Shown here in pieces: positions 1 to 64,000 of a stretch of DNA of 64,000 nucleotides. Positions within the stretch are counted from its first letter, which is position 1; the number at the start of each line of letters is the position of its first letter. Below the pieces are notes generated by a model that worked only from the letters and a program-made list of their open reading frames with translations, was not told where the DNA came from and made no database searches. This DNA is from Amycolatopsis sp. 2-15 (lineage in GTDB: Bacteria > Actinomycetota > Actinomycetes > Mycobacteriales > Pseudonocardiaceae): assembly GCF_030285625.1 (NCBI RefSeq), contig NZ_CP127294.1, forward strand, positions 4,870,501 to 4,934,500. The letters run 5' to 3'. A program made the translations under genes and the position numbers.

Positions 1-831
1 GCCGCCGATCACGTTGAAGCCCGGCGCGTTGAGGTGCGCGATGTAGCGCAGCCCGGGCAGCGCGGCGGCCGCGCGGTGCGGGTCGTTGGCCAGCAGCGGC
101 CGGCCCGAGCGGGTGCGCGAACCGGCGAGGACCCAGTTGTTGCTGCCCTCCGGGAGCACGTCACCCTGCGGGTCCTGTGGCGCGGGCGGCGCGAACACGG
201 GCGCGGTCGTGGCGAGGTCGTACACGCGCAGCACGTCGTCGGGGATCGCGGTGAGGTCGAGCCCTTCGGGAATCTCGACGGGCCGCCACGGTTCGCGGCG
301 CCGGCGCAGCTCTTCGGCGTCCGCGGGCAGGTCACGCAGGGTGCGAGCGCGGGCGACCTCCTCGCGGACGTTGTAGAACAGCCCGTGGCTGCGGATGCGC
401 GCCACGTCTTCGGGTGCCCACAGCGCCGGCTCGTACCCGAGCTCGCGGAACTCGGCCGGCAGCAGCTCGGGGTCCTGGCGGGTGAGCTCGACGAACGCGT
501 TGACGCCTTCGACGAACGCGGTCGTCGCGCGCTTGGTGTCCGAGCCGTACGCGAGCCACTCGCGGTGCATGTCGCCGCCGTAGAGGAACAACCGCGCCGC
601 GCGGTCGCGCTCGGCGTGCTCGGGCCCGAAGACCTCGGCCAGCCGGCCGAGGCCGCGCCGGCGCCAGAAGTCGATCTGCCACAACCGGTCGCGGGCGGCG
701 TTGAAGCCCTGGGCGCGGAACGCGTCGTAGGTGCTGGCCGCGTAGATGTGCGGCACACCCCAGCGGTCGACCACGATCTCCGCGGGCGCCGTCAGCCCAG
801 GCAGCGTGTGGGAAATTCGGTCAGGTGCCAC
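1..831 (-). CDS. Penicillin acylase family (S45 Ntn hydrolase), N-terminal part, cut by window edge
   Basis: The frame is open from GTG 831, the first start after an in-frame TGA at 841-843, to base 1, giving 277 residues with no stop, so the 3' end lies outside the window. An early VDRWGVPHIYA motif is followed by FNAARDRLWQIDFWRRRGLG, both typical of the alpha-chain of penicillin/acyl-homoserine-lactone acylases. At about residue 230 comes GSNNWVLAGSRT, where Ser would be the autocatalytic cleavage site and N-terminal nucleophile of the beta-chain, then ANDPHR. Family members hydrolyse amide bonds of beta-lactam side chains or acyl-homoserine lactones; the substrate cannot be told here. No signal peptide is visible, so a cytoplasmic form is likely. 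A weak GAGAGA precedes the start. Confidence 0.9.
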   Translation of the reverse strand, partial: MAPDRISHTLPGLTAPAEIVVDRWGVPHIYAASTYDAFRAQGFNAARDRLWQIDFWRRRGLGRLAEVFGPEHAERDRAARLFLYGGDMHREWLAYGSDTKRATTAFVEGVNAFVELTRQDPELLPAEFRELGYEPALWAPEDVARIRSHGLFYNVREEVARARTLRDLPADAEELRRRREPWRPVEIPEGLDLTAIPDDVLRVYDLATTAPVFAPPAPQDPQGDVLPEGSNNWVLAGSRTRSGRPLLANDPHRAAAALPGLRYIAHLNAPGFNVIGG

Positions 832-996
832 GGCTGTCTCTCATCAAGGGGTTTACGGCTCTGTCAGGGAAGGTGTGCCAGTGGACTGTCTGCAACGCAT
901 GGTCTCCGACCTTGCTCGGCGGATTCGCCCGGTGTTACGAGCCGCCGGGCGACACCCTCGTGGAGCCTGCTGATGGTGCAAGACGTGGTCGAGGCA

Positions 997-1206
997 TCAC
1001 GCGACCTCGGGGTGCAGCAGGGTGCAGAGGGGCTCGAGACCGGCGATCCGGTAGGCGGCCGGAGTAGTTGCAGGCCACCGCCGGCGGCACCGGCACCGCC
1101 AGCCCGTCGCGGCAGGCCGGCCGCAGCACACGACGTTGCCATGACCACACGCGCCCGCTGTGCGCTGTGCGCGGTGCGTCGGCATCCCCTCACCGGTTTC
1201 GGTCAT
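997..1206 (-). CDS. Small Cys-rich hypothetical protein (69 aa)
   Basis: ATG 1206 is preceded by GGGGA at good distance. The product starts MTETGEGMPTHRAQR and then has Cys/His-rich stretches (ACGHGNVVCCGRPA, GWRCRCRRRW), suggesting a small metal-binding protein; no family is recognised. The first ~90 bases, including the ribosome-binding site, align with the 5' end of the MFS gene at 8401, where the same DNA continues in another frame. It could itself be a remnant; reality as an expressed gene is uncertain. Confidence 0.4.
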   Translation of the reverse strand: MTETGEGMPTHRAQRTAGACGHGNVVCCGRPAATGWRCRCRRRWPATTPAAYRIAGLEPLCTLLHPEVA

Positions 1207-1356
1207 GTGTTTCCCCACTTATCGAATGTGCCTGACCGGGCTCTGCTCTCTAATCGCCCGGATGTATCCGCGCGAGTCACTCGGGCAGTCAGAACAGGTC
1301 ACGTCGCGATCCGACTGCATGAGGCAAGTGTGCAGCTGCCCGGTTGCGTGGCTGTG

Positions 1357-2178
1357 TCAACCCTTGATGAGGTCGATGATGTGGCCGAAGTCGAGATTCG
1401 ATGCCAGCGCCGTCAGGTCTCCCTCCGCTAGCTTCGCCGCAGCCGCCTGTGTTGCTCCGAGGGCGTGTGTGTAGGGATCGACCCCGAGGCTGATCCGGCG
1501 GACACCGATCGTCTGGAGTTCTGCGAGGGTAGCCCTGTCCTGGGGGCTGACGAGGACGTTGACCGGCTTGGGCGAGACTGCCTCGATGACCGCGGTGATG
1601 GAGGCCCGGTCCGGCAAGTTCGGTGCGTAGAGAACGTCCGCTCCCGCCTCCGCGAAGGCGGAGAGCCGGCGGATGGTGTCACCGATGTCGGAAATCCCCC
1701 ACAAGAAGTTGTCCGTACGGCCGGTCAGAACGATCCGTCCGCGCGCAGCTGCGGCTGCAGCCTCGATGCGGCGAACCGCGTCGTCGAATTCGCGAATCGG
1801 CTGGGAGGGGTCGCCGGTGGTGTCTTCGATTCCGATGCCGGCCAGGCCGTGGGCGACAGCGGCATCGACGGTGGCCCGGACGTCCTCGGAAGTCTCGCCG
1901 TAGCCGTCCTCAAAGTCACCGTTGATCGGCAGGCCGCTCACCGACGTGAGGAGCCCGGCATGAGCCAGGTGCTTGTCGCGGCTGACGGCGTGGATACCGT
2001 CGAGTCGACCCAGTGTCGCCGCGAAGGCCGCCGAGGAGGTTGCGACGGAGGCGAATCCGGCTTCCTTGAAGAGCAGGGCCGACGGGGCGTCCCAGGCGTT
2101 GGGCATGATGAACGCCTCGGGGCCGCGATGGAGTTCGAGGAACTGTTCATAGCGGGCGTGTTGCGTCGTGTCAGGCAT
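1357..2178 (-). CDS. Isocitrate lyase/PEP mutase superfamily protein
   Basis: A 273-residue single-domain TIM-barrel protein. It shows FIMPNAWDAPSA near residue 24, the metal/phosphonate-site segment NGDFEDGYG near 85, GIGIEDTTGD, and TGRTDNF, all hallmarks of the phosphoenolpyruvate mutase/oxaloacetate hydrolase/carboxyphosphonoenolpyruvate mutase group. Members cleave or rearrange C-C or C-P bonds of 2-oxo-acids using Mg2+; the real substrate cannot be read from sequence. A clear paralogue lies at 62196-63020. It sits downstream of a SnoaL-like gene (58 bp gap) and an SDR remnant, probably one transcript. Start ATG 2178 has only a weak AAGAAAGA upstream. Confidence 0.88.
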   Translation of the reverse strand: MPDTTQHARYEQFLELHRGPEAFIMPNAWDAPSALLFKEAGFASVATSSAAFAATLGRLDGIHAVSRDKHLAHAGLLTSVSGLPINGDFEDGYGETSEDVRATVDAAVAHGLAGIGIEDTTGDPSQPIREFDDAVRRIEAAAAAARGRIVLTGRTDNFLWGISDIGDTIRRLSAFAEAGADVLYAPNLPDRASITAVIEAVSPKPVNVLVSPQDRATLAELQTIGVRRISLGVDPYTHALGATQAAAAKLAEGDLTALASNLDFGHIIDLIKG

Positions 2179-2236
2179 CGTGATGGTCTTTCTTCTTTCT
2201 GCGGCTTGACGGTCGTTCGATGTCCGGTCTCGGCCG

Positions 2237-2644
2237 TTACTGGCCGTCGGGGTCTTCGCCGGTGGTGTTCTGCTCCAGCTTGGCGACCTGGTAGAAGGCG
2301 ATGGCCCAGCCGGTTCCGGTCCGTTTCAGCAGGATGCTGAGGTAGACGTTGACCGTGGGGCGATCGGTGAAGGAGAAGTCGACGTTCAGGTATCCGAGGA
2401 CGACGTCGTCGGAGAGACGCCTGGTCTCCAGGACCTGGTACTCGGCGGTCAAGCCGGGGGGCTGGGAGTCGTAGTAGGCGGCGACGCCGGGACGTCCGAC
2501 GCTGTAGGGGTGCAGGCCCTGGAAGATGGCGTCGTCGGTGAAGTGGGCGGCCACCTGGTCGGGCTGGTGCTTGTCGACGGCGGCCTTCCAGCCGTCGAGG
2601 ACGCCGCGCAGGATCGTCTCGTTGTTCGCGGTGTTCTGGTTCAC
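2237..2644 (-). CDS. SnoaL-like / SgcJ-type NTF2-fold protein
   Basis: 135 residues starting at GTG 2644 with GGGGAG eight bases upstream. The pattern ILRGVLDGWKAAVDKHQPDQVAAHFTDDAIFQG at the N-terminus and a later VNVYLSILLKRTGTGW is typical of the SgcJ/EcaC/SnoaL-like cone-fold families, which bind small hydrophobic molecules or catalyse isomerisation and hydrolysis in actinomycete metabolism. No catalytic assignment can be made. It lies between the PEP-mutase-like gene and a decayed SDR on the same strand, probably an operon that lost its first gene. Confidence 0.82.
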   Translation of the reverse strand: MNQNTANNETILRGVLDGWKAAVDKHQPDQVAAHFTDDAIFQGLHPYSVGRPGVAAYYDSQPPGLTAEYQVLETRRLSDDVVLGYLNVDFSFTDRPTVNVYLSILLKRTGTGWAIAFYQVAKLEQNTTGEDPDGQ

Positions 2645-2659
2645 GGTGGTGCTCCCCGG

Positions 2660-2966
2660 AAGCAGTGGGTGCGTGCAAGCCGCCCTTGGGCAGCGAGGCG
2701 AGAACGGGACGGGACACGGGAAAGGGGTTGTTGATCTCGGTGACGGTGGTGTAGTCCTCGGCGGTGTGGCCGGTGAATGGCTTGGAGACGTAGACGCCCG
2801 CGTTGTTGACCCAGGTGTAGACGCGGCCGACCCGCTCGACGGCAGCGGCGGCCAAAAACCTCAGCACGAGGGCATCGGTGTCGAGCTGGTTCCGGCGAAG
2901 CCGTTCAGCCAGGTCGGTAACGGGCCGCTGTCCGGGCAGTTCGGCGTCTTCGACGATGCTGTGCAT
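2660..2966 (-). pseudogene. Short-chain dehydrogenase remnant (internal deletion)
   Basis: In the frame beginning at ATG 2966 one reads ALVLRFLAAAAVERVGRV, then WVNNAGVYVSKPFTGHTAED, the NNAG and substrate-loop region of an SDR. It then jumps from TEINNPFPVSRP directly to VLASLPKGGLHA, which belongs around the catalytic Lys helix. About sixty residues between them, with the catalytic Tyr, are missing, as are the Rossmann glycine motif and the C-terminus. The remaining text runs on into the SnoaL gene in a wrong frame. The intact SDR at 53585 carries the related motif [15 protein letters not shown]. Confidence 0.75.
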
Positions 2967-3078
2967 GAGAAACGGTGCCCGGTCGGCGCCGGCAGTCCTC
3001 GATCCGAGTTCCGAGCCGGGTTTCCGCGTGACGGCTGGTCCTCAGACATGATCATGGCCGGGCCGGGCCCGGATTCGC

Positions 3079-3243
3079 TCAGCTTTCATCCAGGGACAGG
3101 CCGCCATCAGCCGGGATCCTGGCGTCGTCCGACTCGACCGACGGCGAGGCCGCTTCAGCGGGCGCGGCTTCGCGGTCGCGAGCGAGCTGGGCGATGAAGT
3201 ATTCCGGGTCGTCAGGGTCGAAATGCCGTTCGGTGCTCTCCAC
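3079..3243 (-). CDS. Small acidic hypothetical protein
   Basis: From GTG 3243 (GGAG about 12 bases upstream; TTG 3261 also possible) a 54-residue acidic protein is read, beginning MESTERHFDPDDPEYFIAQL and ending DGGLSLDES. Codon use is GC3-rich, which favours a real gene, but no family is recognised and neither neighbour tells a function. It may be a leftover in the decayed 2.6-6.2 kb segment. Confidence 0.35.
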   Translation of the reverse strand: MESTERHFDPDDPEYFIAQLARDREAAPAEAASPSVESDDARIPADGGLSLDES

Positions 3244-3261
3244 CGGCTTACCACGCTCCAA

Positions 3262-3611
3262 TCACCAAGGGGCCGTGGCTTCTACCGCCGGCCGCCGTCG
3301 TCACCTCGATTGGTGTCAACCCATGGGGGAATCTTTCGGTGGTTCGGCGAAAACTTGCCCTGGAATTTCCCGCCGGGCACCGGCGAGTCTTCGGCCCCGG
3401 GTCGTGCAGCCCGCCGAGAGGTGCCCCCCGCGCCGGCATCAAGCCACCCCGCCCAGCTGCGCCCTGCCTGCACGGCAGCGCGGGGCGGGCTCATGTGCCT
3501 CCTGCTCTTGCCGCTGGACTCCGCTGCCGCAGCCCGAGCGGAGTCATCCAGCCTCGCCACGAAAGAACTCCCGCTCATTCCCACCGACCCCCGTAGGCGC
3601 GGCGTGGTCCC
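3262..3611. other. Gap with no recognisable gene
   Basis: No frame gives a recognisable protein. GC-rich inverted segments are present (for example around 3470-3490) but without a clear terminator. Downstream it runs into the NDH-2-like fragment, so it is probably rearranged, decayed DNA. Confidence 0.4.
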
Positions 3612-3792
3612 GGTATCGCCGAGCAGGCGATCGGCCTCAAGCACGTGGAGGAAGCAGTCGCGATTCGCGACCGGCTACCGACATCGTTCGACCGGGCGGC
3701 AATGCTACCGCCGGGTCGCGACGGCGGAGGTTGCTCACCGTGACTTTCGTCGGCGGCGGCTTCTCAGGCGTCAAAGGCTTCGCCGAGCTGCT
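3612..3792 (+). pseudogene. Fragment of NDH-2-like FAD oxidoreductase gene
   Basis: This stretch aligns base for base with about 44614-44794 inside the intact gene at 44261. Within the first 60 aligned bases I count 5 differences. It encodes pieces of IGLKHVEEAVAIRDRL and of TFVGGGFSGV-GFAELL, but small indels in the PPG..R region break the frame, and neither end of the gene is present. It is a decayed internal piece of a duplicated gene and cannot give a functional protein. Confidence 0.85.
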
Positions 3793-3991
3793 ACAGGTCG
3801 CATGTGACGTCGGGACTGTGGGGCTATTTGTGGGACTTCGTTGCGGTGAGGCGAAACTAGAGTGGTTCCAGCGCTTTGCAGCGGAGTTCGATGCGGGAGT
3901 GTCGGGTCTCAAGCACCCTGCTGTCCTGCCCGGTGACGACGCTGCAGCGCTGAGCCTTTGCGACATATCGCCAGTTCGGGCGCGGGTCGGC

Positions 3992-5845
3992 TTATGCCTC
4001 GGCTGCAGTCTCGCGATCGTCGCGGGCACACTGCTCAACCCAGGGCCAGGAAAGGCGCAGCGGCCCCTTCGTGGTGGAGATCGCCTCCCACAGCCGGCTC
4101 GTCGATTCATCGCCTGTGCGGCGCGTGGCGTGGCTTGCGCGGGCGATCCGGCCGGCTTCGTCTTCAGTGATGCCGAGGGCGCAGCGCAGCAGAGCGATGT
4201 AGGTGCCGGCGGGGCCGCCGTAGCCATAGTCGTAGCCGTCGCCGTAGCCGAATCCTTCGTTCCCGTTGCGAGGCTGCATCGGGACCGGGGCGGTGCGCAG
4301 CCGGCCCTCGGGTGTGAAGGTGAGGGCAAGAAACACGGTGGAGGAGCCGGATTCGTCGCCGGCGAGGATCGTCTCGTCGGTCCAGGTGTCGACGACGTCG
4401 AGCGCGGTGGGCCACTCGGCACGAAACCAGGTGTCGCCACCGGTGAGCCGGACGGTGACGATGTAGCGGCCGTCGGCATCGCGGTAGGCGTTCAGAACGG
4501 TTTCGTCGAACCCGTCAGCGAGCAGGCGCTGCACCCGGCGCAGGTGGCGAGCCTGGTCGAGTTCGACGGTGGTCAGGTTGACGCGCCAGGCGTCGACGAG
4601 CGGCCCACGCCACGGTGCGCTGTAGATCGCGGTACCGGTCTCGGTCAGCTCGGTGTACCGGCCGGGGTTTCCCTTCTCCGCGAGGCGCAGCTGGCGGCCC
4701 AGGGCATCGATGGCTTCCTCGTAGACTTCGCCGAGCGGGTCCTCGACGTCGAGGTCGCCCTCGAGGGTGCGCAACTCGGTCAGCTCGCCGGCGACGACGT
4801 CGAGATCGGTGACCGGGGTGGCCGCGGTCAGCGCTTGCTCCAGCTCGACCGGCGGGGCGGGCTGGGCAGGGCGGGCTACGAGGTACCAGCCCTCGCCACT
4901 GCTCGGGGTGTTCTCGTGGGCGGTGCGCAAAGTGCGCAGGCGGTCGGCAGCGTCGGCGGTCAACGCGGCGAACGCGGCCGGATGCCGTTCGGCCACGTTG
5001 GCGGTGATCGCGCGCTCGAGGCGGTTCTGCGTGGCGGGCCACTCGGTGACGGTGTCGGGGATGGTGAACGTCGCGGTGCAGGCGAGGCTGCGCTCGGCGT
5101 TCTCGACGGTCCGAGTGCCTTCGATCCACAACGGGATCGGCCGGCCGATCACCTTGGCTACGTCCGCCAGGTCGAGGTGGGCCTGCCACTCGACGGCGCT
5201 GTCCGCGGCGGTGCCCGACGTCCGGTCCATGCTGCGGTGCTGCCGGCGACGGAGCTCGCTTTGCGGCTCGCCGGCCACGGCGGGCCGGGACGTGATCCGA
5301 TAGACGTAGGCCGAGGGGGAGAACCGCGTGTTGAGGGCCAGGTGTTCTTCCACCGGCATGATCACCGCGGCGGTGTACCACCAGAGAGGTTCGATCAGGT
5401 CGGCGGCACCCACGGCCATCCAGCCCTTGTCGTTTGTGTCAGTGTCGCCGAGGGGCTGCAGGTAGATCACGTGGCCGCGGTCGGTGTCCCACACTATTGC
5501 GAACATCGTGCGCCCGGTGATGTTGACGGTGACGACGCGCCGCAACAGCTCGACCGCGGGTTCGGTCGCGGCCGGCGCCGAGAAGAGCCACAGCGAGTCG
5601 TCGGGCACGGCGCGGCCGGTGTGCGCAGACCACGCGTCGATGGTGGGGCCGAACCACAGCGGCTTGCCATCGGCGTCGAACCGATCCGGGCGGGGCAGCC
5701 GCGACCGGTCGGTGTTGTAGAGCCCACGGGCTCGGCCTTCGGAGATTCCGGCTCGGCGGGCGAGCTGAGCCAGGGTGTGCGGATGGTTCCGAGCCGGTGC
5801 TGGAGCAATTCCATCGGAAGCTCCGGTCAATGAACGCGGCATCAT
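3992..5845 (-). CDS. Large unknown protein with N-terminal helix-turn-helix (617 aa)
   Basis: The N-terminus (about residues 22-75) reads TLAQLARRAGISEGRARGLY, then PDRFDADGKPLWFGPTIDAWSAHTGR, like a MerR/excisionase-type winged helix that checks an operator. The remaining 540 residues match no family I know. They contain repeated charged helices, many Trp residues, and a Gly/Tyr-rich stretch GYGDGYDYGYGG near residue 540. No membrane segment or signal peptide is seen. The start ATG overlaps the stop of the transketolase-like ORF as ATGA, implying translational coupling. Codon use is GC-rich and regular, so it looks intact. Proteins of this kind often occur on mobile elements, but no other conjugation gene is nearby. 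Function unknown. Confidence 0.75.
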   Translation of the reverse strand: MMPRSLTGASDGIAPAPARNHPHTLAQLARRAGISEGRARGLYNTDRSRLPRPDRFDADGKPLWFGPTIDAWSAHTGRAVPDDSLWLFSAPAATEPAVELLRRVVTVNITGRTMFAIVWDTDRGHVIYLQPLGDTDTNDKGWMAVGAADLIEPLWWYTAAVIMPVEEHLALNTRFSPSAYVYRITSRPAVAGEPQSELRRRQHRSMDRTSGTAADSAVEWQAHLDLADVAKVIGRPIPLWIEGTRTVENAERSLACTATFTIPDTVTEWPATQNRLERAITANVAERHPAAFAALTADAADRLRTLRTAHENTPSSGEGWYLVARPAQPAPPVELEQALTAATPVTDLDVVAGELTELRTLEGDLDVEDPLGEVYEEAIDALGRQLRLAEKGNPGRYTELTETGTAIYSAPWRGPLVDAWRVNLTTVELDQARHLRRVQRLLADGFDETVLNAYRDADGRYIVTVRLTGGDTWFRAEWPTALDVVDTWTDETILAGDESGSSTVFLALTFTPEGRLRTAPVPMQPRNGNEGFGYGDGYDYGYGGPAGTYIALLRCALGITEDEAGRIARASHATRRTGDESTSRLWEAISTTKGPLRLSWPWVEQCARDDRETAAEA

Positions 5846-6096
5846 CTTCTTGGCCCGTGCTCAGGCCGGCAGGGCGCGTGCTGCGGTGGGATGTGCGGTG
5901 CCGCGATCCCCGCCGTGGCGAGCAGTTCGGGGGCCGTGCCCGTGCCGTCGTTGCACAGGCGCGACGTCGTGAGCACCGCGAGCAGGTCTGCCGCAGTGCT
6001 GGTGCTGGACCGGATCGAGTCGGGCCGCAGCTGCGCGGCCAGCTCGGCAACCTGTTCCAGGTCGACGCCAGTCACGGGTTGCCGGGTCTCGATCAC
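5842..6096 (-). pseudogene. Transketolase N-terminal remnant
   Basis: From GTG 6096 the text VIETRQPVTGVDLEQVAELA, then AQLRPDSIRSSTS, closely follows the intact transketolase at 55014, but the next residues AGSGHPTSSMS, part of the thiamine-diphosphate site, are deleted and the frame continues AADLLAVL. After that homology is lost and the ORF ends at 5842, overlapping the next gene. Similarity continues upstream into the leader (CGGAGAAAGGGAGA versus CGGAGAGGGGAGAG). With 84 residues it cannot be an enzyme; it may survive only as a leader coupled to the HTH gene. Confidence 0.8.
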
Positions 6097-6216
6097 AACT
6101 GTCTCCCTTTCTCCGCGCGGCGACTGCGGACCTGGTGCGATACCAGTCGCCACACCCTTGCTGACACGTGAGATCCTCTTCGTTAGCTGCACGGAAAGCT
6201 CAGATCTTCCTGCCAC

Positions 6217-6671
6217 CGGCGGCTCGCATCCCTGACTCTGACTGCAGATCGCCTCCGTGACCGAGATACGCCGGACTGTGGCGATGGTCTGTCCGGATCA
6301 TTTCGTTTGGTACCTCGATGAGGCCGGCAAGATCGCGGCCGCGCAGAGTCGCGGATGGAGGCCGAGGCGGGCCGGCTCGGCTGCCCGAGTTCTGAGGGTA
6401 AGAAGTCGCTACCCCCAGGCGCTCACTGTCTGAAGCGATCTACTGAGCCATAACTCGATGGGGTTGCAGTCTTGTAGCTCGATCGGGTGGAAGCGAGGTA
6501 TCGGCTGGCGGCCGGCTCCAGCTTTCAGTCGAACGAACGGGAGGGGCGCCTTGTCCAACGGCACGTTTCCGTCCGGCCGGATTCCGAGCATGAACGTGCA
6601 TGGCCGACTGTGTCGCTTCATCGTCCCGTGCGTCTGGTGACGCGTAACGAGTACCGACTCCAAGTAGGAGA
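6217..6671. other. Gap upstream of the hydrolase gene, nothing recognised
   Basis: No frame in these 450 bases has convincing coding character, and no operator or terminator was recognised. Base composition falls toward the downstream gene. It should hold the hydrolase promoter, but I cannot place it. Confidence 0.4.
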
Positions 6672-6674
6672 ATG

Positions 6675-7703
6675 ATGGGCATCAAAATAGGAAAGGTCAA
6701 CAGACCCTTCGCGTTCATTGCGGCTTTGGCGGCCTTACTGCTCGTGATTCCCGCGACTTCGAGCTCCGCCGCACGGAGCGAGAACGACGGGAATTCCGCC
6801 CTGGCGGCGCAGTCACTATCGCCTTACCCGCAATCTCAACCGCCTGCTGGTTTTCAATCCAAGTTCGCGGAAGTAAATGGCTTTAGTATGCACTATGTTC
6901 GGGGCGGCAAGGGCTCGCCTGTGGTGATGATCCACGGGTTCCCCGAGAATTGGTCTGAGTGGCGGCAGCAGATGGTCGCGCTCTCCAAGACCCACACCGT
7001 GATCGCAGTCGACATGCGTGGCGCTGGTGAGTCCGAGGTCACCAAGAGTGGTTATGATACAGCGCAGTTGGCGCGGGACGTGCATCAGCTCCTGACGCAG
7101 CTTAACCTCAACAAGGGTGTCCAGGTCATCGCCCACGATGTTGGTGAGTGGGTCGCCTACGCCTACGGGGCGCAATTTCGGTCGGAAGTGCGGAGCATGG
7201 CCGTGATGGAAGCCACCATCCCGGATGATAGCTGGTACAGTTACCCCGTCCTCAACGCCGACCCGGCCCAGCCGGCGGCGTGGCACTTCGGCTTGTTCCA
7301 GCTGCCCCTCGCGGAAAAGCTCATCGCCGGTAACGAGCGTGACCTCGTCCACGACATGATGCTTGAGTACGTGGCGGGCGATAAGTCGCCGTTCACGGCG
7401 TCGGACTTTGACTACTACGCCCACTTCCTGAAGGAGCCCGGCCGCACGACGGCCTTCATGAGTATGTACCGTGGGATCCGCACAGATGTTCAGCAGAACA
7501 AGGAATTCCTGGCTCAGGGCAAGTTGAAGATGCCCATCCTCGCGATCGGTGGTGAGCGTTCCTTCGGTTCACTCGTCCCCGATCAGTGGCGTGAGTACGC
7601 CGTGAACGTCGAGGGACGAGTCCTGAAGGGTTCGGGCCACTTCGTGACGCAGGAGAGGCCGGAGGAAGTGACGGCTATGCTGCAGTCCTTCCTGCAGAAG
7701 TAG
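6675..7703 (+). CDS. Exported alpha/beta hydrolase, epoxide-hydrolase-like
   Basis: 342 residues from ATG 6675; the tandem ATG at 6672 is too close to the AGGAG at 6666-6670. Residues 1-33 look like a Sec signal peptide: a KVNR-type basic start, a long Ala/Leu core, then SSSAA. The hydrolase core shows the oxyanion motif HGFPENW (87-93), DMRGAGES, and a nucleophile elbow AHDVGEW with Asp near 155 instead of Ser. This is diagnostic of epoxide hydrolases and haloalkane dehalogenase relatives. A late GSGHFV supplies the catalytic His. It probably hydrolyses epoxides outside the membrane. Base composition is visibly less GC-rich than its neighbours, suggesting recent acquisition. Confidence 0.88.
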   Translation: MGIKIGKVNRPFAFIAALAALLLVIPATSSSAARSENDGNSALAAQSLSPYPQSQPPAGFQSKFAEVNGFSMHYVRGGKGSPVVMIHGFPENWSEWRQQMVALSKTHTVIAVDMRGAGESEVTKSGYDTAQLARDVHQLLTQLNLNKGVQVIAHDVGEWVAYAYGAQFRSEVRSMAVMEATIPDDSWYSYPVLNADPAQPAAWHFGLFQLPLAEKLIAGNERDLVHDMMLEYVAGDKSPFTASDFDYYAHFLKEPGRTTAFMSMYRGIRTDVQQNKEFLAQGKLKMPILAIGGERSFGSLVPDQWREYAVNVEGRVLKGSGHFVTQERPEEVTAMLQSFLQK

Positions 7704-8400
<697 letters not shown>

Positions 8401-9696
8401 ATGACGGAAACCGAGGGGGAGACGCCGACGCGTCGCGCAACGCAGGTGCGTGTGGTGTCGGCATCGTCGTGTGCCGCGGCCGTCCCGATTCAGCCTGCGG
8501 CCGCTCGCGCTGCCGTCACTGCTGTAGAGCCAGGGAGCAAGCGAGGCTGGGCGGCAGTCGCCGCCATTGCACTTGGTGCGTTCATCGTCGTGATGACGGA
8601 GACGATGCCGGTGGGTCTGCTGCCGCGGATCGCAGATGGATTACATGTTTCGCTGGGCCTTGCGGGGTTGATGGTGCTCGTGCCGGGTTTCAGTGCCGCT
8701 TTGTCGGCGCCGCTGTTCTTCCTCAGCTCCAGCCGATTTGACCGGCGCTCGGTCATCCTCGTCCTGGGTTTGACGGTGCTGGTGTCGAACGCGATCGTCG
8801 CGGTGGCGCCGAACTTCGTCGTGGTGCTGATCGCCCGCATGTTCTTTGGCGCCACCCTCGGAGCTTTCTGGACTGTGGTCTCACCGGTCGGCCCCAAGCT
8901 GGTGGGCCCCGCTGGCGGCACTCGCGCCATCACCATCATCGCGGCGGGTATTTCGGGTGGGACAGTGGTGGGGCTGCCGGCGGGACAGTTCCTCGGCAAC
9001 CTCGTGGGCTGGCGTCTCACTTTCGCCACCGCTGCGGCGGCGACACTGCTTGTCGTGATCGCGCAGACGCTCGTGCTGCCGGGTATTCCGCCGGACGGGC
9101 GTACGCATCTGCGTGATCTCGTGGGAGTCGTGACACGGCGGGCGGCACAGCTGGGAATGGCGGCGGGCGCATTGGTGTTCATCGGACAGTTCACCGCGTG
9201 GACGTACATCACCCCGTTCCTGATGGACCACACCCATCTGTCCAGCGGCGTGATCTCCCTGCTGTACGTCATCTACGGCATCGGCGGCATCGTTGGCTCG
9301 CTCATCGCCGGATCACTGTTCAAGCGCAATGTGATCGGAAGCTTCGCCGGGGCTGCGGTGGTGGTGGCCGCATTGGTCATCGGGCTTGCGAGCACGGGCA
9401 CCTTACCCTGGCTGGCTGGGCTGTTGTTCGTGCTGTGGGGCTCATTCTGGGGAATCGTGAACCCGGGCACGCTGGTCTGGATACTCGATGCGGCGGCGGA
9501 AACTCCGGAGGCGGCGTCGGCAGTCAATGTGACGAACCTTCAGATAGCCCTGGCGGCAGGGTCTGGTCTCGGCGCGGTTCTGGTTACGTCGGCGAGCTTG
9601 CCGACAGTGTTCCTCACGGCCGGCTTCATCATCCTGGCCGCCGCTGTCCTCGCGGCGACGGCGACGCGGTTCGTGACGCTCGCCCGCAGGGAATGA
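8401..9696 (+). CDS. MFS transporter, DHA1 (drug/sugar efflux) type
   Basis: 431 residues with about twelve hydrophobic segments beginning near residue 45. It shows TETMPVGLLPRI, a typical opening of the Cmx/arabinose-efflux group, and RSVILVLGLTVLVSNAIVAV following the first cytoplasmic loop SSSRFDRR. The likely role is proton-driven export of a small molecule. The first ~40 residues are not part of the transporter fold. They are encoded by DNA homologous to the small gene at 997-1206, reading MTETEGETPTRRA and then shifting frame, so the gene seems to have captured a foreign 5' end with its ribosome-binding site (GGGGAG). A start nearer residue 40 would give a normal-length protein. Confidence 0.88.
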   Translation: MTETEGETPTRRATQVRVVSASSCAAAVPIQPAAARAAVTAVEPGSKRGWAAVAAIALGAFIVVMTETMPVGLLPRIADGLHVSLGLAGLMVLVPGFSAALSAPLFFLSSSRFDRRSVILVLGLTVLVSNAIVAVAPNFVVVLIARMFFGATLGAFWTVVSPVGPKLVGPAGGTRAITIIAAGISGGTVVGLPAGQFLGNLVGWRLTFATAAAATLLVVIAQTLVLPGIPPDGRTHLRDLVGVVTRRAAQLGMAAGALVFIGQFTAWTYITPFLMDHTHLSSGVISLLYVIYGIGGIVGSLIAGSLFKRNVIGSFAGAAVVVAALVIGLASTGTLPWLAGLLFVLWGSFWGIVNPGTLVWILDAAAETPEAASAVNVTNLQIALAAGSGLGAVLVTSASLPTVFLTAGFIILAAAVLAATATRFVTLARRE

Positions 9697-9811
9697 GGAC
9701 CTCAGGGCGAGGCCGGGGAATGGTCGGCGCCGGTGTGTCGGCGCCGGTCGGCGGTAAGAGCCGACCATCGGCTGACGCCGACAAGAAGACCAGCGCAGAG
9801 GAGAGAGGTGT

Positions 9812-9976
9812 ATGGCGGCATCGAGCACGCGATTGCACTCCGCCGGCAAGGCTTTGCTCGCAAAAAGTGCAGCGGGTCTCCGTCGACACCCACTGCTGCC
9901 GCGGTGGAAGGTGGAGACCTCCCAGCTGTTCTCCTGGTCGAACACTCCGACCACAGCGTTGCGTTGGGCGCTGTGA
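9812..9976 (+). CDS. Small ORF coupled to the CGNR regulator (54 aa)
   Basis: ATG 9812 follows a strong AGAGGAGAGAGG. The 54-residue product starts MAASSTRLHSAGKALLAKSA and is basic; no family is recognised. Its TGA overlaps the GTG of the CGNR gene as GTGA, so the two would be translationally coupled. Alternatively it is the former N-terminus of the regulator, now separated by a frameshift. Confidence 0.4.
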   Translation: MAASSTRLHSAGKALLAKSAAGLRRHPLLPRWKVETSQLFSWSNTPTTALRWAL

Positions 9977-10608
9977 CGCGCCGCGAACGGGTCGCCGGCC
10001 AGGAACCGCCAATCGACTTGATGAACACCGTGTGGGGGAGCGGCAAGGGTATCGACGATGCTCTCGCCACCGCGGACGGTGCACTCGAGTGGATCCGGGA
10101 GATCGTTCCCCGTCTTGAACAACGTCCGAGGTCGCTCGACCACTGGTTGCCTTGTGCAAGCCCGTTGAGCGTGAAGGAGACGGCGTTCGACCTGCGTCGG
10201 CTTCGCGATGCGCTGAGACGGCTCGCTGCCGATGCAACAGCGGACGAGCGTCCGGCCGGGGTGGTGTCCGACTTGCCTGGCCGCCAGGCCGCGGTGAACC
10301 TGCTCAACAACACCGCAGCCCGTGCGGCCGCGTCGTCTGCACTGGTGTGGCCCGGTGCGGGCGTGCCGAGGATCGCGCTCCAGGGCGACCTGCCCGGCGG
10401 CATCGCGGTGAGTTCGCTCGTGGCGCTCCAAGCCGTGCGGCTTTTCGGCGGCGAAGAGCGGAAGCGCCTACGGGCATGCCTCGCACCGAGCTGTGCGAAC
10501 TACTACCTGTCCGGCCACGGACGGCGAAGGTGGTGCTCGCAGGCTTGTGGAAACAGGGCGCGCGTCGCGCGGTTCAACAACAAGCAGTCGTCGAACGTGA
10601 TCGGCTGA
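9973..10608 (+). CDS. CGNR zinc-finger transcriptional regulator
   Basis: 211 residues from GTG 9973. The N-terminal ABATE-like domain starts EPPIDLMNTVW and contains ATADGALEWI. The C-terminal zinc ribbon reads CLAPSCANYYL, then WCSQACGNRARVARF, giving a C-x4-C...C-x3-C metal site and the name-giving CGNR motif. Members are stress-responsive, presumably DNA-binding, regulators in actinomycetes. The longer frame back to 9733 lacks a ribosome-binding site and homology, whereas GTG 9973 overlaps the previous stop. It lies 276 bp after the MFS exporter and may control it, and it precedes thioredoxin. Confidence 0.85.
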   Translation: MTRRERVAGQEPPIDLMNTVWGSGKGIDDALATADGALEWIREIVPRLEQRPRSLDHWLPCASPLSVKETAFDLRRLRDALRRLAADATADERPAGVVSDLPGRQAAVNLLNNTAARAAASSALVWPGAGVPRIALQGDLPGGIAVSSLVALQAVRLFGGEERKRLRACLAPSCANYYLSGHGRRRWCSQACGNRARVARFNNKQSSNVIG

Positions 10609-10710
10609 TCGGCGCGGGTCCGCGACATCGGAACGTCTCGGAACCGCTCTCGGCGGCTACTCCGCCGGCAACCACTTACCCTCCGATACCGACCACCCGA
10701 AGGAGAAACC

Positions 10711-11037
10711 ATGGGCAACAACACCGTCAAGGTGACCGACAAGTCGTTCGTGGACGACGTCCTGACCAGCGAGAAGCCGGTCCTGGTCGACTTCTGGGCG
10801 ACCTGGTGCGGCCCTTGTAAGATGGTCGCTCCGGTACTCGAGGAGATCGCGGCCGAGAACGGCGAGAAGCTGACCGTCGCGAAGCTCGACATCGACGAGA
10901 ACCCGAACACGGCGCGTGACTACCAGGTGATGTCCATCCCGACCCTGATCCTGTTCCAGGGTGGCAAGCCGGTGAAGCAGATCGTCGGCGCGAAGCCGAA
11001 GGCGGCTCTGCTGGCCGACCTGAAGGACATCCTCTGA
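10711..11037 (+). CDS. trxA: Thioredoxin
   Basis: 108 residues, normal length for the family. WCGPC with Cys33/Cys36 is the redox centre, IPTLILF holds the cis-Pro loop, and [12 protein letters not shown] is the last helix. It reduces protein disulfides in the cytoplasm with electrons from thioredoxin reductase, which is not in this window. AAGGAG sits at good distance before ATG 10711. The gene stands alone between the CGNR regulator and ctaD, with a GGACT-type box following it. Confidence 0.97.
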
Positions 11038-11098
11038 TCGAGCCCGCGCCCTGCTGCCGAGAACCCGGGCCTACGTGAGTCGCCTCACCGACTTGATT

Positions 11099-11114
11099 AG
11101 GACTATCTAGTCCA
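11099..11114. promoter_or_regulatory. GGACT box 1 upstream of ctaD
   Basis: AGGACTATCTAGTCCA, an exact GGACT-N4-AGTCC palindrome. TCTAGT could be a -10 element for rightward transcription toward ctaD, 200 bp away. ATG 11118 lies six bases after it but opens only a 7-codon ORF. Confidence 0.75.
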
Positions 11115-11313
11115 CGTATGGTCACGCCGAGGTCGTGGTGACCCCGGCGACGAAGCAGGTCCGCCTGAGTGGAGCCGGGGCTCACGGACCGCCCGGATTC
11201 GACAAAGGCGAGCTCTGCCGGGAGATCCGGTGGTGCGGGTGCCGTCGAACGGTGCCCGACCCCGGGCCCAGGATCGAAAAGCCAGCCAGTGCAGCAATCA
11301 GCCGGAGGACACC

Positions 11314-13086
11314 ATGAGGACCGTTGCGCCCAGGTCGATCGCGACGCGGCCGTATCCCGCGCGCGTTGCCCCGAAGGGCACGGCGTTGCTTCGGTTGATG
11401 CGGACGACGGACCACAAGCAGATCGGCGTGATGTACCTGGTCACGGCGTTCGCCTTCTTCATGGCCGGCGGGGCGATGGCGATGCTGATCCGCACGGAGC
11501 TGGCTCGACCCGGGCTCCAGTTCTTGTCGCAGGAGCAGTACAACCAGCTGTTCACGATGCACGGCACGATCATGCTGCTGATGTATGCGACCCCTGTGCT
11601 GTTCGGGTTCGCGAACTTCGTGCTGCCGCTGCAGATCGGTTCGCCCGACGTGGCGTTCCCGCGGCTCAACGCGTTCTCGTACTGGCTCTACCTCTTCGGC
11701 AGCCTGATCGTCGTCTCCGGCTTCCTGACACCGGGTGGTGCGGCTGAGTTCGGCTGGACCGCCTACACGCCGCTGTCGGAGGCCGTCCACACTCCAGGCC
11801 CTGGCACGGACATGTGGATCTGCGGCCTCATCGTGTCCGGTCTGGGCACGATCCTCGGCGCGGTCAACATGATCACCACCGTGGTCTGCCTCCGCGCGCC
11901 GGGCATGACGATGTACCGGATGCCCATCTTCACCTGGAACATCCTCGTCACCAGCATTCTGATCCTCATCGCCTTCCCGATCCTCACCGCCGCGCTCTTC
12001 GGCCTGGAGGCAGACCGTCGGTTGGGCGCGCACGTGTTCGACCCGGCCAACGGCGGGGTGATCCTCTGGCAACACCTGTTCTGGTTCTTCGGTCACCCAG
12101 AGGTGTACATCATCGCGCTGCCGTTCTTCGGGATCGTGTCGGAGATCTTCCCGGTCTTCAGCCGCAAGCCCCTCTACGGTTACAAGGGGCTGATCTTCGC
12201 GACCCTGGCCATCGCTGCGCTCAGTGTCTCCGTGTGGGCACACCACCTCTATGCCACCGGCGCCGTGCTACTGCCGTTCTTCTCCTTCATGACCTTCCTG
12301 ATCGCGGTCCCGACCGGCGTGAAGTTCTTCAACTGGATCGGCACGATGTGGAAGGGCCAGCTGTCCTTCGAGACGCCGATGATCTTCTCGATGGGCTTCA
12401 TCGTCACGTTCCTCCTCGGTGGCCTGACCGGCATCCTGCTGGCCGCCCCGGCCATCGACTTCCACGTGTCGGACAGCTACTTCGTGGTGGCGCACTTCCA
12501 CTACGTCCTCTACGGCACCATCGCCTTCGCGACCTTCGCCGGGATCTACTTCTGGTTCCCGAAGATCACCGGCCGGATGATGGACGAGAAGCTCGGCAAG
12601 TGGCACTTCTGGACCACGTTCATCGGCTTCCACGGCACGTTCCTGGTCCAGCACTGGCTCGGCGCCGAGGGCATGCCCCGCCGCTACGCCGACTACCTCT
12701 CTTCGGACGGGTTCACCACGCTCAACACGATCTCCACGATCGGCGCGTACATCCTCGGCGCGTCCACGCTGCCGTTCATCTGGAACGTGTTCAAGAGCTA
12801 CCGCTACGGCGAGATCGTCACGGTCGACGACCCGTGGGGCTACGGCAACTCCCTCGAATGGGCCACGTCCTGCCCGCCGCCGCGGCACAACTTCACCGAA
12901 CTGCCCCGGATCCGCTCCGAGCGCCCCGCCTTCGAGCTGCACTACCCGCACATGATCGAGCGCCTGCACGCCGAAGGCGAGATCGGCTTCTTCGGCAAGC
13001 CCCGCCACGGCGCGGCGCCCTCGCAGAAGCTGGTCGACGCGACCATGCCGGGTGACCACAGCAAGGACAACTCGGGCGAGCAATAG
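11314..13086 (+). CDS. ctaD: Cytochrome c oxidase subunit I (aa3 type)
   Basis: 590 residues with about twelve membrane helices. Signature motifs are [12 protein letters not shown] for a low-spin heme ligand, [11 protein letters not shown] (CuB His with the His-Tyr cross-link), SVWAHHLY (CuB His pair) and VVAHFHYVL (heme ligands). It is the catalytic core of the terminal oxidase that reduces O2 and pumps protons. GGAGG lies five bases before ATG 11314; longer GTG starts lack support. No other oxidase subunit is near, although lone ctaD genes are common in actinomycetes. Box 1 upstream may place it under the window's palindrome regulator. Confidence 0.96.
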
Positions 13087-13132
13087 TCGTGCCCGGTGAG
13101 GCGGTCCACTTTGGTCTTCCGCTACCCGCGAC

Positions 13133-13759
13133 TCACGCCTGGAAGGTACGGATGTAGTCGATGGCCATGTCGAGCGCGATGCGCATCGGCTTGATGTCGT
13201 GCCCCGTCTGCGCGAGCAGGTACCCGCCTTCGAGGGCGCCCATCAAGCCGATGGCGAGCCGTTCGGGGTCGGCGTCACGGCGCAGTTTGCCCGTGTCACG
13301 CATCCGCCGCAGACCGTCGGCGATCAGGCCGAGCCAGGTTTCGAAGTGGCCGGCCAGGGCAGAGCGTGCCCGTTCGTTCTGGTCCGAAAGCTCGCTCGCG
13401 AGGGAGCCGAGCTGGCATCCGTAAGCCCCGTTGCGGAGAGCGTTCCGCTGGATGATCGCATCACGCCAGCGCTCGAGCCCGCGGATCGAGTTCAGCCGGC
13501 GCAGCTGTTCCCCCTGCGAGGCCAGCAGGTCTTCGGCCTGGTATTCGATCACGTCTTGGACGAGCGCGTCCTTGTCAGCGTAGTGATGGTAGAGCTGTGA
13601 CTTGCTGGTGCCGCTTGCCGCGCGGACATCGTCGAGCGTGGTGGCGGCCACCCCTTTGACCGTCATCAGGTCCACAGCAGCATGCAGGATTCGGGCCCGG
13701 GTCGCTTCACCGCGCGCCGTCAGCCGGACGGGCTTCTCTGTGCTCTCCGGTTCCACCAC
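13133..13759 (-). CDS. TetR-family regulator, LmrA/QdoR-like (copy A)
   Basis: 208 residues. The N-terminal helix-turn-helix reads TLDDVRAASGTSKSQLYHHY (about 43-62); the C-terminal ligand domain has GCQLGSLASEL, then ALEGGYLLAQT, the pattern of the LmrA/YxaF subfamily. It is nearly identical to the protein at 52479-53105 and more distantly related to 34371-34988. Tandem GTG codons (13759, 13756) are eight bases after a GATAAT -10 box, so the mRNA is probably leaderless; unlike copy B, no ATG occurs nearby. It is convergent with ctaD. It is a candidate reader of the GGACT boxes; ligand unknown. Confidence 0.92.
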   Translation of the reverse strand: MVEPESTEKPVRLTARGEATRARILHAAVDLMTVKGVAATTLDDVRAASGTSKSQLYHHYADKDALVQDVIEYQAEDLLASQGEQLRRLNSIRGLERWRDAIIQRNALRNGAYGCQLGSLASELSDQNERARSALAGHFETWLGLIADGLRRMRDTGKLRRDADPERLAIGLMGALEGGYLLAQTGHDIKPMRIALDMAIDYIRTFQA

Positions 13760-13845
13760 CGCGACAGATTATCGTACCTGCGTGCGCGGAGGTGTCACGC
13801 GATGCGACGCGGCCGGCCGAGCCCAGGTCGGCCATCCCGTGACCA

Positions 13846-14490
13846 TCATCCGCGTCCCAGTGCGATCGACACTCGGCGCGCCAGCTCAGGGACGACCTCG
13901 GCGGTGAACCAGGAGTTTTTCACGTGCCACCGGTAATTCAGTGGAGACGGGTGCACCAGCGGGAACTCGGCAGGGAGGTAGTCGCAGTAGGACCGCACGG
14001 TCTGGGTGAGGGTGGCCTCGGATCGGCCCTTGAGGTAGTACCGCTGGGCGTGCGCGCCGATGAGCACCCGGAGAGTGATGTGCGGCATCCTCGACAAGAT
14101 CTGCGGATGCCACCGTGGCGCGAATTCTTTGCGCGGAGGCAAGTCGCCCGTCTTGCCTTTGCCGGGGAAGTAGAAATCCATCGGCACGATGGCGAACAGC
14201 GAAGGGTCGTAGAATTCCTCGTCGCGGACGCCGAGCCAAGAGCGCAGCCGGACGCCGCTGGCGTCGTCCCACGGAATGCCGCTCTCCTGGGCTCGCCGGC
14301 CCGGCGCCTGGCCGATGATCGCGATCCGTGAGGCCGGGGAACCGGCCCACACGGGACGGTAGCCGAGGTCGCGTGCCCACGCGTTGGACGGGTCGGACGT
14401 CAACTCGTCCACGACCGCACACAAGTCGTCGATCAACCGCACTCCAGGTTCGTTGCCGGGAAGGCCGGGCCGCCGGCTTTCGGGGACCAC
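13846..14490 (-). CDS. Uracil-DNA glycosylase family protein
   Basis: About 214 residues. IAIIGQAPGRRAQESGIPWDD is the water-activating/uracil loop of the UDG superfamily; SLFAIVPMDFYFPGKG and HPSPLNYRW (the late minor-groove loop with His) complete the fold. It should remove uracil or a related damaged base in repair. No Cys cluster of the 4Fe-4S type is seen. GTG 14490 is 11 bases after a CATAGT element formed by box 2, fitting a short-leader transcript; GTG 14441 is another possible start. It follows nhaA on the same strand. Confidence 0.85.
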   Translation of the reverse strand: MVPESRRPGLPGNEPGVRLIDDLCAVVDELTSDPSNAWARDLGYRPVWAGSPASRIAIIGQAPGRRAQESGIPWDDASGVRLRSWLGVRDEEFYDPSLFAIVPMDFYFPGKGKTGDLPPRKEFAPRWHPQILSRMPHITLRVLIGAHAQRYYLKGRSEATLTQTVRSYCDYLPAEFPLVHPSPLNYRWHVKNSWFTAEVVPELARRVSIALGRG

Positions 14491-14498
14491 AGTCTAGA

Positions 14499-14514
14499 TG
14501 GACTATGTGGTCCA
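14499..14514. promoter_or_regulatory. GGACT box 2 upstream of the uracil-DNA glycosylase gene
   Basis: TGGACTATGTGGTCCA, one mismatch from the palindrome. Read on the minus strand it contains CATAGT, a plausible -10 box, 11 bases before the GTG start. It lies between the nhaA stop and this gene. Confidence 0.7.
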
Positions 14515-14551
14515 ACAAGCTGGGGGTCGACGGCACCGAGATGCCTTCGTC

Positions 14552-15964
14552 TCAGGCCAAGCTCGGGTCCCGCCACGGGCCTTCGGGCAGCTCCGGGAGT
14601 GAGAACCGCTCGTCGAAGGAGCACAGGGGGAGACGTTCGCCGAGGAAACGCAACACGACGGACCCGAGGATCGCCGAACAGAGTGATCCTGCGAGAACCC
14701 CCACCTTGGCCTGCTGCTGGAGGCCGGGGTCGGCGAACGCGAGATCGGTGATGAACAACGCGATCGTGAAACCGATGCCGGCCAGCATGGCTCCGCCGAT
14801 GAGGTGGCTGTAGCGGACGCGGCCGGGCAGAGTGCCGATTCCGGTCTGCAGCGCGATTCCGGCTCCGAGCGAGATGCCCAAGGTGTTGCCCGCGATCAGG
14901 CCGACCGCGACACCGAGGGTCACGGTGGAGGTCGACGCTGCCCGCAGCGCGCTGCCGTCGAGCTGCACGCCGGCGTTCGCCAGGCCGAAGGCGGGGATGA
15001 TGACGAACGCGCTCATCGGGTGCAGAATTCCCTGCAGTCGCTCGTTCGCCGACAGTGTCGCCTTCATCGCGGTGGTGGCGAGTCGCACGCGCACGGTGTC
15101 CGCGCGCTCGATCACAGCGCGCCCGTAGAGGCGGAGTCGCTCGCGGGCGTGACTGTCGACCTCGCCGGCCGGCACGATCAAGCCGATGAGTACACCGGCG
15201 AGCGTCGGGTGGACCCCGGACGCGTCGACGGCCGCCCACAACCCGGCGCCGACCAAGAGGTACGGCGCCAATCGCCACACTCCCAGCCTCCGCAGGCCCA
15301 ACAGCACGAGAACCAGTGCCGCCGCCACCGCGATCGCCACCACGGAAACGTGGTGTGTGTAGAACACCGCCATCACCGTGATCGCGCCGATGTCGTCGCC
15401 GATCGCGAGGGTGAGCAAGAAGAGCCGCAATTGATCAGGGCAGCGGGGGCCGAACAGAGCCAGCACGCCGATCAGGAAGGCGGTGTCACTCGACATCGGA
15501 ATGCCCCAGCCTGCTGCGGCCGCGCCGGAACTGTTGAACACGAAGTAGAGGACCGCGGGCAACGCCAGGCCGCCGAGCGCACCGCAGGCCGGGACTATGA
15601 TCGAGCGCACGTCGTGCAGCTCACCGACGGACACCTCGCGGCTGATCTCCAGCCCCACCACCGTGAAGAACACGACCATGGCGACGTCGTTCACCCACTC
15701 ACGAAGGTCCAGTGAGAAGTGCGCGCCGCCGGCTTCCACGCCTGCGTGCAAGCCCCAGAACGCGTCGTAGTCCGCGCCCGCGACGTTCGCCCACACCAGC
15801 GCGGCCACCGTGGCGGCGAGGAGCAGGACAGCGCTGCCGGCTTCGGTGAGCAGGAACCGGCGGAAGCCGGCGGTCACGTACGGCAGCGGCATGCTCACCT
15901 GACGGGTCGTCGACGGCAGGTGGGGGAGGAGTCCGTCGTTGAATCGGCTCGAGTCGGCCTTCAC
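14552..15964 (-). CDS. nhaA: Na+/H+ antiporter NhaA
   Basis: 470 residues with about twelve membrane segments. Diagnostic are VVFFTVVGLEISREV near the N-terminus, the ion-binding Asp pair in AIGDDIGAI, and ANAGVQLDG. It exchanges cytoplasmic Na+ for external protons. GTG 15964 lies six bases after CATACT, so it is probably leaderless; longer starts add a non-homologous tail. It diverges from a DsbA-like gene 131 bp away; in several actinomycetes NhaA is fused at its C-terminus to such a domain, so the pairing may be functional. Confidence 0.94.
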   Translation of the reverse strand: MKADSSRFNDGLLPHLPSTTRQVSMPLPYVTAGFRRFLLTEAGSAVLLLAATVAALVWANVAGADYDAFWGLHAGVEAGGAHFSLDLREWVNDVAMVVFFTVVGLEISREVSVGELHDVRSIIVPACGALGGLALPAVLYFVFNSSGAAAAGWGIPMSSDTAFLIGVLALFGPRCPDQLRLFLLTLAIGDDIGAITVMAVFYTHHVSVVAIAVAAALVLVLLGLRRLGVWRLAPYLLVGAGLWAAVDASGVHPTLAGVLIGLIVPAGEVDSHARERLRLYGRAVIERADTVRVRLATTAMKATLSANERLQGILHPMSAFVIIPAFGLANAGVQLDGSALRAASTSTVTLGVAVGLIAGNTLGISLGAGIALQTGIGTLPGRVRYSHLIGGAMLAGIGFTIALFITDLAFADPGLQQQAKVGVLAGSLCSAILGSVVLRFLGERLPLCSFDERFSLPELPEGPWRDPSLA

Positions 15965-16095
15965 GGCCCGAGTATGCCTGACGTGCAGTCGATCCGGTTG
16001 TGTACGGTCCATCAGATCGGGCGTTGGCCTGGAGACAGCCATGGTTCGCAGTGCCGCTGTCCGGAGTGGACCGTTCTGTGACGGAGGGATCGCGG

Positions 16096-16599
16096 GTGAC
16101 GACGCGCAGTGAGTTCAATCTGGACCGGCACGTGTACGGCGATCCATCGGCTTCGGTGACGGTGGTGGAATACGGGGATTTCGAGTGCCCGTACTGTGCT
16201 GCGGCGGCACCCGAGCTGCGCAGGTTGATCGACAGCTCGGCTGGCACGATCCGCCTGGTGTTCCGTCATTTTCCGATCTTCACGATCCACCCGTACGCAC
16301 TCACTGCGGCTCTTGCCGCCGAGGCATCGGGTGAGCTGTTCTGGGAGATGCACGACTTGCTGCTGACCCACCAGAGCGAGCTGACGGATGTCCACCTGCA
16401 GGCATACGCGGCTCGCATCGGCGCCCGCGACGTCACCGGTGAGGTCGCGCAGCGGTTCCGTCCCGCCGTCGTGGCCGACTACACCTCCGGTGCCGAGTTG
16501 GCTGTCCGAGGCACGCCGACGTTGTTCATCGACGGACGTGCGTACCGAGGCCGAGTCAGCTACCAGGCGCTCCGATCGGCTGTGCGGCCGAACTCCTGA
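16096..16599 (+). CDS. DsbA-family thiol-disulfide oxidoreductase
   Basis: 167 residues, one thioredoxin-fold domain with helical insert. EYGDFECPYCAAA gives the CPYC active site at Cys31/Cys34 and RGTPTLFIDG the cis-Pro loop. No signal peptide is seen, so it probably acts in the cytoplasm. GGAGGG lies seven bases before GTG 16096; an upstream GTG in frame (16081) is less well placed. It is divergent from nhaA. The same fold is fused to NhaA in relatives, suggesting linked roles in ion or redox stress. Confidence 0.9.
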   Translation: MTTRSEFNLDRHVYGDPSASVTVVEYGDFECPYCAAAAPELRRLIDSSAGTIRLVFRHFPIFTIHPYALTAALAAEASGELFWEMHDLLLTHQSELTDVHLQAYAARIGARDVTGEVAQRFRPAVVADYTSGAELAVRGTPTLFIDGRAYRGRVSYQALRSAVRPNS

Positions 16600-16877
16600 C
16601 CCGGCGCCTCAGCCGCGGCGTTCGCCGTGGGCGTCCGGCGGAGTTCACCTCCCAGGAGTGGACCGTCCGGTTCCATACCGGGCTTGATCGCCCCCCGTGA
16701 TCGACAACACGATCACTGTCGTCGCTGAGATGTCGTTCGGGTGAACAGCGAGAAACCGGTTTCAATTTTCGCAGTTCTATGCGGCATCCCGACCTCCAGG
16801 TGACACACATCGGACGGTCCCGACGGGCGGCGGCCTGGACAAAGGCGGCGAGCCTGACGCTTGCTCCCCTTCCTGAC

Positions 16878-16893
16878 TGGACTAAATAGTTCT
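16878..16893. promoter_or_regulatory. GGACT box 3
   Basis: TGGACTAAATAGTTCT, one mismatch from the GGACT-N4-AGTCC core. AATAGT would serve as the -10 for the rightward gene at 16995. An in-frame GTG (16899) follows eight bases after it. Confidence 0.6.
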
Positions 16894-16994
16894 CTTTGGT
16901 GCATGATGAGCGGACCGGAGGACGGAGCTGGTCGGGTGCTCAACGCTGCCGAATGTGCGGACTTCGTCGTAAAAATGCGAAAGGTACAGCTACG

Positions 16995-17504
16995 GTGAGT
17001 GAGCAGCTGGGCTTCATGCCGGGGTCGTCGGTTGCCGGCCTTCCGCTGAGGCTGTCCTCCGCCACCATCACAGGTGACGGCAGCCGATCCCGCGACCACG
17101 CGTCCGACGGCCTGGTGCGGTTGGAGCTCTCGATCAGTGCGCACGTGCTGGGCGAGATCGAAGTCATGCTCGCCACGACCCACGGGCGTGGGGAACGCGC
17201 TGCCAACTGTGCGGCGGAATACTCGGCGGCGCAGGGGCGCGAGCTCCGCATCAACGCCATCCTGCTGAGTTCGATGCCGGACATCCTTCACCTCGCCGGC
17301 CGCGGTGGCGGCACGCACCACAATGGAGCCGACGCGCAGTCGTACACGCTGACGTTGACCTTCTCCGATGGGCGCACAGCCGAGAGCTCGTGGAGCACGA
17401 CGTTCGACGTTCCGCGTTCGCCACTCGCAGACTCCACCTGGCGCCTGACCGTGCCGTTCAGTCACGCCTTGACGCCGTCCACGCTCCCTCGTCACGTGTC
17501 GTGA
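16995..17504 (+). CDS. Hypothetical protein, beta-rich
   Basis: 169 residues from GTG 16995, with AAAGG upstream. Third-position GC becomes high only from here on, so the earlier in-frame GTG 16899 is less likely even though it follows box 3 at a leaderless distance. Recognisable stretches are HVLGEIEVMLATTHGRGE and SYTLTLTFSDGRTAESSWST, suggesting alternating beta strands. No family, signal peptide or membrane helix was recognised. It is followed on the same strand by two acetyltransferases. Function unknown. Confidence 0.6.
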   Translation: MSEQLGFMPGSSVAGLPLRLSSATITGDGSRSRDHASDGLVRLELSISAHVLGEIEVMLATTHGRGERAANCAAEYSAAQGRELRINAILLSSMPDILHLAGRGGGTHHNGADAQSYTLTLTFSDGRTAESSWSTTFDVPRSPLADSTWRLTVPFSHALTPSTLPRHVS

Positions 17505-17620
17505 CACCCTCCGCGCGTCGCACCTCATCGGGCCGCGTCTCGGTCTGACGCCGCGGAAACGGTCTTCATGCACCGAGGGTGCAGGCCGTGCTGCTCGAGA
17601 AAATCATCAGGAGAAATGAA

Positions 17621-17962
17621 GTGAGTTCTGAGATGGATGTACAGCGCAACGTCGACAGCGGATCGTATGAGGCCGTGGTTGACGGGCAGGTCGTCGGCAT
17701 GATCGTCTACCACGCCCCGCGCGGTGATCGGCGAGTGACGTTCAGCCACACGATCGTCGATCCCGGACATCGTGGTCAAGGTGTCGCGACGCGGCTGGTG
17801 AAGCACGCTTTGGATGATCTGCGAGCCCGAGATCTGAAACTCACGAATTATTGCACCTTCGTGGCCGACTACATTGCCGACCACCCCGAATACAAAGAGC
17901 TTGTCGACAGCCGCTTCCCCGGCCGGGCGGCTGTGCCGGATCGCGTGCCACGCGACCGCTGA
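17621..17962 (+). CDS. GNAT-like N-acetyltransferase, YidJ/NATD1 type
   Basis: 113 residues. RVTFSHTIVDPGHRGQGVATRLVKHALDDL is the short GNAT core: beta-4, then the acetyl-CoA pyrophosphate loop (GHRGQGVA), then a helix. ADHPEY near the C-terminus is typical of the small NATD1 proteins. The acceptor is unknown. AGGAG lies seven bases before GTG 17621, which I prefer over the TTG/ATG options further upstream. Same direction as the next GNAT and the aldo/keto reductase. Confidence 0.88.
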   Translation: MSSEMDVQRNVDSGSYEAVVDGQVVGMIVYHAPRGDRRVTFSHTIVDPGHRGQGVATRLVKHALDDLRARDLKLTNYCTFVADYIADHPEYKELVDSRFPGRAAVPDRVPRDR

Positions 17963-18022
17963 TCAACGGAAGCTCGAACTGCCCCGGAACCGGGGAAATC
18001 GCTGAGGAAGAGGAGTGCAGAG

Positions 18023-18640
18023 TTGATTCCGGGGTCGCATTCGGTCGACATCGACGGAGAACTGATCCGGACCACCCGGCTGGAGCTTGCTCCGTGGACG
18101 ATGCCCGACGTCGAAGCGGCTCTGGGCATCTTCGGCGACGAAGAGGTTTCTCGGTGGCTCGCGCCGGCCATGGATCGAGTCGCGGACATCTCCGCCATGC
18201 AGGATCTGGTTGCCGGCTGGGTCGCGGACGGCTTGGAAACCGAGCCTCCGGTCGGTCGGTGGAAGGCTACCGATCTCGCGAGTGGACGCGTCGTGGGTGC
18301 GGTCTCGTTGCTGCCCTTGCCGCCCGACGACATCGATTTCGAGATCGGTGTCCAGATCGCTCGTGGCTGGTGGGGGAACGGTTATGCCGGTGAAGTCGGT
18401 GACGCGATCGCTCACTATGCCTTCGATGCCGGCACGGACGAGATCTTCGCCGTGTCACGCCCGGCGAACCAACGCGCCGCGGCGGCCGCGCGGCGGATGG
18501 GGATGGAGTGGGTCGGCCAAACCGGCAAGTACTACGACACGAGGCTCGACGTGTTCCGGTTGCGGCGTTACGACCTCGACGTGCCGGCCAGGGTGGCGCC
18601 GCCGGAAGGAGAGCGGCCGGGTGAGCTCACGGACATCTGA
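18023..18640 (+). CDS. GNAT N-acetyltransferase, RimJ/RimL type
   Basis: 205 residues. LIRTTRLELAPWTMPDVEAAL is the usual N-terminal strand and helix of RimJ/RimL-like enzymes. EIGVQIARGWWGNGYAGEV holds the acetyl-CoA loop (RGWWGNGYA), and RPANQRAAAAARRMGMEWVG follows. It acetylates an amine on a protein or small molecule. AGGAG lies seven bases before the TTG start. Its place between another GNAT and an aldo/keto reductase suggests a small detoxification operon; the substrate is unknown. Confidence 0.9.
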   Translation: MIPGSHSVDIDGELIRTTRLELAPWTMPDVEAALGIFGDEEVSRWLAPAMDRVADISAMQDLVAGWVADGLETEPPVGRWKATDLASGRVVGAVSLLPLPPDDIDFEIGVQIARGWWGNGYAGEVGDAIAHYAFDAGTDEIFAVSRPANQRAAAAARRMGMEWVGQTGKYYDTRLDVFRLRRYDLDVPARVAPPEGERPGELTDI

Positions 18641-18688
18641 CCGATTCATGTCGGCACAAATCCACAAGACAGTGAAAGAGACGAGACC

Positions 18689-19555
18689 ATGCCTGGAACC
18701 CTTCCTGATCGATGCGGTACCTTCACGATCGGAGGACACGCGATCACCCGGCTCGGTCTCGGGACCGCTCAGATAAGTGAGTCCGGTGTCTGGAGTCATC
18801 CGAAGGACGCCACTGAAGCGGCACGAGTGCTCCGAGAAGCGGTCGATCTCGGGGTGAATCTCATCGACATCGCCGAATCGTCGGGACCCTTCGACTACGA
18901 AGAACTCATTGTGCGGGCACTCAGCCCGTTCCCCGAAGACTTGCTGCTGATGATCAAAGGCGGACTTCTTCGATCGCCGAACGGGCAGTGGGAACCGGTG
19001 CCGCGGCCCTCGTTCCTTCGTAAACAGATCGAGACTCGGCTGTGGTACCTGAAGCTCGATCGCGTTCCGTTGTTCCAGCTGCACGGGTTCAGCCCGCACA
19101 CTCCCATAGCCGACCAACTCGGGCTTCTCACGGATATGCAGCGTGAAGGAAAGATCGGGCAGATCGGGCTGGCGGAGGTTACGTTGGCCGAGCTGGAAGA
19201 AGCAAGGACGTTTGCGGAGATCGCCACGGTCCAAGCTGAGTACAACCTCATCGATCGCGCGGCCGAACCGTTGCTGAACTACGCGGAAGCGGCGAACATC
19301 GGGTTCGTCCCTTGGCTTCCGCTGGCGACCGGCACGCTGGCCAGTGAGGATGGGCCGTTGGCGGAGCTGGCGCGACGGCGCGGTGTCTCGCCGGCGCAGC
19401 TCGCTCTGGCCTGGCTCTTGAATCGCTCACCCGCGATCCTCCCCACTCCCGGCACGCTGAGCATCCAGCACCTGAACGAAAACGTCTCTGCAGTCGACAT
19501 TTCCCTGACGGCACCCGAAGTCGATGATCTCGACCGACTGGTGGCCAGGCCGTAA
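18689..19555 (+). CDS. Aldo/keto reductase
   Basis: 288 residues, an (alpha/beta)8 NADPH-dependent reductase. ITRLGLGTAQI opens the barrel; NLIDIAESSGPFDYEELI occupies the place of the usual D-T-A-..-Y-G motif, and the active-site Lys is at MIKGGLLR. The His position is QLHGFS, and the C-terminus has LAWLLNRSPAILPTPGTLS for NADPH binding. Because the Asp-Tyr motif is altered (S-S-G-P-F-D-Y), substrate range may be unusual. It follows the GNAT gene by 48 bp. Confidence 0.9.
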   Translation: MPGTLPDRCGTFTIGGHAITRLGLGTAQISESGVWSHPKDATEAARVLREAVDLGVNLIDIAESSGPFDYEELIVRALSPFPEDLLLMIKGGLLRSPNGQWEPVPRPSFLRKQIETRLWYLKLDRVPLFQLHGFSPHTPIADQLGLLTDMQREGKIGQIGLAEVTLAELEEARTFAEIATVQAEYNLIDRAAEPLLNYAEAANIGFVPWLPLATGTLASEDGPLAELARRRGVSPAQLALAWLLNRSPAILPTPGTLSIQHLNENVSAVDISLTAPEVDDLDRLVARP

Positions 19556-19632
19556 GCGGGATCTCTTCCGGAAAAGCGCTGGGTGAACTGGTTCGGAAAA
19601 TTCTGGCTGTCAGTACAGGGAGGGTACTCGCC

Positions 19633-21171
19633 GTGGGCGGTTCAGACGTCGCTCTACCGCCACCGGTGGGCTTTCCGGTTCGGTCTGCGCAGGGTCGACG
19701 GATCCTGGTCGCGACGGTCCTCGGCGCGAGTATCGCGGGTATCGACTCAAGCGTCGTGACCGTCGCTCTTCCCGACATCGGCCGGGACTTGGGTGCGAGC
19801 TTCGCGTCCCTTCAGTGGACCGTGACCGGATACACCCTCAGCCTCGCCTCGCTCATCCTGCTGGCGGGTGGGCTCGGAGACCGGTACGGCCGCAAGCGGA
19901 TCTTCCTCCTCGGCGTCGCCGGGTTCACGTTCGCCTCGGTCCTGTGCGCGGCTGTCCCCGACGTGGGCACGCTCATCGGTGCGCGAATTCTGCAAGGCAT
20001 CGGTGGAGCGTTGATGGCACCGGCGAGCATGGCCATCCTGCAGTCGACGATCGCACCTGGTGATCGCCCGCGAGCGATCGGAACCTGGTCCGGGTTCGCC
20101 GGGATCGCGGGAGTTCTCGCCCCGTTCGTCGGCGGATGGCTGCTGTCGCTGGGTTCGTGGCGGTGGATCTTCCTGATCAACGTGCCCGTGGCGGTCATCG
20201 TGCTGGTGGTGACCATGCGCCACATTCCGGAGACCCGCGACGACGAGTCGTCCGGCATGGACTGGGGTGGCTCGGCGTTGGCCCTCGTGACCCTGGCCGC
20301 GGCGACCTACGCGTTGACCGCGATACCGGCGAACCCGGGCGGGCCGGGGGCGCTGGCGAGTGCGCTCGTGGCCGTCGCGGCGGGGATCGGGTTCGTGTGC
20401 TACGAACAGCGAACGACATCGCCGATGTTGCCGGCGCTGCTGAGGAAGTCCAGGTCGTTCGTCTCGATCAACGTGATCACGTTCATCGTCTACGGTGCGT
20501 TCGGCGTGTTCTCCCTGATCTTCACGATCGCCCTGGAGACCGTCGCCGGGTACAGCCCGGCCGAGGCCGGCAGCACTCTTCTGCCGATCACGATCATCAG
20601 CCTCGCGCTGTCTCCCTCCAGCGGTAAACTCGCTGCGCGGGTCGGGCCCCGCTGGCAACTGACCATCGGTCCCGTGTTGTGCGGCGCAGCGGCGCTGATG
20701 GCCTTGCAGATCAAGCCCGACACGGGTTACTGGAGTTGGGTGATCCCGCTCGAGTGCGTGTTCGGCCTCGGTACCGCCACGATGGTGGCACCTCTGACGT
20801 CTGTCGCGCTGTCGTCGCTACCGGGAGGCCACGTCGGCGTCGCGTCCGCGGTCAACAACGCTGTCGCGCGCGGTGCCGCCTTGCTGTGGATCGCGGCGCT
20901 TCCGCCGCTCGTCGGTCTCACCGGCGCTTCGTACGCCCAATCCGAGGCGTTCCAGCCCGGCTATCGCCTGGCTTGCGTGATCTGCGCTGCGGCGCTGTTT
21001 GTCGCCGGCGCGGTTGCCGCCGCGGTTTTCCGCAACCACACCCCCTGCGACCGGCGCCCTCTGGTCGCCCGTTCGTTGCCGCACCCGCTGTCCCGACAGC
21101 TGCGGGGCGCAAAAGTTGTTTCGACCTTCTCGATCCCTCACCGTCCGGACTTTTGGAGGAGGAACCTGTGA
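19633..21171 (+). CDS. MFS transporter, DHA2 (14-TM, EmrB/QacA) type
   Basis: 512 residues with about fourteen hydrophobic segments. SIAGIDSSVVTVALPDIGRD and LQWTVTGYTLSLASLILLAG are the characteristic motif D1/A region of EmrB/QacA exporters; GGLGDRYGRKRIFL is motif A. It would export drugs or metabolites with protons. GGAGGG lies near GTG 19633. The stop overlaps the next gene as GTGA, so the two are translationally coupled. Confidence 0.92.
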   Translation: MGGSDVALPPPVGFPVRSAQGRRILVATVLGASIAGIDSSVVTVALPDIGRDLGASFASLQWTVTGYTLSLASLILLAGGLGDRYGRKRIFLLGVAGFTFASVLCAAVPDVGTLIGARILQGIGGALMAPASMAILQSTIAPGDRPRAIGTWSGFAGIAGVLAPFVGGWLLSLGSWRWIFLINVPVAVIVLVVTMRHIPETRDDESSGMDWGGSALALVTLAAATYALTAIPANPGGPGALASALVAVAAGIGFVCYEQRTTSPMLPALLRKSRSFVSINVITFIVYGAFGVFSLIFTIALETVAGYSPAEAGSTLLPITIISLALSPSSGKLAARVGPRWQLTIGPVLCGAAALMALQIKPDTGYWSWVIPLECVFGLGTATMVAPLTSVALSSLPGGHVGVASAVNNAVARGAALLWIAALPPLVGLTGASYAQSEAFQPGYRLACVICAAALFVAGAVAAAVFRNHTPCDRRPLVARSLPHPLSRQLRGAKVVSTFSIPHRPDFWRRNL

Positions 21172-21647
21172 CTGACGCAGTCAACGGCAAAGCGGTGCTT
21201 CGCCTGCCACGGCTGGTCGCGCGAGTCGACCGGGCCATGGCGGCCGTGGCCGCTGTGCAGGCGGCGCTCGTGCTGGTGGACTTCGTACTGCTGGGGTTGC
21301 TCGCCGGAGGCGTGCCTCTCCTGGAGCCGTTGTTCCTCGTCTTGTTCGGCATCATCGGCACCGCGATCGGTATCGCGCGCCACCTCCGGGTTGCCGCGCG
21401 AGACGGGGCAGGCCTCGTCATCGTCTCGGCCGCCGGTGCGCTCATCCTGGGTGCCCTGTGGCATTTCGTGCTCGGCGGGCCCGGCAATATCCGGGTCGCG
21501 CTGCGTTCGGGCGTACCCGTCTTGGCGCGAGTCTTCGAAGCCTCCGTGACGCTCCACTTGGTTGCCGCCGCAGCCACTGTCCTGCTGGGCGTACTCGCAT
21601 TCCGCCGCCGCACGTCGATTCTGTCGATCGGCCGAATATCAGGGTAG
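21168..21647 (+). CDS. Small integral membrane protein (about 4 TM)
   Basis: 159 residues with four hydrophobic segments, for example MAAVAAVQAALVLVDFVLLG, LFLVLFGIIGTAIGI, IVSAAGALILGALWHFVLG and LHLVAAAATVLLGVLAF, each closed by Arg-rich loops. No family is recognised. GGAGGAGG lies five bases before GTG 21168, which overlaps the exporter stop; it may be an accessory to that exporter. Function unknown. Confidence 0.82.
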   Translation: MTDAVNGKAVLRLPRLVARVDRAMAAVAAVQAALVLVDFVLLGLLAGGVPLLEPLFLVLFGIIGTAIGIARHLRVAARDGAGLVIVSAAGALILGALWHFVLGGPGNIRVALRSGVPVLARVFEASVTLHLVAAAATVLLGVLAFRRRTSILSIGRISG

Positions 21648-21689
21648 GCCCGCGACGGCGTCGTCACCGATTGCTTCGGCGACGCAATG

Positions 21690-22448
21690 TACACGCGCTC
21701 AGTTACCTGCGGCTCCGCCCCGAAGGTGGGGTGACCGGGTACGTCCTCGGGGGAGGGGCAAAGCCCGATCCTCGGCCGGAGCCTGGGCTACGCGGTCGAC
21801 CACGTCCACATCGTCGACGTAGCGACGGCCGACGGCGGCCGCGTACGGTGACAGCGAACCCGACTTGTTCTGGGTCCTGCGTGGGTGCAAGGGCAACTTC
21901 GGGGTGGTCACCGCGCTGGAGTTCGAGCTCTTACCCGTCCGCCGCTTCTACAGTGGTTCCCTGTATTTCGCGGGCGCGCACCTGGTCGAAGTCCTGCACG
22001 CCTGGCGGGCATGGGTCGGCGGCCTGCCGGAAGAAGCGACCTCGTCGATCGCTGTGCAATGGTTGCCTCCGCTGCTTGGGCTGCCGGCGCCTCTGCGCGG
22101 GGCGAACGTGGTCCACCTCCGTTACGCCCAACTCGGTCTCGAGCCGGAGGCTGAGCGCCTGCCGGCCCCGATGCGTGCCGTCGCCCCCGCCGTCGACGCG
22201 ATGGCCGATCTGCCCTCACAGCCTCCGGCCGTATCCACAATGACCCCGAAGACCCGATGCCGTACTGGGACAGGCGACCTCACTGCGGGAGTTCCCGGCG
22301 GGAAGCCGCGGACGCCTTCACCGGGGTACTCGGCCCCGAGTCCGGTTCAGTGTTCGGCACTGAGCGCTACCCGCGTTTGGTCGAGGTCAAGAAGGCCTAC
22401 GATCCGATCAACCTGTTCCGGCTGAACCACAACATCGCCGCCGGATGA
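21690..22448 (+). pseudogene. FAD-linked oxidase (berberine-bridge type), broken
   Basis: Pieces appear in different frames. SYLRLRPEGGVTGYVLGGG recalls the FAD-binding GG loop. From about 21865 FWVLRGCKGNFGVVTALEFE continues the FAD domain. Near 22380 RYPRLVEVKKAYDPINLFRL, then NHNI, is the C-terminal berberine-bridge signature. At least two frame changes and missing segments between them exclude a working enzyme, and the N-terminal flavin-attachment region is gone. Members oxidise sugars, polyketides or alkaloids. Confidence 0.85.
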
Positions 22449-22467
22449 CCGGGTCCGTGACTCGAGT

Positions 22468-22836
22468 TCAGGGACAGCGGGGCGGTCGCCTCCGACGGCC
22501 GGCGACGCACGAGGAAGTGGCCTGCGCCGCCAGGGACTTGTTCGCTGTGACGGCGGCAGTGCGCCGGAGGAGACTGTTGCGTTCGTGTTCGGTGAACCCG
22601 CCGAAGATGCCGTGGTCGAGCCCGTTGCCGAGGGCGAGGTACAGGCATTGCAAGCGGACCGGGCACGCTGCGCAGATGGCCTTGGCGTGCCGGATTTGCG
22701 GCGTAGCGGTGGGGGAGGGGAAGAACACCTCGGGATCTTCGGATCGGCAGGCCGCGGTGGTCTGCCAATCGGTCAGGTTGTTCAGACGCAGCCAGGTGTT
22801 CCGAAGACGGATTGCGGCGAGGATCGGATCAGTCAA
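22468..22836 (-). CDS. WhiB-family iron-sulfur regulator
   Basis: 122 residues. Four Cys at 30, 55, 58 and 64 (AACRSEDPE; AICAACPVRLQCL) would bind a 4Fe-4S cluster; HGIFGGFTEHER is the G[VI]WGG-type turn, here GIFGG. Helix and basic tail RRRRP bind DNA or sigma factor. TTG 22836 overlaps the end of the DUF427 gene, so translation is coupled. A decayed relative with a lost Cys sits at 44142-44260. The specific WhiB type cannot be assigned. Confidence 0.92.
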   Translation of the reverse strand: MTDPILAAIRLRNTWLRLNNLTDWQTTAACRSEDPEVFFPSPTATPQIRHAKAICAACPVRLQCLYLALGNGLDHGIFGGFTEHERNSLLRRTAAVTANKSLAAQATSSCVAGRRRRPPRCP

Positions 22837-23137
22837 GGATGTCCGCCTCTCGCGAGTCGAACGCCACATAGCCGGAGAAATCCGTTCCGACGCGGTCGAC
22901 CGCGGACTGGTGCGGGTGGGGGTAGCACCAGGCCGCGTCGTGGGTCTGTGATCCGTCGGTGATGACGTCGTAGTAGCGGGCCGCGCCCTTCCACGGACAG
23001 GTGTATCGAGTCGAGCTCGGTTGGAGGCTTCCCTGCCGGATCGCCGCAGGGGGGAAGTAGAGATTTCCTTCGAGGGAGATCAGGTCGTCCCGTTCTGCCT
23101 GGGCGATCACGGTTCCCCCGATGACGGCTTTCACCAT
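22829..23137 (-). CDS. DUF427 domain protein
   Basis: 102 residues. VKAVIGGTVIAQAERDDLIS and NLYFPPAAIR, then TCPWKGAARYYDV and AAWCYPHPHQSAV...GYVAFDSREADI, are the conserved DUF427 blocks: a small beta-barrel protein of unknown function frequent in actinomycetes. GAGAGG precedes ATG 23137. Its last codons contain the TTG start of whiB. Confidence 0.9.
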   Translation of the reverse strand: MVKAVIGGTVIAQAERDDLISLEGNLYFPPAAIRQGSLQPSSTRYTCPWKGAARYYDVITDGSQTHDAAWCYPHPHQSAVDRVGTDFSGYVAFDSREADILD

Positions 23138-23340
23138 TGCGCACACCTCTCGTTGTCGAGGACTGAAGTGAACTACACCCGCCACCATGAACGCACCCGT
23201 GGCAATCCCGTGTGGGCGACACCCGTAGGTCGTGGTGTGCCGGGAAACGGGCAGCACAATGGACACCAGCGCGCAGACGGAAACTTGGGTTGCATTCCGC
23301 GCGCTGGTGTTCGGCGGTTGAGATCATGACGATCGGCCGG

Positions 23341-23670
23341 TCAGGCGTATCGCCCGGTGAACTGTGAACCGTCTCCGCAATGCGTGAAGCTCAGGCCGAC
23401 GATCGAGCCGGCCTCGACAACCCAGCGAAGGTCGTACGAGGCACGATAGGTGGGCGGCCAGAACGAGGCGAAACGGCCGTCGGCGTCGATGTACCACTCT
23501 CCGCGTGTGGGGTGGCCGCGGTCGGTGTACGTGGTCGCACCGTCGTGGTCGAAGACCTGTTCGGCGCCGTCGTCGTAAACGATCCGTCCGGCAGTCAGTG
23601 CGGCCACCAGGTTCTTGTTGGCCACCTGCTCGCCATCGGCCGGGCTGAGCGACTCCAGCGATCGAGGCAT
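23341..23670 (-). CDS. Conserved-looking small hypothetical protein
   Basis: 109 residues. The sequence reads LTAGRIVYDDGAEQVFDHDG, GEWYIDADGRFASFWPP and AGSIVGLSFTHCGDGSQF, a pattern of short beta strands that resembles lipocalin-like or SnoaL-like folds, but no family can be named. AAGGGA lies five bases before ATG 23670. It lies between the DUF427-whiB pair and transaldolase on the same strand, separated by 203 and 48 bases. Confidence 0.7.
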   Translation of the reverse strand: MPRSLESLSPADGEQVANKNLVAALTAGRIVYDDGAEQVFDHDGATTYTDRGHPTRGEWYIDADGRFASFWPPTYRASYDLRWVVEAGSIVGLSFTHCGDGSQFTGRYA

Positions 23671-23718
23671 GAGATTCCCTTCGAGACAACCGTGGGTGTG
23701 AGCGAGGAATGCGGGCCC

Positions 23719-24822
23719 TCAGCCGAGAAACGCACTTGCTGACGCGTGGAGGGCTCGCCAGCTGGCCGCGAACTTGGCGACGCCCTCTCTCTCGAGCGTG
23801 TCGTACACGTCATCGAGATCGATACCCGCAGCGGCGAGGGCCGCGAGGTCGGCCGCGGCTTCCTTGCCGAGCCCGACGACTCGGTCCCCGGCAAGCTCGC
23901 CGTGATCGGCGAACGCCGAGAGGGTCGTGGGCGGCATCGTGGACACGGTGCCGTGCGTGACGAGGCCGGTCACGTACTTGGTGTCGGGAAAGGACGGATC
24001 CTTGACACCGGTCGAAGCCCACAGCAACCGCTGGGGGCGGGCTCCGTCGGCGGCAAGGCTGTGCCACCGCGGGGATTCCCACACCGCAGCCAGGGCTTCA
24101 TGTGCGAGCCGCGCGTTGGCCAGGGCAGCCCGGCCGCGCATTTCGGGGACGCCCCTGATGTCGAGCCGTCTGTCCACTTCGGTATCCACCCTGGACACGA
24201 ACAGCGAAGAGACCGAGTGGACCGCCGCGAGGTCGTGGCCGTTCTCACGAGCTCGCTCGAGCCCGTCGACGAACGCCTCACCAACCTCAGCACAGCGCCG
24301 CGGCGAGAAGACCAGAGTGACATTCACGTTGACGCCCGCCGCCAGCGCACCGGAAACAGCTCGGACGCCCGCTCGGGTGGCGGGGATCTTCACCAGGAGG
24401 TTGGGCCGGTCGACGAGCTCCCACAGCTGGATCGCGTCCGCGATGGTCGCGTCGGTGTCGCCGGCGAGCTCGGGACTCACCTCGAGCGACACCCTGCCAT
24501 CAACGCCGTCGGTCTTCTCCCAGATCGGACGGAGTACGTCCGCCGCTTGCTGAACGTCCCAGATCGTCAACGCCCGGACGGACTCCGTCACGTCGATTCC
24601 GTTCCCGGCCAGGCGTTTCAGCTGTAGGGCGTAGCGACTGCTCCGGGCGATGGCGTTGGCGAAGATCGTCGGGTTCGTGGTGACGCCCACCACTGAACTG
24701 CTTCGCACCAGGCGTTCGAATTCGCCGTTCTCCAGGATGTCGCGGGAGAGCTCATCCAGCCAGATCGACACGCCGGCCTCGGTGAGGGCACGAAGCCGGC
24801 CGTTGTCCTCGCCTTCGGTCAC
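23719..24822 (-). CDS. tal: Transaldolase
   Basis: 367 residues, the length of the actinobacterial transaldolase group. [17 protein letters not shown] and [13 protein letters not shown] open the barrel. [17 protein letters not shown] holds the Schiff-base Lys, followed by NVNVTLVFS. It transfers a dihydroxyacetone unit between sedoheptulose-7-phosphate and glyceraldehyde-3-phosphate in the pentose phosphate pathway. GTG 24822 overlaps the qcrB stop as GTGA, so it is co-translated with a respiratory gene, an odd partnership. A transketolase gene lies at 55014. Confidence 0.95.
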
Positions 24823-26426
24823 GTCGTTTTCCCCTGTTCGGCGGCCCGATCCAGGGCGGCGGTCTCTTCGGGCGGGTCCGGCGTCCAGAGCGAGCCCGGG
24901 ACGGCGCGCCCCGCGGCACCGAGCTTGTTCATCTTCTTCGGCACCGGTGCGCCCTGGTACTCGAGCGGCACTGCGTGGCCGTGGCTGTCCACGCCGCCCA
25001 GCGGCTGGTGGACCTCGATGAACCCGCCGGTCGGCAGGCGCTTGATGATGCCGGTCTCCACGCCGTGCTCCAGCACCTCGCGGTCGGCCCGCTGCAGACC
25101 CAGGCAGATCCGGTAGGTGAGGTAGTAGGCGATCGGCGGCACGATCAGCACGCCGATGCGGCCGGCCCACGTGGTGGCGTTCAGGGAGATGTCGAACTGG
25201 TCGGCGATGATGTCGTTGAAGCCCGACAGCTCGATGACCAGGAAAAATCCGAGCGCCATCATGCCCAGCGCGGTGCGGACCGGTGCGTCGCGCGGCCGCT
25301 GCAGCAGGTTGTGGTGCTGCACGGTGTCCTTCGACAGCTTCGCCTCGATCCAGGGGTAGACGGTCAGCATGCTGATCAGCAGCCCCATGCCCATCGCGCC
25401 GGAGAAGAACACCGCCGGGATCGTGTAGTTCCCGAGGTACACCTCCCACGCGGGCCAGATGCGCAGCATGCCGTCGGCCCAGGCCATGTACCAGTCCGGC
25501 TGCGAACCGGCCGACACCATCGACGGGTTGTACGGCCCGAAGTTCCACACCGGGTTGATCTGGAAAAGACCGGCCATCAACGCGATGACACCCGTGGTAA
25601 CCACGGCGAGCGACCCGCCGTGAAGCGCGAACTCGGGCACGATCCGGATGCCGACGACGTTGTCTTCCTTCGCTCGGACGCCCGGGAACTGTGTGTGCTT
25701 CTGGAACCACACCAGCACCAGGTGCACGCCGATCAGGGCGAACAGGACCCCCGGCAGCACGAGGATGTGCAGTGTGTACAGGCGCGGGATGATCTGGTCG
25801 CCCGGGAACTCGCCGCCGAACAGCGCCCAGTGGATCCAGGTGCCGATGACCGGCACCGACAAGACGATACCCGACAAGGTCGCGCGGACACCCGTGCCCG
25901 AAAGCAGGTCGTCCGGCAGCGAGTAACCGAAGAACCCCTCGAACATGCTGATCAGGAGCAGGATCACGCCGATCACCCAGTTCGCCTCACGCGGCTTGCG
26001 GAACGCGCCGGTGAAGAAGATCCGCAGCATGTGCAGGAGCGTCGCGGCGATGAAGATCAGCGCCCCCCAGTGGTGCAGCTGCCGCACGAACAGCCCGCCA
26101 CGCACGTCGAACGAGAGGTCCAGGGTCGTCTTGAAGGCCTGCGACATCTCGACGCCCTGCAGGTTCTGGAAGCTGCCGTGGTAGGTGACTTCCTGCATCG
26201 AGGGATCGAAGAACAGCGTCAGGTACACGCCCGTCGCGATCACGACGATGAAGCTGTACAGCGAGACCTCGCCGATCAGGTAGGACCAATGGGTCGGGAA
26301 CACCTTGTTCATCTGGTGCCGCAGGCCCTTGGCCAGCTTGTACCGCTGATCTGCGTTGTCCGCGGCCTGCCCGAGACGCTTCGCGAGCACGCCCGTGCCC
26401 ATGGTCGGCGTGGTCAGTGAGCTCAT
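24819..26426 (-). CDS. qcrB: Cytochrome b subunit of the bcc complex (lone QcrB)
   Basis: 535 residues with about nine membrane segments, the long actinobacterial form. Heme ligands appear as paired His: [10 protein letters not shown]...[12 protein letters not shown] and [10 protein letters not shown]...[25 protein letters not shown] is close to the quinol site. It oxidises menaquinol within the bcc-aa3 supercomplex. Normally it is encoded with qcrC and qcrA; neither is present here, so this is probably an extra copy. The stop overlaps tal. ATG 26426 lacks an evident ribosome-binding site. Confidence 0.94.
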
Positions 26427-26677
26427 GCAGTGTTCGAGGCAGCGATCGGCCGCGTCTTACCCCCGGGGGTGGACCCAAAAGAGTGGCTGCCACTACGCGC
26501 GCGGATCCGGACCCGTTTCACGGCCGAACCCCCGCGGGGCCGGCCGCCCTGAGACCGCAACCGGCTCGGGTGGCCGGTCTCCTCTGCGGGCATTCGACCG
26601 GACGTGATCCCAGGGCCGCGGTAAGGGGAGATCAGGGGTCGCCGCCAACAGGTGATCACCCACAGGGGAGGGGCCTC

Positions 26678-27148
26678 GTGTTCGCAAGCCAGCACAGCGT
26701 TCCGGAGGGAACGGTATCGGAGAAGCCTTCACTGATGACGGGAACCGCGATCGCGGTGCATCATCCGAGGGAGCTTCTGAGGGCCGTGGTCTCCGACGGC
26801 TCGATAACCCTGTTCGTCAGCGGCGGCCTGATCGAACGATCGGCCGTCGAGGCGCTCTGCGCGGAGCTCGACGTCGCGACCGAGTTGTGCCGCGGGATCG
26901 TTACCGTCGACCTGACCGACTGCACCGGGCTCGGCACGGCGGCGACGCAACTCCTTCGGGGACATCTCGACACGGCTCGAACCCCGGCGTCCCGGTACCG
27001 GTTCCGGCTCAACGCCGGCCATTCGTCGGTGGTCCGCGCGCTCGCCGCCGCCGGCATCCTCACGAAGCGCGAGGCCCGACGGCGCCGTGTCCGCGGTGTC
27101 CCGCGTCGCTGGGACACCGACAGTCAGTCGTCGCTTCGAACGGCGTGA
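26678..27148 (+). CDS. STAS-domain protein (anti-sigma-antagonist-like)
   Basis: 156 residues. ITLFVSGGLIERSAVEALCAEL and GIVTVDLTDCTGLGTAATQLL form the strand-helix units of a STAS domain. In phosphorylatable antagonists a Ser follows the D of the DxxS loop; here the loop reads LTDCTGLG, so the phospho-site would be Cys or Thr. The C-terminal tail is very basic (REARRRRVRGVPRR). GGGGAGGGG lies four bases before GTG 26678. It may tune an anti-sigma factor; an ECF sigma gene lies downstream. Confidence 0.8.
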   Translation: MFASQHSVPEGTVSEKPSLMTGTAIAVHHPRELLRAVVSDGSITLFVSGGLIERSAVEALCAELDVATELCRGIVTVDLTDCTGLGTAATQLLRGHLDTARTPASRYRFRLNAGHSSVVRALAAAGILTKREARRRRVRGVPRRWDTDSQSSLRTA

Positions 27149-27199
27149 GGCCCAACGCGCAGTTCTCAATGGACATTCGGCACAGGGTCGGAGACCTTC

Positions 27200-27215
27200 T
27201 GGACTTAATGGTCCT
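27200..27215. promoter_or_regulatory. GGACT box 4
   Basis: TGGACTTAATGGTCCT, one mismatch from the palindrome. It lies in the 411-bp gap between the STAS and ECF sigma genes. That gap shows no other gene except an 11-codon ORF at about 27222; the box is 345 bp before the sigma factor start. Confidence 0.6.
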
Positions 27216-27559
27216 GTTTTGCTATGAAGGTAGCGACAGTCCCGACAGCTCGCGGGTAGGTGGAGCGGCCCTTGCCGCGCCTCGAAACACGAGCTGTCCG
27301 AACGCTCATGGCGTCGGCCCGGCTTGACGGCATCGCGCCAAGCGGTTCGAACACCGAGGCCATGGCTCGGTCTGCCGACTCTCCGTGCGTGGTGTGCGAG
27401 TCGGTTCAGTGCTTGTCGGACAAGTAGCGGTGACGGCGTGGCAGGGGATTTCAGATGTTGATAACGGTCATGAGAGAGGGGGTGGGGCGGCATGACGCCG
27501 GCCGTATCCCGTGTGCAGACGACATACCCCGCTGACACCGGACTGAAACCCCGGTTCAC

Positions 27560-28207
27560 GTGACCACCTCGGAGGTCGACGAGCGAGTCCTGCTCGATGG
27601 ACGGAGCTTCGATCCCGCGTCCGCCGTCTGGGTCCGGGAGTTGAGTCCTGGCAGCCCGGCATTCGAAGACGCCTGTCGCCGGCTGCACGCGATGCTCATC
27701 AAGATCGCCAGGAGGGAGGCCGCGCGCAGGTCGCCGGTCCTCCGGCTCACCGGCCCCGAACTCGAAGACCTGGCCCACCAGGCCGCCGCCGACGCCCTCA
27801 TGCGGATCACCCGCAAGATCGGTGAGTTCCGCGGCGACGCGCAGTTCAAGACCTGGGCCTTCAAATTCGTCATTCTCGAGGTCTCGACGAAAGTCGGCCG
27901 GCACTTCTGGCGAGACCACCGAGTGTCTCTCGACCACGACGCGGCCGAGTGCGCTCGGGCCGCCGTCGGTGACGAACCGCCCCACCAGGTGCAGGCCATC
28001 GAACTCCGGGCCGCCCTTGCTCATGCCATCGAGAGCGCACTGACCGAACGCCAACGCCGCGTCTTCGTCGCTGTGGCCATCGACAACATCCCGATGGATG
28101 CCCTCGCTGCAAAACTGGAAACCAACCGCAACGCCATCTACAAGGCGATGTTCGACGCCCGGCGCAACATTCGCGCCTACCTGGTGGACAACGACTTCAT
28201 CTCCTGA
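27560..28207 (+). CDS. RNA polymerase sigma factor, ECF type
   Basis: 215 residues. Region 2: LEDLAHQAAADALMRITRKI, then GDAQFKTWAFKFVILEVSTK for -10 recognition and melting. Region 4: ALTERQRRVFVAVAIDNIPM and LAAKLETNRNAIYKAMFDAR for the -35 element. No obvious anti-sigma gene is adjacent, though a STAS protein precedes. GTG start 27560; no strong ribosome-binding site. It recruits polymerase to a stress promoter set that cannot be deduced here. Confidence 0.9.
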   Translation: MTTSEVDERVLLDGRSFDPASAVWVRELSPGSPAFEDACRRLHAMLIKIARREAARRSPVLRLTGPELEDLAHQAAADALMRITRKIGEFRGDAQFKTWAFKFVILEVSTKVGRHFWRDHRVSLDHDAAECARAAVGDEPPHQVQAIELRAALAHAIESALTERQRRVFVAVAIDNIPMDALAAKLETNRNAIYKAMFDARRNIRAYLVDNDFIS

Positions 28208-28275
28208 CCGCAGTGCTCGATGCGGCCACACGCTGTCGGATGACCCACACGGGTAAGCCGGCCAGTTCGTCAATG

Positions 28276-28291
28276 CGGACTATATAGTCCA
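28276..28291. promoter_or_regulatory. GGACT box 5, promoter of the DUF5709 operon
   Basis: CGGACTATATAGTCCA contains the fully symmetric GGACTATATAGTCC. TATAGT reads as a -10 hexamer for the rightward operon; GTG 28297, eight bases further, is in frame with the DUF5709 gene and could be a leaderless start. Confidence 0.8.
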
Positions 28292-28341
28292 CCTCGGTGA
28301 GGGTCGCGCGACCAGCGCGGCCGATCGGATGGGAGAACTCC

Positions 28342-28776
28342 ATGAGCGACGACACTGACGAGTACGACGGTGGTGTCGACCTGGATGACGGCGTTCTGGA
28401 TCCCGAGGACAGCCTCGTGGATCGTGGTGTGTCCGACGTCCTGGACGAGGGGTACACGCCGCCGGAACGGCCCTCCGCGGTCTTCGACTGGGGGCTCACG
28501 GCACGGGAGGCCGCGGGCCACGAGGAGCTCGGCAAGCGGCTCCGGCGTGAAGTGCCGGACGTCTTTCCCGTCGCGGATGAGGGTGACGGGCTCGGGGACG
28601 CGTCCGACACGGACGGGGAGCTGTACGACGACCAGGTCGGAGAGGCGCGCGCGGGCCGGCTGGTCGAAGACCCGGACGCCGACGAGGTGTATCCCTACCT
28701 CTTCGCCTCCGACGTGGGTGTGGACGGCGCCGCGGCGTCCGCCGAAGAAGCGGCCATTCACATCGTCCCGGAATGA
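28342..28776 (+). CDS. DUF5709 family protein
   Basis: 144 very acidic residues. DEGYTPPERPSAVFDWGLTA and GKRLRREVPDV are the family's conserved blocks; Asp/Glu repeats fill the rest. The family is actinomycete-specific with no known function. GGGAG lies seven bases before ATG 28342. A leaderless GTG at 28297 would add 15 residues (MRVARPARPIGWENS). It heads an operon with a molybdopterin oxidoreductase and a flavin reductase, under box 5. Confidence 0.88.
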   Translation: MSDDTDEYDGGVDLDDGVLDPEDSLVDRGVSDVLDEGYTPPERPSAVFDWGLTAREAAGHEELGKRLRREVPDVFPVADEGDGLGDASDTDGELYDDQVGEARAGRLVEDPDADEVYPYLFASDVGVDGAAASAEEAAIHIVPE

Positions 28777-28822
28777 GTGCTGGAGCTCTCCGGCACTGAA
28801 CGCATGAGAAAGGTGGACAGAC

Positions 28823-29431
28823 ATGGTAACGACGAGAGGCTTCATCGGGCGTCAACGGTCCAGCCGAGACCCTCGGCTGCCACCGGGTCAATACGACGCG
28901 GGCAAGGACTGGCCGGTGCTGCACGCGGAGGCGACTCCATCGATCGACACTGCGAACTGGACTTTCACGATCGACGGCCTCGTCGACACGCCGACCAGCT
29001 GGACCTGGGACGAGATCCACGCACTCGAACCGGATCGGTACGAAGGCGCCATCCACTGCGTCACGACGTGGTCCAAGTTCGGGATGACCTTCGACGGGGT
29101 CTCCATCGACACCCTGCTGGAGATCACCGGGGTGCGTGACGAGGCGGCGTACGTGATGGCGCGCTCGCACACCGGGTACACCACCAATCTGCCGATCGAG
29201 GACGTGGTCGACGGCCGAGCCTGGGTGGTGTGGGACGTCAACGGCGCGCCACTGGACGACATCCACGGTGGTCCGGCCCGGCTGCTGGTGCCGCACCTGT
29301 ACTTCTGGAAGAGCGCCAAATGGGTGTCGGGACTGAAGTTCATGGCCGAGGACGAGCAGGGCTTCTGGGAGCGAAACGGCTACCACGACCACGGTGACCC
29401 GTGGCTCGAGCAGCGTTACCAGGGGGACTGA
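28823..29431 (+). CDS. Molybdopterin-dependent sulfite-oxidase-like oxidoreductase
   Basis: 202 residues, one oxidoreductase molybdopterin-binding domain. GLVDTPTSWTWDEIHAL, then AIHCVTTWSKFGMTFDGV supplies the conserved Cys ligand of molybdenum; GYTTNLPIEDV and GGPARLLVPHLYFWKSAKWV bind the cofactor. There is no twin-arginine signal, unlike MsrP, so it may be cytoplasmic. The stop overlaps the next gene (TGATG), pairing it with a flavin reductase that likely supplies electrons. Possible substrates include oxidised sulfur compounds. Confidence 0.9.
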   Translation: MVTTRGFIGRQRSSRDPRLPPGQYDAGKDWPVLHAEATPSIDTANWTFTIDGLVDTPTSWTWDEIHALEPDRYEGAIHCVTTWSKFGMTFDGVSIDTLLEITGVRDEAAYVMARSHTGYTTNLPIEDVVDGRAWVVWDVNGAPLDDIHGGPARLLVPHLYFWKSAKWVSGLKFMAEDEQGFWERNGYHDHGDPWLEQRYQGD

Positions 29432-30129
29432 TGCCGGCCTCTTCGTCCTGGCAGACCGCCGTCGTGGCCGCCATCGGTCCGGAGGCTTCCCACGCGAAGA
29501 CCTTCCGGTTGCGGCTCACCGAACCGCGGACACACCGGCCCGGCCAGTTCTACGTCGTCCGGCTGACCGCGCCGGACGGCTACCACGCCCAGCGCGACTA
29601 CTCCGTGGCGAGCTCCCCCGGTGGGGAAGACATCGAGATCACGGTCGAGATGCTGCCCGACGGTGAGGTGTCAGGGTTTCTGCACAACGTCGTCGAAGTC
29701 GGGGACGTCCTGGAGGTCCGCGGTCCGGTCGGCAGGTTCTTCTCGTGGGACGGTGCCACGCCGATCCTGGGCCTCGCCGGGGGCTCGGGTGTGGTGCCGC
29801 TCATGTCCATGTTGCGGCTTGCGCGACGCGCGAACCGCCCCGACCTGATGCGGCTTGTCGTGTCCGTCCGATCGCCCGCCGATCTGTACTACGCGGACGA
29901 GATCTCCGGTCCGGAGACGACGGTCGTCTACACCCGCGAAGCGCCCGCGGGCAGCTCCCGTCCCGTGGGGCGCCTCACGGCCGAGGATGTTCGCCCTCTC
30001 GTCGAGTCCGACCGCGAGGTCTATGTGTGCGGCTCGGCGGGCTTTTGCGACGGAGCCACCAACCTGCTTCTCGAGGTCGGAGTCGATGTGCAGCGAATCC
30101 GCGTCAGCAGGTGGGGTCCGACCAGCTGA
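29431..30129 (+). CDS. Ferredoxin-NADP reductase-type flavoprotein
   Basis: 232 residues. The FAD domain has RPGQFYVVRL and RDYSVASSP (the RxYS motif); the NAD(P) domain starts GLAGGSGVVPLMSMLR, and the end shows VYVCGSAGFCDGATNLL. No iron-sulfur domain is attached. ATG 29431 overlaps the preceding stop, so it is co-translated with the molybdopterin protein and likely its electron donor from NAD(P)H. Confidence 0.9.
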   Translation: MPASSSWQTAVVAAIGPEASHAKTFRLRLTEPRTHRPGQFYVVRLTAPDGYHAQRDYSVASSPGGEDIEITVEMLPDGEVSGFLHNVVEVGDVLEVRGPVGRFFSWDGATPILGLAGGSGVVPLMSMLRLARRANRPDLMRLVVSVRSPADLYYADEISGPETTVVYTREAPAGSSRPVGRLTAEDVRPLVESDREVYVCGSAGFCDGATNLLLEVGVDVQRIRVSRWGPTS

Positions 30130-30267
30130 GCCGGCCGTTGCCGACGCGTTGTGGTGCCAGGGGCCGTGGCGTGGCGATCACTGACGAGGCGCGGCTGTGC
30201 ACCGATATCTACCGGAGTGCGTGACTACACCGAAATGCTGATTCGAAGCAGACGTTGGGGAGACGCG

Positions 30268-33066
30268 GTGAGGGGCGACGATCCGGCTCCGACGCTGTTC
30301 GGCCGGCGTCGCGAGCTCGAGGTGGTCGGCGAGGTCGTCGGCGAAGTCAGGCGGGGACGCAGCGCCGTGCTCGTGGTTTGCGGCGAGGCGGGGGTCGGCA
30401 AGACCACGTTGCTGGACCACGCGGTCGCGGTGGCCGCCGATCTGCAGGTCATCCACGTGGCCGGGGCCGAATCGGAGGCAGAGTTCGCCTTCTCCGGACT
30501 GCACCAGGTGTGTGCGCCGCATCTGGGTCGGCTCGATCGTCTGCCGGCTCCGCAACGCGCGGCACTGACCACTGCGTTCGGTCTGACGAACGGGAACCCG
30601 CCGGACTTGTTCGTGGTGGGCCTGGCTGTGCTGACGTTGTTGGCAGAGGTCGCTGCGGAGCAGCCGCTGGTGTGTGTGGTCGACGACGCACAGTGGCTCG
30701 ACAGCGCCTCGATACGGACGCTGTCGATCGTCGCACGCCGACTGCGGGTCGATCCGGTGGCGATGATCTTCGCCATCCGTGACGGGTACCAGAATCCGGA
30801 CATGGCGGGCCTGGAGCGACTGCCCGGCCTGGCGCTCACCGGGCTTGGCGACCGGGATGCACGGGCACTGTTGGCAGTGACGGTGCCCGGTCCGATGGAC
30901 GAGCGGGTGCGCGAGCGCATCCTCGCGGAGGCGCGGGGCAACCCGTTGGCGCTGCGGGAATTGCCGCGCTCGGCGAACGTGCCCGCGTTCGCCGGAAGTT
31001 TCGGATCGGTGGGCGAAGAGCGACCGATGTCGCGACGCATCGAACGCAGCTTCGCCGCCCGGCTGTCCGTACTACCGGCGGACACCCGGCTCCTGTTGCT
31101 CATCGCCTCGGCCGACCCGGTGGGGGAGTCAGATGTACTCTGGCGTGCCGCGGAACTCCTCGGCGTGCCGGAATCGGCGGCGGAACCGGCGGAAAGGGCA
31201 GAGCTGATCACCATCGGCCCTCGGGTCCGGTTCCGCCACCCGCTGATCCGGTCCGCCGTCTACGGGGCGGGCGGCCGTACCGACCGCCGGCGGGTGCACG
31301 CGGCGCTTGCCGACGCGATCGATCCGGGAGGGGATGGCGAGCATCGCGCGTGGCACCGCGGGCAGGCGACGCCGGTTCCCGATGAGGCGGTCGCCGGCGA
31401 GCTGGAACGGATGGCGGATCGGGCACGAGCCCGCGGCGGGATGTCCGCGGCGTCGGCGTTCCTGGCTCAGGCGACCGAGCTGACCCCGGATCCCGCCGAG
31501 CGCGGGCGCCGCGCACTGGCGGCCGCACGCACGAAGCTCAACGCCGGGGCTCCGAACGAAGCGCTGACGCTGCTCGCGTACGCGCAGGCGGCGCCGCCGG
31601 ACCTCATGCGGCAGGCCCAGGTCGAGCTGCTTCGCGCGCAGATCGCCTTCTCCCTCAACCGTGGCCGCGACGCGCCCGCGTTGCTGCTGTCTGCCGCGGA
31701 ACACCTGCGAGACCTCGACCCGTTGCTCTCGCGCGAAACCTACCTCGAGACGATGGTGGCTTCGGTGTTCGCCGGTCGGCTCACGTGCGCACAGGACGGC
31801 CCAGCCGGGATGGCCTGCGCCGCGCGGTCGGCCCCGCCCGCGCCGTCTCCGCCTCGAGCCGTCGACCTGCTGCTCGACGGACTGGTGCTGCGGTTCACCG
31901 ACGGCTACACAGCCGCGGCACCGTCGCTCATGCGGGCCGTGCGCCAGTTCCTCCACGACGCCGACACCGGGGACGCGGGGCTGCGCTGGTACGGGCTCGT
32001 CGGCCGAATCGCCTTGGACCTGTGGGATCAGCAGGCGTGGGATGACCTCGCCGCCAGGCAGGTGCAGATCCTGCGTGAGCAGGGTGTGCTGAGGTTGCTG
32101 CCGGTCGCACTCGCCTACCGCGCCGGCGTGTGCGTGCACGCAGGGCGCTTCGACGAAGCGGCCACGCTGCTCGAAGAGTCCGACGCCATCACCCAGGCCA
32201 CCGGTGCTCCGCCTCCGCAGTACATCGAGCCCGTGCTCTCGGCCTACCGCGGCCAGGAGGAGCACACGCTCGAGCTGGTGCGGACCAGCCTGCACAGCGC
32301 CCATGCGCGGGGTGAAGGCCGAGTGATCCCGATCGTGCAATACGCCGCGGCCGTGCTTCACAACAGCCTCGGGCAGTACCGCGAAGCGCTGGCCGCCACC
32401 GACTGGGCCGTCGAGTACGACGACATCGGCATGTACGGCTACGGCCTGCTCGAGCGTGTCGAAGCGGCGGCTCGCTGCGGCGAGACCCGCATCGCCACCG
32501 ACGCCATGGAGGAACTCGTGGCGCGGGCCGACGCGACCGGTACGGAGATGGCGCTCGGGGTGGCGGCGCGCTCACGGGCCTTGCTGAGCCAGGGCGCCCA
32601 CGCGGACCGGCTCTACCGCGCGGCCATCGAACACCTCGAGCGCGGCAAAGTGGACGTGCTGCGGGCGAGAGCTCAGCTGCTCTACGGCGAATGGCTGCAC
32701 CGGGAACGCCGGCGTGACGAAGCAGCCGACCAGCTGAGGCAGGCCTTGGCGACCTTCCGGCGCGTGCGCGCCGACGGCTTCGCCGAACGCGCGCGCCGCG
32801 AACTCGTCGCTGCCGGCGCCATCGTGGAAGCGAGGGTGGCGTCGCCGGCGGAACAGCTGAGCGGCCGGGAAGTCACCATCGCGCGGCTGGCGGCCGAAGG
32901 GTGCACCAATTCCGAAATCGCCGCGCAGCTGTTCCTCAGCGCACGCACGGTCGAGTGGCACATGGGCAAGATCTTCGGGAAGCTCGGCATCGCGTCGAGA
33001 AGGAAGCTGAAGGCCGCACTCAGTGGTTCGCTCGCGGGCAGCGGGGCACGCCAGGGCTCGTGGTGA
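30268..33066 (+). CDS. Large LuxR-family ATPase regulator (LAL)
   Basis: 932 residues. The N-terminus has LFGRRRELEVV and Walker A GEAGVGKTT (about 39-47), Walker B VCVVDDAQWLD; then a long TPR-like helical middle; the last 65 residues form a LuxR helix-turn-helix (LSGREVTIARLAAEGCTNSE, then AQLFLSARTVEWHMGKIF). Such LAL regulators hydrolyse ATP and activate secondary-metabolite or catabolic genes. GGGGAG lies seven bases before GTG 30268, preferred over earlier starts. The target is unknown; no metabolite cluster lies beside it. Confidence 0.93.
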   Translation: MRGDDPAPTLFGRRRELEVVGEVVGEVRRGRSAVLVVCGEAGVGKTTLLDHAVAVAADLQVIHVAGAESEAEFAFSGLHQVCAPHLGRLDRLPAPQRAALTTAFGLTNGNPPDLFVVGLAVLTLLAEVAAEQPLVCVVDDAQWLDSASIRTLSIVARRLRVDPVAMIFAIRDGYQNPDMAGLERLPGLALTGLGDRDARALLAVTVPGPMDERVRERILAEARGNPLALRELPRSANVPAFAGSFGSVGEERPMSRRIERSFAARLSVLPADTRLLLLIASADPVGESDVLWRAAELLGVPESAAEPAERAELITIGPRVRFRHPLIRSAVYGAGGRTDRRRVHAALADAIDPGGDGEHRAWHRGQATPVPDEAVAGELERMADRARARGGMSAASAFLAQATELTPDPAERGRRALAAARTKLNAGAPNEALTLLAYAQAAPPDLMRQAQVELLRAQIAFSLNRGRDAPALLLSAAEHLRDLDPLLSRETYLETMVASVFAGRLTCAQDGPAGMACAARSAPPAPSPPRAVDLLLDGLVLRFTDGYTAAAPSLMRAVRQFLHDADTGDAGLRWYGLVGRIALDLWDQQAWDDLAARQVQILREQGVLRLLPVALAYRAGVCVHAGRFDEAATLLEESDAITQATGAPPPQYIEPVLSAYRGQEEHTLELVRTSLHSAHARGEGRVIPIVQYAAAVLHNSLGQYREALAATDWAVEYDDIGMYGYGLLERVEAAARCGETRIATDAMEELVARADATGTEMALGVAARSRALLSQGAHADRLYRAAIEHLERGKVDVLRARAQLLYGEWLHRERRRDEAADQLRQALATFRRVRADGFAERARRELVAAGAIVEARVASPAEQLSGREVTIARLAAEGCTNSEIAAQLFLSARTVEWHMGKIFGKLGIASRRKLKAALSGSLAGSGARQGSW

Positions 33067-33201
33067 GGCTCGGCGGATCCGCGAGTCTCACCACGAGCCG
33101 TCGCCGGGACGTCCTGCGGGAACGCTGGCGGGGCCACACCGTCGAGGTCGCGTCGCTGACGGTGCCGGCAGGGGAGTCGGAACCGGTTTCGTCCGCGCTC
33201 G

Positions 33202-34146
33202 TTAGGGGCGAACGCGGATGATCGTCTTGCCCTTTTTCCGCTCGGTCGGGTTGAACGCGGCCACGGCGTCGTCGAGGCTCGCCACGGTGCCGATGTTCGT
33301 GCGCACCCGGCCGTCTCGCACCCGCTGCACGATTTCACCCAGCTGAGCACGGTCGGCCTCGACGACGAAGTCGACCGCCAGGCCGTCGGCGGGCCGGGTC
33401 TCCGGCGGGCCGGCGATCGTCACCAGCGTGCCTCCGGCCCGAACCAAACCCGCCGACCGCGACCCGATGTCACCACCGAAGACATCGAACACCAGATCCA
33501 CACTGCCGACGTCCTCCAGCGCGTCGTTCTCCAGATCGACGAACTCCTGCACCCCGAAATCGTGGGCCGTCGCACGGTCGGCCTCGCGCCCCGTGCCCAC
33601 AACGTAAGCACCCGCCTCACGCGCGAGCTGCGCCACCATCGACCCGACCGCTCCGGCTGCGCCGTGCACCAGAACGCTCTGTCCCGCCTCCAGCCGGCCG
33701 TGCACGAACAACCCCTGCCACGAGGTGAGGCCCGCCATGACAAGGCCTGCACCGGTCGTGAAGTCGACGTCGCCCGGCAGCGGCGCGAGATTGCGTGCTT
33801 CAACGATCGCGTACTCCGCCAGCGTGCCGTCGCGGGTCCAGTCCGTGAGACCGAACACCCGTTGACCGACCGACAATCCCGCGGCACCGTAGCTGAGCGC
33901 GGTGACCACGCCGGCCACCTCGTGTCCGGGGATCGACGGCGTCCGGTCCCGGCCACGGCGATCGACCCAGGTCGAGGGCCACGACAGCTCATCCCAGGTG
34001 AAGCCCGAGGCGTGAACCTCGACGACGACATCGCCGTAGTTCGCCCCGGCGAGGTCGGCGAGCATCGCCACGTCGGGGTCGGGCCGGTCCACCAGTGTCA
34101 TCCCGGCCCTTCCCGCGGCCTCGTCCGTCACCACAATCGCCTTCAT
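33202..34146 (-). CDS. NADPH:quinone-oxidoreductase-like MDR protein
   Basis: 314 residues of the zinc-less medium-chain family. IPGHEVAGVVTALSYGAAGL, AGLTSWQGLFVHGRL, then the nucleotide loop VHGAAGAVGSMVAQLA. No structural-zinc Cys cluster is seen. It would reduce quinones or activated alkenes with NADPH. The start ATG 34146 has GGAAGAGG upstream. Box 6 lies 50 bp before the start, with a TetR gene divergent beyond. Confidence 0.92.
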   Translation of the reverse strand: MKAIVVTDEAAGRAGMTLVDRPDPDVAMLADLAGANYGDVVVEVHASGFTWDELSWPSTWVDRRGRDRTPSIPGHEVAGVVTALSYGAAGLSVGQRVFGLTDWTRDGTLAEYAIVEARNLAPLPGDVDFTTGAGLVMAGLTSWQGLFVHGRLEAGQSVLVHGAAGAVGSMVAQLAREAGAYVVGTGREADRATAHDFGVQEFVDLENDALEDVGSVDLVFDVFGGDIGSRSAGLVRAGGTLVTIAGPPETRPADGLAVDFVVEADRAQLGEIVQRVRDGRVRTNIGTVASLDDAVAAFNPTERKKGKTIIRVRP

Positions 34147-34195
34147 CCGGAACCTCTTCCCTCTCTGTGTGTGCTGGGATCACGTCCACGCTTTG

Positions 34196-34211
34196 TGGAC
34201 TTAACAGTCCA
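34196..34211. promoter_or_regulatory. GGACT box 6 between the MDR and TetR genes
   Basis: TGGACTTAACAGTCCA, exact 6-bp arms. On the minus strand it contains TTAAGT, a possible -10 for the MDR gene. Its position between a divergent TetR gene and its neighbour is the classical TetR arrangement. Confidence 0.8.
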
Positions 34212-34239
34212 TTGCGGGGAACTCAACCTCGACCGGGTG

Positions 34240-34259
34240 CCTCGGCCGCGCGGCCGAGG
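34240..34259. repeat. 20-bp perfect palindrome
   Basis: CCTCGGCCGCGCGGCCGAGG, self-complementary, in the divergent MDR/TetR intergenic region. Flanking AACCTCG and CGAGGTT could form an alternative pairing. It may be a hairpin or a second operator. Confidence 0.5.
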
Positions 34260-34370
34260 TTGGGTTCGAATCTACTGTCTTGCCCTCAGCGGGTAAGAAG
34301 TGGACCATATGGACCCTGATTGCTCAGGGGGAAGTCCCCCACTGGAACGAGGGCGGCTACTGTTGCCACC

Positions 34371-34988
34371 ATGACGGCCGACTGGTATGACAGGCCCCGC
34401 CCGAGTCGCGACAATTCCGAGCCGGGACCCCGTGCGCGCGTCGTGGCAGCGGCGACCACGCTCCTGCTGCGCGAAGGCGTCGGCTCGCTCACCGCGGCGC
34501 GTGTTCATGCTGCCGCTCGCGTGACTCAGGCCGAGCTCAACCAGCTGTTTCCCGACTCCGGCCGGATCGTGGAGGCGATCGTCGAGGCCCAGCTCGAGGT
34601 CGTCTTGCGGGCGCAGCGCCCCAGTCTGAACGCAGTCGAACGCCTCACGGACCTCGAACAGTGGCAGTCGCGGCTGCTCGATTCGTGCGCGGCGCAAGGC
34701 GGTTGCCCTCTCGGCTCGCTCATCTACCACCTCGCTCACCGCCACGATCGTGGCCGGCTCGCCCTCGCCACAGCGTTTTCCCGGTGGCAGGGGTTGCTCG
34801 CCTCGGCCTTGTCGCGCATCCAGGCCGCCGGCGAGCTCGATTCCGATGTGGCGCCGGAAGTCCTTGCCGTCGGCGTCATCGCTGCCCTGCAAGGAGGTTA
34901 TCTGCTGGCGCATACCACTCAGGACGCCGATCAATTGCGCGCCTCGCTCGACATGGCCCTCGGCCAGGTTCGCTTCCACTCGACGTGA
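34371..34988 (+). CDS. TetR-family regulator, same subfamily as copies A and B
   Basis: 205 residues. Helix-turn-helix VGSLTAARVHAAARVTQAEL is followed by NQLFPDS. The ligand domain has GGCPLGSLIYHLAHRHDR and ALQGGYLLAHTTQDADQLRA, matching the LmrA/QdoR-like pair at 13133 and 52479 in layout though more diverged. ATG 34371 is seven bases after TACTGT, so it is probably leaderless. It is divergent from the MDR gene with box 6 between; autoregulation through that box is likely. Confidence 0.9.
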   Translation: MTADWYDRPRPSRDNSEPGPRARVVAAATTLLLREGVGSLTAARVHAAARVTQAELNQLFPDSGRIVEAIVEAQLEVVLRAQRPSLNAVERLTDLEQWQSRLLDSCAAQGGCPLGSLIYHLAHRHDRGRLALATAFSRWQGLLASALSRIQAAGELDSDVAPEVLAVGVIAALQGGYLLAHTTQDADQLRASLDMALGQVRFHST

Positions 34989-35159
34989 AGGGCGATACAA
35001 CCCGAGAGGTCGGGCAGTGCCGTCCTGCTCGTAGCCCTGTCACTCGTCAGTGGCAGTAGCCACTGTCAGTCCTCGATCCGCCCTTCACCTGCTCTGTGGT
35101 TGCTCGAGCGGCGCAGCCTGCCGGTAAATGGCTGCTGACGCGACCCGCAGGGCTCTGCT

Positions 35160-35411
35160 TTGAAGAAGTCGACTCTGGAAATCTTGGAGTGCGCGTCCCG
35201 ACTGGGTCAGGCGATGCCCGCGGGGCGCACCTCGGCGGGGCAGGCGATGCTCGTGACGCGTCCGTGGCGGCCGCTCGCGTCTAAGAACTTGCCCTTCCGG
35301 TTCGCCGTGGACGTCTTGATACCGCTGAGTCGCACTTCGCGCAATGAACTTCGGCAAATCGGCGGACGGCTCAAACGCGACCTTATCGAGGCCGCATCGC
35401 TCCTGTCCTGA
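35160..35411 (+). pseudogene. Probable IclR-type regulator remnant
   Basis: The frame 35160-35411 contains AMPAGRTSAGQAML, resembling the LPAHATSAGRALL effector-domain motif of IclR proteins, and later VDVLIPLSRTSRNELRQIGG, then RLKRDLIEAAS, resembling the last helices. No helix-turn-helix is left and the parts between are scrambled. IclR genes often stand before catabolic operons such as the next one. The remaining 34989-35600 holds nothing else I recognise. Confidence 0.4.
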
Positions 35412-35601
35412 ATGCCTTGCCGGGCACACTGTCGCTGACCGAACAGCTCCGGCGTGGGCAGTTCACCTGTTCGTGTCTCGTGGACACACAAGCCGCATTG
35501 AGGATCCGGTCGCAGCGACTGACTGAGTGCATGCCATTGATGACATTCACCAACTTGGCTGCCAACCCGGATGCGCCAGGGGTGCGCTAGCCCGAATATA
35601 A

Positions 35602-35616
35602 CTCTGTCTGACAGAG
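35602..35616. promoter_or_regulatory. Palindromic operator before the hyuA-like operon
   Basis: CTCTGTCTGACAGAG is a perfect 7-bp-arm palindrome around a central T, overlapping a second inverted repeat CTGTCT-N5-AGACAG (35604-35620). It lies 90 bp before the operon start and does not resemble the GGACT box, so a separate regulator is expected. Confidence 0.7.
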
Positions 35617-35705
35617 ACAGTTACTGGACAGCAGAGTCAACCGTAGTTACCGTGTAGCCACCCAGATGTGGGGCCCTAGTCAACGTTGAGTAGAGGGAGC
35701 GCTCC

Positions 35706-37805
35706 GTGGCGTACGTAATCGGCATCGACATCGGAGGAACGTTCACGGACGCCTTCGCATCGGACGAATCGGGACGGGTTGCCGCGACCAAGACTCCGTC
35801 GACCCCACCGGACTTCTCCCGGGGATTTCTCACGGTTCTGGACGAACTGGCCGGAGCGCTCGAGGTCGACACCGCGGCTCTGCTCGCCAACACCCACTAC
35901 ATCGTCCACGGCACAACGTCGACGTTGAACGCGTTGGTCACGGGAGATGTCGCCACCGTCGGGTTCCTCACGACCCGCGGTCACGCGGACTCGATCGCCA
36001 TCATGAACCTGGAAGGGCGCTACGCCGGGCTCGGCTCGGACGAGGTCCAGGACATGGTGCTGACGAACAAACCCAAGCCGCTCGTGCCGCCGCAGCTCAT
36101 CCGGGAGATCGACGAGCGCATCGACCACAAGGGACACGAGGTCGTGGCCCTCGACGAAGCGGGAACCCGGATCGCGATCCGCGAACTCGTCGCCGCCGGC
36201 GCACAGGCGATCGCCGTTTCGCTGCTGTGGAGCTTCCGCAACGACGCGCACGAGCGGCGGGTGGGTGAGTTGATCGCCGAGGAGGCACCCGAGCTGTACG
36301 TGGCGCTCTCCTGCGACGTGAGCCCACGGATCCGCGAGTACGCCCGCAGCGCCACCACCATCATGAACACCCAGGTCGGCCCGCGACTGCGGGACTACCT
36401 GCGGCCGTTGGAGGCAGAGCTGCGCGATCGCGGCTTCGGCGGTTCGCTGCTGGTGATGCAGGGTTCGGGCGGCTGCGTCGATTCCGGTGACGCACCGTCG
36501 CGGGCGATCACGACGATCGGCTCCGTCCTGACCGGAGGAGTGGTGGGCTGCACCCGCCTGGCTCAGGCGCTGGGCCATCGCAACGTGATCTCCACCGACA
36601 TGGGCGGCACCACGTTCCTCGCCGGCCTCGTCGTCGACGGTGAACCGGTGGCCACGACAAGCACGGTGCTCAACCAGTACCAGCTGAACGTGCCGATGGT
36701 CGACGTCCACACCATCGGAGCCGGCGGCGGCGCGATCGCCTGGGTCGACCCGGGACTCAACCTGCGGGTGGGCCCGCGCAGCGCCGGCGCACGGCCGGGC
36801 CCGGCGTGCTACGGCGAAGGCGGTACCGAACCGACCGTCAGCGACGTCGACCTGCTGCTCGGCATCATCAACCCGGACAACTTCCTCGGTGGCCGCAAAA
36901 AGCTGTCCAAGGACCTCGCGGCCGAGGCAGTGCGGACGCACATCGCCGAGCCACTGGGCCTGTCCGTCGACGACGCCGCGGCCGCGATCTACGCCATCCA
37001 GAACGCCCAGACCGCCGACCTCGTCCGCAAAGTCGTCGTCACTTCCGGCCAGGACCCGCGCGATTTCGCGCTTTACGCCTTCGGCGGCGCCGGCCCCATG
37101 CACTGCGCGAGCTACGCGGCCGACCTCGATGTCGCGGAAGTGGTGGTCCCGCTCGGGCCGACCGCCGCGGTGTTTTCCGCCTACGGCCTGGCCGCGTCGG
37201 ACATCGTGCTCACCGCCGAGCTGTCGTCGCCGAGCAACTTCCCCAACCCCGTCGAGGACTTCAACGGAGCGTTCGCGCAGCTGCGTTCGGAGCTGGACGA
37301 TCGGCTGGGCGCGCAGAAGCTGCGGTTCGGCAACGTCACCTACCGCAACGAAGTCGACCTCCGGTACACGATGCAGCTCGCCGAGGTCCCGACACCGGTG
37401 CCGGCCGAGGCCGTCGATACCGCCGGCCTGGAGGATGTCACCACTGCCTTCGGTGAACTCTACGAACGCTTGTACGGCAAGGGGTCCGGGTTCTCCGAGG
37501 CAGGATTGCAGCTGATCACCTACCGCACGCAGGCGGTCGGTGAGCTGCCGATCCGCCCACGGCTGGGTGAGGTCGGCGTCGCCACCGCAGCGCCCGTCTC
37601 ATCCAGTACCCGCCAGGTTTTCCTCGACGCGCGCCGCGGTTGGCAGGCCGCCGACATCTTCGACTACCGCGATCTCGCGGCCGGTCAGGAACTCAAGGGC
37701 CCCGCCATCGTCGAGGCCCCGACCACGACTGTCGCCCTGCCCGAAGGCTGCATCGGCCGCGTCGACCGGCTCGGCAACCTCGTCATCAGCTACACCAAGG
37801 CCTGA
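35706..37805 (+). CDS. Hydantoinase A/acetone carboxylase beta-like subunit
   Basis: 699 residues. GIDIGGTFTDAFASDESGRV and STDMGGTTFLAGLVVDGEP are the two phosphate-binding loops of the ASKHA ATPase fold in HyuA/oxoprolinase A; HGTTSTLNALVTG, IGAGGGAIAWVD and GARPGPACYGEGGTEPT follow. These subunits use ATP to phosphorylate or carboxylate cyclic amides or ketones. GAGGGAG precedes GTG 35706. It is the first gene of a five-gene operon with a HyuB partner 13 bases downstream. Confidence 0.92.
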   Translation: MAYVIGIDIGGTFTDAFASDESGRVAATKTPSTPPDFSRGFLTVLDELAGALEVDTAALLANTHYIVHGTTSTLNALVTGDVATVGFLTTRGHADSIAIMNLEGRYAGLGSDEVQDMVLTNKPKPLVPPQLIREIDERIDHKGHEVVALDEAGTRIAIRELVAAGAQAIAVSLLWSFRNDAHERRVGELIAEEAPELYVALSCDVSPRIREYARSATTIMNTQVGPRLRDYLRPLEAELRDRGFGGSLLVMQGSGGCVDSGDAPSRAITTIGSVLTGGVVGCTRLAQALGHRNVISTDMGGTTFLAGLVVDGEPVATTSTVLNQYQLNVPMVDVHTIGAGGGAIAWVDPGLNLRVGPRSAGARPGPACYGEGGTEPTVSDVDLLLGIINPDNFLGGRKKLSKDLAAEAVRTHIAEPLGLSVDDAAAAIYAIQNAQTADLVRKVVVTSGQDPRDFALYAFGGAGPMHCASYAADLDVAEVVVPLGPTAAVFSAYGLAASDIVLTAELSSPSNFPNPVEDFNGAFAQLRSELDDRLGAQKLRFGNVTYRNEVDLRYTMQLAEVPTPVPAEAVDTAGLEDVTTAFGELYERLYGKGSGFSEAGLQLITYRTQAVGELPIRPRLGEVGVATAAPVSSSTRQVFLDARRGWQAADIFDYRDLAAGQELKGPAIVEAPTTTVALPEGCIGRVDRLGNLVISYTKA

Positions 37806-37818
37806 GAGGACCGCGCCG

Positions 37819-39813
37819 ATGCCCGTCATCCCCGTTTCCGGTTCCGAGGAATTCGCGAACCTGCCCACGTCTCCCGCCGAGACCCGCCGGGTCGTCGGCG
37901 ACGCCGTGCGCCTGCACGACGTCGACCAGTCCGTGGTGGACGGTCTCGACCCCCTCACCTACGAGGTAGTCCGCCACCGCCTCACCTCGATCACCGAGGA
38001 GATGGGGGAAGCCCTCAAACGCATGTCCGGCTCGGTCGTGGTCACCGACTGCAACGACTTCGACGCCGCGATCATGGACGAGGTCGGTGACGTCGTCCAG
38101 GTCGGTCTCTACAACACGGAATTGGCCGCCTCCCTCGACATGGCCGCCAACTGGACGCTACGTCACCGTGCCGCGCGCCCCGGGATCCGCCCCGGTGACA
38201 TGTTCCTGTGCAACGACCCCTGGGTCGGCGGCGGCCTGCACCAGAACGACGTGAGCCTGTTCGCACCGCTGTTCATCGACGGTGAACTGTTCGCCTGGAC
38301 CGGGGCCGTCGCGCACCAGGTCGACCTCGGCGGCGTCTCGCCGGGCAGCTGGTCGGTCGGCGCCACCGACGTGTTCTGGGAGTCCGTGCCGACGCCTCCC
38401 GTCAAGATCGTCGAAGGCGGCGAGATCCGCGATGACATCGAGGACATGTACCTGCGACGCTCGCGCGTCCCCAAGCTGGTCGCCCTCGACTTGCGGGCCA
38501 AGATCGGCGCCAACAACGTCGCGCACGAGCGTCTGCGGACGTTGTGCGAGAAGTACGGTGCCGCCACGGTCAAAGCCGTCATGCGCCGCGTGCTGAACGA
38601 CGCCGAGACCCGGCTGCGGAGAAAACTGTCCGAACTTCCCGACGGTTCGTGGACTTCCGTGGCGCACCAGGACTCCGCTCGATCCGGCGACCGCGGCATC
38701 TACAAGATCGTGTGCACCCTCACCAAGACCGGTGACCGGCTCACGTTCGACTTCACCGGCACCGATCCGCAGGTCGACGGACTGATCAACTGCACGTACG
38801 CAGGTCTGCGCGGTGGCATCATGCCGGTTCTGCTGACCACGTTGTGCGGCGACATCCCCTGGGCACCCGGCGGGCTCTACCGATGCCTGGAGATCGTCAG
38901 CGAACCCGGCACGATCAACAACTGCACCTTCCCGGCGGGAATCGGCAAGGCATCGGTCGCCTCCGCGTGGGCCACGACCAACGTCGTCACCGAATGTCTC
39001 GCCGGCCTGCTCGACGCTCACCCGCAGCACCGTGAGCGGTTGATGAGCGTCTGTTGCGGCACCTGGGACTTCGCCCTGCTCGCCGGGGTCGACCAACGCG
39101 GGGGTGGCTTCGTCACCATGCTCTGCGATTCGATGGCGGGCGGCCTCGGCGCCCGAACCCACTCCGACGGCGTGGACACCGGCGGTCTGGCCTGCATCCC
39201 CATGGGACGCGTCGCCGATGTCGAGATGAACGAGTTCAGCTTTCCGATGCTCTACCTGTGGCGCCGCGAAGAGGCAGACTCAGGCGGCCCGGGCCGGTAC
39301 CGAGGCGGCGTCGGCGCTTCGAGTTGCTTCATCCCGTATGACAGCCCACTCGGCGGCGTGCATCTTGTCGTCTCCGCGCCAGGCAAAGCGCTGCCCCTGG
39401 CCGGGGGGCTCTCCGGTGGACTGCCCGCCGGAACACAGCACGACGTCCTGCTGCGGTCGACCACGGTGCGCGCCGACCTGGCCGGGGGACACATCCCGGC
39501 GTCGCTCGCGGACCTCGGCGGTACACCTGATGTGCTGCCGACTCACCACGAGACCGAACTGGGCGAGGAGGACGTGTACTTCACGCACTGGCAGGGCGGC
39601 GGCGGATACGGAGATCCACTGCTGCGCGACCCTTCCGCGGTCTCGGCCGACGTTCTCGCACACAAAGTCTCCCCGACGGGTGCCGCCGATGTCTACGGCG
39701 TCGTCCTCGGACCGGACGGCACTGTGGACGACGAGGGCACCCGAAACCGCCGCAGCGCACTCCGGCGCAGCCGCGCCGGACTGGACGACGATCGCACGGA
39801 GGCCACCGCGTGA
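37819..39813 (+). CDS. Hydantoinase B/acetone carboxylase alpha-like subunit
   Basis: 664 residues. PLTYEVVRHRLTSITEEMGE, DMFLCNDPWVGGGLHQNDV and GGVSPGSWSVGATDVFWES are typical HyuB blocks; YFTHWQGGGGYGDPLLRDP is its C-terminal signature. It forms the catalytic partner of the HyuA-like ATPase. ATG 37819 is 13 bases after the previous stop. The stop overlaps the next GTG as GTGA. A small Cys-rich subunit downstream favours the ketone carboxylase type (acetone or acetophenone carboxylase) over a plain hydantoinase. Confidence 0.92.
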   Translation: MPVIPVSGSEEFANLPTSPAETRRVVGDAVRLHDVDQSVVDGLDPLTYEVVRHRLTSITEEMGEALKRMSGSVVVTDCNDFDAAIMDEVGDVVQVGLYNTELAASLDMAANWTLRHRAARPGIRPGDMFLCNDPWVGGGLHQNDVSLFAPLFIDGELFAWTGAVAHQVDLGGVSPGSWSVGATDVFWESVPTPPVKIVEGGEIRDDIEDMYLRRSRVPKLVALDLRAKIGANNVAHERLRTLCEKYGAATVKAVMRRVLNDAETRLRRKLSELPDGSWTSVAHQDSARSGDRGIYKIVCTLTKTGDRLTFDFTGTDPQVDGLINCTYAGLRGGIMPVLLTTLCGDIPWAPGGLYRCLEIVSEPGTINNCTFPAGIGKASVASAWATTNVVTECLAGLLDAHPQHRERLMSVCCGTWDFALLAGVDQRGGGFVTMLCDSMAGGLGARTHSDGVDTGGLACIPMGRVADVEMNEFSFPMLYLWRREEADSGGPGRYRGGVGASSCFIPYDSPLGGVHLVVSAPGKALPLAGGLSGGLPAGTQHDVLLRSTTVRADLAGGHIPASLADLGGTPDVLPTHHETELGEEDVYFTHWQGGGGYGDPLLRDPSAVSADVLAHKVSPTGAADVYGVVLGPDGTVDDEGTRNRRSALRRSRAGLDDDRTEATA

Positions 39814-40103
39814 CACTCTTCATCGACGACAACCTCGAACAGCTGCCCGACGGGCGGGTCGTTTGCCGGCACTGCGGGCAGGTCCTCGGCGACGCTGCAC
39901 AACCGCTGCGCGAGGCCCGCGTTCGGGAAACAGCACCGGCCACCGCCGGACCGTCCGTCCGGGAGAACGCGAGCCGGTTCACCGACCGTCCGGTGGTCTT
40001 CCGGCAAACCTTCTGCCCGACCTGCCTGACCCAGCTCCAAGCCGAGATCGTGCCGGGTGACGAACCGTCTTCACGGCACCGCTCCCTGGCGGTGGACGCA
40101 TGA
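39810..40103 (+). CDS. Small Cys-rich carboxylase subunit (acetone carboxylase gamma-like)
   Basis: 97 residues. VVCRHCGQVLGD near residue 19 and FCPTCLTQLQAEI near residue 69 form two CxxC pairs expected to bind zinc, as in small subunits of acetone and acetophenone carboxylases. Overlaps with both neighbours (GTGA and ATGA) show tight coupling. It presumably stabilises the carboxylase complex. Confidence 0.82.
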   Translation: MTLFIDDNLEQLPDGRVVCRHCGQVLGDAAQPLREARVRETAPATAGPSVRENASRFTDRPVVFRQTFCPTCLTQLQAEIVPGDEPSSRHRSLAVDA

Positions 40104-40861
40104 ACGCAGGACTGGCGGGCCGCACGATCGTGGTCACCGGCGGAGGTCAGGGCCTCGGTCGGGCCTACGCCCAACGGGTCGCGACGGACGGAGGAACCGT
40201 CGTCATCGCCGACATCAACGCCGAGGCCGGAGAAAGAGTCGCTACCGAGATCGCAGACGCCGGCGGCAAGGCCTGCTTCCACTACCTGGACGTCGCTGAT
40301 CCCGCTTCGTGTTCGGACTTCGCCCGGTTCGTCAGCAGCGAGTTCGGCGCCTTGCACGGGCTGGTGAACAACGCGGCCATCTTCTCCACGATCGTGATGC
40401 GTCCGTTCTGGGAGATCCCGATCGAGGAGTGGGACCGACTGATGGCCGTCAACCTCCGCGGGCCGTTCCTGCTGACCAGCGCGTTGCTTCCCGCCCTGCG
40501 CCTGGGCGGTGATTCGAGCATCGTCAACGTCGCTTCCGACGCGGTCTGGCTGGGGCGAGCCGGGTACCTGCACTACACCGCGAGCAAGGCCGGCGTCACC
40601 GGAATGACGTACTCGATGTCCCGCGAACTGGGCACCGACGGAATCCGCGTGAACGCGATCTCACCCGGGCCCACCTACACCGAGGTCCCTCGCGGCACCG
40701 TCTCGGCCGCTCAAAAGGAGGCGATGCACGCCGCGCAAGCCCTCCACCGGGATGCCGGGCCCGAGGACATGGTCGGTGTGGTCGCGTTCCTGCTCTCGGA
40801 CGACAGCCGTTTCATGACCGGACAGGTCCTGTCGGTCAGCGGCGGGTTGCTCCACCGATGA
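40100..40861 (+). CDS. Short-chain dehydrogenase/reductase
   Basis: 253 residues, classical [18 protein letters not shown] is the nucleotide loop, NNAAIF the structural motif, and [11 protein letters not shown] contains the catalytic Tyr and Lys; Ser is in VNVASDAVW. The C-terminus [13 protein letters not shown] is standard. It would interconvert an alcohol and ketone, plausibly making the ketone substrate of the carboxylase. ATGA overlap with the upstream gene. Confidence 0.94.
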
Positions 40862-40889
40862 TCTCTCCCACCAGCAAAGGACTCGTCAC

Positions 40890-42356
40890 ATGAGCCCGCA
40901 CGATCAGCTCTCCGCCGTCGTCGACCGCGCGTGGGAGGTGCGCCTGCACGGCCGCCCGATGCCGACCCGGAACCGATACCAGATCGAAGACCCCACGACC
41001 GGACGGCGCCTGACCGACGCACCCGACTGTTCGGCAGAGGAGGTCGACGAGATCGTCCGCGCCGCGGCCGAAGCCCAGCTGCAATGGGCGAAGCTGCCCG
41101 TGCGCGCCCGCGCGGCGAAGGTTCGCGCCTTCGCCGAGCTCCTGCGTGCGCACGAGGAAGAGCTGGCGACGATCGACGCGATCGACGCGGGCTTCCCGCT
41201 GCCTGTGATGCGGGCTGACGTCGGCGCCGCGGCGACGATCGTGGACATCATGGCCGACCACGCTCTGCAGCTCGGAGGATCCACCTACCCGTTGTCGGGC
41301 AACCTGCACTACAGCCTGCAGGAGCCGTACGGTGTCGTTGCCCGAATCGTGCCGTTCAATCACCCGCTGTTCTTCGCCGCCTCCAAAGTCGCCGCGCCAC
41401 TGGTCGCGGGCAACGCGGTTGTGCTCAAGGCTCCCGATCAAACGCCGCTGTCCGCGCTGAGGATGGCGGAGCTGGCCGCCGAAGTCTTCGGCCCCGACCT
41501 TTGTGCGGTCATCAGTGGCCGGGGGTCGGTCAGCGGCGCCGCGCTCGTCGCGCACCCTCTCATCCGGCGTATCGGATTCATCGGCGCGCCCGACACCGGT
41601 CGGATGATCCAGCGCTCCGCCGCGGAGGCCGGCGTGAAGTACGTCAGCCTCGAACTCGGTGGCAAGAACGCACTGATCGTCCTGCCCGACGCCGATCTCG
41701 ATCGAGCGGTCGAGAGTGCGGTGTTCGGGATGAACTACACGGCCACCGCCGGCCAGTCCTGCGGTTCGACCAGCCGGCTGCTGCTCCACGAATCGGTTGC
41801 CGATCAGGTCATCGACGCGGTCGTCGACCAGGTCCGGTCGATTCGCGTCGGCCATCCGCTGGACGCGGACACGCAGATGGGTCCCGTGATCTCCGGTAAC
41901 CAGTACGACAAATCCGTCGACGCCATCACCGCGGCGACCACCGCCGGTGGCAAGGCGCTGGCCGGAGGCGGTCGCCCCGACACCGTCGGTCCGGATGGGT
42001 GGTACCTCTCTCCGACGGTGCTGGCGGGTGTTTCGCCCGACAACCCGGCGGCGGTGGCCGAAATCTTCGGCCCGGTCCTGACGGTGCTGACCTTTCGAGA
42101 CGAAGCCGAGGCCGTCGCCATCGCCAACAGCAGCGAATACGGACTGACCGCGGGTGTCTTCACCAGCGACGTGACCCGTGCCCATCGGATCGCCCGTGAG
42201 CTGGAGGCCGGTTACGTGTGGATCAACGGGAGCTCACGACACTACTGGGGCCTCCCGTTCGGCGGTGTCAAGGCATCCGGCGTCGGCCGTGAAGAGTCAG
42301 TGGACGAGTTGCTGTCCTACACCCAGACCAAAGCGGTCACCGTCGTGATGGAGTGA
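40890..42356 (+). CDS. Aldehyde dehydrogenase
   Basis: 488 residues of the NAD(P)-dependent family. [20 protein letters not shown] binds the coenzyme; [12 protein letters not shown] carries the general-base Glu and [12 protein letters not shown] the nucleophilic Cys. [10 protein letters not shown] is the usual C-terminal block. It oxidises an aldehyde produced in the operon's pathway. AAAGGA-type site upstream of ATG 40890; 28 bases after the SDR. A strong hairpin follows. Confidence 0.95.
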
Positions 42357-42375
42357 CTCCGACACCACCCCGGCG

Positions 42376-42417
42376 CCCGAGTCGGGGGTGAGCGCATCCG
42401 CCCACCTCCGACTCGGG
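42376..42417 (+). terminator. Hairpin terminator of the hyuA-like operon
   Basis: CCCGAGTCGG (42376-42385) pairs perfectly with CCGACTCGGG (42408-42417), and inner bases GGGTG/CACC extend the stem. No T-tract follows, as usual in high-GC actinomycetes. It lies 20 bases after the aldehyde dehydrogenase stop. Confidence 0.8.
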
Positions 42418-42530
42418 CCGATCCAATTCGCGGTGCTGCCCGGTTGATGGCCTCCGCAGTAAGAACCTCCGCTGTCGCGGTAGCTGAGTACGTGGCGATC
42501 GAAGCCGAATCGACAAAGGAGTTGGTCACC

Positions 42531-42914
42531 TTGGACGGCGACAAGCTGCAGAAGATCGCGGGCGACTGCGGTGTGGAACTGCCCGGCGCCGACCTCGAGC
42601 ATCGTTTCGGCCCCGATTGGGACCTCTACAAGGTGTGCGGCAAGGTCTTCATGCTCATGACCGATCTGCCGGGGCACCCGGTGGTGGTCGTGAAAGCAGA
42701 TCCGGACAACGCCACCGCCCTGCGTGAGCAGCACGCGGACATCACCCCCGGCTACCACATGAACAAGAAGCACTGGATCACGGTGGAAGGCGGGGGCACC
42801 GTCGGCGCGAAGCTGGTGAAGGAGCTCGTGATCGATTCCTACCGTCTCGTGGTCGGCGGGCTTCCGAAGTCCGAGCGGCCCGTGGATTCCCAGATCTACG
42901 GCCGCCGCGCCTGA
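42531..42914 (+). CDS. MmcQ/YjbR family protein
   Basis: 127 residues. HRFGPDWDLYKVCGKVFMLM, VVVVKADPDNATALREQH, and PGYHMNKKHWITVEGGG (the K-x-HW block) are the family's conserved parts; VIDSYRLVVGGLPK ends the fold. CyaY-like DNA-binding activity has been proposed for the family. AAAGGAG lies nine bases before TTG 42531, which I prefer to the upstream TTG 42522 and ATG 42447. A stand-alone gene. Confidence 0.88.
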   Translation: MDGDKLQKIAGDCGVELPGADLEHRFGPDWDLYKVCGKVFMLMTDLPGHPVVVVKADPDNATALREQHADITPGYHMNKKHWITVEGGGTVGAKLVKELVIDSYRLVVGGLPKSERPVDSQIYGRRA

Positions 42915-42975
42915 GCTGCTGCCGTCAATTCCTGGGGATCAACGAGCATCGACTCTCGGCATGCGACGGAGAGCT

Positions 42976-43137
42976 ATGATCGACAGTTTCACCGGCCGGC
43001 AAACGGCCGCGATCGGCGGCTGCGGCGACACGGGGGAGGAGCCCGCGACCGACGCCGCGCACCGCGCTGCCGAGGATGACGGGTTCGAGATGTTCATCCG
43101 GGCGTGGCTGGAGCTTCTGGACACCGTTCGGAGCTAG
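42976..43137 (+). CDS. Small hypothetical protein (53 aa)
   Basis: ATG 42976 follows GGAGAG closely. The product starts MIDSFTGRQTAAIGGCGDTG and ends FEMFIRAWLELLDTVRS, an amphipathic helix. GC-rich third positions support coding. No family or role recognised. The following 43138-43409 holds no gene. Confidence 0.4.
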   Translation: MIDSFTGRQTAAIGGCGDTGEEPATDAAHRAAEDDGFEMFIRAWLELLDTVRS

Positions 43138-43409
43138 CCCGGCGATGACGGGTTGAGCAGCGAGGCGCCGGATCCGGCGCGCGCGGATCCGGGCGCGCGG
43201 TGTCGATGCCGGCGCGCTGATGTCCTATATGGACCTGGCTGAGTCCTCCGCGCCCCCGCGTGACTTACGGGTTCCGCGCGGCCCGGGGACGGTACGGGTC
43301 CGTTCTGGGCGCTCGTGTGGCTGACTGGAACGCGGAGCTCGGCATGCCGAGGCGTGGGACAACGCCACGTCCACCGGCTACGGACTGAACTGTGAGCAGG
43401 AGGCGTCCG

Positions 43410-44099
43410 ATGAAGGTCGGTTTGCACGCGCGGGATATACCTGTCTTGGTCGGTGCCGCTGTCACGGAGTCGGAACTCGCTTATGACCACCTGGCGGGGC
43501 GCGACCCGGTCATGCGCTGTCTTGTGCGCCGGTTCGGCCGGCCGGAGCCGTTCGGCCATCGGGAGGAAGCCGGTCTCGGCGGCCATTTCCCGGCGCTGGT
43601 TCGCTACTTCGGTGCGAGGCAGTTCCGCGCGCCTTCGACTTCCACGGTGTACACGCAGATCTGCCGTGCATCGTGCGGCCACCCGTCTCCGGCGATGGTC
43701 GCCGACCTCGGTGCCGGCCGGCTGACCGCACTGGGTGTGCCGCGGCCGGACGCCGAGCGGCTGGTGCGGCTCGCGCAGGCGCAGCTGGCCGGCGACATCG
43801 ACCTGGACCTCCTCGTCGGGCGCAACGACTGCCAAGTCCGGCAGATCCTTGCGCGGTACGGGATCCCCCGTGATGTGACGGACCTGTTCCTGATCCGCCG
43901 CCTGCACCGACCCGACGTGCTGCCGGTCGACGACCCGGTGCTCGCCCAGCTTGTCTGGCGGATTTGGGCGTGTGGCAGCGCGGACGAAGGGTTCGGCCGG
44001 CAGTGGGCGCCGTTCCGCACCTATGCCGCGGCTCTGCTGTGGGAGGTGTCGCAGGCGGTGCCGCCACAGGCCGGCTGGAAGATCCAAGATCCAGGGTAA
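43410..44099 (+). CDS. Divergent AlkA-like HhH-GPD DNA glycosylase
   Basis: 229 residues. The layout follows 3-methyladenine glycosylase II: FPALVRYFGARQF (normally VRAIVGQQLS), YGIPRDVTDLFLIRRLHRPD for the helix-hairpin-helix, then VLPVDDPVL with the catalytic Asp, and WAPFRTYAAALLW (normally W.PYRS.AAWYLW). The hairpin glycines (GIGPW in relatives) have largely changed to GIPRD, so activity is doubtful or altered. AGGAGG lies six bases before ATG 43410. Compare 48141 and 60282. Confidence 0.78.
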   Translation: MKVGLHARDIPVLVGAAVTESELAYDHLAGRDPVMRCLVRRFGRPEPFGHREEAGLGGHFPALVRYFGARQFRAPSTSTVYTQICRASCGHPSPAMVADLGAGRLTALGVPRPDAERLVRLAQAQLAGDIDLDLLVGRNDCQVRQILARYGIPRDVTDLFLIRRLHRPDVLPVDDPVLAQLVWRIWACGSADEGFGRQWAPFRTYAAALLWEVSQAVPPQAGWKIQDPG

Positions 44100-44141
44100 G
44101 AACTGTCGCCGGCACGGCGCTGAGGATCGGGCAACACGACT

Positions 44142-44260
44142 GAGCCCGAACAGAGCGGTGTGCGCACGATGCCCGGCCTGGGTGCGATGGCTCGATGCCT
44201 TGCCGGGCAACGAGTTCGACCAGGGCATCTTCGGCCGCGGACTTGAGAAACAGAGGCCTC
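44142..44260 (+). pseudogene. whiB remnant
   Basis: In the frame just before the NDH-2-like gene one reads NRAVCARCPAWVRWLDALPG, then NEFDQGIFGRGLEKQ, clearly the CxxC, AL.N..D.GIFGG..E section of a WhiB protein like the one at 22468. The cluster Cys expected in R-L-Q-C-L is Trp (WVRWL), GG is GR, and the ends are missing. It supplies the leader and ribosome-binding site (AGAGG) of the next gene. Confidence 0.7.
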
Positions 44261-45619
44261 ATGCGCAAGATCTTGATCGTCGGCGGCGGCTACGCGGGCT
44301 TCTACGCCGCATGGAAACTCGAAAAGAAGCTGCGCCGGGACGAGGCCGAAGTGACGGTGGTCGACCCGCGGCCGTACATGACCTATCAGCCGTTTTTGCC
44401 CGAGGTGGTGGCCGGGTCGATCGAGGCGCGGCACGCCGCGGTGTCGCTGCGCCGCCACCTCCACCGCACGCGGATCATCACCGGGATGGTCGACGCGATC
44501 GACCACAAACGCCGTTCGGTGACGATCCGGCGCGCCGGCGGGGACCCGTTCGAACAGGGTTACGACGTCGTCGTGGTCACCGCCGGCGCGGTCACCCGCA
44601 AGTTCCCGGTGCCGGGCATCGCCGAACAGGCCATCGGCCTCAAGCACGTGGAGGAAGCGGTCGCGATCCGCGACCGGCTGCTGACGTCGTTCGACCGAGC
44701 GGCCGTGCTGCCGCCGGGGCCGCACCGGCAGAAGCTGCTCACCGCCACTTTCGTCGGGGGCGGGTTCTCCGGCGTCGAGGGCTTCGCCGAGCTGCTGTCG
44801 CTGGCGACCGCGCTGCTGAAGCGCTATCCCGAACTGCATCGCGACGAGCTTCGGTTCCACCTCGTCGAAGCGTCGGGCCGGATCTTGCCCGAGGTCACCG
44901 ACTCGCCAGGACGGTGGGTCGTGCGTTTCCTGCGACGACGTGGTGCGCAGGTGCACCTGGACACGCAGATCAGGTCGATGACCGGTGGGCACGTGGTGCT
45001 CTCCACCGGCGAGGAGTTCGATTCGGAGCTCATCGTGTGGACGGCCGGCAACGCGGCGAACCCGGTTGTGGAAAAGCACACCGACCTCCCGGTGGACGAG
45101 CGTGGATTCGTCGTCGCCCGGCCGGACCTGCGGGTCGGTACCGACGCCGAACCAGTACCCGACGCATGGGCCGCCGGCGACGACGCCGCGATCGAAGACC
45201 TCACCTCGCCGATCCCCGGCACCCGCACGGTGCCCAACGCCCAGCACGCCGTGCGCCAGGGCAAGCTGCTCGCGCGCAACATCGTCGCGACCATGCGCAG
45301 CGGAAAGCCGAAGAACTACCGTCACCACAGCCTCGGCTCCATCGCGACGCTCGGCATCGGTCACGGGATCTTCCAGTATCGGCGACTCGTGATCAAGGGG
45401 CCCATCGCCTGGCTGATGCATCGTGGCTATCACGTGCTGGCCGTGCCCAGCTGGGAACGCAAGGTCCGAGTGCTCGTGATCTGGCTGACCGCCGGGTTGT
45501 TCGGCCGGGACATCCTCTCGCTGGCGTCGGTGCAGCACCCTCGCGACGCTTTCGTCGACGGCGGTGAACCCGCGGCGCTGCTGAACCGGACGTCTCAGGA
45601 CCGAACCTCGCCGTGTTGA
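44261..45619 (+). CDS. NAD(P)/FAD-dependent oxidoreductase, NDH-2-like
   Basis: 452 residues. ILIVGGGYAGFYAAWKLEKK is the FAD Rossmann loop (G8-G13); TATFVGGGFSGVEGFAELL is the NADH-binding loop; DAWAAGDDAA binds the flavin ribityl. PYMTYQPFLPEVVAGSI and the hydrophobic C-terminal segment VRVLVIWLTAGLF support a type II NADH dehydrogenase attached to the membrane, passing electrons to menaquinone. CAGAGG precedes ATG 44261. A decayed internal copy lies at 3612-3792. Confidence 0.92.
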   Translation: MRKILIVGGGYAGFYAAWKLEKKLRRDEAEVTVVDPRPYMTYQPFLPEVVAGSIEARHAAVSLRRHLHRTRIITGMVDAIDHKRRSVTIRRAGGDPFEQGYDVVVVTAGAVTRKFPVPGIAEQAIGLKHVEEAVAIRDRLLTSFDRAAVLPPGPHRQKLLTATFVGGGFSGVEGFAELLSLATALLKRYPELHRDELRFHLVEASGRILPEVTDSPGRWVVRFLRRRGAQVHLDTQIRSMTGGHVVLSTGEEFDSELIVWTAGNAANPVVEKHTDLPVDERGFVVARPDLRVGTDAEPVPDAWAAGDDAAIEDLTSPIPGTRTVPNAQHAVRQGKLLARNIVATMRSGKPKNYRHHSLGSIATLGIGHGIFQYRRLVIKGPIAWLMHRGYHVLAVPSWERKVRVLVIWLTAGLFGRDILSLASVQHPRDAFVDGGEPAALLNRTSQDRTSPC

Positions 45620-45754
45620 GCGGTTTCCCTTTCCTCGGAGAATCGCCCGTTCGCCGCTGCGCGAGTCTTTTCGGGCCTGGTTCGTGCGACGGGGGAGGAG
45701 CCCGCCTCGACCACGACCGGAATGACAGGACAGACCCATCGGATGGCGGTCTTG

Positions 45755-47125
45755 ATGAGTGAACACTTCGACGCGATCGTGATCGGCATGGGCACCGGCG
45801 GCGAAGCCACCGCTTACCGGCTCCTGGCCGGCGGAAAACGGATCGCGGTCATCGAAAAGGAGCTGATCGGCGGGGAATGTGCCTACTGGGCCTGCATCCC
45901 GTCCAAGACCCTGCTGCGTTCCACCGAAGCTCGCGCCGAAGCCGAGCGCACCGCCGGGCTCACGCGGCCGGGTCTGGAGTGGACGACGTTGCGTGACTAC
46001 CGCGACTTCATGGTCCGCCACCTCGACGACACCGGCCAGGTCGACGGTTTGCGCAAGCTCGGCGCCACCGTGATCAAGGCGACCGCGCGCCTGGTCGGGC
46101 CCGGCAAGGTCGAGGTCCAGGGCCGCACGCTGACCGCCGACCACGTCGTCATCGCCACCGGCGCGGCTCCGAGCCACCTGTCGATCGCTGGTCTGGCCGA
46201 CGTGCCGGTGTGGACCAACCGCCAGACGACCACCCTCACCCGGATCCCGGAACGAGTGACCTTCCTCGGCGGCGGCGCCACCGGCATCGAACTCGGCCAT
46301 TTCCTGACTCGCATGGGCAGCCAGGTCACCATCGTGCAGCGCGGCTCGCGCTTGCTGGACCGCGAAGATCCGGCACTGGGCGACTTGATCGCCGAGCTGT
46401 TGACCGCGGATGGAATCGACGTGCGGACCGGCGTCCGAGCGCACACCGTCCGGCGCGTTTCCGGCCGGCGTGGCGAAGAGATCGTCGTCGAGCTGGATGA
46501 CGGCACCACTGTGGACACGGATGTCCTCGTCAACGCCACCGGTCGCACTCCCTGCACCGCCTCCCTGAACCTGGAGGCCGTCGGCGTGCGGCCCGGGTCC
46601 CGGGGGCACATCGAAGTAGACGAAAACTGCCGGGCCGGCGACGGGCTGTGGGCCGTCGGAGACGTGACCGGAGTCGCGCTGTTCACCCACGTGGCCACCT
46701 ACCAGGGCCGCGTGGTGGCCGACAACATCTTGGGCCGCCCACGCGTCGCCGACTACACCGCCGTCCCCCGCGTGGTGTTCACCCAGCCCGAGATCGCCGC
46801 CGTGGGCCTCACCCCCGCGTCAGCCCGCGGCCAGGGGATCGACATCGTGGCCTCCACCCTGCAGCTGGCCGACGAGATCGCGCGCCCCTACACCTACGAG
46901 ACGGACCCCTACGGCACCTTCACACTGATCGCGGACCGCCGGCGGCGCACACTCGTCGGCGCCTGGGCCGTCGCTCCGCTCGCCGGCGAGTGGATCAACA
47001 CCGCCGCCCTCGCCATCCGGCACCACCTCACCATCGACGATCTCGCCGACGGCATCGTCCAGTTCCCCAGCTACACGGAAGCCCTCACCCTCGCCGCCGA
47101 CAAACTCGTCAGTCAGCTGCAGTGA
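45755..47125 (+). CDS. Class I pyridine nucleotide-disulfide oxidoreductase, dyad-His missing
   Basis: 456 residues. VIGMGTGGEATAYRLL binds FAD, GGECAYWACIPSKTL has the redox disulfide Cys42/Cys47, and VTFLGGGATGIELGHFLTRM binds NAD(P)H; GDGLWAVGDVTG follows. In lipoamide dehydrogenase or glutathione reductase the partner subunit's His-Glu dyad appears as HPT..E; here it reads QFPSYTEAL, so His is Phe. It is therefore not a normal lipoamide dehydrogenase; quinone or metal reduction is possible. ATG 45755 chosen; earlier in-frame starts exist. Confidence 0.9.
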   Translation: MSEHFDAIVIGMGTGGEATAYRLLAGGKRIAVIEKELIGGECAYWACIPSKTLLRSTEARAEAERTAGLTRPGLEWTTLRDYRDFMVRHLDDTGQVDGLRKLGATVIKATARLVGPGKVEVQGRTLTADHVVIATGAAPSHLSIAGLADVPVWTNRQTTTLTRIPERVTFLGGGATGIELGHFLTRMGSQVTIVQRGSRLLDREDPALGDLIAELLTADGIDVRTGVRAHTVRRVSGRRGEEIVVELDDGTTVDTDVLVNATGRTPCTASLNLEAVGVRPGSRGHIEVDENCRAGDGLWAVGDVTGVALFTHVATYQGRVVADNILGRPRVADYTAVPRVVFTQPEIAAVGLTPASARGQGIDIVASTLQLADEIARPYTYETDPYGTFTLIADRRRRTLVGAWAVAPLAGEWINTAALAIRHHLTIDDLADGIVQFPSYTEALTLAADKLVSQLQ

Positions 47126-47189
47126 TGAGACGGCCGGCAAGATGCGGAATCCTGCCGGCCGTTGAAGGTTCGTCTTCTCGTGCGCTCGG

Positions 47190-47936
47190 TCAGATGGCCA
47201 ACCCGGCGCCACCGGACACCACGATCTCCTGCCCGGTGACGTAGGCGGCCTCGTCCGAAGCCAGGAACGCGACGGTCCCGGCGATGTCTTCAGGCGTGCC
47301 CAGGCGACCGAACGGGTTCTTCTCCGCCATCTCCGCCATCGTCGCGGGGACGTCGTCAGATCCCGTGCCGAGCGCGGTCCGCGTCATGGGGGTGTCGGTG
47401 AATCCCGGGCTCACGGCGTTGACCCGGATGCGGCGCGGGGCGAGCTCCAAGGCCAGCGTCGGGATCATGGCCAGCAACGCGCCGTGCGACCCGGCCGCGA
47501 TGCTGTTGCCGGTCAGGCTTCGCGTCGCTCCGATTCCCACCGTGACAATGACAGAAGCGCCGTCGGTCAGCAGCGGCAGCGCCTTGATCAGGGTGAAGAA
47601 CTGCCCTTTGGTGTTGACGGCGAACACCTCGTCGAAGGCCGCTTCGTCGCAGACGTCCAGAGTCACGGGCCGGCTGACGCCGGCGTTCAGGTACAGCGTG
47701 GTCAGACTCCCGAATCGTTCGCCGACTTCGGACACCACCCTGTCGGTGTCAGCGAGCGAGCGCGCGTCGGCTTGCAAGACCAGGACGTCTTCGGGGAGCT
47801 CCTCGCGCGCCCGGGCGACGCTTTCCGGACGTTGTCCGGTGACCGCGACGCGATAGCCACGGCTGTGCAGAACCTGCGCGGTCGCCTTCCCGATCCCGCT
47901 GGTGCCGCCGGTGATCAGGGCTGCACGTGCCGACAT
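47190..47936 (-). CDS. SDR-like protein lacking the catalytic triad
   Basis: 248 residues. ITGGTSGIGKATAQVL and NAGVSRPVTLDV keep the Rossmann fold and N-A-G motif, and [15 protein letters not shown] is standard. The catalytic Y-x-x-x-K segment reads AAGSHGALL (Tyr to Ala, Lys to His), and the Ser strand reads VIVTVGIGA. A normal SDR reaction is unlikely; binding or regulatory roles are possible. TGGAG lies ten bases before ATG 47936. It is divergent from alkA, with box 7 between. Confidence 0.88.
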   Translation of the reverse strand: MSARAALITGGTSGIGKATAQVLHSRGYRVAVTGQRPESVARAREELPEDVLVLQADARSLADTDRVVSEVGERFGSLTTLYLNAGVSRPVTLDVCDEAAFDEVFAVNTKGQFFTLIKALPLLTDGASVIVTVGIGATRSLTGNSIAAGSHGALLAMIPTLALELAPRRIRVNAVSPGFTDTPMTRTALGTGSDDVPATMAEMAEKNPFGRLGTPEDIAGTVAFLASDEAAYVTGQEIVVSGGAGLAI

Positions 47937-48054
47937 GGTGATCACTCCACAGTAGTTGGTGTCTTGACACGACAGCCCGACGACATGGCGCCGAGCTCAG
48001 GCGGTGTCGCGAGGTGCCAGAGGACGGCTACCCGCGTATCCATCATTATCGAAG

Positions 48055-48070
48055 AGAACCATATAGTCCA
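48055..48070. promoter_or_regulatory. GGACT box 7 between the SDR and alkA-like genes
   Basis: AGAACCATATAGTCCA, two mismatches in the left arm. TATAGT is a plausible -10 toward alkA. GTG 48076, eight bases on, opens a 22-codon ORF whose TGA overlaps the alkA ATG at 48141. Confidence 0.6.
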
Positions 48071-48140
48071 CACGCGTGGTCGACCAGCGGCGGGTACCTG
48101 GGCTGCCGCCATCCCCGGCTCAGCTGAAGGGGGCTTGGGA

Positions 48141-48974
48141 ATGAGCGGGATCACTGCGCGTCCCGAGGGTGTGCGGCTGGATCGATGTGACCTGTTCCTG
48201 GACTATGTGGGCCATATTTGGGACCCTGGTGACGTGACCATGACTCGCACGGGGAAGCGCGCAACCAAGGAACAGCGCGCCGCGTACGAGTACTTGGGCT
48301 CGCGCGGCGACTCGCTCGCCCTGTGGGTGCGGTCGACAGGACCGATCGATGCCTACGAGTCACACCTTCCGGTCGAGGTCCACGCTCCGCTCGAATGGTT
48401 GTCGTTCGCGATCGCCTCGCGGCAGCTCAGCAGGGCAACCGCCTTGGCGATCTACCACCGGCTTGTCACGCAGCTGGGTGGCTCCATCACCACGGAGCGG
48501 GTCGTCACGGCCGACGAACGGATTCTGCGCGGAGCCGGCTTGTCTCACCGGAAAGCCAGGGCAATCCGCGAGGTTGCCGAACACGCCGATGACGGCCTGC
48601 TGGACCCGGACAAGCTCGCGGCGATGTCGGATACCGAAATTCAAACCAAGCTCGTGGCCGTGGCGGGTATCGGTCCTTCGACAGCGCAGATGTTCATGAT
48701 GCGGTACCTGCGTCGACCGGACATCTTCCCGGCCGGCGACCTCGCTGTGCGCTCGGCGATCACGACATTCGATCGACTGGACAGGCGGATCACGCCGAAG
48801 GCCGCGGAGCAGCGTAGTGAGCCATGGCGGCCGTATCGGTCGTATGCGACGGCGTACCTGTGGGGTTACGTGTGGGAGCTGCACCATACAGATGAAGGAG
48901 CCGGCATGGACAGCAGCTTCGTTCGAGCACGCCCGAAACCGACTGCCGGCCGCTCGGTCGAGGCCGGCTCATGA
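48141..48974 (+). CDS. AlkA-like 3-methyladenine DNA glycosylase
   Basis: 277 residues. EWLSFAIASRQLSRATALAI, then AGLSHRKARAIREVA, the helix-hairpin-helix VAGIGPSTAQMFMMRYLRRP, and FPAGDLAVRSA with catalytic Asp; EPWRPYRSYATAYLW completes the fold. It excises alkylated purines. The first ~60 residues are not glycosylase-like; TGGACTATGTGGGCCA (48199-48214), a box-like palindrome, lies inside them, so ATG 48240 may be the true start. The stop overlaps the next gene (ATGA). Confidence 0.9.
   Translation: MSGITARPEGVRLDRCDLFLDYVGHIWDPGDVTMTRTGKRATKEQRAAYEYLGSRGDSLALWVRSTGPIDAYESHLPVEVHAPLEWLSFAIASRQLSRATALAIYHRLVTQLGGSITTERVVTADERILRGAGLSHRKARAIREVAEHADDGLLDPDKLAAMSDTEIQTKLVAVAGIGPSTAQMFMMRYLRRPDIFPAGDLAVRSAITTFDRLDRRITPKAAEQRSEPWRPYRSYATAYLWGYVWELHHTDEGAGMDSSFVRARPKPTAGRSVEAGS
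48199..48214. promoter_or_regulatory. GGACT box 8 (weak), inside the called alkA start region
   Basis: TGGACTATGTGGGCCA differs by one base from box 2 and by two from the exact palindrome. It lies 41 bases before ATG 48240, an alternative alkA start. Confidence 0.45.
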
Positions 48975-50506
48975 GTGCTCGCTACGACTATGTGGTCGTC
49001 GGCGGGGGCACGGCCGGGTGTGTCGTGGCCGCACGTCTGTCAGAGGACACTGACAGTCGCGTGCTGCTGCTCGAGTCCGGTGGCCCCGATTCCAAGGCGG
49101 AAATCTCCGACCCACCCGCGTGGCCCTCTGTCTGGGGCACCGAAGTCGACTACGGCTACCGCACCGTCCCGCAGGCCGGCACCGGCGGGGCCGCACACGA
49201 CTGGCCGCGTGGTCACACCCTCGGCGGGTCGCACAGCATCAACGCGATGGTGCACCTGCGAGGGCACCGCGGCGACTTCGACCAGTGGGCGAGGATGGGC
49301 TGCACGGGCTGGGACTACGACTCGGTCCTGCCGTACTTCCGGCGCATGGAATCCGTGCCGGGCCGCGATGCCCGGTTTCGTGGCACGGACGGGCCGCTGC
49401 GCCCGGCACCCTCGGCCGCACCCAACCCGCTCTCGCAGGTGTTCGTCGACGCCGCGGTGGCCGCCGGACACCCGCGGGCCGACGACTTCAACGGCGCCGA
49501 CGGTGAAGGTGCCGGCTGGCATGACCTCTCGATCGCGGACGGGATGCGACAGAGCACGGCCGCGGCTTACCTGCGGCCGATCCGGGACGCGCGGCCCAAC
49601 CTCACCGTGGCGACCGGTGCCCGCGCACACCGGCTGCTGTTCGACGCCGACCAGTGCACCGGTGTGGAATACCGGCAGGACGGCGCCGGCCATACCGTGT
49701 ACGCCGACCGCGAGGTCATCCTCAGCGCCGGCACGGTCGACTCACCGCGACTGTTGCTGCTCTCCGGTGTCGGCCCCGCCGCCGACCTCGAATACGCCGG
49801 CGTCGACGTCGTGCACGACCTGCCCGGCGTCGGTCGCAACCTCCACGACCACCCACTGTGCAACGTCGTCTACGAGGCCGCACAGCCGATTCCGCCCGGC
49901 AACACCAACCACGCCGAGACCTCGATGGTGTGGCGCAGCGACCCGAGCCTCACCGGGCCCGACATGCAGCTGATGTTCATGCACGTCCCCTTCGGCCCAC
50001 CGGCCCTGCCGGCTCCGCCGAACAGCTTCACCTTCGGACTGGCGACCGTCCCGCAGGCCCGCGGCGCCGTCCGCATCGCGGGGCCCGATCCGAGCGCACA
50101 GCCACTGATCGACCCGAACTACCTGGGGGCCGAGCGCGACGTGCTGCGCCTCGTCGACGCCGTCGCCGTGGCTCGCGAGATCGCCGCCGCGCACCCGTTC
50201 GACGCGTGGCGCGGGAAGGAACTGCACCCTGGCCCGGATGCCCGCGACCAGCACAGCCTGCGCGAGTTCGTCACCCGTGCCACCGGCACGTACTTCCACC
50301 CGGTCGGCACCTGCGCGATGGGCACCGGCCCCGGCGCGGTCGTCGACCTCGATCTGCGTCTGCGCGGTGTGCGCGGCCTGCGGGTCGCCGACGCATCGGT
50401 CATGCCGCGCATCGTCTGCGTCAACACCAACGCGGCCACGATCATGATCGGCGAAAAAGCCGCCGACCTCGTCCGCGGCCGCGAGGTGGCCGGGTCGGTG
50501 TCCTGA
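48971..50506 (+). CDS. GMC-family FAD oxidoreductase
   Basis: 511 residues. VVGGGTAGCVVAARLSED binds ADP of FAD; GHTLGGSHSINAM is the first GMC signature; GTVDSPRLLLLSGVGPA the second; YFHPVGTCAMG holds the active-site His and NTNAATIMIGEKAADL the C-terminal Asn. Members oxidise alcohols such as choline or alkyl alcohols. ATG 48971 overlaps the alkA stop (ATGA), so a repair glycosylase and an oxidase are co-translated, likely under box 7. Confidence 0.94.
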   Translation: MSARYDYVVVGGGTAGCVVAARLSEDTDSRVLLLESGGPDSKAEISDPPAWPSVWGTEVDYGYRTVPQAGTGGAAHDWPRGHTLGGSHSINAMVHLRGHRGDFDQWARMGCTGWDYDSVLPYFRRMESVPGRDARFRGTDGPLRPAPSAAPNPLSQVFVDAAVAAGHPRADDFNGADGEGAGWHDLSIADGMRQSTAAAYLRPIRDARPNLTVATGARAHRLLFDADQCTGVEYRQDGAGHTVYADREVILSAGTVDSPRLLLLSGVGPAADLEYAGVDVVHDLPGVGRNLHDHPLCNVVYEAAQPIPPGNTNHAETSMVWRSDPSLTGPDMQLMFMHVPFGPPALPAPPNSFTFGLATVPQARGAVRIAGPDPSAQPLIDPNYLGAERDVLRLVDAVAVAREIAAAHPFDAWRGKELHPGPDARDQHSLREFVTRATGTYFHPVGTCAMGTGPGAVVDLDLRLRGVRGLRVADASVMPRIVCVNTNAATIMIGEKAADLVRGREVAGSVS

Positions 50507-50996
50507 CGCTCTCGCCGCGATCGGTCGTGCACAGGGAGCGCTGCGACGCCGGCAGTCGACTCGGCGCACTGCGGCGGCCGGCCGTGGCGAGCGTCGGCTG
50601 AGGTTGTTCACTCCGCAACGCCGGCCGAGCCGCGAGGCTTCGCTGGGCGCGAGGTCGACAGTCGGGCAACGAACGAGGTCGCAACGCTGCCGGTAAGACT
50701 TCGAGACGGACCGACACCAACCACTTGCCCGATGACGCGGGTCGCCGCACGCACCCGCTGCGACCGCTGAGCCGCACACAGGAGAGGTAAGGGAATGAGC
50801 GACGCCGAGCCTTCAGCCGGAGACCTGTAGCTGGAAGCTCTTCCGTGAGCGCTGCTCGCGGTCGGGAATTGTCTCCACCACGCAGTGGATGTCAAGTAAA
50901 TTGACGTCTTGCCTGAGCGATGACAAGCAGATTGGCGCCTTTTCGGTTCCACGACAAGCTCATTGCCCGAGCCGCTGAGGGAGGAGGAAGCCCACT
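50507..50996. other. Gap before the HTH protein gene
   Basis: It contains no recognisable gene beyond an 11-codon ORF (ATG 50794, MSDAEPSAGDL) behind a strong GGAGAGG site, probably chance or a remnant, and the palindrome at 50888-50908. Confidence 0.4.
50888..50908. promoter_or_regulatory. GTCAA-N5-TTGAC palindrome
   Basis: GTCAA (50891-50895) and TTGAC (50901-50905), extended to GA.GTCAA/TTGAC.TC, lie about 90 bp before the HTH protein gene at 50997 and are unlike the GGACT box. TTGAC may also be part of a -35 element. Self-regulation by that protein is possible. Confidence 0.55.
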
Positions 50997-52226
50997 ATGC
51001 GCGTCACCCCCGCATTCGCCGTGCCCCGCAACGCCGATGCGGTCGAGATTGTGCACATCCCGGTTCCCGAAGATGTGGATTTGCCTCCGCTGCCCACCCA
51101 GGCGGATTCGTGGGTGGGGCATTACCAGCGTGTCCTGCTCAATGTCCGCACCGGCGAGATGTCGTTTTTCTGCGCTGACTGGCGGGTGTACGTGCCTGTT
51201 CTCGGAGATGAGGATCGCGCGGTCTGGAAGTCGCAGTACCCCGGCGAGAGTCCGATCAACTCCATGAATGCGGCCACCCGGCCGGTTCCGGAGTTGCTGA
51301 TGTTCTTCATCGACACCTGGACGCGCGTGGATTTCCCCGCTGCGGGGCGTCCGTCGACGCCCGCGTGGGTGTACCTGACTCGCGAGCAAGGCGACGCGTT
51401 CGTGGCTTCGCTCGTGCCGCTTGCGCAGCAGTTGGTTGACAACCTGTTCCGAGTGCCCGGCACCGACGACCTCGAATGGTCTGCCGAATCCGTGGCGGCC
51501 GTGCGGTTGATCGATGCCGCGTGCAGCCGATACCACCAGGGTCCGCGGGGTGTCGAGACGTCGCTGGCGGGCCTGATCAATTTCGCTGATGCCGTCGTGG
51601 CAGTGCCGGGGTTGGTCCGAGGTGAGTGGGCCGAGATGGAAGACACCCAGCTCGACGACGCGGCCGACGTGCTGAGTAGGTCTCGGTACCACCTCGACCC
51701 GCAGCTTCGGGAGGAGTCCGGGAGGCCGTGCGACGAAGGCGGTGGCATCGGGCTGAAGGTGTACGGAGCGCGGGCGTGGCTCTACACCTACCGCGCCAAC
51801 GAGGCCGACAACCGGCCGATTCTGGATGCGGCCAGGTGGTTCGCCGAGCCCGCGCACACCCTGATCGGCCGGATGACCGCGGACCACGACGACGAAGCCG
51901 TCTCCATGTTCGCCGAGCGCGAGCGCACCGCCGCCTTGCGGGACGGGGTCAAACTGGTCGGGGTCGAAAGTGTCGCGCACGCCTACCGGGACGAACTGCG
52001 GTCCCGCCTGATCGACGACGAACTGACCCAAGCCCGCGAGGCCGTCGAACGGCTGCAACGTGCCAAAGCCGCCCGTGCCGCACTTCTCGCACAGATCATC
52101 AGCTGGGGCGATGCGCGGTACCACAGTGACAACGACGCCGAACTGGGCCGTCGTGCCGGGATGACCCGCCAGGCGGTCAACCAGCTCCGCAAGGCACTTT
52201 CCGACGACGTCGACAGCGGTGATTGA
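50997..52226 (+). CDS. Unknown 409-aa protein with C-terminal helix-turn-helix
   Basis: The first 300 residues match no family I know; they include DSWVGHYQRVLLNVRTGEMS and PVPELLMFFIDTWTRVDFPA. Residues about 325-375 form charged helices (a likely coiled coil, ELTQAREAVERLQRAKAARA), and the end DNDAELGRRAGMTRQAVNQL resembles a helix-turn-helix. GGAGGAGG lies nine bases before ATG 50997. A DNA-binding protein of unknown role; the palindrome upstream could be its operator. Confidence 0.72.
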   Translation: MRVTPAFAVPRNADAVEIVHIPVPEDVDLPPLPTQADSWVGHYQRVLLNVRTGEMSFFCADWRVYVPVLGDEDRAVWKSQYPGESPINSMNAATRPVPELLMFFIDTWTRVDFPAAGRPSTPAWVYLTREQGDAFVASLVPLAQQLVDNLFRVPGTDDLEWSAESVAAVRLIDAACSRYHQGPRGVETSLAGLINFADAVVAVPGLVRGEWAEMEDTQLDDAADVLSRSRYHLDPQLREESGRPCDEGGGIGLKVYGARAWLYTYRANEADNRPILDAARWFAEPAHTLIGRMTADHDDEAVSMFAERERTAALRDGVKLVGVESVAHAYRDELRSRLIDDELTQAREAVERLQRAKAARAALLAQIISWGDARYHSDNDAELGRRAGMTRQAVNQLRKALSDDVDSGD

Positions 52227-52478
52227 CTCCGATGCGGCGGGTCAGACCGATCTCTTGGAAATGACAATGCGGCGATGTCTTCACTCGACGAGTCAGTCAG
52301 GCGGCGCTTCTCGACCGGACTCTGATGGCGTAAGTCGGTCGGGATGCAGGACTTCTCCGCCACGTCGGTTTCCCGGCGGTTAACGGTTGCGGCGTGAGGA
52401 AGCGGATTGACTTCGGCGCGGTTGGCCGAATTGCATCGCGGGGCACGCAGGCACAGGCAGGTGCGATAATCTGTCGCG

Positions 52479-53105
52479 GTGGTGGAACCGGAGAGCACAA
52501 TGAAGCCTGTCCGGCTGACGGCGCGGGGTGAGGCGACCCGGGCTCGGATCGTCCGCGCTGCCGTGGACGTGATGACGGTCAAGGGGGTGGCCGCCACCAC
52601 GCTCGACGACGTTCGCGCGGCGAGCAGTACCAGCAAGTCACAGCTCTACCGTCACTATGCCGACAAGGACGCGCTGGTCCGGGATGTGATCGAACATCAG
52701 GCCGAAGACCTGCTGACCGCGCAGGGGGAACAGCTGCGCCGGCTGGACTCGGTCAGTGGGCTCGAGCGGTGGCGTGATGCGATCATCCAGCGGAACACCC
52801 TGCGCAACAGGGCTTATGGATGCCAACTCGGCTCGCTGGCGTGTGAGCTTTCCGATCAGAACGAGCGGGCTCGATCTGCTCTGGCCGGCCACTTCGAAAC
52901 CTGGCGCGGCCTGATCGCGGATGGTCTGCGGCGGATGCGCGACGCGGGCAAACTGCGCTGTGACGCCGATCCCGAACGGCTCGCCATCGGCTTGATGGGC
53001 GCCCTCGAAGGCGGGTACTTGCTCGCGCAGACCGAGGGGGACATCAAGTCCATGCGCATCGCGCTCGACATGGCCATCGACTACATTCGTACTCTCGAAG
53101 TGTGA
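52479..53105 (+). CDS. TetR-family regulator, LmrA/QdoR-like (copy B)
   Basis: 208 residues, nearly identical to the product of 13133-13759 with scattered substitutions (for example SSTSKSQLYRHY versus SGTSKSQLYHHY). Upstream bases including GATAAT and the eight bases to GTG 52479 are also conserved, pointing to a recent gene duplication with promoter. Here an ATG at 52500 follows CGGAGAG and is an alternative start absent in copy A. Box 9 lies 132 bp after its stop, before an SDR gene. The likely function is repression via the GGACT boxes; ligand unknown. Confidence 0.92.
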   Translation: MVEPESTMKPVRLTARGEATRARIVRAAVDVMTVKGVAATTLDDVRAASSTSKSQLYRHYADKDALVRDVIEHQAEDLLTAQGEQLRRLDSVSGLERWRDAIIQRNTLRNRAYGCQLGSLACELSDQNERARSALAGHFETWRGLIADGLRRMRDAGKLRCDADPERLAIGLMGALEGGYLLAQTEGDIKSMRIALDMAIDYIRTLEV

Positions 53106-53236
53106 ATCGCCAGTAACGGGATACCTCGGAAACGAACGATCTGTGGGTAGTTGACGTCGTCAGCTCGACGTACGGGCCGACCTGTCGGCCATCCGAACCG
53201 GTGAGAAAAAAACGACCTCGATGACACGCGGCAGAG

Positions 53237-53252
53237 AGGACTGTATAGTCCA
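53237..53252. promoter_or_regulatory. GGACT box 9 upstream of the SDR-cupin operon
   Basis: AGGACTGTATAGTCCA, exact arms, with TATAGT as a likely -10. GTG seven bases further opens a 42-codon ORF of no known family. The SDR gene begins 333 bp downstream. Confidence 0.8.
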
Positions 53253-53584
53253 CACTGTGATCAACAGCCTCTGCCGGCCGGCAGCTGCGACGCTGTGCTT
53301 GCCGCCTGGCTCGGTGCCGGAGTCACCACGATTGATGGCTGCGACGCCAGTGTGCGGACATCTTGGCCGTCGGTCGGCGTCCGGGTAGGCGGTACCCGGC
53401 ACGGTGAGATGACCGTCCGCGTTGAAACCGTCTCCGTCTCGAGTGGACGGTTGCCGTCGATTTCGCTTGGTGCAGGTTTGCCGCCCCGGCGTCGGCTGGT
53501 GTCTTGTGCCGGTTCATCTGAGCCGTCAGCTTCGGGACTCTCGGTAAACGCAATATTGCGCCTTGACAATGAAGGAGATATTTC

Positions 53585-54358
53585 GTGGGCGAAGACTTCG
53601 AAGGCCGCAAGCTTGTTGTTGTCGGCGGTAGTAGTGGAATAGGTTTCGCCACGGCCGAACAGGTGATCGCCGGCGGCGGCAGCGCCGTGATCACCGGTCG
53701 GAATCCGGATAAGCTGCAAGCGGCGGTGGAAGCGCTGTCGAAGCACGGTAAGGCATGGGGCATCGCCGCGGAGCTGACCGACCGCGCCCAGATTCCCGAA
53801 GTACGAAACCGGATCGCCGATGAACATGCCGACGCCAGCTTGCTGGTCAACGGGGCCGGAATCTTCGTCCCCAAACCGTTCACCGAGTACGACGAAGACT
53901 TCTACGACTCATTCAACGAACTGAACCGTGCGATGTTTTTCATCACCCAAACCGTCGTCGCCGGCATGCTCTCCGCGGGCAACGGAGGGTCGATCGTCAA
54001 CATAGGCGCGATGTGGGCGCACCAGGGGATCGCGGCAACGCCGCACACCGGTTTCTCCGTGCAGAAGGGCGGCCTGCACTCCCTGACGAAGGCACTCGCG
54101 ATCGAGCTGGCACCGCATGCCATTCGGGTCAACGCGGTCTCACCCGCAGCGGTGCGGACCCCGCCGTACTACCGGTTGGTTCCCGAGGCGCACCTCGAGG
54201 ACCCCGTGAACAGCTTCGCGAGCATGCATCCGCTGGGCCGGGTCGGAACCGTGGAAGACGTCGCGAACATGACGTCATTTCTGCTCTCGGAAAAAGCGAG
54301 CTGGATGACCGGCGCGATCGTCGACGTCGACGGCGGTGTCATGGCCGGGCGCAACTGA
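53585..54358 (+). CDS. SDR-family protein with catalytic Tyr replaced by Phe
   Basis: 257 residues. [32 protein letters not shown] and [18 protein letters not shown] define an SDR. The active-site segment reads [13 protein letters not shown]: Lys is kept, but Tyr is Phe, and the Ser strand reads [10 protein letters not shown] standard alcohol-ketone reaction is doubtful. AAGGAG precedes GTG 53585. A cupin lipoprotein gene follows after 38 bp. It is the intact relative of the remnant at 2660. Confidence 0.9.
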
Positions 54359-54396
54359 ACCGCGGAAGCAGAAAATTCGGCGCTAGGAGGTTTTTC

Positions 54397-54867
54397 ATGG
54401 TTCCCTCGCAGATCGTAGGTCGTTTTTTGGTTGTCGCCGCGCTGGCCGGCGCGACAGCCTGCAGCTCTGCTGCCCAGAGCACGCCGGCCGCGGTGACGGG
54501 CACCACCGCGGTGACAAGCACGGCAGTGTCGTCGCCCCAGGTGAGTGTGTTGCTGCAACAGGCCCTTCCGAACGCTGAGGGCAAGACGTTCACGTCGCAG
54601 ATCGTAGACTTCCCGCCGGGCTCCGCCGCGCCGTCTCATCGCCACGGTCAGGCTTTCGTGTACGCCTACGTGCTGGAAGGCGATGTGCGAAGCCAGGTCG
54701 ACGACCAGGCAGTGACCACGTACCACCAGGGACAAAACTGGTTCGAACTGCCCGGCGCCCACCACGTCGTCGCGGCGAATCCGAGCACGACCAAGCCCGC
54801 CAAGCTGCTGGTCGTCTACGTCTCCACCACCGGAGACCCGCTCCAGGCCAACGATCCCCATCAGTAG
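54397..54867 (+). CDS. Cupin-domain lipoprotein
   Basis: 156 residues. Basic start VPSQIVGRF, hydrophobic LVVAALAGA, then ATACSS, a slightly atypical lipobox, giving a lipid-anchored extracellular protein. The cupin barrel has SAAPSHRHGQAFVYAYVLEG (metal His motif 1) and FELPGAHHVV (motif 2). AGGAGG lies six bases before ATG 54397. It may bind or break down a small aromatic or metal ligand outside the membrane; the same transcript as the SDR. Confidence 0.88.
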   Translation: MVPSQIVGRFLVVAALAGATACSSAAQSTPAAVTGTTAVTSTAVSSPQVSVLLQQALPNAEGKTFTSQIVDFPPGSAAPSHRHGQAFVYAYVLEGDVRSQVDDQAVTTYHQGQNWFELPGAHHVVAANPSTTKPAKLLVVYVSTTGDPLQANDPHQ

Positions 54868-55013
54868 CCGTCGGTGCCGGCCCGACGCGAGCCACCAGCG
54901 GCAGGAAGATCTGCCCACTCCGTGCGGCTAACGGAGGACTTCGTGTGTCAGCACGGGACGGCGACCGACAGCACAGTCGGTGACGAGTCGCCGCCCGGAG
55001 AGGGGAGAGAATT

Positions 55014-56891
55014 GTGACCGACACCCGGCAACCCGCCACCGACCTCAGCCTGGACGAGGTCGCCGAGCTGTCCGCGCAGCTGCGGGTCGACTCGATCCGC
55101 AGCAGCACCAGCGCGGGCTCCGGCCATCCCACTTCCAGCATGTCCGCGGCGGATCTGCTCGCGGTGCTCGTGGGCCGGCATCTGCGCTACGACTGGGATC
55201 GTCCCGAAGCGGACACCAACGACCACCTGATCTTCTCGAAGGGGCACGCTTCCCCGCTGCTGTACTCGGTGTACAAGGCTGTCGGGGCCATCGCCGACGA
55301 CGAGCTGATGACCGGTTACCGGCGCTTCGGCTCACGTCTGCAAGGCCACCCCACGCCGATCCTGCCGTGGGTCGACGTCGCCACCGGCTCGCTCGGGCAG
55401 GGTCTGCCTGACGCCGTCGGTGTGGCCCTGGCCGGCAAGTACCTGGACAAGCTGCCTTATCGCGTATGGGTGTTATGCGGCGACAGCGAGATGGCGGAAG
55501 GGTCGATCTGGGAAGCGCTGGACAAGGCGAGTCATTACCGGCTCGGCAACCTCGTGGCGCTGGTCGACGTCAACCGGCTCGGCCAGCGCGGGCCCACGGA
55601 ACTCGGCTGGAACCTCGACGCCTACGCCCGCCGCGCCGAGTCGTTCGGCGCGAAGGTGATCTCCGTGGACGGCCACGACTTGCCGGCGATCGACCTGGCG
55701 CTCCACGCCGCGGGGGCGGGCGGCGACCGGCCGACAGTGATCCTTGCCAAGACCGTCAAGGGCAAGGGCTTCTCCGAAGTCGAGGACCACGAGGGCTGGC
55801 ACGGCAAGGCGCTGCCGGCCGAGATGGCCGAGCGCGCGCTCGTCGAACTGGGCGGTGAGCGGAATCTGCTGGTCCGCGGCCCGGTGCCGGCCTTCGATCG
55901 TCGACCCGAATTGCGGCCGGCGAGTGCTGCTGCACCGAGACCTGCTTACGCACTGGGCGAGAAGGTGGCCACCCGGAAGGCTTACGGCGACGCACTGAAG
56001 TGGCTGGGCGGCATCCATCCCCGCGTCGTCGCCATGGACTGCGAGGTCAGCAACTCGACGCACACCGACGAGTTCGCCCACGCCTACCCTGAGCGCTACT
56101 TCGAGATGTACATCGCCGAACAGCAGCTCATCGCTGCAGCTGTCGGGCTGAGCGTGCGCCACTACGTGCCGTTCGCGTCGACGTTCGCCGCGTTCTTCAC
56201 CAGGGCGTACGACTTCATCCGCATGGCGGCGATCTCCGCCGCGAGCATCCGGCTGGTCGGCTCGCACGCCGGCGTCGAGATCGGCGCCGATGGTCCCTCG
56301 CAGATGGGGCTCGAGGACCTCGCGATGATGCGCGCGGTTCAGGGCTCGACGGTCCTGTACCCCAGCGACGGCCCGAGCACCGTGGCACTGACCAAGGAGA
56401 TGGCCGACCGTCCCGGCGTCTCCTACCTGCGCACGACGCGCGGTGGATACCCGACGCTGTACTCGGAGGACGACGAGTTTCCGATCGGTGGCGCCAAAGT
56501 GCTGCGTTCCACCGACGACGACGTGGTGACGCTGATCGGCGCCGGCGTGACTCTGCACGAATGCCTGGCCGCGGCCGACGAGCTGGCGCGGGAGAACATC
56601 GCCGCGCGGGTGATCGACCTCTACTCGGTCAAGCCGGTGGACACCGAGACCCTGATTGCCGCGGCCGACGCCACCGGCGGACGGATCGTGGTCTCCGAGG
56701 ACCACCACCCGGAGGGCGGGCTCGGGTCCGCCGTCGCCGACGCGCTCTTGGCGAGCGGGCTGACACCGCTGCGGATGAAACACCTGGCAGTGCGGGAACT
56801 GCCCGGCTCCGGCGCGGCGCACGAACTGCTGGAAGCGGTGGGGATCTCCGCCTCGCACATCGCCCGCGCGGTACGGGCGCTGCTGGCCTGA
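55014..56891 (+). CDS. tkt: Transketolase
   Basis: 625 residues. RSSTSAGSGHPTSSMSAADL, FSKGHASPLLY, GSLGQGLPDAVGVAL, and GDSEMAEGSIWEAL with NRLGQ (thiamine-diphosphate/Mg2+ motif GDx..N) build the PP domain; YIAEQQLIAAAVGLSVR holds the catalytic Glu of the Pyr domain. It transfers two-carbon units in the non-oxidative pentose phosphate pathway. GTG 55014 follows GGAGAGGGGAGAGA. With tal at 23719 it could form an auxiliary sugar-phosphate shunt. A decayed copy lies at 5842. Confidence 0.95.
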   Translation: MTDTRQPATDLSLDEVAELSAQLRVDSIRSSTSAGSGHPTSSMSAADLLAVLVGRHLRYDWDRPEADTNDHLIFSKGHASPLLYSVYKAVGAIADDELMTGYRRFGSRLQGHPTPILPWVDVATGSLGQGLPDAVGVALAGKYLDKLPYRVWVLCGDSEMAEGSIWEALDKASHYRLGNLVALVDVNRLGQRGPTELGWNLDAYARRAESFGAKVISVDGHDLPAIDLALHAAGAGGDRPTVILAKTVKGKGFSEVEDHEGWHGKALPAEMAERALVELGGERNLLVRGPVPAFDRRPELRPASAAAPRPAYALGEKVATRKAYGDALKWLGGIHPRVVAMDCEVSNSTHTDEFAHAYPERYFEMYIAEQQLIAAAVGLSVRHYVPFASTFAAFFTRAYDFIRMAAISAASIRLVGSHAGVEIGADGPSQMGLEDLAMMRAVQGSTVLYPSDGPSTVALTKEMADRPGVSYLRTTRGGYPTLYSEDDEFPIGGAKVLRSTDDDVVTLIGAGVTLHECLAAADELARENIAARVIDLYSVKPVDTETLIAAADATGGRIVVSEDHHPEGGLGSAVADALLASGLTPLRMKHLAVRELPGSGAAHELLEAVGISASHIARAVRALLA

Positions 56892-56956
56892 ACGCGGGCC
56901 GGGAGGTGGATGCTGCTTCGAGCATGCGCCGAGACGGCCAGGGGGTACCGGAGGAT

Positions 56957-57008
56957 CTGCTCAACGTCGCTGCGGTCGGCCTCGACCGGGCGCAGCGATG
57001 TTGAGCAG
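56957..57008. terminator. Long hairpin between convergent genes
   Basis: CTGCTCAACGTCGCTGCG (56957-56974) pairs with CGCAGCGATGTTGAGCAG (56991-57008) with one mismatch; 18-base arms, 16-base loop. It separates transketolase (+) and the SnoaL-like gene (-), so it probably ends both transcripts. Confidence 0.8.
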
Positions 57009-57067
57009 AACCCAGCCCCGCCAAGTGCGCCGGGGAGCACTCCGGAGCGCTGTGAGGGAGCCGGGTT

Positions 57068-57472
57068 TCATGCCCCTCCGGATTCGCCGGCAGCAGCGAT
57101 GATGTGGGTCACGCCGGCGACGTCGAAGTACTCTTCGATTCGGGTGATCTTGCCGCCGCTGACGGCGAGGTACATCGCGATGTCGAGAGCGGACTCCTCG
57201 CCGTTGGGCAGCTGCCCGCGCAGGACGTGCTGTTGGAAGACCCCGTCTCCGACGTCGACCCGGCGTGACACGTCGAAGCGCAGGCCGCGGATGGCCGTGC
57301 TGAACAGCCGGAGGACGGCGAGATTGGCTTCGCGGTCTTGTTCGCCGGCACCGTCGTTGTGCCAGATCACGGCATCCTGGGCGTAGAGGGCGCGCGCGGT
57401 GTCGATATCGCCACGTTCGACTGCTCGAAAGAAGTCGTCTACGACGGAGATGTTGGTCTTGATCTCAGGCAT
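57068..57472 (-). CDS. SnoaL-like NTF2-fold protein
   Basis: 134 residues from ATG 57472 with GAGGGTGG six bases upstream; GTG 57502 is an alternative leaderless start. VVDDFFRAVERGDIDTARAL, YAQDAVIWHN and KITRIEEYFD follow the SnoaL-like pattern, but no catalytic function can be assigned. Box 10 lies 54 bp before the start. Downstream of doxX on the same strand. Confidence 0.85.
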   Translation of the reverse strand: MPEIKTNISVVDDFFRAVERGDIDTARALYAQDAVIWHNDGAGEQDREANLAVLRLFSTAIRGLRFDVSRRVDVGDGVFQQHVLRGQLPNGEESALDIAMYLAVSGGKITRIEEYFDVAGVTHIIAAAGESGGA

Positions 57473-57525
57473 GGGTGCCACCCTCACTTGTGAATCGGCC
57501 ACGATCCGAACCTACCCAGGCGGAC

Positions 57526-57541
57526 TGGACTGTATAGTCCC
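57526..57541. promoter_or_regulatory. GGACT box 10 upstream of the SnoaL-like gene
   Basis: TGGACTGTATAGTCCC, exact core. It sits in the 69-bp gap between the doxX stop and the SnoaL-like gene, both leftward; on that strand it contains TATACAGT. Confidence 0.78.
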
Positions 57542-58072
57542 CTAGTCGGTTCGCTTCCGCTGGAAAAGCCGGTCGAAGCTGAAGGCGAACGTGTCGACGG
57601 GGGAGAGGGCCAGCAGCAGGGCCGCCGCCGCGGCGGCGAAGACCGAGGCGCTCAGTGGAGCTTCCCAGCCCAGGAACAACCCCATCGACACGCCGAACAC
57701 CGCCAGTAGCGCCGTTGCCGCCCAGGCGGACCAGCGCACGAGGACGCCGGCCAGCAACGTCAGGCCCAGTACCGATTCCGCGGCGGTCGCGCCCCACGCG
57801 GCCGCGCCGGTGAGCCCGTTGGGCACGTAGGGGGAAAGGCTGTGCGTGTAGGCGGTGTACGCGGCGAAATTGCCCCACCCGACCTGCCCGGTGTGCGGCG
57901 GGCCCCACACGCCGAACCGGTCAGCGACGGCCGAGAGGAATCCGGCGGCCAACGCGAGGCGTGCGAACACGGTGGCGGCCGGCCACACCCGTTCCCTCCG
58001 GGCGATGGAGTTCGGGGACAGCGTGCCCCGTAGTGTCCGTGACCCGGACTGTTCCTCGGTTTGTGAAACCAT
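57542..58072 (-). CDS. DoxX-family membrane protein
   Basis: 176 residues with four hydrophobic segments (for example VFARLALAAGFLSAVADRFG, AESVLGLTLLAGVLV, ATALLAVFGVSMGLFLGW, ASVFAAAAAALLLALSPV). ARLALAAGFLSAVADRFG is the usual DoxX opening. The family is linked to thiol/oxidative stress membrane complexes. AAAGGAG lies six bases before ATG 58072. It is divergent from an MFS exporter with box 11 between. Confidence 0.85.
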   Translation of the reverse strand: MVSQTEEQSGSRTLRGTLSPNSIARRERVWPAATVFARLALAAGFLSAVADRFGVWGPPHTGQVGWGNFAAYTAYTHSLSPYVPNGLTGAAAWGATAAESVLGLTLLAGVLVRWSAWAATALLAVFGVSMGLFLGWEAPLSASVFAAAAAALLLALSPVDTFAFSFDRLFQRKRTD

Positions 58073-58208
58073 CAAGTCTCCTTTGTGGACGATCTGCGGA
58101 CACTCTCGATGCTAGGCAGGGCGCGGCCGGAACCGAAACCCCCGATCGGCGATAATTGATCTTGAACCTCGTCACATGTGCATCGCGGGCCGATCCGCCT
58201 CAGTGAAG

Positions 58209-58224
58209 AGGACTGTAGAGTCCA
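58209..58224. promoter_or_regulatory. GGACT box 11 between the doxX and MFS genes
   Basis: AGGACTGTAGAGTCCA, exact core, in the 409-bp divergent region; TAGAGT is a possible -10 toward the MFS gene. GTG seven bases on opens a 22-codon ORF. Confidence 0.78.
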
Positions 58225-58481
58225 AGTTGTGATGGACGGACGTTGCCGGAAGCGCGTGGGGGGAGCTCGACGACGTCAGGGACGTCGAGCTACCTGATCC
58301 GCGGCCGGGTGGGATGCCGGCTGCCGCAGTCAGCGTCATCCTGGCGCCGCGGGTGGACGTTCGGGTCGAAGACCGGTCCGGCACGGATCGGGAGAGCCCC
58401 TCCTGGATCGAGACACAGCGAGACGCCTGGTGAAGCCGCGGCGTGGTTCAGAACATCAGACGAAGAGAAAGGCGTGGCTCG

Positions 58482-59714
58482 ATGTCCAACGTGTCAAAGA
58501 CCGGCGTCGCGCAGCGGGGGACAACACGCACCCTGGCGTTCTTGTCCGCGGTGGTCGCGCTCGTGGCGTCGTTCGCCGCGGTGGGCTCGACGATCCCGCT
58601 GTTCAACATCTACCGGGCCGAGGACGGGTTCACCAACGCCGACATCTCGATCACCGTCGTCGCCTACTCCGTCGCCACCCTCAGCACACTGCTGGTGCTG
58701 GGACGGGTGTCCAACCACCTGGGGCGACGGCCCGCTTCCGTCGCGAGCCTCGGTCTGCTCCTGCTGGGCTGTGTGCTGTTGTTGAACGTGCACCACGTTG
58801 GCATCTTGATCGCCGGTCGGCTCCTGATGGGCTTCGGTGCTGGTGTGGCCAGCAGCAGCCTCACGTCCTACATCGTCGACGCCGCACCGGCCAGGCCCGC
58901 TTGGTTGGCCTCCGTCGCCGCCAGCCAGACAGTGATGCTCGGCCTCGCCGTCGGCGCCATCGGTTCCGGCGCCCTGGTCCAGTTCGGTCCGTGGCCGCGT
59001 GATCTCGTCTACCTGGTGGTGATCGGCCTGCTTCTCGTCTCTGCCGCGCTCATCATCGTGAGTCCGGAAACTGTCACTCCGACGCCGGGCGCTTGGCGGT
59101 CGCTGCGGCCCCGGGTCCGCGTTCCGGCCAGCGTGAGGCACCTGCTCCCCGTCGCGGCGGCGGTGCTCCTGGCGACCTGGGCGACCGGGGCCTTCTTTCA
59201 AGCCTTCGTGCCGGCGTTGGTCGAAGACCAGCTGCACAGTCAGAGCCCCCTCATTCTGGGGCTGGTGTTCGCCGCGTACATGGGTCCGAGTGTTCTCGGC
59301 GCTCCGCTGGGTGGCCGGTTCACGCCGGCGGTGGCCCAGCGCGTCGGCATGATCGGGTTCCTGGCGGGGATGATCGGGATCATCACGGCGATCGCGACCG
59401 GTGCGCTGGTGCTGTTCTTCGCCGCGACGATCGTTGCCGGCGCCAGCCAAGGCATCGCCATCAGTTCCGCCACCCGCGGCCTGCTGGAGGGCAGCGATGT
59501 GACCGACCGGGCCCCGATCTTCACGGTCGTCTACATCCTCTCCTACTGCGGCGCGACGATCCCCGCCCTCATCGCCGGCCGGCTCTCCGCGTCCTTGTCG
59601 CTACCGCAGATCGCTCTCGGGTACGGCGGCCTGGCCCTCATCGCCACCGTGTTCACCGTCCTCGCCGCCCGCAATCCCCACGCCGGCACGACCGGTGCAC
59701 AGCCGGCACGGTGA
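58482..59714 (+). CDS. MFS transporter
   Basis: 410 residues, about twelve hydrophobic segments. AAVGSTIPLFNIYRAEDGFT opens helix 1 and loop, and RVSNHLGRRPASVASLGLLL is motif A. The second half restarts after RPRVRVPASVRHLL. It is a probable metabolite or drug exporter of the DHA1 kind. GAAAGG lies upstream of ATG 58482, preferred over the 13-codon-longer start. Box 11 and a divergent doxX gene precede it. Confidence 0.92.
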   Translation: MSNVSKTGVAQRGTTRTLAFLSAVVALVASFAAVGSTIPLFNIYRAEDGFTNADISITVVAYSVATLSTLLVLGRVSNHLGRRPASVASLGLLLLGCVLLLNVHHVGILIAGRLLMGFGAGVASSSLTSYIVDAAPARPAWLASVAASQTVMLGLAVGAIGSGALVQFGPWPRDLVYLVVIGLLLVSAALIIVSPETVTPTPGAWRSLRPRVRVPASVRHLLPVAAAVLLATWATGAFFQAFVPALVEDQLHSQSPLILGLVFAAYMGPSVLGAPLGGRFTPAVAQRVGMIGFLAGMIGIITAIATGALVLFFAATIVAGASQGIAISSATRGLLEGSDVTDRAPIFTVVYILSYCGATIPALIAGRLSASLSLPQIALGYGGLALIATVFTVLAARNPHAGTTGAQPAR

Positions 59715-59759
59715 CCAACAATCTCGCCGGAGCGGCCGGCCCACCCCGTCGGTCAGGTC

Positions 59760-60170
59760 AGGTCGACTCCGAGGTGAGACCCTCGCGGACGGCGAGCAGT
59801 GCGGCTGGTGTCCGTTAGCCGACGCCCAAACTTGGCGAACAGGTTGCTGACGTGGGTGCCGCCTCGTTCGGCCGGGCCGGTCAGTCAGCGGGTGATCGCG
59901 GAGTCCAGTGCCGCTGCCGGGCCGGGTCACGATGGTGATCTTCCCCCCGGGGCGCTCGGCGCGTTCGCTCATCGAAAGCAAACCCACGTGGCCGGGAAAC
60001 GCTTCACGAACGAGGCACCACATTTCCCCTCGATGCCGGAAAGCAGGTCCGTGTCGCCGACCTTCACCGTGAGATCGGTGTCGCGACTCGCCTCGGCGAC
60101 CCACTTGCGGATCGACATCACCACGGACCGTTCCGGAGGCCACGGTGCCGCGGGAGAACCCGGCAATCGG
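59760..60170 (-). pseudogene. Two-component system remnants (LuxR-type HTH end, kinase end)
   Basis: On the minus strand, near 59815-59850, THVSNLFAKFGRRL matches the end of a LuxR-type response regulator (normally THVSNILAKLGVRD). Near 59930-59985, GLLSMSERAERPGGKITIVT, then RPGSGT, matches the last residues of a NarL-partner histidine kinase. About 60000-60150 encodes SVVMSIRKWVAEASRDTDLT, of unknown type. All are broken and in different frames, so nothing functional remains. Confidence 0.6.
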
Positions 60171-60235
60171 TCGTTTTCCCAGGTGTCACTCAGTCATCAA
60201 ATGCAGGTGCCCACGGCATTTGACGTAGGCTGTTC

Positions 60236-60281
60236 ATCGCCAATCGCCAATCGCCAATCGCCAATCGCCAATCGCCAATCG
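60236..60281. repeat. Heptanucleotide tandem repeat (ATCGCCA)6
   Basis: Six complete copies of ATCGCCA (60236-60277) plus ATCG, ending one base before the stop codon of the glycosylase gene on the minus strand. A unit of seven is not a multiple of three, so copy changes would alter any frame running through; here it lies in the 3' untranslated region. Confidence 0.9.
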
Positions 60282-61196
60282 TCAGCGGAACGGCCGGGCG
60301 CGTGGTGCGCGGTGGCTGCGCCGCGGCGCCGCGCGCGGAGTGAGCTCGAGGAGGCGAACCACCCGGTAGCGGTGCGGCCGCCACGGCAGGTAGAACGCCT
60401 CGATCTCGTGCTGCGCCAGTGGATGGCCGAGCAGGGCCGTGCCGGTCATCCGGCCGAGGTGGAAGTCGCCGAGCGGCAGCGCGTCGGCGTCGCCGAGCGC
60501 GCGGTGTCCGACCTGCGCCGAGGTCCACACCCCGACGCCCGGCATCGCTGCCATCAGTTGGTAGGCGCGAGCGGCGTCGCCGGCCGCGCGATCGAGCTTG
60601 GCCGCGTACCGTGCGGCGAAGATGACGGTCTTCGAGCGGTGCAGGTCGACGCCGGCACGCCGCCATTCCCAGATCGGAAGGTTCGCCCACACCTCGGGCG
60701 AAGGCATCACCCGCATCGGGTCGGGCGCCGGACCCGGTGCCGGGCCGCCGTGCGCGCCGACGAGGCGGGTCCAGGCGGCTTGAGCGTCCAAACCGACCAC
60801 CCGCTGTTCGAGGATTGCCGGGACGAGGGCTTCGAACAGCCGTCCCGTGTGCGGAACGCGGAGGCCGGGCAACCTGCTCCAGGCCCGCTCCAGAACGGGG
60901 TGTGCCGGTCGGAAGTCCTCGGGGTTGTCGTGTTCGCCGAGCTCGGTACGGATGTTGTCGACGAGCTCCGCGGCACCGGGCCCCCACGCGTCGACGTGCA
61001 GATCGTCCAGGCGCTGTTGCCGGATCCGGTAGGTGACCGGCCCGGACGGGGCCAGGGCTGTCCGCCACAGGGTCCCGTCGGCTTCCTCGCGGTGGGTCGG
61101 ATCGTGGCGGCCGCGCCTCAGGTTCTTGAGTGTCAGCTTCGCATCCACGGGAAAGGCGGGCTGCCAGTGCAGGGAACAGTCCGGCGGCAGCTCCAT
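60282..61196 (-). CDS. HhH-GPD DNA glycosylase (AlkA-like), long form
   Basis: 304 residues. An N-terminal beta domain (SLHWQPAFPVDAKLTLKNLR) resembles the AlkA_N or OGG1 N-terminal fold. The glycosylase core has FEALVPAILEQRVVGLDAQA, the hairpin MAAMPGVGVWTSAQVGHRAL, and ADALPLGDFHLG with the catalytic Asp. The tail is Arg/Pro-rich. It excises alkylated or oxidised bases. GGGAGGGG lies six bases before ATG 61196. Box 12 is 63 bp upstream. Confidence 0.9.
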   Translation of the reverse strand: MELPPDCSLHWQPAFPVDAKLTLKNLRRGRHDPTHREEADGTLWRTALAPSGPVTYRIRQQRLDDLHVDAWGPGAAELVDNIRTELGEHDNPEDFRPAHPVLERAWSRLPGLRVPHTGRLFEALVPAILEQRVVGLDAQAAWTRLVGAHGGPAPGPAPDPMRVMPSPEVWANLPIWEWRRAGVDLHRSKTVIFAARYAAKLDRAAGDAARAYQLMAAMPGVGVWTSAQVGHRALGDADALPLGDFHLGRMTGTALLGHPLAQHEIEAFYLPWRPHRYRVVRLLELTPRAAPRRSHRAPRARPFR

Positions 61197-61258
61197 GATC
61201 CCCTCCCTCGGGTGCGCAGGAGCAAAGTCCTTGATGAGGTGTGCGGTGTCCTCACTAG

Positions 61259-61274
61259 TGGACTTACAAGTCCG
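61259..61274. promoter_or_regulatory. GGACT box 12
   Basis: TGGACTTACAAGTCCG, exact core, 63 bp before the leftward glycosylase start in the divergent region shared with the AhpD-like operon. On the minus strand it reads GTAAGT as a possible -10. Confidence 0.78.
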
Positions 61275-61343
61275 TTGACTGTCAAGCAGCGAGCAGTTGA
61301 GCGGTAAGAACGACTCAGCGGGGAGCGTGCGTGCACGAGTGTC

Positions 61344-61359
61344 TGGTCTGTATAGTCCA
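61344..61359. promoter_or_regulatory. GGACT box 13
   Basis: TGGTCTGTATAGTCCA, one mismatch. It is oriented with TATAGT toward the rightward AhpD-like operon, 208 bp before its start. With box 12 this divergent region has two sites. Confidence 0.65.
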
Positions 61360-61566
61360 GTCTAGGGTTCTTCGTCGCGACAAGGTCCGGAACTCGGCGC
61401 CGACGGAATCGCCCCTCGCAACGCACGTCACCAGGTCCAACGCAACCGGCGCCACCGGCCACGCCGCAGGCAGCGCAGGGTTACCGCGGTGGCGGAACTC
61501 GGAGCAGTAAGAGCCGACTTGAGCGCGACGCTGACCACTCACATACCTACCGGAGGTTGATTCGCT

Positions 61567-62115
61567 GTGTCACGACTGAACGCGCCCGCTCCAGAAGACG
61601 TCCCCGCCGGCTCGCGGCAGATACTCGAAGGGGTTGGTGCGCAGCTCGGCTTCGTCCCGGACATGTTCAAGGTCATCGCGTCGAACCCGACTGTCCTCGA
61701 AGTCGTCACGACCCTGCAAGGCACCTTGAGCCGTGTCCTGGACGCGAGGACCCGGCACAGCATCGCGCTGACCGTGTCGGAAGCCAACGGCTGCGACTAC
61801 TGCCTGGCAATGCACACGTACGTGTCGTCCGAGTTCGGCGGTATGTCTCGCGACGACATCGCTCTGGGCCGCGCCGGGAGCTCGGTCGACCCCAAGCGCG
61901 CCGCGGCCGCCAACTTCGCTCGACGGGTGGTCGACAGCCGCGGACAGGTCAGTGACGAGGACCTCGCGGGTGTGCGAGACGCCGGGTACACCGATGCGCA
62001 GATCTTGGCGATCGTCACCGTCGCGGTGCAAGCGCTGCTCACGAACTTCATCAACAACGTCAACCAGACCGACATCGACATCCCCGCGGTCGACGCCGCC
62101 GGCACACCCGGCTGA
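61567..62115 (+). CDS. Carboxymuconolactone decarboxylase/AhpD-like peroxidase-related protein
   Basis: 182 residues. ALTVSEANGCDYCLAMHTYV contains the AhpD redox pair Cys76/Cys79 and His83. RQILEGVGAQLGFVPDMFKV opens the fold, and DAQILAIVTVAVQALLTNFI closes it. Such proteins reduce peroxides or link thiols to a peroxidase. GGAGG lies before GTG 61567. First gene of an operon with a PEP-mutase-like enzyme and a nitroreductase, following boxes 12 and 13. Confidence 0.9.
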   Translation: MSRLNAPAPEDVPAGSRQILEGVGAQLGFVPDMFKVIASNPTVLEVVTTLQGTLSRVLDARTRHSIALTVSEANGCDYCLAMHTYVSSEFGGMSRDDIALGRAGSSVDPKRAAAANFARRVVDSRGQVSDEDLAGVRDAGYTDAQILAIVTVAVQALLTNFINNVNQTDIDIPAVDAAGTPG

Positions 62116-62195
62116 TCGCCACAGCCGCCGTCAAGGCGGCGCACACAGCCCGGTAACCCCCTCACGGCCCCATGATCATCCACGAAAGGTGCGAT

Positions 62196-63020
62196 ATGCC
62201 GGGCTCCGAGCTCTATGAGAGATTCATGGCGCTGCACACCCGCGACGGTGGCTTCGTCATGCCCAACGCCTGGGACGGCCTCTCGGCGCTGATGCTGGCG
62301 GATGCCGGTTTTGAGGCGATCGCGACGTCGTCGGCAGCGCTCGCGGCCATGCTCGGCCGGCCCGATGGCCGCCACGAAGTCACCCGCAGCGAGCACCTCG
62401 AGCATGCGGGGCTGCTCGCCCGGCTCACCGGACTACCCGTGAACGGGGACTTCGAGGACGGTTACGGCGACACGCCTGAAGACGTCGCGGCGACCGTCGA
62501 GGCCGCCGTCGAGTTCGGCCTGGCCGGTATCGGCGTCGAGGACACCTCGGGTGATCCCGACCAGCCGATCCGCGACTTCGACGAGGCGGTCCATCGCGTG
62601 CGCGGCGCCGTCGACGCGGCCAAGGGACGCATCGCCGTAACCGGGCGCACCGACAACTTCATCCAGGGTCGACCCGATCTCGACGACACGATCCGGCGCC
62701 TCACGGCTTTCGCCGAGGTTGGTGCGGACGTGGTCTTCGCACCGTTCCCGCCCGACCTCGACGCACTCGAGGCGATCGTCACCGCGGTCGCGCCCACGCC
62801 GGTCAACGTCCTCGTGTCCCCTTCGGACAAGGTGCTGACGGTCGCTGAGCTGCAGAAAGCCGGCGTCAAGCGCATCAGTTTGGGGCCGTTCCTCTACGCC
62901 AACGCGATGGCGGCACTCGAACAGGCCACCAAGGCCCTCGTCGCCGGAGACCTCGCGGCCGCCACCACGGGTCTGGGCTTCGACCGGATCGGCGAACTGA
63001 TCGCCCGCGGCAAGAACTAG
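62196..63020 (+). CDS. Isocitrate lyase/PEP mutase superfamily protein, second copy
   Basis: 274 residues, alike throughout to the protein at 1357-2178. FVMPNAWDGLSALMLADAGF, VNGDFEDGYGDTPEDV, GIGVEDTSGDPDQPIRDFDE and VTGRTDNFI form the metal and substrate site. It should act on a 2-oxo-acid or related small acid. AAAGG lies before ATG 62196; ATG 62172 is less well placed. It is 80 bases after the AhpD-like gene and 59 before the nitroreductase. Confidence 0.9.
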   Translation: MPGSELYERFMALHTRDGGFVMPNAWDGLSALMLADAGFEAIATSSAALAAMLGRPDGRHEVTRSEHLEHAGLLARLTGLPVNGDFEDGYGDTPEDVAATVEAAVEFGLAGIGVEDTSGDPDQPIRDFDEAVHRVRGAVDAAKGRIAVTGRTDNFIQGRPDLDDTIRRLTAFAEVGADVVFAPFPPDLDALEAIVTAVAPTPVNVLVSPSDKVLTVAELQKAGVKRISLGPFLYANAMAALEQATKALVAGDLAAATTGLGFDRIGELIARGKN

Positions 63021-63079
63021 CCCGAGCTCGCCGAACCACCGCTGTTCACCTATCGGTTGCCACAAGAAAGCAGATTGAC

Positions 63080-63727
63080 ATGGATCTCGAAAAGCTCATG
63101 AGCCAACACCTCACCAGGGCTTTCGACGGCAGCAAGACCATCCCGGACGAAACCCTTCACCAACTGCTGCGGTTCCTGCGGTCCGCGCCGACCTCGACGA
63201 ACATCCAGCCGAACCACTTCTACGTCCTCGCCTCGGCCGAAGCCAAGAAGCAGCTCGCGGACAACTTGGGCGAACGATTCCAGGACAACGGCTCGAAGAT
63301 CCTGAACGCGTCGCACACCATCATTCTCACCACGCGGGCGGATGTGCCCGACAGCCACCTCGATGATGTGTTCGCCAAGGAGACCGCCGACGGCCGGTTT
63401 CCCGACCCGGAAAAGAACGCGATGTGGCAGTACATGACGCGGGACTTCCTGAACCTGCGCAACTACGCCTACAAGGATCTGAACCACTGGATGGAAAAGC
63501 AGACCTACATGGTGCTCGGCATGACCATGATGGCGGCCGTCGAGCTGGGCGTCGACGCCACACCGCTCGAAGGGTTCGACCCGACCAGCGTCGACAAGGC
63601 GTTCAAGATCCGCGAAACCGGTCACACGACGACCGTGCTGCTGGCTCTCGGCTACCCCGACCGAGCCAAGGCGTACAAGGGCCCGATTTCGCGCTTCGAA
63701 GCAGACCGGCTGTTCACCTTCATCTGA
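63080..63727 (+). CDS. NAD(P)H nitroreductase, NfsB-like
   Basis: 215 residues, normal for the FMN-dependent family. LLRFLRSAPTSTNIQPNHFY holds the FMN-phosphate Arg/Ser-N contacts. MVLGMTMMAAVELGVDATPL, then GFDP is the usual mid-domain, and TTTVLLALGYPD the C-terminal flavin contact. It reduces nitroaromatics or quinones with two electrons. ATG 63080 has AAGAAAG upstream. Third gene of the AhpD-like operon. Confidence 0.94.
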   Translation: MDLEKLMSQHLTRAFDGSKTIPDETLHQLLRFLRSAPTSTNIQPNHFYVLASAEAKKQLADNLGERFQDNGSKILNASHTIILTTRADVPDSHLDDVFAKETADGRFPDPEKNAMWQYMTRDFLNLRNYAYKDLNHWMEKQTYMVLGMTMMAAVELGVDATPLEGFDPTSVDKAFKIRETGHTTTVLLALGYPDRAKAYKGPISRFEADRLFTFI

Positions 63728-64000
63728 GCATCCCCGTCCGCAATCCTGGCGATACGGAAGTGCCTACGCCACGCGTCGACGAGATCCGGAACCACGCCAA
63801 GGCGAGGCTCGGTCTCGTCGACGCGACGGTGCGGGCAGTGCGCCCCCCTTGATCCTCGGACCGTCCCTCGGTAGCTCGCTGTCCGTGTGGGAACCGCAGG
63901 TATCGAGGCTGGGTCGCGGCCGTCGGGTGATCCGGTAAGACTTGCCAGGGCACGGCGGCTCTCCTGCCGAGCTGCTACGCGTCGACGCCACCCTCGGCGA
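63728..64000. other. Right end, no gene recognised
   Basis: Several short frames are open, for example VPTPRVDEIRNHAKARLGLV on the + strand, but none continues convincingly to a known protein before the window ends. No palindrome of the GGACT type was seen. Confidence 0.4.

Follow-up and report, generated by a model that had tools for sequence, protein, structure and literature searches.

Closest described systems

The closest described regulators are LmrA and YxaF (QdoR) of Bacillus subtilis, TetR repressors that share their Pfam type with those encoded at this locus. They are two paralogs with a common regulon, as the title of Hirooka 2007 has it, and according to passages of a further report, QdoR acts as repressor of a detoxifying dioxygenase as well as of its own gene (PMC8481877). 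The YxaF structure (1sgm) was matched by the TetR profiles. B. subtilis has two repressors and a few operons, with repression that responds to flavonoids, whereas the locus described here has four TetRs with a kept recognition helix, three divergent TetRs, and about 18 sites over about 73 kb; YxaF also differs in having no cysteine at the position conserved in these TetRs.

In Streptomyces avermitilis, passages of one report describe SAV576 and SAV577 as adjacent, similar TetRs that share sites and repress each other (PMC4051647), which resembles the neighboring similar TetRs found here. The same passages give the SAV576 operator as CCRTACRVYGTATGS, unlike the palindrome at this locus; state that the two proteins, both DNA binding, formed no heterodimer; and, unlike what is found here, mention no large gene array (PMC4051647).

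Escherichia coli NemR is likewise a TetR repressor of electrophile-detoxifying genes and was one of the solved folds that came closest to the predicted model of one divergent TetR, T43. A cysteine aligning with NemR Cys106, which is tied to reactive-chlorine sensing, was present in 106/106 canonical rows and 36/36 rows of A2 (rows that partly overlap and are not all independent). NemR Lys175 (its proposed sulfenamide partner) aligned with Gln in the TetRs of the locus, and an assignment to NemR was therefore rejected. NemR Cys21 and Cys116 are without counterparts in these proteins, and NemR controls one operon rather than an array. Among titles and the beginnings of abstracts of the 8 to 20 top-ranked results per search, out of often thousands and covering few subscription journals, the operator, a regulon of this kind, and a TetR with a partner lacking DNA binding were not found; this is weak evidence for novelty.

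A clustered palindrome upstream of redox, repair, and export genes

The window (the whole 64-kb stretch of DNA analyzed, from an Amycolatopsis soil bacterium) contains all 13 palindromic boxes of the original prediction at the coordinates named there (Table 1). The exact core GGACT-N4-AGTCC occurred 7 times in the window (shuffle mean, 0.06; at least 7 in 0/100 shuffles), as had been claimed, and 12 times in the 10.05-Mb genome, so that 7/12 exact sites fell within 64 kb (binomial chance, ~3e-13). The five exact sites outside the window had G+C-rich spacers, and the pattern read backwards had 7 matches genome-wide. In the window, when up to 3 mismatches were allowed, the 16-base form was enriched (34 versus a mean of 17.5; 0/100 shuffles reached 34). 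The bare 10-base pattern with up to 2 mismatches was not (29 versus 31.7 expected), and the sites at 48055 and 48199 therefore depend on their matrix scores (23.1 and 17.9, respectively, from a matrix built from the same 13 sites that it then scored) and on sites before orthologous genes elsewhere. All matrix matches above 14.1 in the 464 kb scanned lay within a 73-kb stretch. The full array, including weaker sites, comprised 18 sites over ~73 kb (window coordinates -3706 to 69308), adding to the 13 boxes a weak site at 34301 and sites just outside the window at -3706, 67920, 69131, and 69308. Exact sites and matrix matches thus clearly cluster rather than occurring at equal density across the genome, which agrees with the local regulon originally proposed.

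Table 1 Candidate operators and genes of the array (window coordinates)
Feature	Coordinates	Strand	Remarks
Operator AGGACTATCTAGTCCA	11099..11114		291 bp before ctaD-like gene
TetR T21, LmrA/YxaF-type	13133..13768	-	Helix TSKSQLYHH; open frame from upstream stop
Uracil-DNA glycosylase superfamily	13846..14442	-	
Operator TGGACTATGTGGTCCA	14499..14514		65 bp before uracil-DNA glycosylase - TetR (T21) pair
Operator TGGACTAAATAGTTCT	16878..16893		Before unknown - GNAT - GNAT run (then aldo-keto reductase, MFS)
Run unknown - GNAT - GNAT - aldo-keto reductase - MFS	16995..21171	+	
Operator TGGACTTAATGGTCCT	27200..27215		352 bp before ECF sigma-like gene
ECF sigma-factor-like protein	27560..28207	+	TIGR02937 51.8 bits, cut-off 42.9; Pfam region 4 below cut-off
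Operator CGGACTATATAGTCCA	28276..28291		Before DUF5709 - Mo-oxidoreductase - flavin reductase
DUF5709, Mo-oxidoreductase, flavin/NAD reductase	28342..30129	+	
Zinc-type (MDR) oxidoreductase	33202..34146	-	
Operator TGGACTTAACAGTCCA	34196..34211		Between zinc-type oxidoreductase (left) and divergent TetR T43 (right)
Weaker site TGGACCATATGGACCC	34301..34316		Just before T43
Divergent TetR T43	34371..34988	+	Recognition helix changed: VTQAELNQLF
SDR oxidoreductase	47190..47945	-	
Operator AGAACCATATAGTCCA	48055..48070		Between SDR (left) and HhH-GPD glycosylase (right)
HhH-GPD (AlkA-like) DNA glycosylase	48141..48974	+	
Weaker site TGGACTATGTGGGCCA	48199..48214		Near predicted start of HhH-GPD gene
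TetR T58	52470..53105	+	88% identical to T21; open frame from upstream stop
Operator AGGACTGTATAGTCCA	53237..53252		Between TetR T58 and SDR-cupin-transketolase run; 340 bp before SDR
Operator TGGACTGTATAGTCCC	57526..57541		62 bp before SnoaL-like gene
Operator AGGACTGTAGAGTCCA	58209..58224		Between DoxX-like gene (weak match) and MFS transporter
MFS transporter	58482..59714	+	
Weakly AlkA-like protein	60282..61196	-	29.5 bits vs model cut-off 229; no Pfam match
Operator TGGACTTACAAGTCCG	61259..61274		71 bp before weakly AlkA-like gene (left)
Operator TGGTCTGTATAGTCCA	61344..61359		Before AhpD - PEP mutase - nitroreductase run
AhpD/CMD, PEP mutase family, nitroreductase	61567..63727	+	

The description of the sites as intergenic proved nearly right: across six genomes, the only location of 78/89 sites was upstream of, and no more than 450 bp from, a predicted start codon, while 3 were upstream but overlapped a predicted gene, 1 was coding, and 7 lay elsewhere. 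No clear -35 or -10 promoter elements were found beside the sites. The genes (zinc-type oxidoreductases, nitroreductase, aldo-keto reductase, thioredoxin, DNA glycosylases, and exporters) fit the detoxification role suggested earlier, which is plausible from their annotations. A hydantoinase run (35706-42356) and transaldolase/QcrB genes (23719-26426) in the stretch had no site.

TetR proteins of the array

The palindrome is in all likelihood the operator of an LmrA/YxaF-type TetR family that controls a local regulon, probably with modulation by divergent paralogs and, in other genera, by a TetR ligand domain without a DNA-binding domain ("headless"). Seven of the 25 TetR_C_13 matches in the genome lay in or beside the stretch, where four further TetR genes (T75, T76, T77, and T78) lie directly right of the window. 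The C-terminal domain (TetR_C_13, PF16925/PF21993) is that of the LmrA/YxaF type; T21, T43, T58, T75, T76, and T78 exceeded the PF16925 cut-off, and T77 scored 24.9 bits, under the cut-off of 27. The TetR_N DNA-binding domain was matched by T21, T58, T76, and T78, which have the helix TSKSQLY in common (62 to 88% identity to T58). TetR_N was not matched by T75 or T77 (E 0.001) or by T43 (E 0.1), the fold of which was predicted to be intact; the recognition helix is decayed in these three of the seven TetRs. A TetR at 8.19 Mb with a similar helix, TGKSQLYHYF, had no site nearby.

The single regulator originally envisaged was not supported, four closely related TetRs with the same helix being present, while control by TetR proteins was supported. 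Of the 5-base inverted repeats with a spacing of 4, GGACT showed the highest enrichment in 80 loci around relatives of these TetRs (99 copies in 61/80 loci; 1.54 expected; ranking by count over expected plus 0.5), and TetR and PEP mutase genes were present in the same 6/80 genomes of the genus. CGACG (146 versus 7.2) and other inverted repeats also exceeded the simple expectation in these loci, probably as a result of codon composition. The 80 loci were retrieved with patterns containing the helix KSQLY, so helix conservation between genera does not by itself count as evidence.

T21, T58, T76, and T78 very probably share the ~18 sites as binding targets. The redox, DNA-glycosylase, acetyltransferase, and export genes, the ECF sigma-like gene, and at least the T21 operon would be repressed, and an inducer or thiol oxidation would release the four repressors jointly. 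Ligand or affinity may not be the same in all four TetRs.

It is also conceivable, though rather unlikely, that each TetR serves its own neighbors and ligand, with the shared operator a relic of duplication and several small cross-talking regulons in place of a single one. T58 is a recent duplicate of T21, and many loci of other genera have a single TetR with only one to three sites, which favors that arrangement. Against it, rows of distant Amycolatopsis species occur in each of the T21, T76, and T78 groups, which are therefore older than the split of those species and have kept the helix, with pN/pS of 0.06 to 0.14 in the DNA-binding part. Furthermore, there are 18 sites for four TetRs with a kept helix, which leaves the majority of sites without a dedicated TetR.

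Conservation in other genomes

Arrays were found in five other Amycolatopsis genomes, with 20, 18, 13, 14, and 6 matrix sites per region, compared with averages of 0.1 to 0.85 (maximum, 5) for permuted matrices. The sites at the positions of the 14499 and 16878 operators and upstream of the AhpD - PEP mutase - nitroreductase run were present in 6/6 genomes compared. Gene order was reshuffled in three of the five genomes, and the sites followed their genes, lying again upstream of the orthologs; regulation may therefore hold the gene neighborhood together. Similar arrays were found in genomes of two other families sampled. Companion genes in other genera were often without an upstream site (MFS, 1/24 loci with a site; flavin reductase, 0/20).

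One-mismatch counts alone do not separate array genomes (11 in genome G084; up to 15 in TetR-less genomes), and exact-site counts over whole genomes are noisy (14 in G094, 6 of them in the region around the array). Genome G101, with 27 one-mismatch matches, was rejected as a counterexample, as 22/27 belonged to one dispersed repeat, TGGACTGACGAGCCCA.

Paralogs with a decayed or missing DNA-binding domain

A TetR ligand domain of 141 to 158 aa without a DNA-binding domain was encoded just before a true TetR gene in 12 species, which belong to five genera (Microbispora, Planotetraspora, Arthrobacter, Nocardioides, and Glaciibacter); one example is the protein encoded at 9522-9971 of locus L111 of Microbispora corallina. 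Such headless ligand domains, together with the decayed helices in three of the seven TetRs, are new here. We propose, from sequence comparison, that headless and decayed TetRs are operator-controlled partners or antirepressors: T43, T75, T77, and the headless domains of other genera, behind the same operators, would probably modulate the repressors through heterodimers or ligand binding.

That these paralogs are instead functionless, decaying leftovers appears unlikely. Their recognition helices differ between orthologs, the ligand parts of T43 and T77 are about as variable as the DNA-binding parts, 12/12 headless proteins scored below the cut-off of their Pfam domain, the headless fold model was poor (pLDDT, 55.6), and most TetR loci had no headless partner, all of which count in favor of leftovers. 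However, the headless gene recurs across the 12 species with a median omega of 0.31 (66 pairs) and has an operator 54 to 57 bp upstream of its ATG in 10/12, and between species the ligand domain of T75 is 81 to 92% identical, compared with 61 to 81% for its DNA-binding part. A chromosome-organization or element-maintenance site without a role in gene regulation, which the restriction of many palindromes to one chromosome region might suggest, is very improbable given that, in the six genomes, a predicted start codon follows 81/89 sites within 450 bp, that sites remain with their genes after shuffling, and that the same sites recur near related TetRs of other genera.

The "degenerate" class of TetRs (30 rows) includes windowing artefacts, that is, rows still showing a TetR start or TSKSQ, which excludes it from the counts given here. 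The TetR of locus L113, which has a headless partner, was wrongly put in this class, and the headless partner at L125 was seen in one scan and missed by the script of another.

Beyond operator control by the LmrA/YxaF-type TetRs, we tentatively suggest, at somewhat below even chances, a modular gene community of several actinobacterial families that carries one operator tag and is switched, in a self-sustaining manner, by TetRs and coexpressed paralogs that do not bind DNA. DNA binding would have been lost in two ways, in Amycolatopsis through a decayed recognition helix and in the five other genera through absence of the whole head. The headless gene usually lies behind the same operator, and its production on derepression would therefore titrate the repressor as an inactive heterodimer, yielding a self-sustaining switch. 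The headless TetR would be a built-in modulator of an unusual class, within a repressor family that is very common, and if it heterodimerizes, single-repressor models of TetR control would need revision where partners exist. Operator control itself would make a single, testable regulon out of redox, repair, and unknown genes that otherwise have no link; an operator and regulators are proposed for it, and it has relatives in several actinobacterial families.

Of the marks of a mobile genomic island, no integrase was found among the subset of genes scanned, and no RNA families or tRNAs were found in the 64-kb window. In 12-kb bins, G+C content was 65.5 to 68.4% from about -16 to +80 kb and 72 to 73% at both ends of the 144 kb; the lower G+C content of the region is compatible with a foreign origin.

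Probable operator array and its distribution in the genome

All 13 boxes listed in the original prediction were found at their positions. Exact copies of GGACT-N4-AGTCC, the core of the 16-bp palindrome, numbered 7 in the window (genome positions 4,870,501-4,934,500), compared to a shuffle mean of 0.06. Across the single-contig genome of 10,050,063 bases they numbered 12, these 7 included. The five exact sites outside the window had G+C-rich spacers and look like chance occurrences. In a scan of 464 kb around the window with a matrix built from the 13 boxes, all matches scoring >14.1 lay between −3706 and 69308, and the best match beyond the array (14.05) was 175 kb leftward. Sites are thus unevenly spread in the genome, whereas an even spread was the result by which, in its own terms, the original prediction would have been refuted.

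Probable local TetR regulators

TetR_C_13 matches numbered 25 genome-wide, 7 of which were in or adjoined the array stretch (T21, T43, T58, and T75 to T78). The nearest named relatives of these local TetRs were in Amycolatopsis. T21, T76, and T78 were 88%, 62%, and 70% identical to T58, respectively, and all four shared the recognition-helix sequence TSKSQLY. Outside the stretch, the TetRs next closest in the DNA-binding part (at 4.388 and 0.152 Mb) each had a weak site no more than 1.5 kb away, scoring 14.7 and 14.5, respectively. No site scoring >12 was found within ~1.5 kb of the remaining 16 matches outside the stretch, among them a TetR at 8.19 Mb with a similar helix (TGKSQLYHYF).

Features in and around the array (window coordinates; negative values lie left of the window)
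Feature	Position	Remark
P450 and FAD-binding_4/berberine-type oxidase genes	-5313 to -1705	flank leftmost site (-3706)
ctaD-like	11398-13086	
T21	13133-13768	TetR_C_13 match, in window
UDG	13846-14442	uracil-DNA glycosylase
Transaldolase, QcrB-like	23719-26426	
LuxR-type AAA regulator	30268-33066	
Zinc-type oxidoreductase	33202-34146	
T43	34371-34988	TetR_C_13 match, in window
Hydantoinase run	35706-42356	hydantoinase A/B, SDR, aldehyde dehydrogenase, small ORF; no operator
Left AlkA-like protein	43410-44099	weakly AlkA-like
SDR	47190-47945	
HhH-GPD	48141-48974	DNA glycosylase
T58	52470-53105	TetR_C_13 match, in window
MFS	58482-59714	
Right AlkA-like protein	60282-61196	weakly AlkA-like
PEP mutase	62172-63020	
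T75, T76, T77, T78	between 67190 and 70889	right of window

Conservation within Amycolatopsis

TetRs at E values up to 1e-60 were found in 6 of 80 genomes of the genus, with four copies each in this genome, G090, and G094, three each in G068 and G077, and one in G084. Exactly the same six genomes carried a close ortholog of the PEP mutase (85 to 98%), and three of them also carried more distant copies (58 to 71%). Sites scoring >13.5 in the six regions numbered 18 (own), 20, 18, 13, 14, and 6, compared to means of 0.1 to 0.85 and a maximum of 5 with permuted matrices; the own count is partly circular because the matrix was derived from these sites, whereas the other five are not. Gene order was kept in G094 and much of G090, and the loci of G068, G077, and G084 were compact and reshuffled.

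Sites no more than 450 bp upstream of a gene or its operon head preceded the UDG(-TetR) genes, the unknown-GNAT-GNAT run, the AhpD-PEP mutase-nitroreductase run, the DUF5709/Mo-oxidoreductase run, and T43 in all six genomes, and the zinc-type oxidoreductase, SDR, MFS, and right AlkA-like genes in 5/5 genomes having each gene. By this rule, no upstream site was found in G090 for the HhH-GPD or ECF-like gene. Genome-wide one-mismatch 16-mers numbered 11 to 21 in the six array genomes and 2 to 15 in the others except G101. Of the 27 matches in G101, 22 were copies of one dispersed repeat containing TGGACTGACGAGCCCA, spread across many contigs, and this candidate exception was rejected.

Association of the motif with TetRs across genera

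A scan of named genomes yielded 122 relatives of the local TetR, and the best 80 loci were kept; the genera represented include Streptomyces, Micromonospora, Kribbella, Microbispora, Planotetraspora, and Arthrobacter. When all 5-base inverted repeats with a spacing of 4 were counted in these 80, GGACT was the most enriched (99 occurrences at 61/80 loci, compared to 1.54 expected), with the loci not all independent, since 6 were from Amycolatopsis and some overlapped. The commonest companions at the 74 non-Amycolatopsis loci were zinc-type oxidoreductases (two queries, with 41 and 26 loci), MFS (24), Mo-oxidoreductase (23), and ECF-like proteins (19). The 400 bp upstream of the matching segment contained a site in 17/41 and 12/26, 1/24, 9/23, and 14/19 cases, respectively, so that sites are clearly linked to the genes of some families but not to those of others.

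TetRs at E values up to 1e-60 were present in 22 of 394 sampled genomes of the class, this one included. Among regions fetched from four of these, representing two other families (G168, G325, and G242, of one genus, and G423, of the other family), all except G242, which had a smaller unit, shared a large part of the gene families seen here, likewise with sites but differently ordered.

Divergent and headless TetRs

T43, T75, and T77 had altered recognition helices that varied among orthologs, and none matched TetR_N. In the three kept-helix groups, pN/pS indicated stronger constraint on the DNA-binding part (0.06, 0.14, and 0.13) than on the ligand part (0.18, 0.29, and 0.21); in the three divergent groups this order was reversed (0.53, 0.39, and 0.68 versus 0.38, 0.29, and 0.46), each group having 5 to 7 rows, a few shortened by start calls. 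By identity, the reversal was clear for T75 and roughly level for T43 and T77. The AlphaFold model of T43 retained an intact TetR fold (pLDDT, 89.6), which places the change in the surface rather than the fold.

In G168, G325, and G423, a ligand domain without a DNA-binding head adjoined a kept-helix TetR. Ligand-domain frames without a detected head adjoined the fetched TetR at 17 of the 80 loci, 2 of them Amycolatopsis T77 with a decayed head, so that most loci show no such partner. A second headless type (141 to 158 residues, located 30 to 75 bp ahead of the matching segment of the TetR) was sought in 18 loci chosen after that search for head-less frames and was present in 12 (five from Microbispora, four from Arthrobacter, and one each from Nocardioides, Planotetraspora, and Glaciibacter), with an MRT(H/Y)FAEVLA start in 8/12. 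For all 12 proteins, matches were limited to families of TetR C-terminal domains, the best being TetR_C_13_2 at a score under its cutoff, and none matched TetR_N; median omega was 0.31 (66 pairs). In 10/12, a site was centered 54 to 57 bp before the headless ATG, leaving no room between for a lost head; no site was found within 220 bp before the gene at the other two loci (L115 and L127, both Arthrobacter).

Proposed regulation and candidate signal

Most likely, all sites of the array are repressed by the four kept-helix TetRs, which a toxic small molecule, an oxidant, or an electrophile would release jointly, so that enzymes, glycosylases, and exporters are made. The ECF sigma-like protein could then act as an amplifier, and the divergent or headless TetRs would serve as modulators. 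Evidence against heterodimers between TetRs and these partners comes from SAV576/SAV577, the one adjacent TetR pair considered, which was reported not to form them (PMC4051647). TetR paralogs with shared operators are a general kind already known. Among the open-access papers listed in literature searches, judged by titles and abstract openings, none described an array this large and local, its reappearance in further families, or partners lacking a DNA-binding domain.

One cysteine was invariant in 106/106 canonical rows (TetRs with a DNA-binding head), was the sole conserved cysteine column in the 36-row alignment set, and was kept in 3/25 rows without a detected head. It aligns with Cys106 of Escherichia coli NemR, which two reports tie to reactive-chlorine sensing (PMC5297802, PMC7464077). 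Lys175 of NemR is replaced by Gln in these TetRs, so a sulfenamide switch like that of NemR is not to be expected. Two solved relatives, 3qbm and 3dpj, share the cysteine, and YxaF lacks it, making it a lead, not proof, for signal sensing.

Other genes in the stretch

The presence of an HhH-GPD protein, two weakly AlkA-like proteins, and a UDG in one array suggests base-damage defense. The hydantoinase run had no counterpart at ≥45% identity in the five other Amycolatopsis regions and is therefore perhaps a later insertion. The LuxR-type AAA regulator was present in this genome and as fragments only in G090, with no above-threshold match in the other four regions. Genes of three families commonly regarded as housekeeping (ctaD-like, transaldolase, and QcrB-like) sit inside the array and were kept in 4/5, 4/5, and 5/5 related regions, respectively.
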